Below are positions 1-64,000 of a DNA stretch of 64,000 bases, in pieces. Origin of the DNA: Utricularia gibba (lineage: Eukaryota > Streptophyta > Magnoliopsida > Lamiales > Lentibulariaceae). The notes under the pieces are model-generated. The model worked only from the letters and a program-made list of their open reading frames with translations. It made no database searches and was not told the DNA's origin. Where the stretch lies: assembly GCA_002189035.1 (NCBI GenBank), contig NEEC01000010.1:930001-994000 (forward strand). The letters are read 5' to 3'. Position 1 is the stretch's first letter; each line of letters opens with the position of its first letter. A program made the translations under genes and the position numbers.

Positions 1-764
1 GGTTTTACACAATGGTCTAACTCTTGTGTCACTCAAGAGAGCTCATAGGCTTAAACTCAGTTTTAACATGTTAAAAACAGGGCAGAGGGTCGTGGGAGTA
101 GTAAACATGTTAAACTTAACCAAACATGAAGAGCTTAAATATAAAGAAGTTCATTAGAGATTTTTCGTTCACACCAAAGCATCAGAAATGTAACAAAAAG
201 TATGGAAAGAAAAAAGTAACAGTAGCAAGTTCAACAACATAAATGAAGTGCAGAAAACGAAAATAAAAGTATCAGGCTGCTTTTGTGGACTGTAGATATG
301 CTGAATCTGAAGTTCTGGGTGTAGATTTGGTCTAAAAAACGTAGATCTGAGGCTGGTCGAAGCTGTTCACCAGAGAAATACAACCTTGCTCACGCTCCTC
401 ACTGTTCTCTCTCATCTCTCTCATCTCTCTCTTCTTCCTCTTTCCTTTTCTTGCTCAAAGGAAAGGTATCTCCATCTTTTACATGGGCTTTTAGAAGGAA
501 GATCTATTCTCTAGATCTTATCTTTTCAAAAGGTGGCTTTTTCTCAACTTTTCTACTCCTTTTGACTTGTCAACATGAAAAATGCGTTGCCAGTACTAAC
601 TCTTACCCTGTTAAGACTTTAACATAGACTAGAGGAAAAAATGAGAGTTTTCAACTCAATTGTTGCGAATGGAGCATGTTTTCACAATAAACACATTTCA
701 ACAAACTACACAAGAGGAGACAATTTAGCACACTAAAGAATATTTAACCCTACAAAATATGGTT
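1..764 (-). mobile_element. Ty3/gypsy-type LTR remnant (family X), cut by window start
   Basis: The reverse complement of this stretch aligns by eye with 49690-50440 and with 60445-60860. Shared landmarks, read on the minus strand, are the 'caattgagccgaaaactc'-like block, the 'gacaagtcaaaag' block and the 'gtgacacaagag' block. The alignment stops near 764, where an unrelated repeat begins. No coding sequence is seen. It is probably part of an LTR that starts outside the window. Confidence 0.7.
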
Positions 765-1185
765 TGAAATACAATTGGTATTAAAAATATTACTTTTGAA
801 ACATATATAGTTAACGTTATTGATAATGTGGGGTAAATGGGTGATGTACCGTTTTCCCAAAAATTAGTTCGTAAAATACCCCCTGTCGCATTGTGAGATG
901 TACATCGTTCTAAATCACATGTTATTTGGATCGAGAGCCTATTTTGTTTTATTTTATTTTGTATTATTTGGATTCTTAGTTGTTATTTGAAGCGAAAGCA
1001 TATTTTATTTTATTTAAAATTTGTATTACCCGTCCATCCTTGCGCGTTATTTGGCTCGAGTGCGTGTTTTTTTTATTTTAAATTTGTATGACTCGTCAAT
1101 CGATGCTTAATTGTTATATGGATCCTATGCATATTAGCTATGAACACTATTCCCGCATCGGAGGAATTTGGGAATCCCCTACGGA
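765..1185. mobile_element. PIF-linked repeat end (family Z) with a short transposase tail
   Basis: This stretch matches 35080-35505 in the same orientation, including the block 'cctcctgtcgcattgtgag' and three decayed ~65 bp units (about 920-1130). Its last ~40 bases (1140-1182) match the place in the other copy where the minus-strand PIF/Harbinger transposase breaks off (the WDSQIPPD codons). Both copies therefore carry the same join between repeat and transposase tail, which suggests family Z derives from a PIF-like element. Confidence 0.6.
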
Positions 1186-1394
1186 CGTTGGTTCCGGTTA
1201 ACCCACGCCCGTATGGAATCTACTAATGGTCAGACAGGGGCGTCGGTTAGCCCAACTCACGCCCGTATGTGATTTATTAGTGCCTCTTAGAAATCGCATA
1301 CCGGCACAGCCTGTGGCTAACGCACGCCTATATGTTTTCTTTTGCACCCCACGAGCCTAGCTTGTGCATGTACTATATGAGTTAAATAACGACG
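1186..1394. repeat. Dispersed repeat with 'acccacgcccgtatg' motifs
   Basis: It holds repeated 'acccacgcccgtatg'-like motifs and a 'gcaccccacgagcctagctt' block. The same order occurs at about 27950-28180. No coding potential is seen. It is probably interior sequence of the family Z elements. Confidence 0.5.
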
Positions 1395-2015
1395 GTTTTT
1401 ATTCTCACAATGCGATAGGAGGCACTTTACTAACTAATTTTTGGGAAAACGTTATATCACCCATCTACTCAACATTATTTATAAAGTCAACCATATATGT
1501 TTCAAAACTAATATTTTGTATACCAATTGTATTTCAAAAATAATTTTTTATTCAAAGAGAGTATTGTATTTATTTAACGTCAAGTATTATATAACTCAAA
1601 TAAAAAAATCATTTCTAAAACTTTTCTGGGCACAGGATCGCCTTTGGAAGGGTTTGAGGAAGCGGTAAATTGTGATCGATCCTCACGCACATGTTAAATA
1701 GAATGCATTAAATAATTTAAGTATTATATAACTCAAAGAGCGTAGCTAGTTTATGCGTGCATTATTTAATGCATTCGATTCAACAGGTGCATGAGGAGCG
1801 AGCGCAATTTACCTGCTCCCCAAACTCTTCCTGTGCCCAGAAAAGTGTTGAAATTGATTTTTTATTTATTTATATAATACTTGATGTTAAATAAATACAA
1901 TACTTTCTTTGAATAAAAATTTATTTTTGAAGTACCATTGGTATTAAAAATATTAGTTTTGAAACATATATAGTTGACGTTAAAGTGCCTCCTGTCGCAT
2001 TGTGAGAGGGATGCC
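1395..2015. repeat. Large inverted repeat (giant hairpin), ~620 bp
   Basis: Bases 1395-1670 are the imperfect reverse complement of about 1808-2015, and the centre (1670-1808) is itself inverted: 'ggtaaattg' at 1665 faces 'caatttacc' near 1812. The arms carry family Z sequence in opposite orientations. The single-strand transcript would fold into one long hairpin. It resembles a foldback or MITE derivative of the PIF-linked repeat. Confidence 0.7.
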
Positions 2016-2225
2016 GTGTTATTTGGATCGAGAATGATTTTGTGTTATATTTAATTTGTATTATTTGGATCCGTAGTTGTTATTTGAAGTGAGTGCATAT
2101 TTTATTTTATTTGGAATTTTTGGTATCCGTCGATCCTTGCATGTTATTTGGCTCGAGTGCGTGTTTTTTTTTTAATTTCAATTTTTATGACTCATCAATC
2201 GAATCTTAGTTGTTATATGAAATTG
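2012..2225. repeat. Further direct copy of the family Z ~65 bp units
   Basis: It repeats the order seen at 870-1130: 'gtcgcattgtgag', then decayed units built on 'gttatttggatcgag', 'gttatttgaag' and 'gttatttggctcgag'. It runs straight on from the hairpin's right arm. Confidence 0.6.
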
Positions 2226-2640
2226 AATAATAAGATTTTTGAAAGCCTTTTTGGTGATAAAATGTTTGATTAAAAATAAGAATAAAAGATGTGGTCAAAG
2301 TACGGGTATTTTGAAAAAATAAATTTCTGACACACGCAATATAATAAATTTCTGTAAATAGGATAACATGACTATAGCTCTCGATCATCACGCATGACGT
2401 AGCTCGAATGTATTAAACAATACATTTGAAATTCATGGAATAAATATTATGGCTTTCGAGATTTACGGTGCATTTTGATCGAATGGATAAATTTTTTTTG
2501 TGGAAAAAATCCTACAGCACTCGACAATTTTAAACTATGAAAATTGTGATTGTCACAATTTTAAAAATTCTATTTTTAATATTTCATAAAAATTCTCTCA
2601 AAATTTGAAGGTATAGTAAAAAAATGTTTTTGAAAATTTT
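2226..2640. other. AT-rich spacer with a weak repeat match
   Basis: No gene is seen. About 2390-2540 resembles 10430-10560 ('gaatgtattaaacaat', 'catggaataaatattat', 'gtggaaaaaatcc'), the inner block of the long inverted repeats described at 10386 and 34430. Confidence 0.4.
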
Positions 2641-3158
2641 AAACTATGAAAATTGTGATTATATTTTATATAATGTTATATCCACAAGAAATACGAAATC
2701 CGCACCGCCGCCCCCAAATAAACCAGTTCGTTTTGAAGAAACGGTCGTCAACCAACTCACTTCGCAACACTTATATTGCATCGTGATCATTCATATTGCA
2801 TCATCGCATTCTATTGTGTGTAGTTGGCATTCTTCATAGTTCAGGAGAGGTTACGTGATTTCCTATGCATGCTTCTTGCCTTCAGCTGAAGGATTCCTCG
2901 ATACAGAGTAGTATCTCCAATCTGTTGGTTTCCCAAGGGGGTCGTCAATTGTACGCTGAAAGGTCAGAACATGATTCAATTCCCAAACTCCTTAGATTGT
3001 TTTGTATGGGTTCAATATTTTAGTCAGCTGTTTTCTATTTCGTCAACAAGTTCTGGTGATGCCTACTTATTGTCTGTATGCAGAATCTTGATTTTGATTC
3101 TTTCGCATAATGAAGTTGAACCCCTTAATATGTTTTAACTTGATTTCATAGTTCATTC
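2641..3158. other. Upstream region of the F-box relic, left of the copia insertion
   Basis: This single-copy-looking sequence was contiguous with 8258 before the copia element inserted, as the TCGTG duplication on both sides shows. A possible donor site ('gaaaggtcag' near 2958) and an acceptor-like site near 8455 would fit a 5' UTR intron, which is common in plant F-box genes. That is inference; no coding region is seen here. Confidence 0.35.
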
Positions 3159-3163
3159 TCGTG

Positions 3164-3402
3164 TGATGAAAGATGGCTGTTTCCACTTGAAGCAGAATAA
3201 CCGAAGGCACAGAACAGATATTTCACGCTTTATGGGCCTATTGGCTTTCTTTTATTTCTTTGTAATTGTACATAGTTAGCCCAACAAACAACTCTGCACA
3301 ATTGTATATATTGAATATCGCTGAAGCGGTAACCAGTGGGTTGTTCTTCCACATTTGTGAGCTGCTATGTTATTCTTCCAGAATCCATCTTGAATTTGTA
3401 CA
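3164..3402 (+). repeat. 5' LTR of copia 1
   Basis: It begins 'tgatgaaagatgg', ends 'gaatttgtaca', and is 239 bp like its partner at 8014-8252. A primer-binding-site-like 'tggtgcggtgagc' follows at 3403, which departs from the usual copia 'tggtatcagagc'. Confidence 0.95.
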
Positions 3403-3440
3403 TGGTGCGGTGAGCGTGGAGCTGAGCTTTGTCATATTCT

Positions 3441-4454
3441 ATGGCATCATCCCAAGTCTTTCCCACTGCCGTCGCTCATCCTAGGGCAAACAACGATGAT
3501 AGCGTCCACTTACCTGATCCTCTGTTCATCTCAGGTTCAGATAACCCTAGTACTCCTCTGGTGTCATATCCGTTGACTCCTGATAATTTTCTTACTTGGA
3601 ACAAGGATATCAAGTTGGCGTTGTCTGCTAAGAACAAGTTAGGGTTCATAACAGGAAGAGTTCTTCAACCTGATGAGAACAACTCAAAATTTGATGCTTG
3701 GGTTCGAGCAGATGCCATGGTCCTCTCTTGGCTGCGAAATTCAATTTCCAAAGAGTTAGCCCCTGGGTTTCGGTCTGCTAAAAGCTCTCTGGCTTTATGG
3801 GAGTCATTGAATCAACATTTTGGCCAAGTAAACATGTCGCTAGTTTTTCAATTGCACCAGGAACTTTTTTCTTTAGTTCAAGGAGACATGAGTGTGCCTG
3901 AATATTACACCAAATTGAAAGGAATTTGGGGAGATTTAAATGAATTACTTCCGGATGCATGTGGGAAGTGCATCAAGGTCATTGGGATTTCTCAAGTAGC
4001 CAAGTTCTTACATGGTTTAAACAACAACTTTGTGCATGTGAAAAATCAAATCTTGGCTACTGATCCACCTCCAACTATTGAACACGCCTTTGCTATGGTT
4101 ATGAATGTAGTAATGAGTGGTGGAACTGATAGGAAGGACGTTATTGAAAGTGCGTTTCTTGTCCAAGGTGACCCATCTGCACCAAATCATTCACAACTGA
4201 CCCCACGTGATTGGAAGGATTCCAAGGGACGATTCTGTGAGAAGTGCAAAAGGCCTGGGCACACAACTGAAACGTGTTGGGCTGGTAAAAAAGAAAGACC
4301 CTTGTGGTTCATCAAGAAGTATGGAAAGGGTAAACATTACATCAATCTTGTGGATACTCCTCCTATGGACCATTCATCTTCAAGTTCTATACCGATCATG
4401 CAACCACCTCATGTATTTTCTAGTCCTGGACCTTTACAACAGATCATTCAATAG
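3441..4454 (+). pseudogene. gag: Copia 1 gag (capsid/nucleocapsid) ending at an in-frame TAG
   Basis: The region encodes a copia gag. The N-terminal part has the 'FLTWNKDIKLALSAKNK' signature of the UBN2-like retroelement capsid. A central capsid core follows, and a CX2CX4HX4C zinc knuckle (CEKCKRPGHTTETC) lies near residue 270. I chose the ATG at 3441; an in-frame ATG at 3429 is also possible. The frame ends at TAG 4452-4454 and the same frame continues straight into the protease region. The stop is therefore either a point mutation or, less likely, a gag-pol separator. Copia elements normally make one polyprotein, so a mutation is favoured. Confidence 0.88.
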
Positions 4455-7400
4455 GAGGTCTGTCGCATGCTCAATATATCTCCACAAATGGGTCATCAGT
4501 CGATGGCTTCGGCTACACCTTCATCCCAAGCTCAGTATGCTGCCCCACCAGTCCAACAATCCTTTTTGGTGCAGCAGCAACCCATCAACCCTTCGTACTT
4601 GCATGGCAGCAATAGTGGAGGCTCTCTACACATGACACATCTAGGTGATTTTGCAGGTATTCCTTTTCTTACACTTGCTGCCTCCTCTATTCCATTGTCT
4701 GTGCATGGTAAATTTGGTTTATGGATATTAGATACAGGTGCTACTGCTCATGTCTGCAGTGATCCTACTTTGCTGACTAATGTATGCTTCCTTCCTGTCC
4801 CTATTTCGTTGTTCTTACCTGATGGTTCCCATATTTCTGTTCAACAAATTGGCACAGTCCGTTTATCTGCACATATCCACTTAGACAATGTCCTTTTCGT
4901 TCCTAGTTTCCAGTATAATCTCATCTCCATTCGTCAACTCGCCTCCTCTGCATATCTAGACATGCTCTTCACTGGTTCTTGCTGCTTGTTGCAGGACCAG
5001 GCAACTAAAACTTTACTGGGGGTGGGCAGAGTTCGTAATGACCTCTATATCCTTGACAAAAAATCCTTTTTGCCGCATTTGTTGAAGCTTTATCAAGCTG
5101 CTCATCAAGGCCTTTTGCATTCTAGTTGGAGCAATTTGTGCTTGGGTTCTGCCTCCTTTTTGTTCAATAGTAAGGCCTATTTTGCCGCCACTATAAACTC
5201 TAATGATGCCAATTTGCTATGGCATTGTCGATTAGGTCATATTTCTGAGTCGAAAGCAGCACATTTACCTTTTGATTGTGGTTTATGCAATACCCCTTGT
5301 GATATTTGCCATATGGCTAAATTTCAGCGTTTACCATTCAATTTAAGTACTACTCGTGCTCCTTATCCTTTGCATCTCCTTCATTGCGATCTTTGGGGAC
5401 CATACAAAACTCTGACTATCACTGGAACTTCCTATTTTCTCAACATCGTTGATGATCACTCTAGGTCGACATGGACTTTTTTACTTGCTCACAAAGGTGC
5501 CTTGCACTCCTTATTTGCTTCCTTTATTTCCCTTGTGGAACGTCAATTTGATCTACCTGTTAAAATTCTTCGTTCCGACAATGGGAAAGAGTTCACTTCC
5601 CATCAACTCGTTGAACTTTGTAACAATTTAGACGTTTTCCAGCAAACTACCTGTGTTGACACTCCAGCGCAAAATGAAGTCGTTGAGCGTAAGCACAAAC
5701 ATCTCTTAGAGGTAACTAGAGCCCTCTTATTTCAGTCAAAGCTTCCGGTTGAGTTTTGGGGGGAGGCATTACTCACCGCCACACACATTATCAATCGATT
5801 ACCATCATCGGTGTTGCATTGGTTTACCCCATTCGAAGTTATTAATCATGAGAGGCCAGATTACTCTTACCTTAGAACATTTGGGTGCTTATGTTATGCT
5901 TTCAACTTAGGTTCTAAGAGAGATAAGCTCCTTCCTCGTGCACTGAAGTGCGTGTTCTTGGGTTACCCCACTGGAAAAAAAGGGTACAGGTTGTTTGATT
6001 TGGAAAACAAGAGGATAATAATTTCCAGGGATGTTAAATTTTATGAACAATTTTTTCCCTTTGCAAACTCTGCTGGTTCTTCTATTCACACCGCTCCATC
6101 ATCACATTGGGTCACCCAACTTCCATCAGAACCTCTACCCTCTTCCGTATTGCCCTACTCTGAATCTTCATCCAGTTCTATCAATAATTTTGCAGATGAT
6201 TCACTTCCTACTGATCCTCAGGTCATCATTGATGATCAACCCCTTGATGAGTCTCCTCATCTCCCTTCTAGTGTTCCAGATATCACTGAACCTTCTTCAT
6301 CAGCTAACTCCATGTCACAACCAGAGTCTTCACCTCCAACACCTAATTTTCCTAGTATTCGCAGGAGCACTCGTTCTCTTATGCCACCTGCCTGGCTCCG
6401 TGATTTTGTTGCTACTTCCACCACGAACCCATCACCTTTACATTCTGGTAGCACCTGCATATGTACTCTCTTTGAACCTGTTACTTATGCACAGGCTAAA
6501 GGCATCGCAGGATGGGAGCTTGCTATGCAGGAGGAGTTGGATGCACATGAGAAAAATGGTACCTGGATTCTCACCACTCTACCTCCTGGAAAACATGTGA
6601 TAGGTTCAAAATGGGTTTATAAAAATAAGTTGAAGGCTGATGGCTCTTTGGAGCGCCGTAAGGCTCGTCTTGTGGCTAAGGGATATAGCCAAATTGAGGG
6701 GATTGATTTTACTGATCGCTTTGCTCCAGTGGCGAAGCCTGTCACAATCCGATTGACATTGGCAATGGCCATACAGTTGAATTTGTTTATTCATCAAATC
6801 GATATCAACAATGCGTTTCTACATGGCCACTTGGATGAACAAATTTACATGGCATTGCCTGAGGACACCAAGTTGGCTCTAATCTGGTATGTTTTCTGCA
6901 GCGTTCTATTTACGGACTTAAGCAGGCGTCGCGCCAATGGAATTTAGAATTGACTCGTGTGTTGCTCCAGCTTGGTTTACAACAGTCTGCTCATGATCCA
7001 TGCCTCTTTATGCTATCTGATTCACAGCTCATTTTATGGGTGATAGTTTACGTTGATGATATCCTTTTGCTCAGTTCTCGTATGGAAGCTATTGACAATA
7101 TTAAAGAAACTCTACACCGTGTGTTCACCATTAAAGACCTTGGTGAAGCCAAGTTCTTTTTGGGAGTTCAGTTTATTCGAACTTGTACAGGTCTCCTTCT
7201 CACTCAGGAGCATTATGCTCGTCGCATATTAGAGGATTTTAACATGTTAGATCAAAAGGAGTCGCCTTCTCCACTCCCACGAAATCATAAATTCAATGAT
7301 GGCAAGAATCAACCAGTGCAAAACCCTGAAGGTTTTAGGCAGTTGATTGGTCGATTGTTATATCTCGGTTTTATTCGACCAGATCTTTCTTTTGCAGTGC

Positions 7401-8050
7401 AACAACTCAGTCAATTCATGGAACATCTGACTGCTGAGCACTGGGAAGGCGCTTTCCGCCTGTTAAGGTATTTACTAGGCACTGCAGGTTATGGCTTGTG
7501 TTACACTGCAGCAGCAGAACCTTCATTGCGAGCTTTCTGCGATGCGGACTGGGGTTCGTGCACTCTGACTAGAAAATCAGTGACTGGCTTCTGCGTTTTT
7601 ATTGGAAATAATCTTGTTTCCTGGAAGACAAAGAAACAGGATACTATATCTAAATCATCAGCGGAGGCAGAGTATCGCGCAATGGGATCAGTGACCTTGG
7701 AACTTCTATGGATTTCCTATATCTTGAGAGACCTTAGATATCGCATACCATTGCCTATTCCTCTCTGGTGTGACAGTGAACCGGCCATACACATAACCAA
7801 GAACCATGTGTTTCATGAACGGACGAAACACCTTGATATTGACTGCCACACCGTTCGTGAACAGTACAAGAAGGGCTTCTTGCTACCGCAGCATGTGTCC
7901 TCTTCCAAGCAAGTAGCTGACATTCTCACTAAATCTCTTGCAGTCGGCCCTTTTATGAATTTGAGGTCCAAACTTGGAGTTGTTTCTTCAAGGGATCCAA
8001 GTTTGAGGAGGGCTGATGAAAGATGGCTGTTTCCACTTGAAGCAGAATAA
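4455..8050 (+). pseudogene. pol: Copia 1 pol: protease, integrase, RT, RNase H with one frameshift
   Basis: In order: aspartic protease (WILDTGATAHVC, about 4724-4760), an integrase zinc domain (H..H..C..C, 5222-5330), and an integrase core with HCDLWGP, ILRSDNGKEF and the downstream E in NEVVERKH. RT begins at KWVYKNKLKADG and has YVDD near 7050. RNase H has FCDADW and SKSSAEAEYRAM. The frame is open from 4455 to about 6865, then continues in another frame from there to the stop at 8050. A single base is missing near 6861-6866. All catalytic motifs outside the break look normal, and the termination codon overlaps the start of the 3' LTR. The copy cannot make a full polyprotein unless by frameshifting. 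Confidence 0.93.
8001..8013 (+). other. Polypurine tract of copia 1
   Basis: The purine-rich stretch 'ttgaggaggg' lies directly before the 3' LTR, where plus-strand DNA synthesis of an LTR element is primed. Confidence 0.8.
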
Positions 8051-8252
8051 CCGAAGGCACATAACAGATATTTCACGCTTTATGGGCCTATTGGCTTTCT
8101 TTTATTTCTTTGTAATTGTACATAGTTAGCCCAACAAACAACTCTGCACAATTGTATATATTGAATATCGCTGAAGCGGTAACCAGTGGGTTGTTCTTCC
8201 ACATTTGTGAGCTGCTATGTTATTCTTCCAGAATCCATCTTGAATTTGTACA
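8014..8252 (+). repeat. 3' LTR of copia 1
   Basis: It is identical to the 5' LTR except for one base near its start. It is followed by the target duplication TCGTG at 8253-8257. Confidence 0.95.
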
Positions 8253-8473
8253 TCGTGTTACGTCCATTATTCTTGTCTGTTTCTTGGTATATTGCTAGTG
8301 CCAGACCATGCAAACCAGTAAGCACTTGCGACCTAGCAACTAAGGTCAGGCATTCTGGTGTTGTAATTGGAGGGTTTGAAGGCAATCTTCAACCCATTTA
8401 AGCAGCTAAGAAGTTTTGATTCAGAACATTTGATTGTTTATTGCCTCTTGTTTGAAGGTGTGGAATCTCTTAC

Positions 8474-9489
8474 ATGGTGGAAGTTTCAGCGGATGTGCCT
8501 GATGATATCATCATGAAAGTGTTACTAGGGCTCCCAGTAAAAACTATTCTCAGATGCAGGAGTTTGTCACATTGCTGGAAGAGCATAATTGACAGCCATG
8601 ACTTTATTCGACACCACATGATTCAGCGAGACATGGAGCTCCAATTTTAAGGGCATCTTTATTCCTTACGTGAAACTTCTTATATGCCTGCAATTTTAAG
8701 GGCATCTTTTGTAGCTTTAAGCATGTCTGATCGTATTGCGATTCCTATTCCTGCTGAAATCCCCTCTATCAAGGAGGTTATCGGTGCCTGTTTTGGCTTT
8801 GGAATCCTGCTACCAGATATGTAAGGATGGTGGGGCAGCCTGTAGAGGATGCCACAACTCATGTAGCTGCTGGATTTGGTGCTGACAATGATGGGAACTA
8901 TAAGATTGTGCTTATACTGTGCAGGAATTCTTTTTCTGATGAGTTGATGGTTTATAGCTTGACTTCTTATGCATGGAGACATGTAGGTCTACCCCTTGAG
9001 AATGTACAATTTGAGATTAGAGGTGGCAGGATGCTGAAGGGGAAGTTGTATTGGGAGAGAAGGATTACATATCTCAGGCAACATATTCTTACATTTGATT
9101 TGATGATTGAAGTCGATGAATTCATCAGCTATCCACCATTGGTAGATGGCAGTTTTGGATACCAGATGTCACTAGTAGGAGCTCTAGGAAACAAGTTATA
9201 CTTGTTCGTAATGGAGAGTGATAGTCAGAGGGGTGTTATCAAAACCTTAGTGGAGGAGGAACATGGATAGTAGCTGCTAGGCTTCTTTTCACTAGAAATC
9301 TATGTGGTCAGTATGTTCTTCCCTACATAACACCCCTGTGTATTGTACAGGGGATAGAATTCTGATTTCCTGCAAGCATTTGAGGGCTTATGGTCTATGG
9401 GATTATAGCTTCAGCATGAGGTGCATTCATAGAGTAAATATCAACTGCTGTAGACCCTTGCAGTGGTATGACAGTCCAGTGAGGGTATG
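8474..9489 (+). pseudogene. F-box protein with F-box-associated (FBA) domain, decayed
   Basis: F-box proteins are substrate adaptors of SCF ubiquitin ligases. The ATG at 8474 opens a 58-residue frame with a good F-box (VPDDIIMKVLLGLPVKTILR, then CRSLSHCWKSIID) and stops at 8648-8650. Downstream, in other frames, lie pieces of the FBA domain: an 'LWNPATRY' block near 8795-8820, then 8827-9270 with 'GFGADNDGNYKIV', 'YSLTSYAWRHV' and 'GRMLKGKLYWE'. Such proteins are usually 350-420 residues in one exon. Here at least two frame breaks and a stop separate the parts, and a 19 bp direct repeat (8642-8660 and 8691-8709) sits at the first break. Copia 1 lies 222 bp upstream of the ATG. It is most likely a relic. 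Confidence 0.85.
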
Positions 9490-9998
9490 AGGTTCTACCT
9501 TGCAGTGGTATGACAGTGCTTTGGCTGACTACTCCTAACTCAAACTAAAGTGATGATTAGACTTGCATATTCCTAGTGTTTTGTGGCGAGGGCATCAAAA
9601 CAAAAACAAGAAGAAAATGGAGCGGCTAGAGGGGCAGCCTGATTATCCCTGGAGGTATGTGGGCCGAAGTCCCCCTGCATACCTTCTGCATATCTCGCCA
9701 TCATCTAACAAGTTCCAGACCTGCAAACCAGATGCTCTATGTTAGTAGTAAGCAGAGGACAAGACGAAGGAAGGATTCTGGTCCTAGTGCACAAGCAAAT
9801 TGGACCAACCTTCAGCTTGCATCTAGATCCCGCAATTGCCAAACTAAAAGGACTATCTTCTGAGAACGAAATGGAAAATACAGTGCCCTGAAAGCATATA
9901 TAAACATCTTCTTGATCAGTGCTACCAAATCCCTCTTTCTTTGGAATAACATCCAGAGGGGAGGGGAGAGGAGGCATCAGAAACATACAGTACACATT
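9490..9998. other. No recognisable feature
   Basis: The sequence is unique-looking and of mixed composition. It may hold 3' sequence of the F-box relic. Short open frames exist on both strands but show no family motif. Confidence 0.4.
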
Positions 9999-10385
9999 GC
10001 CCGGTGGTTTTCTCTTTTGAAACGCGGGAATCCATTGCCAACGGGAGAGAAAAGGAACTAATCCAGTCGTATGGTAAACACGCCAATCGTTAATAATTTA
10101 TATTTCTTCTCTTAATTCCATCCCAAATATCTAATTAATGTTCCTTGTTCGTGAGATAATTTCTATATATCTTTTAATTACCCGTAGAATACATTACATC
10201 ACCATTTTTTTATGAATTATAACTAGTAAACCGACTTACGACTAACCCCTAAAAGCAACCCACCCATTTGTTATGCCTAAACCACACTCGAATACAACTT
10301 CCCAAGCTATGTTCGCCGCACGGGCGAGGGTTACAGCTAAACAACGTTAATATAAAACACAAAAATAATGTTTTATTTTTGTTCG
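9999..10385 (+). repeat. Long inverted repeat, left member (partner 27060-27448)
   Basis: The reverse complement of 27060-27448 aligns over the whole stretch. Shared anchors are 'gggaatccatt', 'ggaactaatc', 'cttaattccat', 'cgtgagat', 'aatacatta', 'ccgacttacg', 'taacccctaa' and 'aataatgttttattttt'. A third, shorter piece of the same family in the same orientation is at 34935-35045. It could be the long terminal inverted repeat of a large DNA element enclosing the ULP1-type gene, or one of two unrelated insertions. No target duplication was found. Confidence 0.6.
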
Positions 10386-10740
10386 ATTGGGTAATGGTAA
10401 ATTGCCCTCGATCCTCACGCACTAGATCGAGTGCATTAAATAACACACCCGAAGGCCGAAGCTCATGGAATACATATTATAGGGTTCGATATTAACGACA
10501 AATTTGGATCGAATGAACAAATTGCGTGGTATTTATGGTGGAAAAAGTCCCACACCGCTCACGTGTCCTTGTTGATTTAGATGGAAGCATAGAATGTATT
10601 ATTTTTTTTATTAAAAAAAGCACTCTATCCTTAAAAGTCATAAGGATAGAGTGCATTACTTGTTATTAAAATACTACTGCACTCACCCTCCACGTGGGTA
10701 TGCCACCCTCCACACGGGTGCGGGGTACAGTAACGCACGC
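10386..10740 (+). repeat. Inner inverted-repeat block (partner 34430-34735), split by hAT
   Basis: It matches the reverse complement of 34430-34735. Anchors are 'ggtaaattg', 'gatcgagtgcattaaataacacacc', 'gaatacatattatagggttcg' and 'gatttagatggaagcat'. It contains a short palindrome (10620-10654) with arms 'gcactctatcctta'. The hAT terminus at 10741 interrupts it. Confidence 0.6.
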
Positions 10741-10990
10741 TAGAGGTGGATTCGGTTCGAACTGGAGTTCCGGTTCAGTTCCATGAGGTGGATGTCTGTA
10801 CGGTTTTAGTTCCGGAACCGAAACCATTTGGAACCGTGGAACCGATGGTTCCAACCTATGTGTGAACCGTACTGTTTACGGTTCCGAACTATGAACAGTA
10901 CGGTTCAGATTAAAAAAATTTTAAAAAATTAAAAAATTAAAAATTTAAAAAAATTAAATAAAATTAAATAAAATTAAAAAAATTAAAAAA
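10741..10990 (+). repeat. hAT terminus and GC-rich subterminal repeats
   Basis: It starts at the terminal 'tagaggtgg'. Many direct and inverted copies of GGTTC, CGGTTC and GGAACCG follow to about 10910, then an A/T-only tract. In hAT elements such subterminal motifs bind the transposase. The same zone is inverted at 59040-59289. Confidence 0.8.
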
Positions 10991-11159
10991 TGAAAAAAAT
11001 TAAATAAATATATATTATTTCAGATACCCATATGATGGGATGTGGGTGCCTGGAAAATGATCTCAGGCGCCCTCATGACACTCTTACATGAGCAAGTGCG
11101 GGTGGCCGATGAATGGTCTCAGTCTCTCGGATGTTCTTCCCAGAAATTCACAATCCAAT

Positions 11160-12240
11160 ATGGGTGTCTGAAAAAATATTCCCGTTATCTATAAAATAGA
11201 TGATATTTTGTTTTTAATTTGAAAAATGCACAGTATTTATAAAAGATTAGATAAAAGGTTGTTATTAAAATGTAAAATAAATATAAAAAATAATTTTATT
11301 GATTTTATATAATTCGTAATGTTGTTCTATTTATTTCTAAAAATGTAATTTTATTGTATATATTTTCAATTACTGATAATTTTATCATTTTAATAAATTA
11401 TCTCATCTATTTAAGTCACTAATTATGCTGATATTAATTATAGTTTTTTAAGGTATTTTACAAAATACTCTAAATTAAGGTATTTTATAAATTAACATAG
11501 TATATTATATAATAAATTCAGTGAAATGTAACAATATTAAATATTCAATAAATCTATATGAATTATTTATAAATGATTATGAATAATTATTGAGTATATA
11601 CTATAAATTATAAAATTAGAGTGAGATTATTGAATATAAAATGTATAACCTCAATAGAAAATTACTAAATTACTCAAATTTATTTAATAATTTCGATAGT
11701 TCAATCAAATAAATATTTTAATATTTCAATATTTACATATTTTTCTCAATAACTAGTTATGCGTTGGCAAGGTTACTAATTTATCCATATTGGTAACACA
11801 ATACATATGATAAATTAGTAACACAATACATATTTAAACATAAGTATATATTTAAAATTCTCATGTGAATACTGCTGTGGCAGCATCATATTTAAAATAT
11901 ATAATTAAAATGTATTTTTTTTATGTATATATTAATCTCAATGGCTAGTACATGCATTTGTGACCGTGCACATTGTGAAGTTGCACATGGTTTTGAAAGT
12001 AATCGTTGCTATTAATTTAATAAAAAAATTTATCTATATATATGATAAATTTGCACATGGCTAGTACTTTCTTTTATTGTCTCATCACTCATTACCATAA
12101 ATAATTCTATTTGAACTTCTACATACAACTCGTGATTGGAGATACTCTCAAGTCTCAAGTTTCAAATTTCTACTTGGACGACATTGGTGAGGCCTGCAGG
12201 GTAACAAGTTTTTTTTATTTTTTACAAAATAAAGGGGTCT
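11160..12240. other. AT-rich interior of the hAT element, no gene
   Basis: Very AT-rich, without coding signal. About 11580-11775 matches the reverse complement of 58550-58740 in the deletion derivative, so it belongs to the element. Confidence 0.6.
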
Positions 12241-12289
12241 GGTTTACAAAATTCTTCTCAAGCTTCTCAAGCTGATTCTAATATACCTT

Positions 12290-14270
12290 GCATTTTTGAA
12301 AATGATAGAGAATTTTCTTTTGGGGAAGACCTTCACTTTTCACAAGAGCTTGAATGTGGTCCGTTACCTGAACATGAAGATTTTTCTAGTCCTCAAGAAG
12401 TGGGTTCTTCTACCTCATCGAGTCTCCTTGTCGTAAAAGATTAAAAAATACTAGTGATGATTCTTTGGATGTTGGAGAGCATTTTGTTGTTTCTAATCCT
12501 GAAAAAATTTCTTGTAAGCATTTTGGTAAAGAGTATACTTTCAAAAAGGGTTGGGGACCGGTACATATAAGAGGCATGTTAGGGAGAAGCATAATGATAA
12601 ATTACCTCAGTTTCATCAAACTAGATTATGTTTAGAGGGTGATAATAGTGTGGGATTATATAATTTTGTTTGTACTTATAAACTTTTTCAAGTAAGTGTG
12701 GTGCGTTATTTGATACTTAATGAACTTTTTTTTTCATTAGTTGAAAAACCTTCTTTTAATGATATGTTGAAACAAGCTCAACCGGGATACAAAAATTTTA
12801 CTAGGAAAACCGCGCATCATATGGCATTTGAGGTTTTAAAAACATGTGTGACTCTTTAATTTCTATTTTTAAATCTCTACAATGTAATTTTTTTTGACTT
12901 GTGATGGTTGGAAAGATTGTATCAATGAGAGTTATATTGTTATTACATGTTCTTGGGTAGATCTTGGTGTATGCAAAAACGAATTTTAGCTTTTCAAGAA
13001 TGGCCATCACCACATAATGGTTTTTATATTGCTAAAATCATTGAAAAGATCACAGCATTTTATGGAATATCTGATAGGATTTTTTCTATTTCTTTGGATA
13101 ATGCGTCTGCAAATATAAATGCTATTGACATTTTCAAAAGTAGCATGAATCCTATGTTGAAGAGCATTTTTTTCCACACTAAGTGCACTTGTCATATCTT
13201 AAATTTGTGTATTCAAAATGGGTTGAAAGAATGTGAAATTTTTTTAACTCCTATTCGTGATTTAGTTAGTATGGTTAGAACTACACCTAATAAAAGAGAT
13301 GATTTTAAGAGGATTTATCAAGAAAGAAATATCTCTTATAAAAAATTTAAGAGATATTTTGTGAAAATGTTCTTATTGAATTTTGTGAATCTTTTACGAG
13401 TCAATTTCTTGACTCATTTTATTTTTGAAACAATAAGAGGTTTAGTAAATTTATTAGAAATATTTTATTCTTGTACTAAGATTTTGAGTGGTATTTATTA
13501 TCCAACTTCTCAACTTGCGCTTTCATGTATTTGTAAAATTTCGTTTGCTTTTTATGATTATCAAACTGATTGTGATTTTTTGGGAGATGTAGTGCGAAAT
13601 ATGAAAAATAAGTTTTTGAAATATTTTGATAAAATCCCACATTTGTTTCTTATTGCACCTATTTTGAATCCTCGGGTTAAGTCTAGAGGTGTGAAAACAT
13701 TACTTGAATACATTTCAGAGTCATTTAGTGTAGATGATGTTGATTTTTCCATTAAAAATTGTGAAAAAAATAGATGTTTTACATGCCATGTATTCCTTTT
13801 ATGCTTCTAAATATAGTGATCTTAGTGTTCATATTCCTAAAACATGTAATAATTCGATGTTTGGCAGTGACAATCCGATGGACATTATTCGTAGAAAACA
13901 TAGCTCATTTGTGTCATCCTCTTCATCGTCTTCATTAAATTATGTTGATCAAATTACACTTTACAATAATACTCCTATTGTTGAGGAAGTTGATGATGAC
14001 AACTTTGATAAATTGGGTTGGTGGAAGAAAAATTCTACTACTTGCCCTATCTTGGCTAGAATGGCCAAAGATCTTCTAATACTTTCAGCATCTACAATGG
14101 CATCTGAAAGTGTGTTTAGAGTAGGGGGACGAGTTCTTAATCACAAGCGGTCCAAGTTGAACGTAGAGACCCTGGAGGCATGCATTTGTCTAAAGAATTG
14201 GCTAGAGGCATTGAAAAGAAATCAATTATTATACTCAAGTTCAAGTGAAGATGAAGTTAAAGACTCCTAA
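12290..14270 (+). pseudogene. hAT transposase, degraded
   Basis: Frame-shifted pieces follow hAT order. An acidic N-terminal region is followed by a BED-type zinc finger near 12507-12600 (CKHFGKEYTFKKGWG, then GTYKRHVREKH; the second expected Cys reads Phe). 'SFNDMLKQAQPGYK' follows, then 'CDGWKD' near 12905. The central catalytic block is at 12947-13810 ('ISLDNASANI', 'CTCHILNLCIQNGL', 'NPRVKSRGV'). The hATC dimerisation region is at 13734-14270 ('WWKKNSTTCPILARMAKDLL', 'ASTMASESVFRVGGRVL'). At least four frame breaks and several stops are present. The apparent catalytic acids are the D of CDGW, the D of SLDN and the E of ASESVF. It cannot encode a working protein. Confidence 0.9.
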
Positions 14271-14344
14271 TTTGAAAACATTATGTGCTCCATGAAGTAC
14301 TATTACAAGTAATAGTACGTTGTATTCATGCCTTTCATTAAAAT

Positions 14345-14930
14345 TATAAGATCCAGTCACTTACCGAAACCTTTGGATACATCCTTACCAGGCACCCAGA
14401 TGAGCAAATGTGGGTGCCTGGAATATGGTTGCACACATAAGGATAAAATGTAATATTTTTATTAAAATAAATAATGTACTCGATCCTTATTGTTCCTAAA
14501 GATAGAGTGTATTTTTTTATTATACAATGATGCATTCCATCCTTAGAAAATATAAGGAAAGAGTGCAATATTTTTATTAAAATAAATAATCCACTCGATC
14601 CTTATCATTTCTAAAGATAGAGTGTATTTTTTATTATATAATAATGCATTCGATCCTTAGAAAACACAAGGATAAAGTGCAATATTTTTATTAAAATAAA
14701 TAATGCACTCGATCCTTATCTAAAGATAGAGTGCTTGGAATATGATTGCACACTCGCAGACACCCTTCTGAGGCACTCACATGAGGGAAGTGGTGTCTGG
14801 AAAAAACTATCTCAAACACCCCTTCCCAAACACTCATAGGAGCAAATATGGGTGCCTGGAAATGGTCTCACCCACTCTTCCTAGATGCCCACATTAGTGA
14901 CTCTGAGTGCCTTAAAATTGGAGTAATTAA
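14345..14930. repeat. Palindromic repeat cluster inside the hAT element
   Basis: It holds three near-tandem units built on 'gcactcgatccttat' facing 'ctaaagatagagtg', plus several 'aggcaccca..tgggtgcctgg' inverted pairs. The same cluster lies inverted at 57780-58480 in the deletion derivative. Confidence 0.7.
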
Positions 14931-15345
14931 ACAGCACTTCCAAAAGAATTACACAGTGGGTTCACATCGATTCAACCGAGCGATACTTCTCACCTGAAAA
15001 CAACAAAAGTAATTACCGACAACCTACAAACCTAGAGACACATTGCACGTAATCATTACCTCATGATTTGGGTAAATAAACCAACTCTCCACGCACCCAT
15101 ACACACGTTACACATCACCACCCCAATCCCCACTTTACCCACTCCCCATGTTGTCAATTAAGACAACCCTAATCCCCACCCATCCGGTAAGAAAATTTTT
15201 TTACCTACTTGGAGTGTTGTTTAAATTAAACAAGGTAAGTGATTTATTTTCCACCATGGGTTGCTGATCTGTGTTCCAAATTTGAAATATCTTGTCCAAT
15301 TATTGTAGTTTGATTTTTTATACAATACCTATGGGTGTTTTATAG

Positions 15346-17605
15346 ATGTACATTTCTGAAAAATTGAGAACTAGATTCTTGATACTGGTGAATATGAGAT
15401 TTGGGACAAAGAACCGGATGAGTTGATTGAGAGTGAAATTCCAAACCGTGTTTGTCCACTGGGATTTGCCTTAAGCACGGAGCATTTTCGTTGTGGTTGC
15501 GCTTACCATTATTGCCCTTTTTAGAAGAAATATTAAAATGTTTAGAGATTACTTTATCTCATTTGACTCCAAGATCTATCTCATATGTGTTGGCTTTTGT
15601 GAGTATTTGTGAGGAGTTATCTCTTGAGGTGGAACTTCGTTATTTTTTTGCTGTGAGTATATACTCTAGGATTCTAAACAAGAACCACTACACCCAAAAG
15701 GGAAAAAAAGGGTTGGTGCTAGTGAAGGATGTGAGAAGAGAATTTGAGAAATGGTGGACAAGTTTTGTTTTGATATGTCCTCCAATGGAAACTAAATTTC
15801 CTCAAATTCATCCTAATTCGAGTGAAGTAGGTAAGACAAAAGGTAAATCTTTCATTGTATTGTTAGAAAAAATATGAATAAAAATATTTCATATTTTTAT
15901 TTCATATTTGTATTGAATGTTTTTATTAAATGTATTATGATTGAGAATTTTTTTTAATCTACTTTGATTAAATCTATTGTTATTGAATAGTTTTCTTAAA
16001 TGTTTTTAGTGAAGTTAATCTTATTAAATCTAGTTTTTATTGAATATTTTTCGGAATCTACTTTTATTCAATCTAATCTAATTAAATTTGTTTGTTGATT
16101 TTTGTAATCTCTTATTATTCAATATTTTTGAAAGAGATTTTTTTTGAATGTATTTTTATTCAATCTATTCGTATTGAATACTTTTTTTATCTATTTTTAT
16201 TCAATCTATTATTATTGAATATTTTTATTGAATATTTTTAATTTATTCTTATTGAGTATATATTTATAGAGTTTAGTGTTATCGAATATTTTTATTCACT
16301 ACCCTTTTCGAATATGTGTATTCAATTTATTGATGTCGAGTTTAAACTTATCGAAATTACACATATTTAATATTTTTATTGAATATTTTTGTTGAATCTA
16401 TTGTTAATAAATCTACTTTTTTTGTATAATTTGATACATTGCACAAGAGGATGTACAAGATCTTATCCTCCTCTCGTCAAGTATGCAAAGAAGTTTTATT
16501 GACATTTTACCACCATTTGTGGATGCACTGGGGACAAAAAGAATAAAGACTTGTTTAGGAATGAGAGGACACATGAGAGTAATGATGTTGAAGAGGATGA
16601 GCTCACACATGGTCTCAATGATGTGGATGAAATGTTTGAATTTATAACAAAAGAGAATGAAGAGCTTCACTACAAGTTGGATTGGTATGAGAGCCGTTGG
16701 GCATATACTAGACCCTCTTTGAGTTCCTCTGAGCCTCAACGAAAGCTAATAATCTTGGATGTCAATGATGTGCTCCTAGACATTGTGTATAGGACTGGAC
16801 CGTCAAGGTCACGAATCCCTCCAGATAAAATTATATATGGCCGATCAGGTACTAAGACAACACTTATTTTTGTGTGTTATATGCATTCAAGATTTGTGAG
16901 ATATCATAGGTAAGTTTTGGTGTAATTTATGCAGTCTTTCTACGTCCATATGCCCGTAACTTTATTAAGTGGTGTTTGGATAATTTTGATGTAGCCTTAT
17001 GGTCTTTCTGTGGCGGGTACATGTGTTGCATTTTTTTTTTGTTGGTATTTAGAATGATGCCAATTCTTGCAATTGATTTGTTTTGTAGGGAGCAGCTACA
17101 AGCAATCACTAAATGGGTCTTTTCACCTTCATTATTTGATAAACTCATTTTTGTGTGGGATCAAACGATGACTATGGACACAGGTGCACGTGTTCACAAC
17201 AATCCTAGCAACACGGTCTACATGAAAGAGTTGAGTCGTGTATGGGCTTTCAACAATGGATTAAACACAAAATATGACCTTCACAATACCTTATCGATTG
17301 ATGATTCGCCCCACAAGTAAATGAAAAATCCGGTAAGTCATTTTTGCTATTCTACTCTAGCATACACTTAGTTATACATCAAAACTAACTCTTAATTTTT
17401 CAAGAAAATAATTGCAAGTCTCTATTCGCATACTAATAGGGATGATGCATCACTAAATGTTGATGGTGAGATGCGAACTTTCCTTGAAGGGTTACAGTAT
17501 GCTCATGATGTTCCAAGTTATGTTAATGAGAACCGAATAGGACAGGCTCCCATACATGAGGGACATGCCTTATGGGAGTATTATGCATGCCTACAAGATT
17601 GCTAG
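15346..17605 (+). pseudogene. Cargo gene copy (a): Transposase_28-like + FCP1/NIF-type HAD phosphatase
   Basis: Exons inferred from GT/AG sites and paralogues: 15346-15842, ~16448-16848, 16935-17016, 17089-17332 and 17405-17605. Exon 1 resembles the Transposase_28 type (LRLPLLPFLEEIL, LTPRSISYVLAFVSICEEL, FEKWWTSFVLICPP). Exon 2 has a charged linker and the HAD motif I region, KLIILDVNDVLLDIVY. Later exons give RPYARNFIKWCLDNFDVALW, KLIFVWDQ, LSIDDSPHK and the C-terminal LEGLQYAHDVPSYV..GQAPI block. FCP1/NIF proteins are Asp-dependent protein phosphatases, but here motif I reads DxN, not DxD. Damage: a 1-base loss near 15384 (seen against 57093-57314) and TAA at 17318-17320. The gene lies inside the hAT, downstream of its transposase. 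Confidence 0.8.
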
Positions 17606-17934
17606 AGTGAGCCTCTAATATTAATTCTTTTGAACACCTATGTTGTAGTTGGAATATTTTTGTTGATGACTTTTTTTTTCTAATCGATAATTATGTTTTT
17701 GTTAGTGTTAAATTCATTAAATTCCCATATGCATCGTGTGAAATATGCTCTAGTGAATAGTGATCCTTTAAATCCATTTTGGAGGCACGTATAATGATTT
17801 CTAACGGTGCCTCTAATGCCTCGGCAACGTGTACCTCAGATTAGGGTTGTTGTTAGAGGTCATCCAGTCACTCTGATTCATTATCGAGGGTACCTGAGAT
17901 CTTCTCTGGAGATTGGACACCCTTAATTAGACCT

Positions 17935-18120
17935 GGGCACGGGTCGTGACTCATCGGGTAATGAATCAGACTCGTCGAGTCTCTTTTCTATTACGGGTTC
18001 ACAAGTCGACGAGTATACGAGTTTTGAACCCCAACTCGTATCATACCCGAGTTGACTCATTACCCATCGATTCGTCGAGTTGACTCGAGTATAAACTCAT
18101 CAACTCGTATTTTTTTCTTA
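17935..18120. repeat. Second hAT-like terminus with GACTCG/CGAGTC subterminal repeats
   Basis: It begins 'tagacctgggcacgggtcg' and continues with many direct and inverted copies of 'ctcgtcgagt', 'gggtcgtgactc' and 'gagttgactc'. This layout is typical of a hAT end, but the motif differs from the 10741 family. It marks where similarity to the deletion derivative stops. Confidence 0.55.
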
Positions 18121-18376
18121 TTTTTTTTAAATATTTTTCTATTTTTAAATTAATTATTTTTTGTGTGATTATGTTTTTATTTATATATATATTACTTGTT
18201 GTATGAATAAATACACAATCGTGTAACAGACTGTAACTCAAGGAAGTATGCTAGAGCAGCGCTTCTTGAGATGTAGATGTTTTAAAGTACCTCAGTCATC
18301 CAACTCTCTAAAGCATGCCTACGTTGAGATGGATTAATATAAGTTAGAACAAAAATGCCACAAAACCAACTAATAC

Positions 18377-18758
18377 TTATTGCCAAAGCAAAATTTCATG
18401 AAACGCATCCTCAATGTAGTGAACTTTTTTTAGATATCCATTTTTCATGCTCACACGATCGTTTGGAGGAGCAGGAGGCAAACTTGTATGGCTAAAGGAT
18501 TCTTGAGCTGCCAATATCAAGTAAACACGCCATAGTCCAAGAGATTTGCACATATTTTTATAGAAATTAAGGCAAGACAAGATATTGAGCAACTTGGGAA
18601 AAAAACTAAGAATGTAATAAGAAGGATATCATAGACAAGGCTGAACAAAACAGCCGGGCAGCAAGCTGTAATAGTGTGCATTCTTTGTGATCAAGACAAG
18701 ATTCAATGAGATAACTGAGTTGACAGATGCAGTAGAGATCACTGACCTCAGATGAAAG
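18377..18758 (-). pseudogene. Unidentified host-gene fragment
   Basis: On the minus strand an acceptor-like 'ttcttacag' at ~18767-18759 opens a coding-looking stretch (SSEVSDLYCICQLSYLIE, ESCLDHKECTLLQLAARLFC). After a frame change near 18600, a second stretch follows (FPKLLNILSCLNFYKN, LPPAPPNDRVSMKNGY, KVHYIEDAFHEILLW) and stops at 18377. Both parts look like conserved protein rather than chance frames. I do not recognise the gene. Its place between a hAT-like terminus and a gypsy LTR suggests a captured or stranded fragment. Confidence 0.4.
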
Positions 18759-18782
18759 CTGTAAGAAATGACTTAATCTTTG

Positions 18783-19795
18783 ATGGTGAATCTGCAAGTG
18801 AACAGAAACCGTCGAAGTAATAAAATAAGATCGTATCCACAGGGAATTGTTATTGGAATTTTCTTTTCAAACAAAGACTGAAAAAAGAACGAAAACAAAA
18901 GAAAGATTTGGTTTTAAAAACAATAAGAAAATTGGCCTTGGATCCAGGATTCACCTTGCTTAAAACTCGCCCAAACTTGTGTGTGTAAACCTTGAAAACT
19001 GATCTGCTGGCGTAAGCTCTGGAGGTGTTACTCTAAAGTAGTGCTACTCGGTGACCGTTATAGCACCGTCCCTTGTTTTGTGGGATTATAGAATCAACCA
19101 CTTCACCAGGGCCATTTCACCTCTTGTGATAACCCGTGTTTTCCCCACACCCAAATCTAACCCCTACACCTCACACCTCGCAGACAGATCAGATAGAATG
19201 TGCCTTACCAACGATGTCCGATTGAGCCCTTATCCTTAGGTGATTGAGGCCAACCTTTGATTCTCTCATACTCCCTTCGGGTTATGTGATACTAAAGAGC
19301 ATGTTGATAAAGAAAATGTTGCAAAAAACAGAATCAAACCTCAAATTAAATGTTGAAAAACATAGTAAAATAGTCTCACGCGCACGAGTTGTGCAAGCAA
19401 AGCTTCACCGCAGATCCTCAGCCGCAAACGCCTACAAGCGTAGACTTGACTCTAACATGAAAATAGACACGAAAATAGGAAAGATACAAAGGAAAAGTGG
19501 TCAAAGACGTTTTTAATGGTTGAGGGGGTGGGGTATTTATAGGAGAGTAGATCCAAGTCTTCGTATTGAGCTTATTCGATGGGCTTGGATAAGATCTTCT
19601 ATCCAAATCTTTTATCGAAATCTTTGAGATCATCTTCATATCTTTATCTTATTTATGAATCTTGAACCAAATCTTCATCATTTGACCGAGTCTTGGCTGA
19701 GATTCGTGGCTCATCAAATCCATAGATTGCAAGCCACCTTTGGAGAATCATTTCTCAATAACATCAAATCAAGTGTTTCCTACCCATAAAAGATA
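18783..19795 (-). repeat. 3' LTR of the compact gypsy element
   Basis: Read on the plus strand it begins 'tggtgaatctgcaagtg' and aligns with 20473-21545. A TATA-like 'ctataaatacccc' lies on the minus strand near 19533-19543. The inner border is approximate. Confidence 0.75.
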
Positions 19796-19921
19796 CAATT
19801 GAACAAACCAGAAAATCCAAGGAAAAAAGAACGTTTTTTTTGGCGAAAATACCCAACTACGAGGACGGGGGCTACAATCCCTTCTGAGAGGCATAGGTGT
19901 TTTCCCTCCTCCTTTACCGTC

Positions 19922-20440
19922 CTAGGTCTGATAATGCGCCTGCGGGCCCTTCTCAGAGAGGTTCCACACCTCGATTTGGTCCCAATCTTGCTGCTGTGCG
20001 TTCCCGTGCAGGACTTGATCAGATCCATCGCTACGCCTTCGATATGCCCCTGCACGATTAGCAGCAGATCTGCCTATACCTGTTCCTTCATTTATCAGCA
20101 AGGCTGATCCAGTTGCCCTTTTTGGCTGGTGTCTTGGCATCCGTGCTCATTCACTATCTGGTTCGGACATCACCAGATAGTCCTCCTCATGTCCAGAATG
20201 CCTTCTAGACATGGTTTCCCTGCGTTGCGCTTGTGCTCGACGGCTTTCCAACCTAATTCTCCGACAGGTCCGGTCAATTTCCAAGTCCAACGGGTGTAGC
20301 TTGGTTGAAGCCCTGTGCCTGCGCATCCAACACTGATTAAAAGCAACTGCTTGCACATGTGCACTAAACAGAATGTCTCGAAAATAACAGAAAAATAAGA
20401 AATGATCAGAAAAGAAATCAGAAAAGAATTTCCAAAGGAA
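19922..20440 (-). pseudogene. Truncated gag-like remnant
   Basis: On the minus strand, short Arg/Glu-rich frames (LHPLDLEIDRTCRRIRLE, then RHQPKRATGSALLINEGTG) start soon after the primer binding site, where Athila/Tat gag begins. They are broken by stops and end at the 3' LTR. Assignment rests mainly on position. Confidence 0.4.
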
Positions 20441-20445
20441 TACAA

Positions 20446-20464
20446 TTCCCCGGCAACGGCGCCA
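20446..20464 (-). other. Primer binding site, tRNA-Asp type
   Basis: The minus strand reads 'tggcgccgttgccggggaa' just inside the upper LTR. This is the complement of the 3' end of plant tRNA-Asp(GUC) and is the usual primer of Athila/Tat-type gypsy elements. Confidence 0.92.
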
Positions 20465-20472
20465 AAAACTTA

Positions 20473-21545
20473 ATGGTAATTCTGCAAGTGCACAGAAACC
20501 GTCAAAGTAATAAAATAAGATCGTATCCACAAGGAATTGTTATTGGAATTTTCTTTTCAAAATAAAGACTTAAAAAAATTGAAAAAAAAAGAAAGATTTG
20601 GTTTTTTGAAAACAATAAGAAAAGTAGCTTTGGATCTAAGATCCACCTTACTTGAAACTCGCCCTTGCATGTGTGCAAACCTTGAAGACTGACCTGCTTG
20701 CGCAAGCTTTAGGGGTGTTATGCTAAAATAGTGCTACTCAGTGACCGTTGTAACACCGTCCCTTGTTTTGTGGGATTATGGAATCAACCACGCCACCAAA
20801 TACATTTCACCTCTTGTGATAACCCATATTTTCCCCACACCCAAATCTAACCCCTATACCTTACACCTCGTAGACAGATTAGACAGAATATGTCTTACTA
20901 CTGATATCCGATTGAGCCCTTCTCCTTAGGTGCTTGAGGCCAACTTTTGATTCTCTCACACTCCCTCAGGGTTATATGGTACTAAAGATCACATTGGTAA
21001 AGAAAACGTTGCGTAAAACAGAATCAGACCTCAAATTAAATGCTGAAAAACAGTCACACGCGCAGAACTTGCGCAAGCAAGGCGTGACAGAAGATCCTCA
21101 GTCGCAAGCGTTCACATGCGCATGCTTGACTCTAAACAACAAAAGTTGATGAAAAACGAAGGGAAAGGAATCCAAAACATGCTAGACTCGACTCTAAACC
21201 CTAGATTGACTCTCTGGTCGTCCACCCTTCGACTCTTTAGGTCTTTGCGTTTAGATCTTTTTATAATGGTGGAGACTTGTCGCACTTTTTTGATGGGCTC
21301 ACATCAAATCATCTATCCGGCTCTTCTAAGATTTGATACATATCTTCTAGGTTAAGATACAAGTTTACTAAGATAAGATGCGAATCTTATCTTATCCGAG
21401 AATCTTTGACCGAAAAATCATCCGAATAGACCAAATCTTAGCTTCCATCGAAATAGCTCGAAATCCTCCAAATTATTCTGAAAAATCATGAAACACACTT
21501 TCCCCCAAACAGATCAAAGTGGTATGAAAGATATAAAATTCTTCT
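20473..21545 (-). repeat. 5' LTR of the compact gypsy element
   Basis: On the plus strand it begins 'tggtaattctgcaagtgcac' and is the direct copy of 18783-19795. The outer border near 21545 is approximate. Confidence 0.75.
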
Positions 21546-21689
21546 AAAAACATAAGGAAAGTGGGATAAAAAGAATGCAAAGCCCATCTAAATGAGTTTC
21601 AAAAACCACAAATATTAATCCACAAATTCTTCTACAATCCACGGTTACCCCTTATAGGATTAGCTACATGTCACTTCTGATGTGGTAAA

Positions 21690-21810
21690 ATGGTAAATCA
21701 CCGATCTACTCAACATTATTAATATTTTTCATACCAATTGTATTTGAAAAAAAAAAAATTATTCAAAGTATTGTATTCATTTTACATCAAGGAAAATATA
21801 AATCAAATAA
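21690..21810. repeat. Family Z fragment, inverted
   Basis: It matches the reverse complement of about 35080-35190 ('ctactcaacattatt', 'accaattgtattt', 'ttattcaaagtattgtatt'). It is a truncated end of the PIF-linked repeat. Confidence 0.6.
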
Positions 21811-22400
21811 AAAATAGTCATATCATATCTAAGATTTAACGAGATTTTTGTATAAATGTTTAGTACAAATAGTCATATCATATCTATTATTTTATGAAAA
21901 TCATACAAACGTTTTTTCACACATTTTTTTCATACAAAAGTTTCTAAAAAAAATATATTGTGAACAATATACATTAAAAAAATTTAAAATTTAAATATTT
22001 ATATAGAAGTTTTAATCTAATCAACACGTCAAACTCATATAATACAATTATAAGTATTCCTCTTTTTTTATGCCATGATAAATGATAATTTTCTATAAAT
22101 TACTTACACTTTGTACTACAAAGTAAATCAAATTGCGAAATGATTGTTTCAAAACTTTTAGAGGTTTCTATTTTACAAACTTCAGTTTTACAAACTAAAT
22201 GTATAAGAAGGTTTTTGGCTCCAAAATACACTTTATTTCTAAGTTTATGTTATTTTTGTAGTAGAAAAGACTAGTTTTTTTATTCAAGATATATCCTAAA
22301 TTGTTTGTTCCAACTATGAAACTTCTTCCTCAACCTGTGAGTATTTTCTACACCTTGCAAAATTTGGATCGTAGACCCATTGTTGGGTCTCAAATTCAAA
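21811..22400. other. AT-rich spacer, nothing recognised
   Basis: No gene or clear repeat. Short 'caaacgtttt'-like motifs recur here and at 22970-23090. Confidence 0.5.
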
Positions 22401-22720
22401 GATCGAATGCATTTTTTTATGCATAGCGTATGTGCATAGCACACGGTTATGGGTTACCCATAACCGACGTCCGTGTGCATTTGATCCTTATGTGTTTTCA
22501 GGATCGAATGCACTGTTTTTTCAGCACACGGACGTGGGTTTAGGGTTTAGGGTTTAGGATCCTAAACCCACGTCTGTGTGCTTTCGATCCTTATGTGTTT
22601 TAAGGATCGAATGCACTGATTTTTCAGCACACAGAGTGTGCGCCGCACACGGGCGTGGGTTACCCATAACCGATGTCCGTGTGCATTCGATCCTTATGTG
22701 TTTTAAGAATCCAATGCATT
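22400..22720. repeat. Cluster of palindromic ~104 bp units
   Basis: Units start near 22472, 22577 and 22680. Each has 'cgatccttatgtgtttt' facing 'aggatcgaatgcact', then 'cagcacacgg'. Between them are perfect short palindromes such as 'gttatgggttacccataac'. The middle unit holds a telomere-type repeat. Confidence 0.7.
22536..22558 (+). repeat. Interstitial telomere-type repeat, three TTTAGGG units
   Basis: It reads as three consecutive TTTAGGG units within a hairpin: 'acgtgggtttagg' at 22532-22544 pairs perfectly with 'cctaaacccacgt' at 22561-22573. Confidence 0.85.
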
Positions 22721-23290
22721 CAAAATGTCTGAAATTTTTTCAGACAAATTTTATTTTTTCAGAATAAAAGTACACAAATTTTCTCGAATAGTTTGTTATC
22801 AAAATTATCAAAATGTCTGAAATTTTTTGTATCACTACACAAATATATGTAGTTTATTATTTTTTTTATTTTATGAGAATATTTTATGAGTTATATAAGT
22901 TGTCATCTTTCCATCCTCTTCATTAAAATCGTCTGCGTCCGTGTGCCATGTTTGGTAAACATTTGTGTTAGAATCATTGTCTTTTCACAAACGTTTGTTT
23001 CAAAATTAAATTTATGAAAACATTTGTATCAAATCAATTAAATATCAGGAAAGGTTTGTTTTGAATGTGATTTTACAAACATGTGTGTTTAAATGTGCGA
23101 AATAACCCTACTTTTGTATCAAAACTAAACCTAGCCCAACAAGAAAGTGCCATTTCTTTACTCTAAACTAGGCCAGCCATAAAAGGCATTGCAGGGCTCC
23201 CTTTGATGCCGGCATTTTCTCGTTTCTTTACTTTTTGAATTAAAGTCTGCAAATCTTCATTTATAGCAAAACATTTAACGTCTTCATAGT
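22721..23290. other. AT-rich spacer, nothing recognised
   Basis: Apart from loosely repeated 'aacgtttgtttcaaa'-like motifs, no gene or element boundary is seen. Confidence 0.45.
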
Positions 23291-23309
23291 CGAACCACGC
23301 CGGACTCAT

Positions 23310-23890
23310 CTAGGAAATCAATAGCAATGTTACTAAGATTGTAATAGTCTTATTAGCATTGTTGATTTTCAAATATGTACTTACCCACCCGATGTCTGAC
23401 TTAGGTGTAATGGCATGTGGCGCTTTGATCATAAATAGAAGTATGCTGCATTCACTCAACCCTGGCTGACGTGGTACCTGGAAATCGATCAATAGTTTAG
23501 GAGCATATTATTCATACTGATTGTATTGCATTACGTACCTCCACAAGAATAAGGGGAATGTTCCTAACAATTTCCCCTTCGGAGGAAGAATTCTCGACCC
23601 TAGACTGGTACATATGCCATATGAACCTGGATACGTACATAAGCGACTCAAAACTAAATATGCATATTCTTGTAAAGACTCAAAGAGAATCTTACATTCG
23701 TAATTCTTCAGCTTTTGTGTCCATCATGTTAGTGGAGCCCATGGAGTCTAAGTACAAGACACGTCGTTTTGCTGGTTCAATGGTAGCAAAGTTGCATAGA
23801 ATTAACATCCAAAAATGACCCCTAAAATGAAAAAGACAAATTGGTTGCCCTTTCCTTTCTCCAGAACCAACATACCCGACCTTCACACTA
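23310..23890 (-). pseudogene. ULP1/C48 cysteine protease domain of the MULE-like gene
   Basis: This part holds the catalytic signatures: His in GHFW (near 23810), Asp in YLDS (near 23755), then Gln and Cys in RQPGLSEC (near 23470-23445). ULP1 proteases cleave SUMO from proteins. A gap with frame changes separates the His/Asp part from the Gln/Cys part and may be an intron. The residue after the catalytic Cys is Ser rather than the usual Gly. Confidence 0.7.
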
Positions 23891-26473
23891 CCGCTTCATG
23901 ACTCCCGCATTCAAACCTACTGCAAACGCACTCCCGCATTCTTTTCTACCGCATTTCGGCCGGTCATAGCTTTTTTTTTGTCATTAGGTTGGTCCAAAGA
24001 ACGAGAGTCGGCTTCCCTAAGTCTGTTGTTCCTCAGTAGCTCAGTGGTAGGCCAAAAAAAAAAAAGGTTTTGAATAAGAGCAAGCCAACCTTGAAACTGT
24101 TGGCACGATAAAGCAGGTGGCAAAGGTTTTCCTTCCCATGAATAGTGGTCCGAGATTCTTGGCTCGATGCTACTCAGTTGTGTCATAGTATTGAGAGCTT
24201 GTAAACTCATACATTTCCTGAATTGCGAGGGGAAATGATTCGACTATCTTCCTGCATCACATCACTCATGAGTAATAATCCAAATGTTCAACCATAACTT
24301 TGAAAATGATCATATACTTACGCCAATGCATAATCGAACATCAGATCATCGAGCATTCCATATACACGTAAATGCAGAGGGCGCTTAATTTTTTCTTGCT
24401 TACTTGAGCCTTGAGGCCGCATTTTCTACTTTGGATGTGTGGGAGTGGTTGATATTGTACTTTTTAGTTTGCTTCCATCTCCTGTTACAATTTGAACAAC
24501 AACCTTTGTGCGAGCCTTAACAGACAATTTGGGTCCTTCTTCACCCTCAACATTAGTTCACTGCCTCTTGTTCGACTGCACACATAACAAATAAAGTGCA
24601 GCAGCAACATAGTAGAATATAATTTGAGTTTATGACAGTGATAATAACCTTTCGATCATTGATTGCACTGGAATCATGTTCTTGAAAATCAGACATGCCT
24701 TTGGTTTTGATTGGCGATGTCGATGTTCTTGGTGTGGCAGTCAGAATGCTTGCATCGCTTATACCACCAGTGACCTGTTTCCAATCGAAGAATCCCGTAT
24801 TTCTCTACAACGATATCAAATTATAATGAAGGTAGCATAGAAAAAAAAAGTGTTGTCTTTAGTGATTTACCTCTGACTCAGGTGCATTTCCATCTTCATG
24901 GGTTGGTCCATCCTGCTGATTATTCTCAAGAGGTGGTGATTCAGGGGTTTTTGCGATTTAGACTTTTGTTTACCATAACAGCGTTCACGCCTCTTCACTG
25001 GACATCGCCATGCTTTGTGTCCCGGTGCATTGCAAATAAAACAAACCTATAATTGACAAATCATTTTATGAAACCACAACTGTAAACTACTGTTATCATT
25101 GATTTATTGACGTACCTTAATGGAATCGTTATCTGGATCATCTTCGTTATAGTTGAATTCGAATTTCGTCTTCTCCTCACACCTTCTAGTGTTGTGACCA
25201 ACTTGGCCTCACCAAGAGCATCCTTGTGAAATAAAATTCCCATGTCTGAAACGCTTGCTGTCTTTAGTGACTGCACATTTCTCATTGTTTGTACATAACA
25301 AACACAAACACATGTTACCTCCCCATCATTTGCTGCATTTTTCCATGCCATATGCTCCTTACGATTACCACATACAAACTTGAGATATTGTGCATTATTT
25401 TTGGACACATAAAACTCGAATCCCTCTTCAATGCAAAAGTTGGTTAACACAATCTTAGCCTCTTCCTTTCATGTAAATTGAATACGCAACCTGAAATCAT
25501 TAATACAATAAAGATAAGGGCATCATGTATAATACGGTTTCAGATTCATACGAATAGAAGAGTTGTACATTAAATCTTCTTCTGTTAAATGTCTATCAGG
25601 CCGAAATGTGGGGTAATTCGGATCAGAGAATGAACTTATTTCATCAGCATCTCCCATATACGGAATAATTTGTAGTTCACGTACATTCCAATCTTCCTCC
25701 TTGACAAGTTGCCACTCTTCAAAAGCAAGTTTCGAATCTATATCATGCTTGCTCCAGTCAATGCCATCATCGGTATTTCCAAAGTCATCATTTTCATCAA
25801 TGGGAATATCACTGATATCCTCATCTATTTGAAACATTGTCGGAACCCCCTCACCTAAACATTATAGTAATTTCATAAACACTATAAATGAAAATGAAAT
25901 ATCATAAACATTATAGCCATCTCACTACTTAGAAAATAGTAGTGGAAAATGAGACTTTATTGCTACAAAATGAGTTCCATATCTCAAGTGTAGTAGAATC
26001 CCTATTGCAAAAAGAAAAAAAAAACTACAATTCATATCTACATAAGGATAATGGAAAAAATTGATCTTTAGTCATACTTTCACCATCAACCTCAGGAACA
26101 AAATAAAAACAATACCATAATATCATCAAATATTTCTTTAAGAAATCAAATAATCACTTGGTATGATAAACCCAACTACTGATGCATTTAACAGCATATG
26201 GGTAGCTTCTTCAAACTAGCCCATACTAAAGAAAGAACAAATCTTTATAAATGAGTAATAACCTACACATGGAAAGCATTCCAATGGAATTTGCATTTCT
26301 ATAAAAATGAACAGACACGAGAAGGCATTTTTCTTAATATTCATGAACGCACAATGCTCATAAAAGATGCACCGCTGAGTTAAAACCCTAAAAATCGAAG
26401 CCTTCTGATACTCCAGGGTAGGGCGACGCGATGTTGAAGCTGCTGTCTTCTTTGTACAGCTATCTTTCACCAA
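23310..26473 (-). pseudogene. MULE-like gene with MuDR-type N-terminus, zinc knuckle and ULP1/C48 protease
   Basis: On the minus strand, an acidic N-terminal exon starts with ATG at 25837 (FQIDEDISDIPIDENDDFG). A MuDR N-terminal-like block follows, near 25480-25310 (LTNFCIEEGFEFYVSKNNAQ, KFVCGNRKEHMAWK). Next come a zinc knuckle near 25040 (CFICNAPGHKAWRC) and a lysine/threonine-rich linker. The C-terminal domain (23890-23310) has GHFWMLILCNF, VLYLDSMGS and VPRQPGLSECSILLF, giving the His, Asp, Gln and Cys of ULP1-family SUMO proteases. The central MULE DDE transposase is absent. MULEs carrying a ULP1 gene are known in plants (Kaonashi-type). Nonsense codons, including a TGA near 25475 and several in the linker, mark it as decayed. 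Introns are inferred from GT/AG sites. Confidence 0.72.
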
Positions 26474-26519
26474 GCATAGGGATTGAACAGGAATGGGAGG
26501 GAGAAGACATCAATTGAAT

Positions 26520-27059
26520 ATGTGAAGTAAATGCATCACATTTAATGGGCCAGATTTGGGCTTTAGGATTCAATTAGTGAACCTAAATTTTAATAAAATC
26601 AAAAACATATTCTATAGTTATATTAACTGTGTTTTGAAATTTTTATATGGCAATCTATAATATAGCTATCAAATAAGAGTGGTTTCATATTTTTTCGATA
26701 TCATATGAATTTTTTAAAAATCAAAGACCAAAACTGAAACTTTTAAAAGGTGATGCACTATTTTAATTAATTTCAAAATGTGATGTTTTAGAAATGAAAT
26801 ATCTGAAACGTGATGTTTTTGTTGAGTAGTTTTCAAAATGGAATGTTTGTGTTGAGTAATTTTCAAAATGCGATGTTTTGTTTGAGTAACTTTAGAAACG
26901 TAATGAACCAATTCTCTAATTTTATTAACGTGATAAACTAGTATTGAAAAAATTTATAACGTGATGAACTCAAAGTGAACCTGTCCCTTTTAACTAATAC
27001 GAAACTACGCACGTGAGTTAGGTGTAACCAACGTGTGTATTAACTTCACACCAGTGATG
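26520..27059. repeat. AT-rich block with ~35-40 bp degenerate tandem units (26730-26910)
   Basis: About 26730-26910 repeats 'ttttcaaaatg.gatgttttgttgagtaa' five or so times with drift. This could be a subterminal array of the element holding the ULP1 gene. The rest is AT-rich without a gene. Confidence 0.5.
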
Positions 27060-27448
27060 TTAAAAATAAAACATTATTGTTGTTTTTTATGTGAACGTTG
27101 TCGTATCACTTACAAAAAGCCACACGAACGTCGTTTACTAACCCATGCCCGTGCAGTAAAAATAGGTTGCAAAATCGCATACGAGCGCGGGATATGCGCA
27201 TATGCGGAGACGGATTGAGTTGGTGTTAGGGGTTAAACGTAAGTCGGGTTACTAGTATTATAATTCATAATAATTGGTGATATAATGTATTTTACTGTAA
27301 TTAAAGAGATACATAAATCATCTCACGAACGTAAAACATTGTAATGGAATTAAGGGAGAAAATATAACTAATTAATGATATGAGTTGATTAGTTCCTTTT
27401 CACTCCCTTTTGTAATGGATTCCCACCTTCCAAAACAGAATACCACTC
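27060..27448 (-). repeat. Long inverted repeat, right member (partner 9999-10385)
   Basis: Its reverse complement aligns along the length of 9999-10385, ending outward at 'ccactcggg' (27443-27451) against 'cccggtgg' at 9999-10006. It sits just beyond the 5' side of the ULP1-type gene. Confidence 0.6.
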
Positions 27449-27471
27449 GGGTGATGCAAAATCGAGATCAG

Positions 27472-28295
27472 TGAACCCTTCGTCCAATGAAAACCAGACT
27501 GCCTGCGCCCCGAAGGCCACTAAGGAAATTTCTACGGCACTTTTTGCTTACCAGAGATAATGAATGAGTTATTTGAATTGAGTGTTCTTTGATTGGAGTG
27601 CTTATTTTTTTTATATCACTCATGAATCTATGCTTATGCGTTATTTGAATCGAGCGCATATTTTTATTTTAAATTTGTATTACTCATCAATCAATCCTTC
27701 ATTGTTATTTGGATCGAGTGCATATGTTTTTATTTAAATAAAAATTACTCATCAATCGATCCTTACATGTTATTTGAATTGGGTGCATAATTGTTTCTTT
27801 TAAATTTGTATTACTCAGCAATCGATACTTCGTTTTTATTTGGATCGAGGGCATATTTTTTATGTTAAATGTGTTTTACTCATCGATCGACCTTAGTTGT
27901 TATTTGGATTGAGTTCATATTTTTTTATTTTAAATTTGTATTATCACATACGAGCATGGGTTAGCCGCAACCCACGCACATATGAAACCCTCCATTTTTG
28001 GAGATACAAGCGCCACTTTGCAATAACCCACGCCTGTCTATGATTTAGTGGCACATATATGAAATCGCATATCAGCATGGATTAATGATAACCCACACCC
28101 ATATCTTTTTATTGCACCCCACAAGCGTAGCTTATGCATATATTGTATGAGTTAAATTATGATTGTTTAATAACACAAAATTTAAATTGTATTTTTTATC
28201 TTCACAAATCAAATCAATGTAGATGAAGGGAGCGTCATAGAAATTTCCTTAGTGGCCCTCGAGGCGTAGGGGGACGGTTTTCATTGTATGAAGGG
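27472..28295. mobile_element. Small non-autonomous element with ~70 bp inverted termini
   Basis: 27472-27541 and the reverse complement of 28225-28295 match closely ('agtgaacccttc', 'caatgaaaacc', 'ggccactaaggaaatttct'). The interior holds the 65 bp minisatellite and 'acccacgc'-type repeats shared with 1186-1394. There is no coding region and no clear target duplication. Confidence 0.6.
27641..27948 (+). repeat. Minisatellite, five units of 64-66 bp
   Basis: Units start at 27641, 27705, 27770, 27836 and 27900. The consensus opens 'ttatttggatcgagtgcat' and later has 'ttactcatcaatcgatcctt'. The same unit appears about three times each near 920-1130, 2012-2225 and 35238-35450. Confidence 0.85.
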
Positions 28296-28491
28296 TTCAC
28301 TCCACCGAAAAGGGATTGGCAGACTGGTGGAAGAGAATTTTAAGACCTTCCTGATAGGGGACTGGCGTAGATGGTTATCCAGGTGCTGCGGAGAAGGCTG
28401 CATTCCACGGCTTTCTTGAAAAGCCACTGGTGGTCCTTCGTGAGCGTTACCTTCCGGCTCGATGGATCGGCGATGCTCTTCATCTTGATTT
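28296..28491. other. GC-richer unassigned sequence
   Basis: More GC-rich than its surroundings, and open in at least two minus-strand frames (for example KMKSIADPSSRKVTLTKDHQ). It may be a host-gene fragment between two elements. I do not recognise it. Confidence 0.3.
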
Positions 28492-29944
28492 TGTTAGTGT
28501 ATGTGTTCTAGAGACAATCAACTCATTGGCAAATCTTATTTTTTGATATTTACTTTGAATTGTGATCAAATTTATATCATTGATAAAATCCTCTACTTGA
28601 TCTATATGCTATAGAAATTATGATGAGATCATAATGTGAGATTCTTCAAGCACTCATGATCAAGTTACAAACTCCCTGGCTAGAGTGTTTGTGAAATGAG
28701 GATATCACAAATACGGATAAGCTGGCACACATTGAGTTCCCTAAACTGTTTAGGCAATGGTTCTCATAATTGACGTAATGAGATTACTAGAACCTATGTG
28801 TGGGTGTCGATTAGAGAATCGATTCACTGGATGACTCATCTTCGAGATGCTACTATGGGAAGCTAACCAAGTGTCAGTAGCAAGATCTCGAATATGACAG
28901 CCGTGCAAGTAAGCTTAGACTTGAGGTCAACAAAGTTGTCTTGATCTTAAGCTCACATTTTCGCTCATTACTAATAGGAGCCTAACCATGGCTTGCCTAG
29001 CATGGATGAGTAGGGATGTGACTCCTTAAGGTTGGAGATAGTTGATTGATCAATAAAGGATTTATCACTCATGTTAGCGATGAGATCATATTTCAAGTAA
29101 TTGCACCAAAGCCTAACAGTAAGTCCTGGGCCCAGGGTAATGACACTTGAATTGTTTGAGTAGGTCATTGAGTGTTAGTGCTTGAATGCAATTATAAGTT
29201 CGATACATCAGAAAGACACACACCCATGTTCTGGTAACGAATGAGATATAAGTATGATGAAAGCTGTTCATTGCATGGTAGCTGGTCATGGAAAGGCTCA
29301 ATCAGTTCACCTGATTATTCTTTAATTTTGGGGATCATGATATGTTGCTAGACATCACTCATGATCGATAATGATGGATTTGATTAATTAAGAGTTAATT
29401 AATAAATCCATTATTACGGCCTTGATTGAGGAAGCCTATAGTGTCACACACAATAGTGGAGTCACTCATCGATATAAAATAGAATAACACAATTACATGA
29501 GATGTAATTGGTAAAGTGGATAAATTACATTAGAGAATTATTTTGAGACTAATATTGATGAAACTCAAAATAAAAGATCTCATATAGATATGATTTGATA
29601 TGTCACAAAATATATATCAAAAAGATTTAGATCTTGAGATCTCCTCGAAGGTCTTCGTGCTCTCTGAGACTGATCCACAAGGAGGCGTTTTTCTCTACTA
29701 GCACCTGAGAAATTCGACCAGCATTCAAGAGCCTTGAGAAGGTTATCGACGGAGTGCTCCACGTGTGGATACCATAGAGGCTGTCTGCTATTGGCAGTTG
29801 GTGAACAACGGAGTCATCTGAAAGGTACTTCGAACATCCCTATGTCTGATGTATACCGTATTCCAAGATCTGCGTTGGAGGTTTCTCAAAAATTTTAAAA
29901 TTCCGCTGCTTTTGAGACATACGATATCTACGAGAAACCCAACA
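28492..29944 (+). repeat. 5' LTR of copia 2
   Basis: It begins 'tgttagtgtatgtgttctag' and ends 'aacccaaca' just before the primer binding site, 1,453 bp. No second LTR is in the window, so the start rests on the TG and on the position of the binding site. Confidence 0.78.
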
Positions 29945-29945
29945 G

Positions 29946-29957
29946 TGGTTTCAGAGC
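29946..29957 (+). other. Primer binding site, initiator tRNA-Met type
   Basis: 'tggtttcagagc' differs by one base from the standard copia site 'tggtatcagagc'. Confidence 0.85.
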
Positions 29958-29981
29958 GAGGTTACGGAATACGTGTATACG

Positions 29982-30148
29982 TTAGAATCTTTGCTGACTT
30001 TACGAGATGTTCTCGTATGTTGCCTTGCGGTGACACATTAGAATCTTTGCTGATTTTACGAGATGTTCTCGTATGTTGCCTTGTCGGTGACACGTTATAA
30101 TCCTTGCTGATTTTTCGAGATGTTCTCGTATGTTGCCTTGTCGGCGAT
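29982..30148 (+). repeat. Three tandem ~56 bp repeats in the copia 2 leader
   Basis: Units start near 29982, 30038 and 30095. Each carries 'tttgctgattttacgagatg', the palindrome 'acgagatgttctcgt' and 'atgttgccttg'. They lie between the primer binding site and gag, where RNA packaging signals would be expected. Confidence 0.85.
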
Positions 30149-31004
30149 CATGATAATAGCATGTGATGCACGAAATCTGATTATGTTGGATTGTTTTGCT
30201 GCCCTAGGATGCATGAAATTTGATTGATGATTGATGCTTTTGAGAATCATATCTTACGTGTATATGCGCAGCATGTTGATGGTTTATATGTGTGTAATTA
30301 TGGGGCATGATGGCCTTTGCACAAATTTTGATCATGTTGATCATATTGGTGAATTATCGATGCATATGATGTTTGATAATTTATTTGTGACCAAGGAATC
30401 TAGGGTCAATTAGGATTTTCGAGCTTTATGTATGAAAATCTAGGGAAATGATGCGTTATTAACGAAAGGGAAAGGGTTGTCATGATTCCTATCTGATAGG
30501 ATATCAATATCCATAGTGCAAGGGTTGCCTATGGAAAAATCCCCTATCAAATAATTTAGTGCATAGAGTTGTTGGCTACCGTCAACCTCCCCACTACACA
30601 TGACATGTTCGAATTATGGAATTAGATTCATGGTGGGTTGGGTTAACTGATTTTATCAACGTGTTGACTAAAGCCAAGGTTGGTAAAATTGGAGGAAAGG
30701 TTGATGTAAATAGTTTTTACATCATGAGTTGATGACTCAATCATACAGTGGTTGTATGAGATATACAATTGGCATGAGATGACTACTTGTTTCATTCATT
30801 AAAGCTTGTTGGCTACAGTCAAGGTGGAGATGAATGAAATGGGACACTATCCCACTAAGAAAATCTGATTTTCTCGTTTTGTTAATAAGGGGCTGCCATC
30901 TCGAAAAACATAGTGGGAGTATATCACATTTAGTAAAGACCAGTTAGATGTGATTTAAGGAACACTACATGATGTGCTTGCTTTCTCTTCTTCAGGTTGA
31001 AGAT

Positions 31005-32072
31005 ATGTCTTCCAGCGTGAATTTGAAATCCATTCTAGAGTCCAACAAGTTGGTTGGCTCGAATTTTACTGATTGGCACCGCAATTTGAGAATTGTTCTC
31101 AAGGCGGAGAAGATTGCTTACATCCTTGAGCAAGATGTTCCTGCACAACCCAGGGCTAATGCAGCTGAAGATGTTCGGTGTGCATATCAGAAGTATCTAG
31201 ATGATGCTGAGCTTGTCTCCTGTATCATGCTTGCTTTGATGGCCCCTGATCTCCAAAAACAGCACGAGGCGATGACTTGCCAACAGATGATAACACACCT
31301 CAAGGATCTGTTTGGTGAGCACTCACGACTTGAAAGGTTCAAGACATCAAAGCTGTTGTTCAATTGTCGCTTGGCAGAAGGAAGTTTTGCTGCTGATCAT
31401 GCGACATTGATGTTGAGTTACATTGAGAAGTTGTCCACTCTTGGTTTTGTGTTGGATAAGGACTTGAGTATTGACTTAATCCTTACCTCACTACCTGATA
31501 GCTACTCACAGTTTGTGATGAACTATAAGATGAACAAGATGGATCAAACTGTTCTTGAATTGATTCAGTTACTCAAGTCTGTTGAGACAACTATCACAAA
31601 GGAACAAAAGAATGTCATGCTTGTCTCTTCAAGGAAAAAGGTTTCCAAGATGAAGAGTCAAGACAAGAAACTCAAAGATAAAAGTGAGATCAAGAAGAAG
31701 AAGCCTATTGAAAAACCGACTAAGGGTGAATGCTTTCATTGTGGGAAATCTGGTCATTGGAAGAGAAACTGCAAAGCCTATCTAGAGTCAATCAAGGGCA
31801 AGAAGCAGAATGAGAATTCAGCTTCAGGTATACACATGATTGAGATAAACACTACTATCAAGAATGGTTCTTGGGTGTTAGATTCTGGTTGTGGTGCTCA
31901 CATTTGCACTAACTTGCAGGACCTAATGAGTAGTAGAATCTTGAAGAAAGGCGATGTTGACCTAAGAGTTGGGAATGATGCACGAGTTGCTGCCATGGCA
32001 GTTGGGACTTGCCACATCGCCCTACCTTCTGGATTATCTCTTGAATTAGATTTTGTTTATTGCGTTTCTTGA
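31005..32072 (+). pseudogene. gag: Copia 2 gag and protease, ending at an in-frame TGA
   Basis: The ATG at 31005 opens the typical copia gag start (MSSSVNLKSILESNKLVGSN, then FTDWHRNLRIVLKAEK). A capsid region, a Lys-rich stretch and a CX2CX4HX4C zinc knuckle (CFHCGKSGHWKRNC, near 31732-31775) follow, then the aspartic protease (WVLDSGCGAHIC, near 31873). TGA at 32070-32072 interrupts the frame, which continues unchanged into integrase. One point mutation explains it. Confidence 0.9.
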
Positions 32073-34005
32073 TTGTCTAAGAACATCGTCTCTATTTCTT
32101 GTTTGGACAAGATTGGTTTCGAGTTTTCTATAAGGAATAGTTGTTGTTCCATACGACGAGGGAATGTGCATTATGGTACTGCTACGATAGTAAACGGAAT
32201 ATATGTTTTGGATCAGCATGATTCGGAACAGATTAACATGTGCATAAAAAGGCCAAGGATTGACAATGTCTTGAATTCTTACCTCTGGCATTGTCGTTTA
32301 GGCCATATAAACAAGAAGCGTGTTGAGTACTTATATCGATTGCGATATTTGGACTCAGAAGATTTTGAATCTTATGAAACATGCGAATCTTGTTTATTGG
32401 GCAAAATGACAAAGCAACCTTTTCTAGGAAAAGGAGTAAGAGCTGAAAATTTATTGGATTTAATACATTCTGATGTATGTGGTCCAATGAGCATCACTGC
32501 TAGAGGGGGTTTCTCGTATTTCATCACTTTTATAGATGACCATTCAAGATATGGATGCATCTACTTGATGAAACAAAAATCTGAAGCCTTTGAAAAGTTC
32601 AAAGAGTTTCGGATGGAGGTCGAGAACCAGCTTGAGCGTTCCATCAAGAAACTTCGATCAGATCGTGGTGGGGAATACTTGAGTAATGAATTCAAGAATC
32701 ATCTGAAGGACAATGGTATTGTCTCAGAAAGAACTCCTCCTGATACACCTGAGCACAATGGTGTTTCTGAGAGGAGAAATCGACTTTTGCTTGACATGGT
32801 TCGATCCATGATGAGTTTTGCAGAACTACCAAAGTCCATGTGGGGATATGCTTTAAAGGCAGCAGCTCATGTTTTGAACAAAGCCCCATCGAAATTGGTT
32901 GAAACCACTCCTTATGAGATTTGGACTGGCAGAAAACCGAGTTTCTCCTATCTCAAAGCTTGGGGGTGCCCTGCTTATGTAAGAAGGTTGAAATCAGATA
33001 AGTTGGAGAACAAATATGACAAGTGTTTCTTTCTGGGATATCCACAAGAAACCATGGGATACTACTTCTATAATCCTCAAGAGGGAAAGGTTTTCATCTC
33101 GAGGAATGCTGTCTTTTTAAAAAAAGAGTTTCTCCTCAAAGAAGCAAGTGGGAGTCGTTTTGAACTTGAGGAGATGTTTGAGAACGAGCCAGTGACACCT
33201 ATAGAGATGCCAGTGGGTGACTCAAAAGGTAATCTAGGCTCACCATCTCGAAATTGTGTCCCAGAAGCTGGTAATGTACCAGTGAGCAATCAACCTGAGC
33301 AATCTGACTTGCCAAATGTACCAAGCACGTTTTCTGTTAGAAGATCAGTCCGACAACGTAACCCTATTGTGAGATATGGTTTCATTGTTGATGTCGAAGG
33401 CATGGGAGACCTCATATTAGATGAGGAACCTCGGACTTATGGCGAAGCAATCAATAGTGCTGAGTCAAGTAAATGGCTTGTTGCCATGAAGGCAGAAATG
33501 GATTCCATGTATGAGAACAATGTATGGACATTGGTCAATGCTCCAGAGGGAGTAAATCCTATTGGATGCAAATGGGTATTCAAAAGGAAAACTGACATGG
33601 ATGGAAATATATCTACCTATAAGGCACGACTTGTGGCAAAAGGGTATCGTCAAAAACAAGGTGTTGATTATGACGAAACCTTCTCGCCTGTTGCTATGCT
33701 GAAGTCCATTCGAATTTTACTTGCCATTGCTGCTCATTTTGATTATGAGATATGGCAGATGGATGTGAAAACAGCCTTCCTAAATGGAAATTTGGCTGAG
33801 GAAGTGTACATGACACAACCTGAAGGTTTCACACAAGATCCTAGTAAAGTGTGTAAACTGAATAAATCCATCTATGGGCTAAAGCAAGCTTCAAGAAGTT
33901 GGAACATCAAATTTGATGAGACAATCAAAGAGTTTGGTTTCTCTCAAAATGAAGATGAACCTTGTGTATACAAGAAGGTAGATGGCTTGGCAATCGTATT
34001 TCTCA
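32073..34005 (+). pseudogene. pol: Copia 2 integrase and truncated reverse transcriptase
   Basis: Integrase has the zinc domain ([11 protein letters not shown], then CESCLLGK), the core motifs [19 protein letters not shown] and the Glu in [10 protein letters not shown], and a C-terminal region to ~33300. RT has [45 protein letters not shown] and [12 protein letters not shown]. The copia frame is lost just after [13 protein letters not shown], where the YVDD catalytic motif should follow. The active site is therefore absent. Confidence 0.92.
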
Positions 34006-34320
34006 AAAGGAGTACATGTTTACCCAAAAGGAGCTCAACCTGTGGTAAGGATGATGGTTAGAACTGATTAAGGATTTCGAATTGGAGGTAAATTACAACC
34101 CTAGCAATGCTAATGTCATGGAAAATGCGCTATGCCGAGTGATGGTGCATGAAGACTTCGCAATGGAATTGGCAAGGATGGAGATTTGCATGGATACAAC
34201 CACTAGCATAACTATGCTTCGAGTAGGGACGAATTTCTTGGAGCAAATACAGGCATCGCAACATGAGGATGACATGGGAGAAGTACTGCGGGAGGACATG
34301 GAGAAATCAGTTGGACTGTA
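34006..34320 (+). pseudogene. Ty3/gypsy RNase H fragment fused to copia 2
   Basis: In changing frames it reads [11 protein letters not shown], then LIKDFELEVNYNP and SNANVMENALCR. This corresponds to the end of gypsy RNase H and the following linker (usual motifs [10 protein letters not shown] and YHPGKANVVADALSR). It contains a stop after KELNLW. No LTR or other gypsy domain adjoins it. Confidence 0.8.
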
Positions 34321-34735
34321 TAGCATAATAGAATGTACTCTATCCTTAGAAAACATAAGGATCGAGTACATTCTATTTTTTATTAAAACTATCGGCATGC
34401 GGAGGTGGCCTACCGGCATGGGTTACGGTAACTCACGTCCGTATGGAGGGTGGCATCCATGTGGAAGGTGAGTGCAATAGTATTTTAATAACAAATAATG
34501 CACTCTATCTTTATGGCCTTTTTTTAATAAAAAAAATAATACATTCCATGCTTCCATCTAAATCAACAAGGACGACTTTTTCCACCATAAATACCATGCA
34601 TTTTGTTCATTCATCCAAATTTGCCGTTAATATCGAACCCTATAATATGTATTCCATGAGCTTCAGCCTTCTGGTGTGTTATTTAATGCACTCGATCTAG
34701 TGCGTGAGCATCAAGCGCAATTTACCATTACCCAA
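34321..34735 (-). repeat. Inner inverted-repeat block (partner 10386-10740)
   Basis: The reverse complement of 34430-34735 matches 10396-10735. The left part includes the palindrome 34331-34374 ('tgtactctatccttag' facing 'aaggatcgagtaca'). Confidence 0.6.
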
Positions 34736-35054
34736 TCGATCCATACTCACCGGTAGTGTCGAACGAGGGCACAATTGGGCCAAAATTTACCTTCTAGTCG
34801 ATCCTTTCAGCTTGAGTAACCTCGACCACACGGTGGACGCAATTGAGAAAATTCGCTTTGATATATCAAATCCCACGTCAATACGGTCTTGAGATTGCGT
34901 CCACAGGCACTCAGTTGACACACCTATCGTTACTAAGTGATATTTATCTCTTAATTCCATCCCAAATATCTAGTTAATGCTCCATGTCGTGAGATAATTT
35001 CTATATCTCTTTTAATTACTGCTAAAATACATTACATCACCATTTTTTGATTTA
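34736..35054. repeat. Spacer plus a fragment of the long inverted-repeat family
   Basis: 34736-34930 shows nothing recognisable. 34935-35045 matches 10110-10220 in the same orientation ('cttaattccatcccaaatatc', 'cgtgagataatttctatat', 'aatacattacatcaccattttt'). Confidence 0.55.
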
Positions 35055-35500
35055 TATTTTACTTGATGTAAAATAAAAACAATACTTTCTTTGAATAAAA
35101 ATTTTATTATATAAATACAATTGGTATTAAAAATATTAATTTTGAAACATACGTTATTAATAATGTTGAGTAGATGGATGATATACCGTTTCCCCAAAGT
35201 ACCTCTTGTCGCATTGTGAGAGGGACGCCGTTCGAAATCACGTGTTATTTGGATTGAGAGCACATTTTGTTTTATTTTATTTTATATTATTTGGATTCTT
35301 AGTTGTTATTTGAAGCCAAATCATATTTTATTTTATTTAAAATTTGTATTATCCATCCATCCTTGCACGTTATTTGGCTCGAGTGCGTGTTTTTTTTTAT
35401 TTTAAATGTGTATGACTCATCAATCGATGCTTAATTGTTATATGGATCCCGTGCGTATTAGCACTGAACACTACTATCGCATCCGGAGGAATTTGGGAAT
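35055..35500. mobile_element. Family Z repeat end adjoining the PIF transposase relic
   Basis: The same sequence as 790-1182, with three ~65 bp units (35238-35450). It joins the transposase relic at its truncated C-terminal side. Confidence 0.65.
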
Positions 35501-36593
35501 CCCATGCCCTCTCAATAACATTCCTAAGCATGCTGCATGTTGAAATATTCCTTCGCATTCTGTGGAGCATTGGACCTTGCACACCACTCTTTTAGATGGT
35601 ATCGAACACCCCTGTAGGGTGCTAGAAATCCCTATGCGTTTGTGTAGCCATTATCACACAAGTAATAATGCCCTACAAAAAAATGGAATGCATGAAAGTC
35701 ACTCATAACTATGGACTTATACACATTGTAAGCACTTACCTTTGCATACAGTGAATGCTCTTTGTCAACAAACTACATCAAGCAGCATGCTATCAGCAGC
35801 GGACACCTTCCAACCGGACAACAAAGAGATGAACTTGAGCTTCTCATCACACACTCCTAGCACATTAGTGGACACGATTCCTTTACGATTCCTCCACCTA
35901 GAAATATGAACCATCTAATGCGCCCAAGCAATTCTGAAAAATAGAGCAGAAAATTACAGCATGCAGAATACACATTGCAAATTCACAACTATAATGAAAA
36001 ATCTCCTTGCATACCTTGAAAAATCTGAAGCTAGAATTAGGATCAAAAACATCAATTGGCATAGGTGTCTTAAGTAAATTTTGGTGCAATGACAGCACCG
36101 TTGACAATACCACATTGAAATATTTGGACACTGATCAGCTGCTTCGCATGAATTCAAATTTTTGTTGCCTTGTTTTCCTGTGATGACCTAAAATACCCAA
36201 AAACAATGCAACTTACTCTGGAACATTGACATACCTTGAAGTGGATAGTCTACCATTACTTCGAAGAACATAGCACAACTTGTTGAAAACATCTACACTT
36301 AATCGTAAGTTTTCAAGACAAGCACTCCTTGAATCAAATAACAAAGCAGTCAAATGCTCTATTTGTCGCGATATCTTTTCTCGGTATGAGAACCGAATTC
36401 TCCTATCGGTTGGTGTACAGTAGAAATGCAACATTATAACAATCATAATTCGCATAACACATAAGTGCTGACCAACGCAATGCGCCGCAGCAAGGGCAGC
36501 CAAAATAATCTTCTTTGAAACCATTGCAACAGCCTGAATAAGCAACGCACAACCTACTGCAATTTTCGGAAAAAAATCACCCGACTCCATCAT
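35455..36593 (-). pseudogene. PIF/Harbinger-type transposase (nuclease), degraded
   Basis: The minus-strand N-terminus (ATG near 36593) has SACLENLRLSVDVFNKLCYV and GRLSTSRYVNVPE, typical of plant PIF/Harbinger nucleases and ALP1-like proteins. A donor at ~36226 and an acceptor near 36180 lead to VSKYFNVVLSTVLSLHQNLL, an interruption, and NCLGALDGSYF (first catalytic Asp, near 35910). Then come NVLGVCDEKLKFISLLSGW with SAAD (second Asp) and GFLAPYRGVRYHLKEW, and RNVIERAWDSQIPPD at the cut end. The C-terminal region is gone. Stops occur after MRSS, after GSYF and in YTNA*GFLAP. It lies on the same strand as the cargo gene upstream (37143-42649). Confidence 0.88.
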
Positions 36594-36599
36594 ATGCGA

Positions 36600-37142
36600 A
36601 ACAAAAAATAAGAACTCTTGACTTAAATTGAAGTATGGGTTTTCGTCGAAATATCAGAATTCGAATTCACTCACCATGTACCTGCAAAAACCCACAGATT
36701 TGTATTGAAGAGGATGAACCAATACACAGATTTACTGTTGCGAATTTGCTTATGCAGCGCCACAATGTAACGACCCGCAACCTGCACCCTAGACGCTAGT
36801 TCATTACCGACATCCTACCATGCCCCGGGTGTCACCTCATTGAAGGAGATGGGCTAGGGACATGTGTTTGGGTGCATGCTCCCTCGCCAAACTACTTGTC
36901 CTCGACACGCAGTGATCCATGACGGCTTGTTCGCAGCAAGGAACGGGGCGTACGAAGGTCCCTCACCATATCCTCTCACCATGACACCTCCCATCGCAAC
37001 CCATTGGTAGTAAAGCATAATTTATTAGAAAAAAATGTGAGCAAGATTCAGCCCAACCGAAAAAAACAAGGAATCACGAAACGAGTAGCATGCGAAGACA
37101 ACCAACAAGAAATGCTCCCTCTACACTCACTCGGAGACCCTC
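36600..37142. other. Spacer between PIF relic and cargo gene (c)
   Basis: GC-moderate sequence with a block resembling gypsy or promoter DNA ('gtaacgacccgcaacctg'). No coding motif is recognised on either strand. Confidence 0.35.
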
Positions 37143-37453
37143 ACTACGTGCCCGCCTCTTGAAGGAGCGCTTCATCGCGTTCCATATACTTTCTCCTCCA
37201 CTCATCCACCTCTTGATCCCGGTGCATAGGATGAATCTGAGGTGGCATATCATGGGATGGCTCCCCATCGCCCACATCGATGTCATCGTCGGGAGTAACC
37301 TGACGATAACTTCGAGGATCACGACTATACGATGCAGGCGCACCCCTTGTAAGCCGCTAGGAACCTAGAACATATCATTCAAAAGCAATACTCAAATTTG
37401 AATAACACGTAAAATTGCATACCCTCCTCATCAATGATCATGATGGAAATCAT

Positions 37454-37875
37454 TGTTGGCTGATGATAAGCTAATCTTGGACAATTTTATGAGACCCGCT
37501 GAAGATTCTGAAGTGCTGTTTGAATATGCTGTGTGCGACGAGGAAGAAGAACGAAAGGGGATGGGAAAGAACTGATGGCTGAATCAGCAGATGCTGGGCC
37601 AAATACCAGCTTCAAATGGTGTAAGATTGCATGCGGGCCCTTCGTAAGCAGCCCAAGTCTGTGCCCAAGAGAAGGACCAAATCCAAGATGGCCCCGATTG
37701 ACGGCAACGGTAACCTGCAAAGCATTCCTGTGCTCAACGGTCACAAAAAAGGGGTCTATAAATAGAAAGACAAATATGTAACCAAATATATTTTTTTATA
37801 CAGTTTTCTTCCAGAATTCTTGCCTAATCTCTCGAGCACTAAGGCTCCCAGTTAGTGAGCTACAGACTTCTTACA
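37454..37875 (+). repeat. 5' LTR of copia 3
   Basis: 422 bp, begins 'tgttggctgatgataag' and ends 'gacttcttaca'. A TATA box 'tctataaatag' lies at 37755-37765. A primer-site-like 'tggtgacagctgtggg' follows at 37876. Confidence 0.92.
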
Positions 37876-37970
37876 TGGTGACAGCTGTGGGATTTCCTTG
37901 AGAAATCACAAGCATAGATTCAAGTTCGGCTACAAATCAGATCCTACCAATCTTTAGCAAGTCACACTCC

Positions 37971-38880
37971 ATGGCCTCATCATACTTCATGCCTCCTCCT
38001 ACATTCGATGGCAGAGGTGACTACGATGCCTGGGCGGACAAGATGTCTGTCCATTTAGACAATCTGGACCTCTGGGACCTGTTTGAAGAAAATGAAGAAG
38101 AAGAGCAAGCGGATACGGCTCAATCAAAAGAACGAAAATCTTCTTCTTCAGATATGGAAACTGCAGCAGAAAAGAGGCACAGAAAAAAGAGGAAAAAGGC
38201 AATGCATGCACTTACCTTGGCCATGACTGATGAGGCCTATGATCTCATTCTGGACTGCCGATCTCCTAAGAAAGCCTGGAACATACTGCGAAAAATTATG
38301 CCATGACAACAGAAAGGCGACAAAAGGAAATAGCAAAGCAGTGGCATATTCTCAACAACCTCAGCCTGAAACCAGGTCAGTCCATCAGTGATTTAACGCT
38401 CTCTATGAGTGCAGTGGCAAAGCGGCTAAAAAAACTGGGACAACCTGTTGACGATGGTAGAGTTAAAGACAAAATCCTTAAGTGTGTGGGAAAGGACTTC
38501 AGAGCATGCATTGGGATGCTATCCACAACTGGTCTTCTAACCACATACAACTACGAAAAATTGCTGGACACACTCTACAACTTTGAGCAAGTTTAGAAGA
38601 CATATGAAAGGCATGACGAAACTGAGCAAGCTTTCCAGGCAAAGTCTCAAAAAAGAGTTGAAAAACGAGGAGCATACCCTGAATGCCCACACTGCAAGCA
38701 GAGGAACCATCCAGTTTCGAGTTGTTTCTATAACCCAGATAAGATCTGCAACTTCTGCAAGGAGAAGGGCCACATCGAAAGGGTATGCAAGAAGAGATTT
38801 GAAGAAAAATTCGCACAGAAAAATGATGACAAGAAAGAATCAAACTCTACTGCATTGAACTCTGTATGCTATTTTTCTGA
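37971..38880 (+). pseudogene. gag: Copia 3 gag, frameshifted
   Basis: The ATG at 37971 begins a copia gag (MPPPTFDGRGDYDAWADKMS). The frame shifts near 38300 and has a TAG at 38594-38596. Further on lie two zinc knuckles (CPHCKQRNHPVSSC and CNFCKEKGHIERVC), an arrangement less usual than the single knuckle of the other copias here. Confidence 0.82.
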
Positions 38881-38929
38881 TGCCAAGGAAGTCATTGATA
38901 TCTACAAGCTGCACAAAGACACATACTCT

Positions 38930-40540
38930 CAATCACTAACGACATCACAAACAAAGGAACGTGGCTTATAGACAGTGGATGCAGCAACCACTTAACTCAC
39001 AAATTCAGCGCATTCACAAGCTACAAGCCACTGAATGGGAAATCAATAGAAGTCACTGATGGACGACTAATAAGAGCACATGGGATAGGGACTGTACAAC
39101 TTGAAACTTGCGAGCACATACTAAAGATACAAGATGTATACTACGTACCCAAAGCCTCCCACAACCTTCTGAGTGTAGGACAGCTTACCTCTAAAGGGCT
39201 GAACGTCACCTTCAATGGAGCTCTTTGTAGCATATATTCATCATCTGGAAGACTTCTTCTTGAAGTCAAGATGGAAAGCAGAATTTTTCCTATAAGATTT
39301 CAAACTGATAAAAACCTAACTGACACCTGTTTTGCAGCTAAAGATGATGCCTCACTCTGGTACAAAAGGTTTGGCCATGTGAACTACTCCTCACTGGCTC
39401 ATGCGTCAAAATCCAACCTGATGGAGGGAATACCAAAACTGGAACAAGACCATAGGATATGCGAAATCTACCAAATCGGTAAACTCTCTAGACGACCGTT
39501 CGGAAAACGCACCTGGATCACCACCCAGAAGCTAGAGCTAATCCACAGTGACGTATATGGACCCATAAACATCTCAACATCTACAAGAAATAGGTATTTC
39601 TTAATTTTCGTAGATGATTACACTAGATACTGCTGGATATTTATCATCCCTAGCAGATCAGAAGTGGTGAACTGTTTCAAAGCCTTCAAGGCTCAAGTTG
39701 AGAACCAAAGCAGGCAAAGAATTAAGTACATTAGATCTGATAACGGTGGTGAATACATACCGTATGAGTTCACTGAAATGTGTGAACGAGAAGGGATTAT
39801 TCACCAGTTTACTGCACCCTACGAGCAGAATGGCGTAAGTGAAAGAAGAAACAGAACTATAATTGAAATGGCCAGATGTCTGATGTATGAGAAAACCGTA
39901 CCAATGACCTATTGGGGTGAAGCAGTCAACACCGCCGTGTACCTCCTGAATCGACTGCCCACCAAGGCACTGATCGAAAAGAAAACCCCATTTGAGATGT
40001 GGCATGGGAGAATTCCACGGGTTGATCACATCCGCATCTTCGGTTGTGTATGCTATACTCACATCCCAAAACAAAGAAGAAGGAAATTAGACAGGAAAGC
40101 ACTAGTAGGTGTCCATCTAGGATGCAGTGATATAACCAAGGGATACAGGGTATTGGACTTGTCGAGCATGAAAATAAGAATTAGCAGAGACGTGGTCTTT
40201 GATGAATTGAGAGCCTGGGATTGGAGTTCAGGTTACATTGAACCAGTACAGAATCAAGGAAAAGATACACTGGGCCTATTCCTCGAGCTCAAGGAAATTG
40301 ATGAAAATACATTTGAAAGAAAACACCCAAGCCAAGAGACAATCGATACACATGAAGCAGAATCAGACTCTCATCAGAATACAAATCGTGAACTTCAGCC
40401 AAATGTTGAAGGCAATTGGGAACCAACAGATAGTGAAAATATGGTATCAGACCAACAGATATTGACTTCTACTCATTACACGGAACCTGATGAGAGGAAT
40501 TTATCTATTGACAGAAATAATGAAACAGAGGGTAATAGGT
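38930..40540 (+). pseudogene. pol: Copia 3 protease and integrase; RT and RNase H absent
   Basis: The protease (WLIDSGCSNHLTH, near 38960) lies in a frame offset from gag. Integrase follows: LWYKRFGHVNYSS, a zinc domain whose second Cys is replaced (CEIY), HSDVYGPI, YIRSDNGGEYIP and the Glu of NGVSERRNR. The C-terminal linker runs to about 40530, after which the open frame only reads through antisense cargo-gene sequence to a stop at 40578. There is no RT motif anywhere in the element. Confidence 0.87.
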
Positions 40541-41192
40541 ACCATAACCTTGACGACCATACAGCGACGTCGAAATAGGCGAAGCATAATTGCAGGAACC
40601 TCGAAACATGCGGCCTAATAAACACTGCATCCAAAGACGGGAGGGATTAGAAAGCATTATAAAAGTCACAATGGAAATTAAATAACTTACAGGCTGTCCC
40701 GTTTCCCATCCGTCTATTTGGAGACCTGTTGACTTGCCCATGAATGACATGAGCAAGCAAGCCATTCACGTCTAGAATGAGCAACTTCATCACCCGTCGC
40801 ACGGTTCGTGGTACATGAGTTGAGGAGCGCTCTGCAGACTCCTCTCTGGTCTTGGTCTGTGTTTGAAGGAGCGCTTCATCGCGTTCCATGTACTTTCTCC
40901 TCCACTCATCCACCTCTTGATCCCGTGCCTCCAACTCCCGTTGCAATCGCTGGATTTCAGCTTCCATAGGATGAATCTGAGGTGGCATATCATGGGATGG
41001 CTCCCCATCGCCCAGATCGATGTCATCGTCGGGAGTAACCTGACGATAACGTCGAGGATCACGACTATACGATGCAGGCGCACCCCTTGTAAGCCGCTGG
41101 GAACCTAGAACATATCATTCAAAAGCAATACTCAAATTTGAATAACACGTAAAATTACATACCCTCCTCATCAGTGATCATGATGGGCATCG
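40541..41192 (-). pseudogene. Cargo gene copy (c'): captured segment inside copia 3
   Basis: Minus strand: GYTMPIMITDEE, a donor, then the linker exon (41097 downwards; PPQIHPMEAEIQRLQRELEA, VDEWRRKYMERDEALLQ, a likely coiled coil). It runs on to KLLILDVNGLLAHVIHGQVN (HAD motif I with DxN) and a consensus donor 'gtaagt' near 40689. The next exon (~40621 downwards) gives FIRPHVSRFLQLCFAYFDVA and WSSR. It includes sequence that flanking copy (c) lacks, and lacks 9 bases found at the insertion site, so it comes from a different paralogue. Introns are retained, which argues against capture of spliced mRNA. Confidence 0.8.
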
Positions 41193-41295
41193 TATATGTA
41201 ACCAAATATATTTTTTTATACAGTTTTCTTCCAGAATTCTTGCCTAATCTCTCGAGCACTAAGGCTCCCAGTTAGTGAGCTACAGACTTCTTACA
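41193..41295 (+). repeat. Partial 3' LTR of copia 3
   Basis: It matches the last ~103 bases of the 5' LTR (37773-37875). The first ~320 bases of the LTR are missing, replaced by the captured segment. Confidence 0.92.
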
Positions 41296-42649
41296 ATCAT
41301 GGGCATCGTATAACCCTTGGCCACCCAAGCTGACAATAGTAAATCACGGGTCTCCTTATCATATGCCCTCACGCCTAGGAGACAAAGAGATGAAATGAAG
41401 CCACATTAAAATTGAAATAGATGAACAAGTAAACAAAAAATATTACCTTTTATCTTGCCTGTGACACCCGGCTCCAAAACTCGAGGGATGCGATACACGT
41501 CTTCCAAAGGTGGACGTATCCACAGAAAAGTGCGCCACCATGAGCCGAATGACTGTGGGAACCCGAAGTGGATACCCGACCCCCGGAGCGGTCGTATCGA
41601 GAAGCGGCCATCGCGTAGAGCAATGACCTCTACAATTGAACGGAAGGCACGCAAATCACATGGCGCATCCTCTTCCTCACACATCATGATAAATGCTCTA
41701 ATCGTCCCTACCGACTGAGGAGTGATACGGGCGAGAGGCACTCCCATAGCTCGCAGCACTATCTCGTTGAACGAGTGAAGCGGGAGTCGAAGACCACATT
41801 CCATATGGCTCAAGGCAACTGAGAACCCAGTGGCACCTACTCTGCTAGGTGGCTCATCGTCAATTGTCTCCCATTCCTCCGGCATGAATAACGTATAATC
41901 TTCAGGAACATAATACCTTACCCTCACATTATCGACTACTTCTATCGCACTACAAGCAAATATAAATGAAAACTAGTTATTTAATTACAAATAATGTTTA
42001 AAAACAAGCAAATAAAAATTCATCTTTTGTTACACCAAAAATTTCTTTATTAAATTAAAAAAATTATTTCTTATTGAATGAATATTTTAGAAAAGAAAAG
42101 TATCATTTATTCCAATAATAAATCATTCTTAAAAAAAAAGAAAAATAAAAAACATTTTTTGTAACAATAAAAGTTATTTACATAGCAAATACTTGTTTAA
42201 ATGAAAAGTAAATCATTTCTTTACATAATGCATCATTTAATAAAATAAAAAGTTATTTATTTACGTAAAAATCATTTTTATAAAGACGAATCATTATCAT
42301 TGGATTAAAAAACGCTTTTTAGACAAATAATAAAGAAATCATTTCTTCAATTGACTATAAAAAATAAAATCTTACATGAACCTTTAAACTTTAAATCATT
42401 CCAAACCCTAAAATTAAATTCCCACCAATATCAGAATAAAAAACAATCCAAAAAACCTAAATTAAAGACATAAACAATTTTCGCACAAACCCATACCTTG
42501 GTTGCAAAAGAATTGGGCGGAACTTGAGTCGATGGAGGCTGCTGTGGTGGCGACGGCGACAGGCCCACGCCGGTCTGGGACTTCCCGCCAAACGGCGGTG
42601 TGAGGAGGAGGAGGAGGTGGTGGTGGTGCGGCGGAAGGAATAAGGGCAT

Positions 42650-43944
42650 GGATTATTTGGTGGGTGGATTGTAGGGTTTACTTTAATTTATTTTAATTGT
42701 TTTACAAATTAATTTACTTCATTTCTAATACCCATAACTATTTTAATTACCATTAAAATACATCAAATAAAATAAATTTATTTATTTAAATAACACATTA
42801 CCCGTGGTTTATTTTAATTACCCACGGTAACCCACGCCCATCAGAGTGTAAAGTGTTTACCTTTTCTTATTTTTCTTAATTTGTTATTATGTTTTATATT
42901 TATTAGATATCTGTTTTTTCCATTTACTCGTTTTTCAAATAGATGGAAGTGTGACATATGAAATGAATTGTATAGGTTTTTTTTATCATATTCATATCTC
43001 ATATTAATTTTGTTCGCGATTTTTTTTAAAAGATTAGGAACCAAATATAAAATTGGGGGTGGGCAGGGAAAGCAGTGCAATTGAATTATGATGGGTATGA
43101 ATGGAGACTGAGAGCACCCATCCCTCCCGCATCACCACCGAAACCCTCATAAGTGTTTATTTATGGAAGACAAGAAGCAGCCAACCAGGCATTCATTGAT
43201 TTGGTTCCATTCCGCTTGCACATGATTATTATTTTAAAAAATTAGTAATAGTATACTTCACAATATTAATATAATATACATAATAGATATTTATATTAAA
43301 ATCTTTTTTGGAATAAAAAGCATAATATTGTATTTATATCATTTACTATATTAAATTGAATATATAATGCACAACATTAAATATCAACATGTTTCATTAA
43401 TATGTGATTTAACATTAAAAAAACATTCATGTCATGTCAAATAAAATTTTATGTCAGGATTTAAGTCTGATTGCAAATACTACCAACTTTGCTATGTTTT
43501 TGTCCAATAAATATACTTTATAAAATATTCTATTTATTTACAGAATATCAATTATAAAAATTGAGGACAAAAATGAAAAAAAAATGTAAGTTGTTTTTTT
43601 AAAGGAATAAAAATGTAAGGTGCACCTGAATCACTTGGCGATTTTTACCAAGATGGTGTAGCGAATTCAAAACAAGGTGTTTCTAGAATTGGCATTTTCA
43701 TAGCTGATTGGGTGTGTTAATGCAGAGCAAGATCCCCTTTGATGGACATAAAATTCTAAAGGTGTTGCATTCCTAAAAGTTTTTTCCATCAAATAAAATT
43801 TATAAAACTCAACAAGCATTCTGCATAACATTCATGAAGAAAATAATGCAATAGTGGCAAGTCTACATTGATCCACAAGGAGCAAACGATTTTTAATTAC
43901 AAGTCATATGCCGTAAGCAGGATTAAACAGAAGGTTTTTTCGGG
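42650..43944. other. AT-rich spacer, no gene recognised
   Basis: The start, next to the first exon of copy (c), may hold its promoter. 'taacccacgcccatcagag' near 42830 resembles the dispersed 'acccacgcccgtatg' motif. Otherwise nothing is recognised. Confidence 0.45.
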
Positions 43945-44510
43945 TAATAACCATATTTTTGAGTGTTTAGGAGTAGTAAAATGTCTAATATTTTGACACA
44001 AAACCCAAGTTCTAGCATGAATTTCTATGCTTTTGCGACTAGTACTGAATGTTGCATGTTTTATTTCTAGTTGGGACTAAATCTATGATTTAGTCTCAAC
44101 ACCATTTTTAATTGTTTCCAGAGCAATGCAGCAATTGTCGGCCAACTTAGTTCCCTAGGAGTCGAAAAGAGCACAGTGAAATTGCAGAGGATATGAACAA
44201 AAAACTGAAGGAAGTACAATCAAATTCTAAGGAAGAGAAGAAAAGGATTTTGAAAATAATAAGGAAAGAAAAAATATCTCTTCATTGAAGAACATGAAAA
44301 ACAATTCTGGGAGGGAGATCTGGTAGAAGGGAGTAGCAGAACCATGAAGGACAAAGAAGATGAAACCATGATGCAAGCTCTTCGTTGAAGATTTCTTCTA
44401 CTCTTGAAGAACATTGTTTCTAGCTGAGACTAGTTCTAGTTTTCTTACGTGAACAATTTACTGCTTATGTTCTGTTATGCCATGAAAGGAACATATCGGC
44501 AGAGAGTTCA
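43945..44510 (+). mobile_element. Ty3/gypsy LTR fragment (family Y)
   Basis: It aligns with the first half of 45515-46680 and of 59345-60425 ('gactaaatctatgatttagtc', 'gcaatgcagcaattgtcgg', a purine-rich 'gaagagaagaaaagg' zone). It ends at a short repeat 'gaaaggaacatatcgg' present twice. Confidence 0.7.
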
Positions 44511-44568
44511 CGTTATCACACATAGCTCACGAAAGGAACATATCGGTAGATAGCCTGGCTCGGTTTGC

Positions 44569-44589
44569 GGGGGGGGGGGGGGGGGGGGG
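44569..44589 (+). repeat. Homopolymer run of 21 G
   Basis: Twenty-one consecutive G residues. It could be real or an assembly or sequencing artefact. Confidence 0.95.
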
Positions 44590-44599
44590 TTCATGATCT

Positions 44600-45480
44600 G
44601 AGAGAAGGAAGTGTGGTAATTCGGTTACAAGACCAACCTTCAGTAACTCTACAAGCGGTAAATCACATCTGTCATCAACCCGTGAATGATATCTCTCCTC
44701 AACTGAGCCCTCATGAGGATTGGATGGAACTATATATTCAGTTCCTACAAATGGGGAAAAGCCAACCGATAGGCTAAAGCCTCGAAAAATGGGAATTAGA
44801 GCATGAAGATATTTGATGCTCGAGGGAGCTCTCTATAAAAAGCTTTTTGTGGGCCCTTGCTAAGATGTATTGGAAGAGAGCAGTCTCAGGAGCCTATTGC
44901 CGATTGGCATGAAGGGGAGTACGGTAGCCATATCGGCATATGATCCCTATGCAAAAAGACATTGAGAAGTGGATATTAGTGGCCAACCATGAAGCATGAT
45001 ATTATGGACTTGATAAAGAAGTGAAAAGCTTGCCAATATCATGCAAGCGAACCCAGGAAACTGGTCAATGGCCTCACAATACTACCACTGTCATGCCCAT
45101 TTGACCGTTGACGAATAGATATTATGGGACCCTTCCCCCAGACTTCCAGCCAAAGGAAGTTCGTGCTCATGGCAATTGAATACTTCTCCAAATGGGTAGA
45201 GGCAGAAGTTGTGGCCATAATATCAAAAGAAACTGTTATCCATTTTTTGGAGGAATGTTCTTATCTAGTTTGGAATACCCCCAAGTTGGTAACAGACAAC
45301 GGAACCCAATTGGCAGGGGCAAGATGGTGCTTTCTTAGATAGGTATTCCATAAAACATAATTTCACCTCAGTATATTATTTGTAGAGTAACGATCTTACA
45401 GAAGTTACGAATTGGATGCTCAGACAAGGACTGAAAACTAAACTTGAAGAGGTAATGGGCGGACCGGCTGGATGAGGTTT
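44600..45480 (+). pseudogene. Ty3/gypsy (Tat/Athila-like) integrase fragment
   Basis: A frame-broken run includes 'YWPTMKHDIMDLIKK' with 'KACQYHA' (integrase zinc domain), 'IDIMGPFPQTSSQRKFVLMA' with 'YFSKWVEAE' (core), and 'PKLVTDNGTQL' (second catalytic Asp). The third acidic residue was not found. Several stops are present. Confidence 0.82.
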
Positions 45481-45514
45481 TATGGTCATATCGCTGAGTC
45501 AAGAATATATATAC

Positions 45515-46680
45515 TGATAACACATATTTTAGAGTCTTTAAGTGCAGGAAAACAACTCATATTTTGCTACAAAGCTCAAGTTTTATTATATATTTATGTG
45601 TTTTTGTGATTAGTGCTGCAGTTGCGTCTTTTATTCCTAGTTGGTACTAAATCTACAATTTAGTCCCAACCTTAGTTCTAATAGTTCTCTTAAACAATAC
45701 TGCGTATGTTAGCAACTCAAATACCAAGGAGTTGGATATGAACATTGCAGTGGCAGAAGATGAAGCCAAAGTTTGAAAAGGACACAAAATCCAAGGAGAG
45801 GAAAAAGTAAGATTTTGGACACAAAAGGAAACAAGATGGAGAGAGAAAACAAAGATCTCCCCATTGGAGAACAAGACGCACACTAGAGGGGTGAAAACTC
45901 GCAAGTACTTACAGGAGCAAAAATGAAGAAGGAAACTGAGGGATGAAGCTCATGCATGAAGACTGCCTTTTGTTTTTAAAGGATATTACTCCTAGCTAGG
46001 AGTAGCTTGCAATAGTTTTAGCTTTCTACCTAAAATTTTTACATTTTGTACTTGTTTACTTTCTGGTTATCAAACTATGATATGAGTGCAATGTGGATGA
46101 TGCTTTGTGTTTTAATTTCATTCACCTTAAACTTGGGGTGTCTTAGGACAAAAGAGGGAGCAATGTGCTAATCGATCCTTAGACTTTGTTAACCATAAAT
46201 CACACCACTTCCTTAACAAACTAGGATAGATCCATGAGGGGGAAGTAATGAAACTCATCGTAACAACCCTAATTAGAGGTAGACCAAAGATTAGGGGGAA
46301 AACAAGAATTAGGATAGACCTAGACTTTGTTTGTTAGATGTTTGATTTGTGATTTAGGTGAGAGTGTTTTAGAGATAAGTATGCATCCCCTGAGAGTCCT
46401 AAGGCATCATCTTATCTCATTCTACATAGAGTTCCGTTTTTACCTGTTTACTGCCTTTCTGCATGCCATACGAACTTTTTAATCCTAGCTCAGACTAAAT
46501 CTCTTAATGGTGACATCTACTAAATGCATTGATAATCACATAACAAACACCTACTCTTCGTGTTCGATCCTAATCACTGTGCTCATAATTGTATTATGCT
46601 TGAATGTGTATTAGGTTTATAAATTTTATTTGATAGAAGAATTTGTATTTTAATGACATTGCAAATTTTTTCGTTTATGA
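45515..46680 (+). mobile_element. Ty3/gypsy LTR (family Y), likely 5' LTR
   Basis: It begins 'tgataacacatatttt', aligns with 43945-44510 and 59345-60425, and is followed within a few bases by a tRNA-Asp-type primer site, so it acts as a 5' LTR. Confidence 0.8.
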
Positions 46681-46683
46681 AAT

Positions 46684-46700
46684 TGGCGCTGTTGCCGAGG
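46684..46700 (+). other. Primer binding site, tRNA-Asp type (two mismatches)
   Basis: 'tggcgctgttgccgagg' differs at two positions from the exact tRNA-Asp complement seen at 20446-20464. Confidence 0.85.
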
Positions 46701-47195
46701 AACAGTGTTCAATTGTTGTGATTCGGTTGATGCATTTGCGTTCTTTTGGTGCAAGTGATCTTGTTCTCTATACAGAAATCAAGAGACCTATCAGTAATGA
46801 TGTGACTCTCTAATCTAAAGACATTAGCAACCCATGAACAAGAGGTGATTTTGAAGTTTAGAAAGAAACCCACTCATGTCTACCCTCAAGAGAATGAATC
46901 TCTTGCAACTAGACTTTGAAAGAAAGGAGTTAGGAGCCACACTTCAGAAGGAGGAGGAATTGGAAGTGATAATCCTAGGATACCACAAGCTAAAAGCTTG
47001 ATAAGTCAAGAGTGTTCAAGCACTTAAAGTAGAGGAAATTCCTCACAAGATACATGAAATGAACTAAAAGATCCTCAAGGAGTACATCTCTTGAGTTCTT
47101 ATAGTCTAGAAGTGGGCTCTAACATTACTTAGTCCAAACTACATAAAGGGTTAAGTCCAATAGCACACATCAAAGTTGAAAACATGTTTTGGGCT

Positions 47196-47490
47196 CTAAG
47201 ATAGATTCAGCTTCAAGTAGTTGAACTCATTTGATGGTAAGTCTTCAAGCCCAAGTTTGCTTCCAATAGTGTTGAGTAGATCTTTGAGTGTATCTTCAAC
47301 CATCTTGCTCTTGTTCCTTGTCATTGGTCTTAGTGGAATGATCTTACCCTCCAAATTGTTCACTTGTGCAACATTCTCATCATTCTTTAAATACTCTTCA
47401 TCATCTTCCTGGGGCTCATCAAGTAAGAACCGCACAAGAGTGAGAGAAGCATCAAGGTTGAAAAGACTCTCTAATGCAACTCAAGTAGAT
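47196..47490 (-). pseudogene. C-terminal end of a gypsy polyprotein, opposite strand
   Basis: On the minus strand: FLLDEPQEDDEEYLKNDENV, then LRPMTRNKSKMVEDTLKDL. The 'PMTRxxxK' tail is typical of the end of plant gypsy pol. Its orientation opposes the surrounding plus-strand gypsy pieces, so it is a separate insertion; about 46980-47195 may be its 3' LTR. Confidence 0.55.
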
Positions 47491-48265
47491 TTTATCATGG
47501 CAGAACAGGAGAAGACCATGAATGAGCTTGACGCAGTTGACCATATGTACATGGGTTTGAGCATCAGGTTTTCTGATGACATAGCCAATGAATTGAAGCC
47601 TGCTATGATTAATTTTCTGTCTAAGTACTATGGAAAAGTGAATGAAAACCCACACGAACTCTGGAACTTTTTTTATTTCTTGCAAAATTGGTGACTTGAA
47701 TATCAAGAGAGCAATGGCTGATCATGGAAGCCATTACTTTAACAAGGCTATGGAGAGATTGTTGAAAAGCTATGGAGTGTGGTACAAACCATCTAACACT
47801 TACTACCCTCAAATCAATGGGAAGGCAGAGGTTTCTAATTGAGAAATCCAACAAATTCTAGAAAAGGCTGTAACTTCCTCTCGCAAGGACTGAAGCTCCA
47901 AGCTTAATGATTCCTGGTGGGCAATTCGCACATCCTTCAAAAACCCAATTGGTATGTCTCCTTTTTGCCTTGTATATGGTTAACATTGTCATTTGCCCAT
48001 TGAACTAGAGCAGAAGGTCAGATGGGCAATCCAGCGAGTGAACTTGGAGATTCAAGGTAGTGGTTATTTGAGAAAGCTTCAACTTTTAGAGGTTGATGAG
48101 TTAAGGCACGAGGCGTACATGAATTCTAAGATCTTCAAGGAACACACAAAGTAATTCAATGATCGTCAAATCTTGCGAAAGCACTTTGAGCCTGGTCAAA
48201 ATGTATTGTTATTTTAGTCAAAACTCAAACATCACCTAGGTAAGCTGATGAAGTTGGACGCCCTG
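47490..48265 (+). pseudogene. Gypsy gag piece fused to an integrase piece by internal deletion
   Basis: 47490-47715 resembles Athila/Tat gag (ELKPAMINFLSKYYGKVNEN, IGDLNIKRA). At about 47716 it passes directly into integrase: ADHGSHYFNKAMERLLKSYG, YYPQINGKAEVSN, SSKLNDSWWAIRTSF, NPIGMSPFCLVYG, LRKHFEPGQNVLL. Protease, RT and RNase H are missing between. Several stops occur. Confidence 0.75.
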
Positions 48266-48479
48266 TGGATGCCGTGGAATTCACAGAAATTCCTCTTTAA
48301 GTGACCTTGCACTTAAGTGTTACCCTAAGACTTATTCTAGGGTCCTCGCTAGGAGGTAACTAGTATTTACTCCTTATATTTTCTTTATGCACTTTTATTA
48401 CCTTTCTGCAATTTCTCTTTATGCATTTTGTCTTATGTGCTGGGTTTCTTTGAAACTGCTAGCAATGTAGATTGAGGCT

Positions 48480-49530
48480 GATATTTTGCAGTCACTGCTG
48501 GCCTTGCAGGTGGAACATCTTCACACCCTTGCCTTCAGCACCTCTTTGCCCATCCCTGCACGGCAGCCAACCTCTGTTTCCGTTGCTGTGCCACCATGCC
48601 AATGCACTCCCACACTCGACGTCCTTTTGGTACCAGATTTGGACGATTTTGTCAATTTCTCCCTCACTTTGGTCCCTCCCTGCCCTTTTACCATGTTCCC
48701 TGCCTATGAATCGATGCACTCCTTCAACCCCACCTATGGTGACTATTTCTGCTGCCCCTCCACCATCGAAGCATTTCACGCCTAGCCCCTCTCAAACTCT
48801 AGACTACATTTATGCTTATTTCCTTGAGGGCAAGGAAACTCCAGAACCCCCGGAGAGGGTTATTTCTAAAACGACGGCCCTTGCTACTAGATCCGCTCCA
48901 AATGCTGCACCAGAAGCCACCAGAGCAATGCTCTACCAAGGAATACTTCGGCAAGATATATGACTAGCAAGAGAAGTAGGGCCAAGTAGTGTGTGACCCA
49001 TAGGACTTACAACATGCAGAAGCAGAGAGTAGCAGAAGACAACCTTCCTGCCAAATACTGGGAAGAGGAGAATATAGCCAGCAAGAAAAAGGCAGCGGCC
49101 GAAGCAGGCAAGAAGAAAAATGCAAAGAAGGATCATGCGACTACCCAAGTAACTTCTGAGCCAGTGAGAGAGGAGAATGCCTCTGCCCGTAGAGAGAAAC
49201 CAGAGAGGGCTATGAAAGAACAGAAGAAAAGGCCTCGAGAAGAGAAGGAGATGGGAACAATGAAGAAGCAAGCAAAGACTAAACAGTGGAAAGCGGAAAA
49301 GGGTAAAGAGAAAAAGATCGATCCCCATGCTGGATCCACTTTTTTTGCAGACAGAAACGTCACCATGGAAAATCAGGAGGACTGCTCCAGGAGAATGAAA
49401 AGAGAAGGGCGTGCATTTCTCAGTAGGAAGATACAGAAATCTTCACAATATATCTCTAGTTCAGCAGTAGAGCCCACAAGGAAAAACTGGACACAATTTT
49501 TGGAGCAGGGCCAAAACTAGTGCGCTGTGT
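48480..49530 (+). pseudogene. Downstream region of the gypsy element with a Lys/Glu-rich frame
   Basis: 48480-48785 encodes Pro/Ser/Cys-rich frames without a family motif. 48993-49520 is a long frame rich in Lys, Glu, Arg and Ala (EAGKKKNAKKDHATTQV, EKPERAMKEQKKRPREEK). Athila-type elements often carry an extra region between integrase and the 3' LTR, and this fits by position, just before the LTR at 49641. No function is inferred. Confidence 0.4.
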
Positions 49531-49640
49531 AGATGCTGAAACTCTTCAACCCTTAGGCATTGAACAAGAGGTAAAGGGCAGATTGGCCAAAACTGCTTGT
49601 GCTAAATTGTATTATGAATTTTTCACTACTTTTGTATATG

Positions 49641-50690
49641 TGATAACACTGTTTTTATTTTATTTTTATATATGTTTTTAGGTGTGTTTTGTAGGGTTAA
49701 ATGTTGTTTAGTATGCTAAATTGTCTCCTTTTGTGTAATTAGTTTTTTGAAATATGTTTCTTGTGAAAACAGACTCAATTGGCAACAATTGAGCCGAAAA
49801 CTCTAATATTTCTTCTAGTCTATGTTTAAGTCTCAACAAGGTAAGAGCTAGTACTGTCGCAGTGCATTTTCCGCATTGACAAGTCAAAAGAGATAAAAAA
49901 GTCACTTTTTGCCGAAAGCAGCCACCCTTCTGAAAAAATAAAGTTTGGAGTAGAGATCTTCCTTCTAGAAGCTTGAGGAAAAGATGGAGCTACCCTTACT
50001 TTTGAGGGGGAAAAGTAAAGAGGAAGAGGAGAGAGGGAAGCGAACAGTAGCGGAGCATGAGCAAGGAGAACTGTGTGTCTCCGGCGAACGGCTCCGGTGA
50101 CCTTTAAATCTACATTTTTACACCAGCTTTCTACCCAAAACTTTGATTTCCAGTAGATCTACAGCCCATAGAAGCAGCCTGACACTTTTATTTGCGTTGT
50201 TGTCGAACCAGCTACTATTATGTTTCTGGTACCTTGTTGTGAACGAGAAATTTCCTATAGACCTCATTTTAGGTTATGAACATGATCTTGTTTAGACCCG
50301 TTGTGTTTAGTTTTAAGTTTAATATGCTATTTACTGTTCTTGCGAACCTTTGCTTTGCATATGGGCTCTCTTGAGTGACACAAGAGCTAGACCCTAGTGT
50401 AAAACACAGCCAAGTCACTTTTATTTTATGTTTTCTGCACATTCACATTAATTTCAGTGCCTTTTCACACCTGCAACTTGTTTATTTTAGCTACTGTTAT
50501 TTTATATCTTACACGCATGAGAGTTAAATCCCCAGAAACCCCCTATTTCCAATAAATGTGATCAACTTCAGGAAATTACAATTATTCCCTATGGATTCGA
50601 CCCTTACTTGCCACACTACTTTAATTTCTGTGATTTGTGTAGTAGAATAGATGGGTTTATAAATTTCTTTTGATGCGCTGAATGTTCTAG
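49641..50690 (+). mobile_element. Ty3/gypsy LTR (family X)
   Basis: It begins 'tgataacactgttttta' and aligns with 1-764 (inverted) and with 55858-60862 (split). Its tail ('tggattcgacccttacttgcc', 'gggtttataaatttcttttgat') resembles Athila/Tat LTR ends and the tail of family Y. The exact 3' border is uncertain. Confidence 0.75.
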
Positions 50691-51380
50691 ACCACAATAT
50701 TTAGTATTCCATTCTAAACATTCATCAATATGATGTGCTTGAAACTGTGTTTGCCCGCGTATTCTTCGATTTCGATTATTTGGGAAATGGTTTGCATATT
50801 CTTTGACCGAATGGAACAGAGCATTATGTTTTATTTCTAAGGAGGACGTGAACTCCACTGCTTTCCAAATGTCCATGTTTGATTTTCCTGGAATTGAATA
50901 TTTTGATGAGCATGAAGTGTATAAACAACTGATTGAACAGTGTGAGGTTATTTTTAAGAAAAAAGGGACTAAGGCCAGCCTCATAGTAGATCATGTGTGG
51001 AGGATGATCCATGTGCTCCTTTCTACTTCCTTCTTTCAGCACCAACGTGCTTTTAACTCCTTGTTTAAAAATGAGACCCCCTAATCTCCCCATTGACTTG
51101 TCTTTCCTCACAAACATTGGCATGATTCGAATTGCCAATGGTAAGATCGTATTTTTATTGAGCACAGGTGATGGAAACCTTGTGGGACAGCCCCTGCCCA
51201 ACGCCCAAGAAGCTTATACATCCGCTGGGACAGGGAAAAATACCTATGAAAGGCGGAGGTTGCTGCTATTTGAAGGACATTCGTGAGTTGAGATGTATTG
51301 TAGGAACTCTGAAGATGTACTTAGAGATTATGCTTGATTTGCAGACTAGCACAGGTCCTACTTCTCCACCTAAACATTGA
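50690..51380 (+). pseudogene. Decayed coding-like region, unidentified
   Basis: Overlapping open frames (for example FQMSMFDFPGIEYFDEHEVY, VWRMIHVLLSTSFFQHQRAF, then in another frame RPPNLPIDLSFLTNIGMIRI) look like one protein broken by frameshifts. The position after a gypsy LTR suggests retroelement origin, but no domain is recognised. Confidence 0.35.
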
Positions 51381-51619
51381 CTAAAATCTTACCCTACATG
51401 TTTTGTATATTTGTCTTCTGTGTTTCACTTATGAATATCTTGTACATGGCTTGCTAGTATGTGGCTATGTGGGAGCATTGAGTTAGTCACATAGATCGTG
51501 GTTGATGCACATAAAAGATTTGAATGATAAAAGGCAAGCTCAATTTTAAATAGCCGAGCTATTATAATTATAAAAAAGGGGAAAATAAAAAAAAGAAGAA
51601 AAAAAAAGACAATATATAT

Positions 51620-52300
51620 TGCAATCAAGGTTCATCAATGAATATCGTATTCAGTTTTAATCGGGTAATACAATATACTATGCTAGGCATCTCTTATATT
51701 TTATGAGAGACACGATATCTTGGGACAATACCATTAGAGAAATGAGATTTCTCACCTCTCATTGCCAATTAAAATCAACCTAGTAATCACACACACAAAG
51801 AATTAGAAATTGTCCGAGACGCTTGTGATTCGAGTTTTAGTGGACTCTAGCATGTCTTTAAATTTGGATCACAAATTGGTTAAATATCGGTTATATGGGC
51901 TCACACCTAGATTGGTAACCAAGGCCCAAAATAATATGGGCTGATGATTTGGGCCATGAGGCCCAAGTTTATATTCCTAAAGCCTATGCCCATATTTATT
52001 AGCCATTGAAAAGCATGCCGCATTAAAATGCATGCCAATGCTCGGCTATAAATAGGAGCCAATTGGCCTACTTCCTAAGGTTTTGGAGTTCTTCTTCTGG
52101 GAAGAGGTGTTCAATCTCTGAAAGAGGAAAAGCGATCAAGGAAGAAACGAGACCAGTGAACAGCGATACGAAGAAGAGAACTCAACTCTGGTTTCGAGTT
52201 TGGTAATTTTCTTCGCTTATCCCCCGTGTTTCTTCAATGTTGATGATCAATGTTAATATGAGATATTAGCATTGGCTTCACTGTGTTTTTCCCAACATGT
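51620..52300 (+). repeat. Possible LTR-like sequence with a TATA box
   Basis: 'ctataaataggagcc' at 52046 followed by a purine-rich leader looks like an LTR promoter. There is no paired copy or primer site in the window, so the call is weak. Confidence 0.3.
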
Positions 52301-52455
52301 TGATTCAATGAGATATTGGCGTTCAACGGATGTTTATTCCATGAGATGGTTTAAACATATTTTGGGCAAGATGTATGTAATACATTTGTTAGTTTAACCT
52401 TGTCAGATTGATTTCTAGTTCGTGTGGACGAGCTAGAGGCATTGTAGGTTCGATG

Positions 52456-53029
52456 CTATTGGAGATATGAGATATCATTGATTACAAAAAGGAAAAAAAT
52501 TTTAATGAAGCTTCCAAACGACTTTGGAAGCAATTGTAGAACCAGATCAATCTTCAGATCAACATCCATCTTGAAATCAAGATTTTCCAGCCCTTCTATA
52601 AGCATAATCATAGAATTCATATAGACACTGACATCTAAACCTTCCTCCATACGCGCACCAAACAGCCTACTCGATATCTCATATCGAGAGGATTTGCTTG
52701 AGGCACCGTACAGTTCTCGCAGGTGTTCCAAGATGGAAGCTGCTGCGGTGTAATTCTCATGTTGCCTCTGCAAATAAGAATTCATAGAGGCCAACATGTA
52801 ACACCTTGTTGTGTTGTCATCCGTCTCCCACTAAACAAGGAACTCGTGCTCCATATCTCTGGGATTAGATGGGTCAACTGGCACAGGAGGCTTTCCACCC
52901 AATACACTAGCAGCTCGCTCATACTACAGAACAAGTTTCAGGTTCCTTAGCCAATCCACAAAATTGGGGCCAACCAACTTGTGGTCATCAAGAATACTGG
53001 TAGTTGGATTGTTTGATTTCAAATTCATT
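52456..53029 (-). pseudogene. gag: Copia 4 gag, truncated
   Basis: The ATG at 53029 opens a copia gag (NLKSNNPTTSILDDHKLVGP, NFVDWLRNLKLVL, later LKIDLVLQLLPKSF). There are two stops before MLASMNSYLQRQHENY. The sequence ends near 52490 before the zinc knuckle. Confidence 0.83.
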
Positions 53030-53697
53030 TTTCCTGTAAATGGAAAACTAGCAAGATCTGCATATACTCAAGCATCCACATCAATTAAGAAGTCATGGAC
53101 TTTGACTAATTGATTACTACATTCATGTTTATCACATAAACAAGGTATACACAATGTAATAGAAAAAATTATCCTTGCCCTACATCTCCTCAAGTACATA
53201 TGCTATTCTTGGAGCATGTAAAACAACAATCAACAACTTGATTCACATATCTCATATGCAATTCTATCTCTGCTCCTAACATTTCCATTTTCAGGTACCC
53301 ATGCCATTCTTGATATAAAAACTCACATAGTCACAACATCTCATGCTTTAACAATAAACGAACAATATCACATATCATTCATAATATTGCCTGAATGGAG
53401 AGCCAAGAAACATTAACATAAAATGTTTCAAAACTTGATCTTTGATTTTGAAAAATAAATTCTGAAAATCAATAAACCAATAAATTTCCAGAAAACCATT
53501 TTTCCCTTGTTTAAACCAAGTCGTGTATCGAGCTAGCCAATACAGAATTCCAAACTCCCACTCAAACTAGAGATGGTAGTTTTGAAAAACAAATGGTCTT
53601 AACAACCAAGAATCAACAATAAAAATAAACCAACATGTGTAAAATATTGCACAACCCATGGTTTAAATCTGACAATGATCAGATAGTTGCTAAACAA

Positions 53698-53709
53698 GCT
53701 CTAATACCA
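53698..53709 (-). other. Primer binding site of copia 4
   Basis: The minus strand reads 'tggtattagagc', one base off the standard tRNA-Met copia site, directly inside the LTR at 53711. Confidence 0.88.
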
Positions 53710-53710
53710 T

Positions 53711-54114
53711 TGTTGGGTTACGCGTAGCATAAGGTGGGAAAAAAAAATTTTCCTTTTCGTAACCAGCGATATCTCAAGCATCACAAGTTCGGTCAGCTCA
53801 TCTCATGAGCCCCCACATGTTTATTCTGACATCTCATGTCATACAACATTCGACAAACATTCGAATATTTTATTAACACAGTAAAATAAACAGAGGTGAT
53901 AGTTAAACCAACAATGATGCCCAATTAAAGTATTCAAACTGTGAATCATTCAAATATGCATGTTACAGGAGAATCTGTCGAATATTTTTAACAACTTAAA
54001 AATACAATCTCCAAAATTACATGTTTCGAGAATGTATTTTTGGACATTGCCGTAAAAGGGAGAACAACAATTATGGGATGCTAGATTACATGGCTTTTGA
54101 GCATACTTCCAACA
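53711..54114 (-). repeat. Single LTR of copia 4 shared by RNase H and gag sides
   Basis: 404 bp with TGTTGG and CCAACA ends. On the minus strand it is preceded by a polypurine-like 'aagtaggaga' and RNase H (upstream), and followed by primer site and gag (downstream). It acts as a 3' LTR and a 5' LTR at once. Confidence 0.88.
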
Positions 54115-54690
54115 ATCTCCTACTTACGCTAAAGCCATTCACTTCAATATCTCAATCCCATCTTCTCAAGATGAAAATCCAATTGTTGTTGATTCATAGG
54201 CTTAGTAAGTGGATCAGCCACATTCTCTTTCGACACTATTTTCTCCATTATCACATATCCCCTTGCCAAGATTTATTGTAGGATGTGATATCGCTTTTCT
54301 ATATGTTTGGAGTTCTTATGGGATCTTGGTTCCTTTGCCTGGGCAATGACACCATTGTTGTCACAATTAAGGGGAATTGATGACTCAATGGTAGGAACTA
54401 CTCCCAACTCAAGAATAAACTTATTGATCCAAACATCCTCCTTTGCAGCTTCTAATGCTGCTATATACTCGGATTCTGTGGTGGAATCTGCAGTCGTTTC
54501 TTGTTTGGAACTCTTCCAATCGATTGCTCCACCATTACAGGTAAAATTGGGGCAAGATCTATCATCCCACTTGAGAATCCACGAAAGCTATCTGCCAACT
54601 CCTTGGCATGGCAAATATTAATACCGTTGTTAACACCAGCAATTAAAGAAGTACCAGTGCTCAAGAACCCGGATTGATGGTGATATACCG
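54115..54690 (-). pseudogene. pol: Copia 4 RNase H end of pol
   Basis: Minus strand: NGGAIDWKSSKQETTADSTT, ESEYIAALEAAKEDVWINKF, CDNNGVIAQAKEPRSH, and the tail NVADPLTKPMNQQQLDFHLE. These are copia RNase H motifs. The 5' part of RNase H and all of RT are missing. Confidence 0.87.
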
Positions 54691-55795
54691 GGAACAGCCT
54701 AAGGCCTTGATGACAGAAATAATTTCAAATATCAAATCATCATCCTGGCTGAACTCAAATGCACAAGAGAAACCCTGAAAACGGCAAGAGGGGCTTTAAA
54801 GGAACCAATGGAGCAAGAGTACCTTCAAGAAACTGAGATTGAGTGATAAACGGTGGAGGAGTTGTTGAGAAGAAAAAGGTGCGACAAAATCATCTATGAG
54901 CCAAGCACGAATAGGAAAGAAAGGGCAAGAGCGATCTTAGATAGAAGTTAAGGGGAGCTAAGGAAAGATTTGGAAGAAGTTCTTGCCAAGAAAAAGGAGA
55001 TCGGTTTGAGGACAGAGCAATTAGTAAGGGAAGGCTAAGGTTTCCAAGATGCCTTCCAACCGAACGTTTGCATGGGGCGCGGGGTTGTACTGATCGACAT
55101 TAATTTGGATTTGAAAAGCAGTGCACAGGGTTTAATCAGAACATTGGCCCTGTGCTTCGACCCTTTTCGGATGAACTAATTAGGGAAGAACCTGAAAGAG
55201 GATTCAGAGTACCAGACAGTTTGCTGACATATCATGAGAAGGGGAATCCCATATCCCATGTTATCGATTTCAATATGAGGATGGCAATAGTTCGACAAAC
55301 CAAGGCTATGAAATGCAAGTTGTTTGATTGCTCACTTCAGAGGAGAGCGAAGACTTGGTTCAAACAACCGGAACCATGTACTGTGACATCTTATAGGGAG
55401 CTGGTGTTACTCTTCACGACCTGATATGATGTTAACATCGAAGCCTCATCATCCAAGGTGACGTTATATTCCATTCAGTATGACCACCAAAAGAGAGTCT
55501 AAGGATGCTTATCGATTGGTTCAACTGTCTAGAATAGAATGTCCTACTGGATCTCAAGGAAATAGTTGATATAATGAAACGGGCTCTAGGAACTTCCAAG
55601 CTGGGGTAGAGCCTATCAAAATCCCCACCAAAAAACCTCAGGGAACTACTGAGGAAGATTATGAAGTACATCCCAAGCGATGACGATCTTACAAACAAGG
55701 CTAGAAGTCCGATAGACATACGGGTGGCCCAAGAGATCGGCAGGGCAAGCGTTAAGAGATATATCAGGTGGAACCCTTTAATTTTTTAATTTTTC
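54691..55795 (+). pseudogene. Ty3/gypsy gag fragment
   Basis: 55152-55424 reads as retrotransposon gag (PFSDELIREEPERGFRVPDS, MRMAIVRQTKAMKCKLFDCS, RRAKTWFKQPEPCTVTSYRE). Degenerate continuation runs to about 55790. The upstream 54700-55030 has a Lys/Glu-rich stretch that may be gag N-terminus. Many stops occur. Confidence 0.7.
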
Positions 55796-55930
55796 AAGAT
55801 ATATTAAAAAATTATTTGTAATTGTTTCTCTTGTGTATGCTCTTTATGATATAGTGGTGATAACACCGTTTTTATTGTATTTTTGTGTGTGTTTTTAAGG
55901 TAGTTTTATGTGGTAAAATATTGTTTTATA

Positions 55931-58900
55931 TAGAGGTGGGTTCGGTTCCGAACCGTACGGTTTCGGTTCGGAACCGAACGGTTTCAACGAACCGTCGGTT
56001 CCAAAACCGCGGTTCACTGTAGACAACGGTTTCGGTTTCGGTTCGGAATCGTACGGACGAAACCTTGAACCGAACCGAAACCGGAACCGTACGGACGGTT
56101 TCGGTTTGGAACCGGAACCGAGATTCGGGAACCGAACCGTAACCGGAACCGATCGGTTATTGTTTATAGGTGTTTTCCAGGCACCCATATGAATCATTGT
56201 GGATGTATGGCAGTGAAATTTATAATAATTATTATTTTTTTAAAATTTAAATATTATCAAACAATATATTTAATAATATTTATTTTTGTATTTAACTAAA
56301 TATATTATGTAATATACTATATTAATTTATAAAAACTATAACTTAAATTACTTGATAGACTATCTCAATAAAATATAATTAAAATCAATATAATATATGT
56401 CTTAAATAAATGAAATAAATAATTAAATTATTAGTATTTGAATATATATTTGATAAAATTAAATTTTTTAAAACAAATACAACAAGATTACAAATCATAT
56501 AAAATGAATAGAATTATTATTTATATATTTGTTCTTTTAAAATGAAGATGTTTATATAGTTGTTTTATATAATGTTTTGTAAGTATTGTGTATTTTTCAA
56601 ATTAAAATAAAACAACATCTATTTCATATATTTTGGAAACAAAATATTAGAAGGATTAAATATATTGCATTTTCAAAATTAACATCACATATTTCACGTC
56701 TCTTAATAATCGTTAAGGGTGTCAAGGCTCCAGAGAAGATCCCAGTCACCCTCAATAACGGATCAAAGTGTCTGGACAACCTCTAACCGTAATCCTAATT
56801 TTAAAGTGTGCGCTGCCTTCATTAAGAGTGTCCAGACTCCAGAGAAGATCTCAGGCACCCTGAATAATGGATCAGAGTGCCTGAACGACCTCGAATGACA
56901 ACCCTAATTCTGAGGCTCACGCTGCTAAGGCATTAGAGGCACCCTTAGAAATCATTATACGTGACTCCAAAATGAATTTAATGGATCACTATTCACTAGA
57001 GCATATTTCACACGATGCATATGGGAATTTAACGAATGAAACACTAACAACATAATTGTCTACTAGAAAAAAAAGTCATCAACAAAAATATTTCAACTAC
57101 AACATAAGTGTTCAAAAGAACTAATATTAGAGGTTATCTCTAACAATCTTGTAGGCATGCATAATCCCATTAAATGCTCCGTGCTTAAGGCAAATCCCAT
57201 TGGACCCACACGGTTTGGAATTTCACTCTCAATCAACTCATCCGGTTCTTTGTCCCAAATCTCATACACATCCGGTATCAAGAATCTAGTTCTCAATTTT
57301 TCAGAAGTGCACATCTACAAAACACCCATAGGTATTGTAATCAAACTACAATAATTGGACAAGATATTTCAATTTGGAACATAGATCAGCAACCCATGAT
57401 GAAAAATAAATCACATACCTTGTTTAATTTAAACAACACTCCAACTAGGTGGTGGGACTATGGGGGCGTTCGGTCGCTTTCGGCTGGGGGGGGGGGGACG
57501 GGGGAAAGAGGTAAGAAAATTTTCTTACCAAATGGGTGGGGATTAGGGTTGTCTTAATTGTCAACGTGGCGAGTGGGTAAAGTAGGGACTGGGGTGGTGA
57601 TGTGTAGCGCTATGTATGGGTGCGTGAAGAGTTGGTTTTCAGTAAATATTTTTGCTGATTTCAAATGAGAAGTGTCGCTCGCTTGAATCGATCCAAACTC
57701 ACTGTGTAATTTTTTTGGAAATGCTGTTTAATTACTCCAATTTTGAGGCATCCAGAGTCGCTAATGTGGGCGCCTGACACCGTCACCCGTAAAATTATAT
57801 TATCTAGGCACCCGTACCCTAATATTTGGGAATTGCGCAATTTTAAAAGAAGACTTAATTTTCAAAAATATACCATTGTTTTCGTGCATTAATTGGATTA
57901 TAAGAAATTGAAAATGAAATTCTTTCATATATCCTAAAAATTACAAAAAAAAATTAAATGACATGTTAATTAAACATTGAAATAAAATTTCAGTAAATAA
58001 AAAATTTTCATGTGTCGTTTAGACCATCTTCCAGACACCCACATTGTATCGTGTGATTGTCTGGAAAGACAGTAGGATACCCTTTTCCAGGCACCCACAA
58101 TGCCTCGCGTGGGTGTCTGGGAAGAGTGGGCGAGACCATTTCCAGGCACCCATATTTGCACATGTGGGTGTCTGGGAGTGTGCAATCATATTCCAGGCAC
58201 TCTATCTTTAGGAACGATAAGGATCGAGTCCATTATTTATTTGACTTAAAAATATTGCACTCTATCCTTATGTTTTCTAAGGATCGAATATCAGTGTATA
58301 ACAAAAAAAATGCACTCTATATTTAGGAACGATAATGATCGAGTGTATTATTTATTTGACTTTAAAATATTGCACTCTATCCTTATGTTCGATCCGTATG
58401 AGTGCAACCCTATTCCAGGCACCCACATTTGCGCATGTGGGTGTCTGGTAAGGATGTATCCAAAGGTTTTGGTAAGTGCTCGGATCATATAATTTTAATG
58501 AAAGGCATGAATACAATGTACTTCATCTTCATACAAAGTAATAGTACTTTATTGGCAACGCATAACTAGTTATTGAGAAAAATATGTAGGTAATGAAATG
58601 TTAAAATATTTATTTGGTTGAACTATCGAAATTATTCAATAAATTTGAGTAATTTAGTATTTTCTATTGAGGTTATACATTTTATATTTATTAATTTCAT
58701 TCTAATTTTATAATTTATAGTATATAAATAAATGAAATAAATTATTAAAGTGATAAAATTATCAGTAATTGAAAACATATACAATAAAATTAAATTTTTT
58801 CAGACACCAACATTAGCTTGTGAGTATTCGAGAAGAACATCTGAAAAACGGAAACCATTCCCTGACCACCCACATTTACTCATGCCTCATGTAGGAGTGT

Positions 58901-59289
58901 CATAAGGGTGCCTCAGATCATTTTCCAGGCACCCACATCTATTGTCTGTGTCTAGGAAGGGGTGTTTCAAAAGATTTTCCAGGCATCCACTTTCATCGTA
59001 TGGGTGTCTGAAATCATATACATTTATTTTTTTTAAAATTTTTTAATTTTTTTTAATTTTTTAATTTTTAATTTTTTAATTTTTAATTTTTTTTTAATTT
59101 TTTTTGGTTCCGAACCGACGGTTTCGGTTCGGAACCGTGAACAGTACGGTTCATACATGGGTCGGAACCGTCGGTTCCACGGTTCCAAATTTGCCGAACC
59201 GAACCGAACCGGAACCGTACGGACATCCACCTCTTGGAACCGAACCGGAACCGGAACCGCGGTTCCGGTTCGAACCGAACCCACCTCTA
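55931..59289 (-). mobile_element. Non-autonomous hAT deletion derivative carrying a cargo-gene remnant
   Basis: Both ends read 'tagaggtgggttcggttc' inward, with GGTTCGG/CCGAACC-rich subterminal zones. The flanks are an 8 bp target duplication with one mismatch (gttttata 55923-55930, gtttcata 59290-59297). Read on the minus strand it follows 10741-17930: terminus, A/T tract, the 11580-11775 block, a jump to 14290 (transposase deleted), the palindromic cluster, the start of the cargo gene, a jump from ~15483 to ~17580 (most of the gene deleted), its 3' flank, and a right end that the large copy lacks. Confidence 0.9.
57093..57314 (-). pseudogene. Cargo gene copy (b): first-exon remnant
   Basis: The minus-strand ATG at 57314 follows an acceptor-like 'ttttgtag'. 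The frame reads RTRFLIPDVYEIWDKEPDEL and GPMGFALSTEH, the start of the Transposase_28-like region. It then crosses the deletion junction into former 3' sequence, stopping at 57093. It keeps the base that copy (a) has lost near 15384, so it derives from a less damaged ancestor. Confidence 0.75.
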
Positions 59290-59344
59290 GTTTCATATGT
59301 GTAATTGTTTACTTTCGTGCATTTAGTTTGTAGTAATGTATTTA

Positions 59345-60425
59345 TGATAACACATATTTTTGAGTGTTTTAAGGTAGGAAAATTATTAATATTTTATTAT
59401 AAAACTCGGATTATATTGTGGATTTCTGTATTTTTGTGATTATCACCATAGTATGTCTTTTATTTCTGATTGGGACTAAATCAAGATTTAATCCCAATCT
59501 TAGTTCTAATCAATTTCTGGAGCGATGCAGCACGTTTCAGCAACCCAAATCATAAGGGGCCGAAAGATAACAGTGAAATTGTAGGAGATATGGACAAAAG
59601 TTGAATCAAGTACACCCAAATCCCAATGTGAAGAAAAAAATAGATTTTTGGAATAATGAAGAAAGAGAAGACTATCTCTCCATTGGAGAGCACGCCACAC
59701 ACAATTCTGGGGATCTGGTAGGAGGTTGTAGTAGAACCATGGAGGATGAAGCAGACAAAACCATGAGTCAAACTATCTTCTGAAGCTTTCTTTTGCTTAT
59801 GAATGACATTATTCTTACTTAGGAGTTGTTTCAGTTTTTCTGTGAGAACTATTTATTGTTTATGTTTCTTTTATGCGTTTTATATTGTTGTTGAACTTTA
59901 GAACCGAAGTAATGTTCATGAAATGTCACAAAAGTATTTTTCTTTTTCTTAGTATGAGTGGTTATGCACTTAAAGGTGTCTTGGGACAAAGGGGGATGAG
60001 CATGTTTATTGTTCATTAGACCACATTACTACTTAATCACTCTACTTCCTTAACAAATCAGGATAGATCTAGGAGGGGGAGGTAGTGGTTTTTATCATAA
60101 ACATCTTTAATTAGAGGTAGATCAAAAATTAGGGAAAAGTAAGGGTTTGGATAGACTTGAGACTTTGCTTGTTAGATAAATGATTTTAGGTTTGAGTGGA
60201 ATAGTTGTGGTGATTAGCATGTTATCCCGTTTACTATCTTTCTGCACATTATCATTGAATTGATTAAATCTTAGTTTAAACAAAATCTCTTAACCGTGAC
60301 GAAATCTGAATGCATTGACTCTCACATAGCAAGCACATATCTCCTTGTGTTCAACCCTAATTCACTATGGTTTATAAATTCATTTGATAGGAGAAATTTG
60401 CATTTTAACGACATTGCAATATTTT
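59345..60425 (+). mobile_element. Family Y gypsy LTR, solo-like
   Basis: It begins 'tgataacacatattttt' and ends near 'acgacattgca', aligning with 45515-46663. Family X LTR sequence lies on both sides and there is no internal gypsy sequence, as expected for a solo LTR. A target duplication is not clear. Confidence 0.7.
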
Positions 60426-61065
60426 TTGTTTATTAATTTTTTTGTGAAAATAGGCTCAATTGGAAACAATTGAGCCGAAAACTCTAATGTTTCTTTCTAG
60501 TGTGTTTCTAAGTCTTAACATGGTAAGAGGTAGTACTAGCAATGCACTTTCTGCATTGAAGAGTCAAAAGGGACAGAAAAGCTATGAAAAAGTAGCTTTT
60601 AATCGAAAGTAGCCGCCCTCTAAAAAGATAAGATTTAGAGCAGAGTTTAACATGTCTACTGTTCACACTACCCTTTACTCTTTTTTTTGGGCATGACAAA
60701 GCTGGGTTTAAGTTATGGACTCTCTTAAGTGACACAAGAGTTAGATTCTCGTGTAAAACCTAGCCAAATCACTTCCGCTTTACATTTTTATGCATTCCCA
60801 TTAATTTCTATGTTCATTCACCCTTGCAGCTTGTTTATTTCAATTGATATTATTTTATATACAGGAGGAGCACCAAGACTGTGTCTCGGTGCTTCCAAAA
60901 GGTGTTGCATGTGGTAATTTGCCTCCATGAGGTGGTGTTAGAAATCCCGGTAGTCGCTGCAGAACGTGCATCCGAAGGAAAGTTTAAACACTTCCAGGTT
61001 GACACATCTTTCATGCTTCTTTTTACAGATGCTTGTAGCACACCACCGTTGTGGGCAGCACCACG

Positions 61066-61415
61066 TGTTTCACCGTATCCGGTGCTCATAAAAATTAAAG
61101 ATGAGATGAGTGTGAAGCTGATGCATAGTAGTGAGGGTATTTGGTAGTACAGTTAATCGTCATTTGACGAAACACCGCGAACCGTAATATGCGGTGCTTC
61201 TGTACGCTTGGGCTATGCCGCGTTCAGTGCTGCACCGGATGTTTCCTCGTATCCGGTGCTGTCAAAATTTAGAAGTAGATGTGTATGCAACTGGTATATG
61301 TTAGCGTGGGTGATTGGTAGTACAATAATACTCCATTTGACCAAACACCGCGATCCGTAATATGTGGTGTTTCTAAATGCCTGAGGTACGCTACGCATTC
61401 CACAGCACCGCGAAA
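61066..61415 (+). repeat. Tandem duplication, two ~174 bp units
   Basis: Units start at 61066 and 61240, each opening 'tgttt', then 'cgtatccggtgct', followed by 'ggtagtaca', 'catttgac' and 'aaacaccgcga'. They differ by substitutions and small indels. Confidence 0.8.
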
Positions 61416-61557
61416 ACATAATCCGGTGTTCTGAGTTCCAAAAACAAAATGCCATAAAATATTGCAGTTATCCAGCATTAAATGCGAAGGGCGGTTGACA
61501 ACCGCCCAGCGCTATTAATACCCCCTAAAAATAAGCGCACAATAAAGGCGCCTGACA

Positions 61558-63120
61558 TTGTGCACTTTCCAAAACAACTTCATTAATTCTACCCATCCAA
61601 CTCCACCCTTTCGGAAAACGTGCAGCAGCACTGCGAAAACGGGGAGCCCGCACTACTCGCTTCATGGAAAACCTGGTGTGGTAGTGGTTACAGACGTGAG
61701 AAGCGCATATGATGATTGGTGGACTAGTTTTGTATGGGTATGCCCACCCACCGCTACAGAATGGCCAACAACGTTGACAGTGTCAGAAAATGTGGGACAC
61801 CCATCAGGTAATCATAAACAATTACTTCGGATATTCACATGTCTTGTTGAACAGTACTCATATTTTTTTGCTGTTTGCGTTGTAAGCATAGAGGTATTGC
61901 CAAAACGTGCGGCAAGGAGGTTTGTGAATTTATTCTCTTGCAGAACAAAGTCCTTGGAGGACGTCTTGCCCCCCTTCATCAATGCCCCTAGGAAACAGTA
62001 TCTGTGGTGCGGAACCCCTCGACACCGTAGACAACGTAGCAGTACAAATGATGATCTTGAGGAGGTGACCCATGAAGAGGATGAAGATGTGCAGCCAGAA
62101 GTCGGGGGCAACACGGAGGGGCCAACACCGATTACGACACATGACGACGGGTGCGGTGCTACCACTGCAAAGTATATCCAAATGGACAGACTGTATGCAG
62201 AGAATCTTGATCTCTGTGGTCGGCTTGCATGGTATGAAGCAAGGTGGCCATACGGTGGACCATCGAGTGATAACACGGCCCCCACCACGGAAGTTGCTTA
62301 TATTTGACGTGAATGGCGTACTTTCGGACAGTGTGTATCCTCGCGAAGTCAGATGGGGAGCGCCAAAGCCGGATGCCGTCATTTACGGGCGAAACGGTAA
62401 TGCAATGTCATTGATATGCATTTAATATTTGGTGCATGTGTCAGTACTATTTCTTGTGCTTGTAGTGTATCTTCGACCAGGTGCACGTGAGTTGATACAG
62501 TTTTGCATGGAACACTTTGACGTTGCCATCTGGTCTTCAAGAGGGCGGTAAGACTGACCACCTAGCAGACAAGGGGGTCCGCATTCCTACTGACATTTTT
62601 TTTTCTGACGACATGTGGCAATGAACAATTGCACGATGTGATTCAGTGGTTACTAGGGACTGCAGCAGCCAGCAAGCTCGTCTTCCAATGGGATGGATCC
62701 AGGTGTGTGGACACCGGCTATCCGGTGCACGATAACAGGAACACAGTTAAGCTTAAGCTTTTGAATCATGTATGGGGCGCCAACCAAGAGTTCAAGGGCA
62801 AATATCACCGTCTTAATACGCTTCTCATCGATGATGCGCCGTACAAATCACTACACAATCCGGTGAGTTTCTGGTTGTGCTCATTCTCCACCATCTTGCA
62901 TCCTATTTCACTTGTTTAGTTTCATTCGACAGCCCGAAAATGTCATATTCCCAACCACCTTCAAGTACACCGCGGTCAATGATTGTTCGCTGGTTCAAGG
63001 GGAGATATTAGGACGTTCCTAGAAGCTCTCATTGACCAAATGGATGTACCCACGCACGTCGATCGCCGTCGGGTAGGTCAACGTCCAATAGACGAGGAAC
63101 ACCCATTGTGGAAGCATTAA
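61558..63120 (+). pseudogene. Cargo gene copy (d): partial Transposase_28-like + FCP1/NIF phosphatase
   Basis: Exons inferred: up to 61807; ~61925-62396; 62466-62547; ~62620-62862; 62933-63120. The N-terminus starts midway in the first domain (SLHGKPGVVVVTDVRSAYDD, WWTSFVWVCPP) with no ATG. The linker has EVTHEEDEDVQPEVGG and LYAENLDLCGRLAWYEARWP. The phosphatase part has KLLIFDVNGVLSDSVY (motif I, DxN), RPGARELIQFCMEHFDVAIW with SSR, KLVFQWDGS, LLIDDAPYKSLHNP, and a C-terminal end with GGDIRTFLEALIDQ and DEEHPLWKH. Exons 2-5 keep near-complete domain coverage. Damage: a 1-base frame change between linker and motif I (62245-62285), and no AG at the expected exon 4 acceptor. Confidence 0.82.
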
Positions 63121-63210
63121 AAGACTCTTGTGTAATCGACAGTGCACCTTTGAAATTGCATGGATCTTGCGTGAACTATCCTATGTTGACCTTGTTAGTT
63201 TTTTATCGAC

Positions 63211-63431
63211 CACTTATCGTAATGGCACCGGATGTTCAACATCCGGTACCGTCTCTAGATTTGAAACCTTGTGTCTAGACTTGGTGCTTCGTAATATGCA
63301 GCACCAACGCGGTGCTAGTCCACTTATCGCGTTAGCACCGGATGTTTTAACATCCGGTGCGTTCATTGGATATGCTTCTTTGTGTCTAGACGTGGTGCTT
63401 TGTAATATGCAGCACCAACGCGGTGCTAGTC
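63211..63431 (+). repeat. Tandem duplication, two ~110 bp units with palindromes
   Basis: Units 63211-63320 and 63321-63431. Each opens 'cacttatcg', then a 26 bp palindrome with arms 'gcaccggatgtt' (63225-63250 and 63335-63360), and closes with 'caccaacgcggtgctagtc'. Confidence 0.88.
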
Positions 63432-63680
63432 CATCACTTCTCAATAGCACCGCTATGAATGTGGCGGTAGTCGCAATACAATGTTTGCGGAAAAGTGATC
63501 AAGAACGAAACACCGCGCTTGTTCATACGCGGTTCTTCCACATACGAAGTCAGAACACCGTCTACCCTTTGCAGTGCTCATGCCAGTTTAAAGGATGAAT
63601 AGAAGATGAAATACATCTAGTCCATGAGTCTAACATAAGGCGGAGCACCACACAACAGATTTAAGATCTACGTTCTGATG

Positions 63681-64000
63681 CTAAACCACACAACAGTCAC
63701 TGGAGGCAAGGAAGTAGCGCGATCTCGCAAGGTTGGAACGAATTGTCTCTACTATGGTAAAACATTCGATGACAGTTAATTGCACCGACATACCTCTAAT
63801 GATCTCCCCTGCCTGACGCTGATTATCCACCAACTCCCGCGCTTGCTGCACCACTGTTAATCCCAAGTGATGTAGCTCTTCGCATGTGCGCACGTTAAGC
63901 TCCTTCATTTCTTTGATGAACTGCACATCATCGTCGATTCCCCTCGGTCCCCTGCCGCTTCGTCCAATCCGCCGTGATGAGTCGGTGCTGTTGTGTGACT
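63681..64000 (-). CDS. Partial unidentified coding region at the window edge
   Basis: A minus-strand frame is open from the window end: RIGRSGRGPRGIDDDVQF, then a helical stretch MKELNVRTCEELHHLGL, VVQQARELVDNQRQAGEIIR. A donor-like 'gtatgt' follows near 63800. It is probably the 3' part of a gene of the GCACCG-rich element, convergent with the phosphatase gene. The helical, Gln/Glu-rich part could be a coiled coil. No family is recognised. Confidence 0.35.
   Translation of the reverse strand, partial: SHNSTDSSRRIGRSGRGPRGIDDDVQFIKEMKELNVRTCEELHHLGLTVVQQARELVDNQRQAGEIIRGMSVQLTVIECFTIVETIRSNLARSRYFLASSDCCVV

What the first reader, a model, noticed from the sequence alone, without database searches (positions are those of the whole stretch)
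15346..63120. One transposon-borne gene family, Transposase_28-like + FCP1/NIF phosphatase, in several unrelated mobile contexts
Versions of the same two-part gene occur in a hAT element (15346-17605), its deletion derivative (57093-57314), beside a PIF transposase and split by a copia (37143-42649), inside that copia (40541-41192), and in a GCACCG-rich element (61558-63120). All share the N-terminal GLRLPL../WW.SF../PP region. Copies a, c' and d also share the charged linker, the DVNG-type motif I and the phosphatase exon borders. I know of no described plant element class that habitually carries an FCP1-type phosphatase. It could be a selfish cargo, a host gene captured once and spread, or an accessory transposon protein.
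Basis: partly seen in the sequence, partly recalled or inferred. Interest (0 to 1): 0.85.

Follow-up and report, generated by a model that had tools for sequence, protein, structure and literature searches.

The report
Phosphatase gene shared by unrelated transposons
In this plant genome, unrelated kinds of jumping gene carry versions of the same extra gene, a transposon-associated domain joined to a phosphatase of host type, which looks like a helper the elements use to stay active, although that function is untested.

Summary
Joined proteins of five element types match Pfam Transposase_28 and NIF/FCP1 phosphatase above cut-off. The held 100 Mb has at least 108 phosphatase loci; 57 have Transposase_28 just upstream. 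Placement is ordered: PIF/Harbinger transposase upstream, same strand, at 34 of 108 (shifted null mean 1.1, max 7); Myb ORF downstream, opposite strand, at 24 (1.1, max 6); hAT within 6 kb at 23 (5.8, max 14). Divergent versions lie beside MULE transposases. Copy d is PIF/Harbinger; copy a and its derivative are hAT; copy c is unresolved. Nearest-pair dN/dS is 0.42-0.62. Three intron positions match host DLNG/DVNG genes. The gene tree crosses superfamilies (hAT2 with PIF2, 97/93). AG(G)CACC-type repeats cluster beside the gene in hAT and PIF types; hAT2 and PIF2 share a 12-bp version; two MULE loci lack them. Transposase_28 alone is published in Retand retrotransposons; my open-access searches found no phosphatase fusion. 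Best reading: an accessory protein exchanged between transposons that acts at element repeats. Its biochemistry is untested, and motif I is D-x-N.

The parts
10741..17926 (+). hAT1 element copy a, left end TAGAGGTGGATTCGG; right part lost or interrupted
   Evidence: Left end shared with the derivative and with the C304:440900-452600 relative
12929..14270 (+). hAT transposase (RNase-H-like and dimerisation domains), in two frames
   Evidence: PF14372 39.5 bits, PF05699 78 bits
14380..14900 (.). repeats of the CAGGCACCC/GGGTGCCTG type between transposase and accessory gene
15458..15853 (+). copy a, Transposase_28 exon
   Evidence: PF04195 31.8 bits; range
16521..16853 (+). copy a, linker and motif I exon (DVND)
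16931..17602 (+). copy a, remaining phosphatase exons with introns and one in-frame stop
   Evidence: NIF 24 bits
55931..59289 (-). hAT1 deletion derivative with both terminal repeats and imperfect 8-bp target duplication
57093..57314 (-). remnant of the accessory gene (first and last parts joined) inside the derivative
41406..41972 (-). copy c, Transposase_28 exon
   Evidence: PF04195 38 bits
37159..37446 (-). copy c, linker part beyond the copia; no phosphatase follows
37454..41295 (+). copia retrotransposon inserted in copy c (flanks ATGAT), one LTR truncated
40541..41190 (-). c', fragment of a related accessory gene captured by the copia, intron kept
   Evidence: 86.7% identical to copy c over 324 bp
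35502..36758 (-). PIF2 transposase-region fragment beside copy c
   Evidence: 84-91% identical to 12 other places over this stretch
60858..64000 (+). PIF1 element copy d, continuing to about 65220 (1.2 kb beyond the window); left part and transposase missing
61641..61810 (+). copy d, remaining end of the Transposase_28 exon
62288..63117 (+). copy d, phosphatase exons (DVNG motif I to C terminus)
63144..63447 (.). cluster of AGCACCG/CGGTGCT repeats downstream of copy d

Best explanation
The gene encodes a transposon accessory protein: an N-terminal Transposase_28 domain, a charged linker, and a C-terminal HAD phosphatase domain of the plant DLNG/DVNG type. Shown by sequence: it is a recurring, ordered part of PIF/Harbinger (two families) and hAT elements, with divergent versions beside MULE transposases; both domains are under purifying selection; the phosphatase part shares three intron positions with ordinary host genes; and its tree crosses transposase superfamilies, so it has passed between unrelated elements at least once. 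Inferred: the phosphatase part came from a host gene at DNA level and was fused to Transposase_28. Also inferred: the Transposase_28 part binds, or belongs to a complex that binds, the AG(G)CACC-type repeats beside the gene in hAT and PIF families, and the phosphatase part acts there on a phosphorylated chromatin or transcription protein (or, given D-x-N, holds it without catalysis), so that the element resists silencing or is better expressed. The nearest functional analogy is the VANC/KIU anti-silencing proteins of Arabidopsis MULEs.
For: Both domains over cut-off in five joined proteins. Ordered linkage to PIF transposase and Myb ORF and to hAT, with a local-shift null; MULE around the same 108 loci is not enriched. 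MULE enriched 5' of Transposase_28 loci lacking a close phosphatase match, 10 of 69 against a null mean of 1.3, max 6. Element ends. dN/dS 0.42-0.62. Introns. Tree. Repeats. Published prediction that Transposase_28 binds DNA (PMC11963269, passages).
Against: 39 of 108 loci show no PIF, Myb or hAT domain within 6 kb. Motif I is D-x-N in all five aligned types, so catalysis is doubtful. The repeats were noticed after looking, copies within a family are related, the genome-wide cluster count shows no excess (157 against 137 in the control), GCACC is only rank 50 and 84 of 512 in PIF2, and the two MULE loci read lack the repeats. No expression, binding or methylation data. The upper bound of dN/dS for hAT1 Transposase_28 is 0.96.
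Confidence: 0.5

Rival explanations
1. Transposition cofactor rather than anti-silencing factor: the protein works with the transposase, for example by changing its phosphorylation or nuclear entry, or by binding internal repeats to build the transposition complex.
For: Fixed position next to the transposase and, in PIF, the Myb ORF; repeats lie beside the gene.
Against: The same gene family serves transposases of unrelated superfamilies, which fits a host-facing target better than a transposase-specific one.
Confidence: 0.27
2. Passive cargo: a captured host gene fragment that merely spread with its elements.
For: Transduplicated fragments are known in plant PIF and hAT elements (PMC2528002, passages); many copies carry stops.
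Against: dN/dS below 1 in both domains, the same fused architecture in five element types, same order and orientation across families.
Confidence: 0.08
3. Independent captures: hAT, PIF and MULE lineages each fused Transposase_28 to a DLNG-type phosphatase on their own.
For: MULE versions have long branches and uncertain places in the tree.
Against: Host rows form one side of a branch at 100/99 and hAT2 groups with PIF2 at 97/93; linker and exon borders are alike in copies a and d.
Confidence: 0.1
4. Nested insertion or chance adjacency: the gene and the transposases are separate repeats that happen to lie together.
For: The region is rich in nested elements (c and its copia); 39 of 108 loci have no PIF, Myb or hAT domain within 6 kb.
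Against: Local-shift null and a PIF1 element whose two ends enclose transposase, fusion and Myb ORF.
Confidence: 0.03

Closest known systems
TRP28 (PF04195) antisense ORFs of Retand Ty3/gypsy retrotransposons (PMC11963269; abstract and passages seen)
   Same: Same Pfam domain, accessory gene of a transposable element, function unknown, DNA binding predicted.
   Different: LTR retrotransposons, antisense to gag-pol; the passages seen name no phosphatase. Here the domain is fused to a phosphatase and lies in DNA transposons.
KIU / Ulp1-bearing VANC genes of Arabidopsis VANDAL MULEs (PMC13317346, passages seen)
   Same: Host-derived enzyme domain captured in a transposon accessory gene; family-specific short motifs in non-coding DNA.
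   Different: Ulp1 protease, not phosphatase; described there for MULEs; anti-silencing is shown for VANC but untested here.
Plant mobile domain proteins MAIN/MAIL1 with phosphatase PP7L (PMC7156037, PMC5418596; search listing and abstract openings seen)
   Same: Transposon-related domain working with a phosphatase.
   Different: Host genes that silence transposons; other domain and, by the names given, another phosphatase (recalled: PPP type).
Canonical PIF/Harbinger elements with transposase and Myb/SANT ORF (PMC4482050, passages seen)
   Same: Terminal repeats, TWA target sites, both ORFs in relatives of copy d.
   Different: A third gene lies between them here.
UBLCP1 phosphatase (PDB 3shq, E 5.6e-6)
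   Same: Only solved chain matched by the profile of the fusion at E up to 0.1.
   Different: Distant and without Transposase_28; function not transferable on this evidence.

Membership tests
PIF/Harbinger (copy d and relatives) | DDE_Tnp_4 transposase | tested here: met
   C505 relative: C505:223993-224550. Window copy d itself has none in the listed matches.
PIF/Harbinger (copy d and relatives) | Myb/SANT-like second ORF | tested here: met
   C304:994360-994644 for copy d and C505:228325-228597 for the relative
PIF/Harbinger (copy d and relatives) | Terminal repeats and TWA target duplication | tested here: met
   C505:222935-229154, TAA on both sides; right ends followed by TTA or TAA in copies L053, L054, L055, L057 and d
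hAT (copy a and derivative) | hAT transposase domains | tested here: met
   PF05699 78 bits, PF14372 39.5 bits
hAT (copy a and derivative) | 8-bp target duplication and short terminal repeats | tested here: met
   Derivative 55931-59289: GTTTTATA/GTTTCATA, one mismatch. Copy a: left end only.
MULE (L076, L080) | MULE transposase domain next to the fusion | tested here: met
MULE (L076, L080) | Element ends and 9-bp target duplication enclosing both genes | not tested
Transposase_28 (PF04195) | Profile match over curated cut-off | tested here: met
   28.3-37.6 bits in five joined proteins, cut-off 26.2
NIF/FCP1 phosphatase (PF03031) | Profile match over curated cut-off | tested here: met
   24.0-37.2 bits in five joined proteins, cut-off 21.8
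NIF/FCP1 phosphatase (PF03031) | Catalytic D-x-D motif I (motif recalled) | tested here: not met
   D-x-N in all five aligned types and in the two host loci whose motif I was fetched, C98 and C4: phosphatase-like fold by profile, not shown to be an active FCP1 enzyme
Retand TRP28 ORF | Encoded antisense in an LTR retrotransposon | tested here: not met
   Copies a and d lie in DNA transposons. The other Transposase_28 loci were not checked for LTR elements.
VANC/KIU anti-silencing factor | Causes hypomethylation and mobilisation of related copies | not testable with these tools
   Only family-specific repeats were examined

The most novel reading that the evidence does not exclude
Plant transposons of unrelated superfamilies trade one accessory module: a repeat-reading Transposase_28 domain fused to a host-derived phosphatase, together with its GCACC-type target repeats, which counters silencing at the element. 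Silencing evasion would then be an exchangeable plug-in and not a property of each transposon class.
Probability: 0.33. Interest if true: 0.92.

Novelty: new variant of a known kind. Interest (0 to 1): 0.78.

Why it matters
Capture of host domains by single transposon families is known. One fused accessory gene, under selection and present in PIF/Harbinger, hAT and apparently MULE elements, did not turn up in the open-access searches made here. It gives the unexplained Transposase_28 domain a testable role, ties a phosphatase class to transposon biology, and offers a natural comparison: if repeat and protein co-vary across families, binding specificity can be tested directly.

Tried and rejected
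Chance adjacency: rejected by the shift null; MULE around the 108 loci served as a flat control (5 against 4.7). CACTA: no Transposase_21 match in the held sequence; the tool warns that this does not show absence. A first guess that 10740 and 17926 are the two ends of one element was dropped: the left-end motif recurs at both ends of the derivative and at the right end of the C304 relative. Copy c as part of the neighbouring PIF: not supported. Relatives in other organisms: one EukProt host-type phosphatase; an alignment search found none; I do not know how many plants that database holds, so this says little. Structure of Transposase_28: two-row alignment, mean pLDDT 37.7, unusable, so no fold search was run. 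Repeat clusters: 157 matches against 137 for the reversed control, no overall excess; only their position near accessory loci is unusual, and 100 of 157 places were listed.

How counts were made: the 108 loci come from 143 exon rows typed into; rows that are further exons of a locus already typed were left out, and unlisted matches could not be used, so 108 is a lower bound. All 128 rows and 49 Transposase_28 rows were used. Each neighbour list holds at most 150 scored candidates. One search was given 25 PIF1 and 9 hAT1 loci and kept those covering over half of an exon. One search used 25 rows; c' was left out as too short. The PIF1 protein is a hybrid: N-terminal half from the C505 relative, phosphatase from window copy d. 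In L063 the phosphatase exon 3 is damaged, and its second intron border is unclear.
Full report
What is there. The window lies in an unnamed plant genome of which 100 Mb is held. It holds five pieces of one gene family that joins a Transposase_28 domain (PF04195) to a NIF/FCP1-type HAD phosphatase (PF03031). Copies a (15458-17602 +) and c (41406-41972 -) match PF04195 above cut-off, and one exon of copy a matches NIF. The gene is split by introns, so single exons score low; a genome scan with the NIF profile listed 20 matches, none in the window. Joined proteins of five element types pass both cut-offs: Transposase_28 28.3-37.6 bits, NIF 24.0-37.2 bits, with NIF matched nearly end to end in three of five. 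The PIF1 protein among them is a hybrid of the C505 relative and window copy d.

Genome-wide census. Exon searches with copy d's phosphatase and copy a's whole protein gave 230 and 153 matches. The rows used cluster into 108 phosphatase loci, a lower bound; 57 have Transposase_28 upstream on the same strand within 2.5 kb. PIF (PF13359), hAT (PF05699), PIF-type Myb (PF12776) and MULE (PF10551) domains were then placed. PIF lies 5' on the same strand at 34 of 108, Myb 3' on the opposite strand at 24, hAT within 6 kb at 23 (16 of them 5' on the same strand), MULE at 5. In 300 local shifts of 20-300 kb the means were 1.1, 1.1, 5.8, 1.5 and 4.7 and the maxima 7, 6, 14, 5 and 12. PIF-or-Myb and hAT contexts coincide at 1 locus; 39 of 108 loci show none of the three. 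A hAT on the opposite strand about 1 kb downstream recurs at four loci (three, one); one of them, C402:2510458, is in sequence closer to copy a, so the arrangement is not one family.

Which elements. Copy d belongs to a PIF/Harbinger family (PIF1). A relative with both ends, C505:222935-229154, is flanked by TAA on both sides and encloses a PIF transposase, the fusion and a Myb ORF. Copy d lost its left part; its right end lies about 1.2 kb beyond the window and is followed by TTA. A second PIF family (PIF2, L064) has the same gene order; its relative L065 shows fusion and Myb but no long transposase ORF. Copy a and the derivative belong to a hAT family (hAT1). Five of eight relatives compared show the transposase end on the same side and strand, and the derivative has both terminal repeats and an 8-bp target duplication with one mismatch. 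L063 carries the fusion convergent with a different hAT (hAT2). Among 69 Transposase_28 loci with no close phosphatase match, MULE lies 5' at 10 (null mean 1.3, max 6); of 18 further divergent phosphatase matches, 8 have Transposase_28 upstream and 4 of these have MULE within 7 kb. Two were read: L076, head to head with a MULE transposase, and L080, on the same strand. The ends of the MULE elements were not found, and the 5 MULEs near the 108 closer loci are no more than chance.

Copy c and c'. Copy c has no phosphatase. A copia element (37454-41295, ATGAT on both sides) is inserted in it. This copia contains c', a fragment of a related copy, antisense and with its intron, 86.7% identical to the matching part of c over 324 bp. 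The PIF2 piece beside c is a fragment. A 5.5-kb stretch, 42389-36887, is 99.87% identical to C304:865900-871400, which the DNA search did not list; biological duplication and assembly artefact were not told apart.

Origin of the phosphatase. Four host loci (C98:1242346-1243437, C4:3539359-3540534, C1:1523374-1524509, C505:1968870-1969715) encode DLNG/DVNG-type phosphatases. In window copies a and d and in the host genes three intron positions agree in place and phase: phase 1 before V-x-x-R-P, phase 2 shortly after the W-S-x motif, phase 0 after N-P (read; for two host genes only the far side of the first intron was fetched; the borders are not clear in every relative). The host genes have a further intron after LLFCW/LAFTW that the element genes lack. 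This fits capture at DNA level. In a 25-row tree the five host-type rows form one side of a branch at 100/99, PIF1 (100/99) and hAT1 (98/97) are each one group, and hAT2 joins PIF2 at 97/93. hAT and PIF transposases are unrelated (established knowledge), so the gene has moved between superfamilies at least once. The two MULE rows have long branches and uncertain places, so one or more captures are possible.

Selection. Nearest-pair dN/dS is 0.42 [0.32-0.56] for the PIF1 Transposase_28 exon (17 copies, 8 pairs), 0.44 [0.30-0.71] for phosphatase exon 4 (23 copies, 11 pairs), 0.43 [0.23-0.70] for exon 5 (20 copies, 10 pairs), 0.62 [0.45-0.96] for the hAT1 Transposase_28 exon (9 copies, 4 pairs) and 0.46 [0.22-0.83] for its exon 4 (7 copies, 3 pairs). 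Many copies carry stops, and no transposase was measured for comparison.

Active site. In the five aligned types D289, N291, S341-S342 and D414-D415 (numbers of the first row) do not vary. Motif I thus reads D-x-N, as in the two host loci with motif I in hand. That active FCP1 enzymes have D-x-D is recalled. A weak or purely phospho-binding role is open.

Repeats. The hAT and PIF families have dense short repeats beside the accessory gene: AGGCACCC in hAT1 (11, 4 and 9 in three copies, shuffled max 1), AGCACCG in PIF1 (12 and 13 in two copies, shuffled max 3), and CAGGCACCGCAA with up to two mismatches in both hAT2 (19) and PIF2 (13 and 8; shuffled max 4); two MULE loci have none. As a pentamer GCACC ranks 1 or 2 of 512 in four PIF1 copies, 1, 13 and 14 in three hAT1 copies, 18 in hAT2, 50 and 84 in PIF2, 77 and 387 in MULE, and 92-305 in five backgrounds. 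Clusters GGTGC-GCACC-GGTGC: 14 of 71 merged clusters from the 100 listed places lie near accessory loci (null mean 1.2, max 6), at 12 loci; the genome-wide total shows no excess (157 against 137). The word was chosen after looking, copies within a family are related, and elements without the gene were not available as a control. The shared 12-mer of hAT2 and PIF2 could also have travelled with the gene.

Second Transposase_28 gene. At 8 loci another Transposase_28 match lies 1.1-2.2 kb downstream of the phosphatase on the same strand; 6 of the 8 have hAT in range. Its ORF was read in four of them (L003, L005, L008, L059); in three (L003, L005, L008) an ORF that looks coiled-coil by eye follows, probably the same gene.

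Mechanism. Most likely a repeat-targeted accessory protein: Transposase_28 as reader, the HAD domain as effector on a phosphorylated chromatin or transcription protein, helping the element resist silencing. Shown: fusion, ordered linkage, selection, exchange, co-occurring repeats. Inferred: DNA binding, phosphatase or phospho-binding action, anti-silencing. I give about 0.9 to 'selected accessory gene of DNA transposons' and 0.5 to the full statement.

Known background. PMC11963269 (abstract and passages) reports TRP28 (PF04195) in antisense ORFs of 97% of Retand clusters, with predicted DNA binding and unknown function. PMC13317346 (passages) reviews Ulp1 capture in MULE genes and VANC anti-silencing; its main text has no occurrence of phosphatase, FCP1, Harbinger or hAT. 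PMC2528002 (passages) reports transduplicated fragments in grapevine PIF and hAT elements. PMC4482050 (passages) describes the PIF ORFs. PMC10606437 (passages) counts PF04195 in circular DNA. Harbinger with FCP1 gave no paper; NLI interacting factor with transposon gave 8 (listing only); FCP1 homology with transposable element gave 1, on Trichomonas introns. Subscription papers and repeat libraries were not searched, so priority cannot be claimed.

Noticed in passing
C1:4837140, C142:571810, C213:3039907, C3:5136928, C304:449885, C402:1352469, C413:3652097, C414:470281: A second Transposase_28 gene lies 1.1-2.2 kb downstream of the phosphatase at 8 loci, so some hAT1 elements seem to carry two Transposase_28 proteins.
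   Followed up: partly
window 42389-36887; L083: A 5.5-kb stretch holding copy c, its copia and c' is 99.87% identical to C304:865900-871400, about 105 kb away in inverted orientation; duplication or assembly artefact.
   Followed up: partly
window 37454-41295: The copia has taken up a plant gene fragment in antisense, with its intron, where its reverse transcriptase part would be expected.
   Followed up: partly
own genome, PF02992: No CACTA Transposase_21 domain was detected in the held 100 Mb; unusual for a plant if real, but the tool warns that it does not show absence.
   Followed up: no
window 3426-8050 and 30954-34061: Two further copia-like polyprotein stretches with long open frames.
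   Followed up: no
window 17927 onward: Copy a breaks off at 17926 and an unrelated TTAGACCTGGGCACGGGT sequence follows, perhaps the end of another element.
   Followed up: no
own genome, 69 Transposase_28 loci: Transposase_28 loci without a close phosphatase match, some in long open frames, may include Retand-type ORFs; LTR elements around them were not checked.
   Followed up: partly
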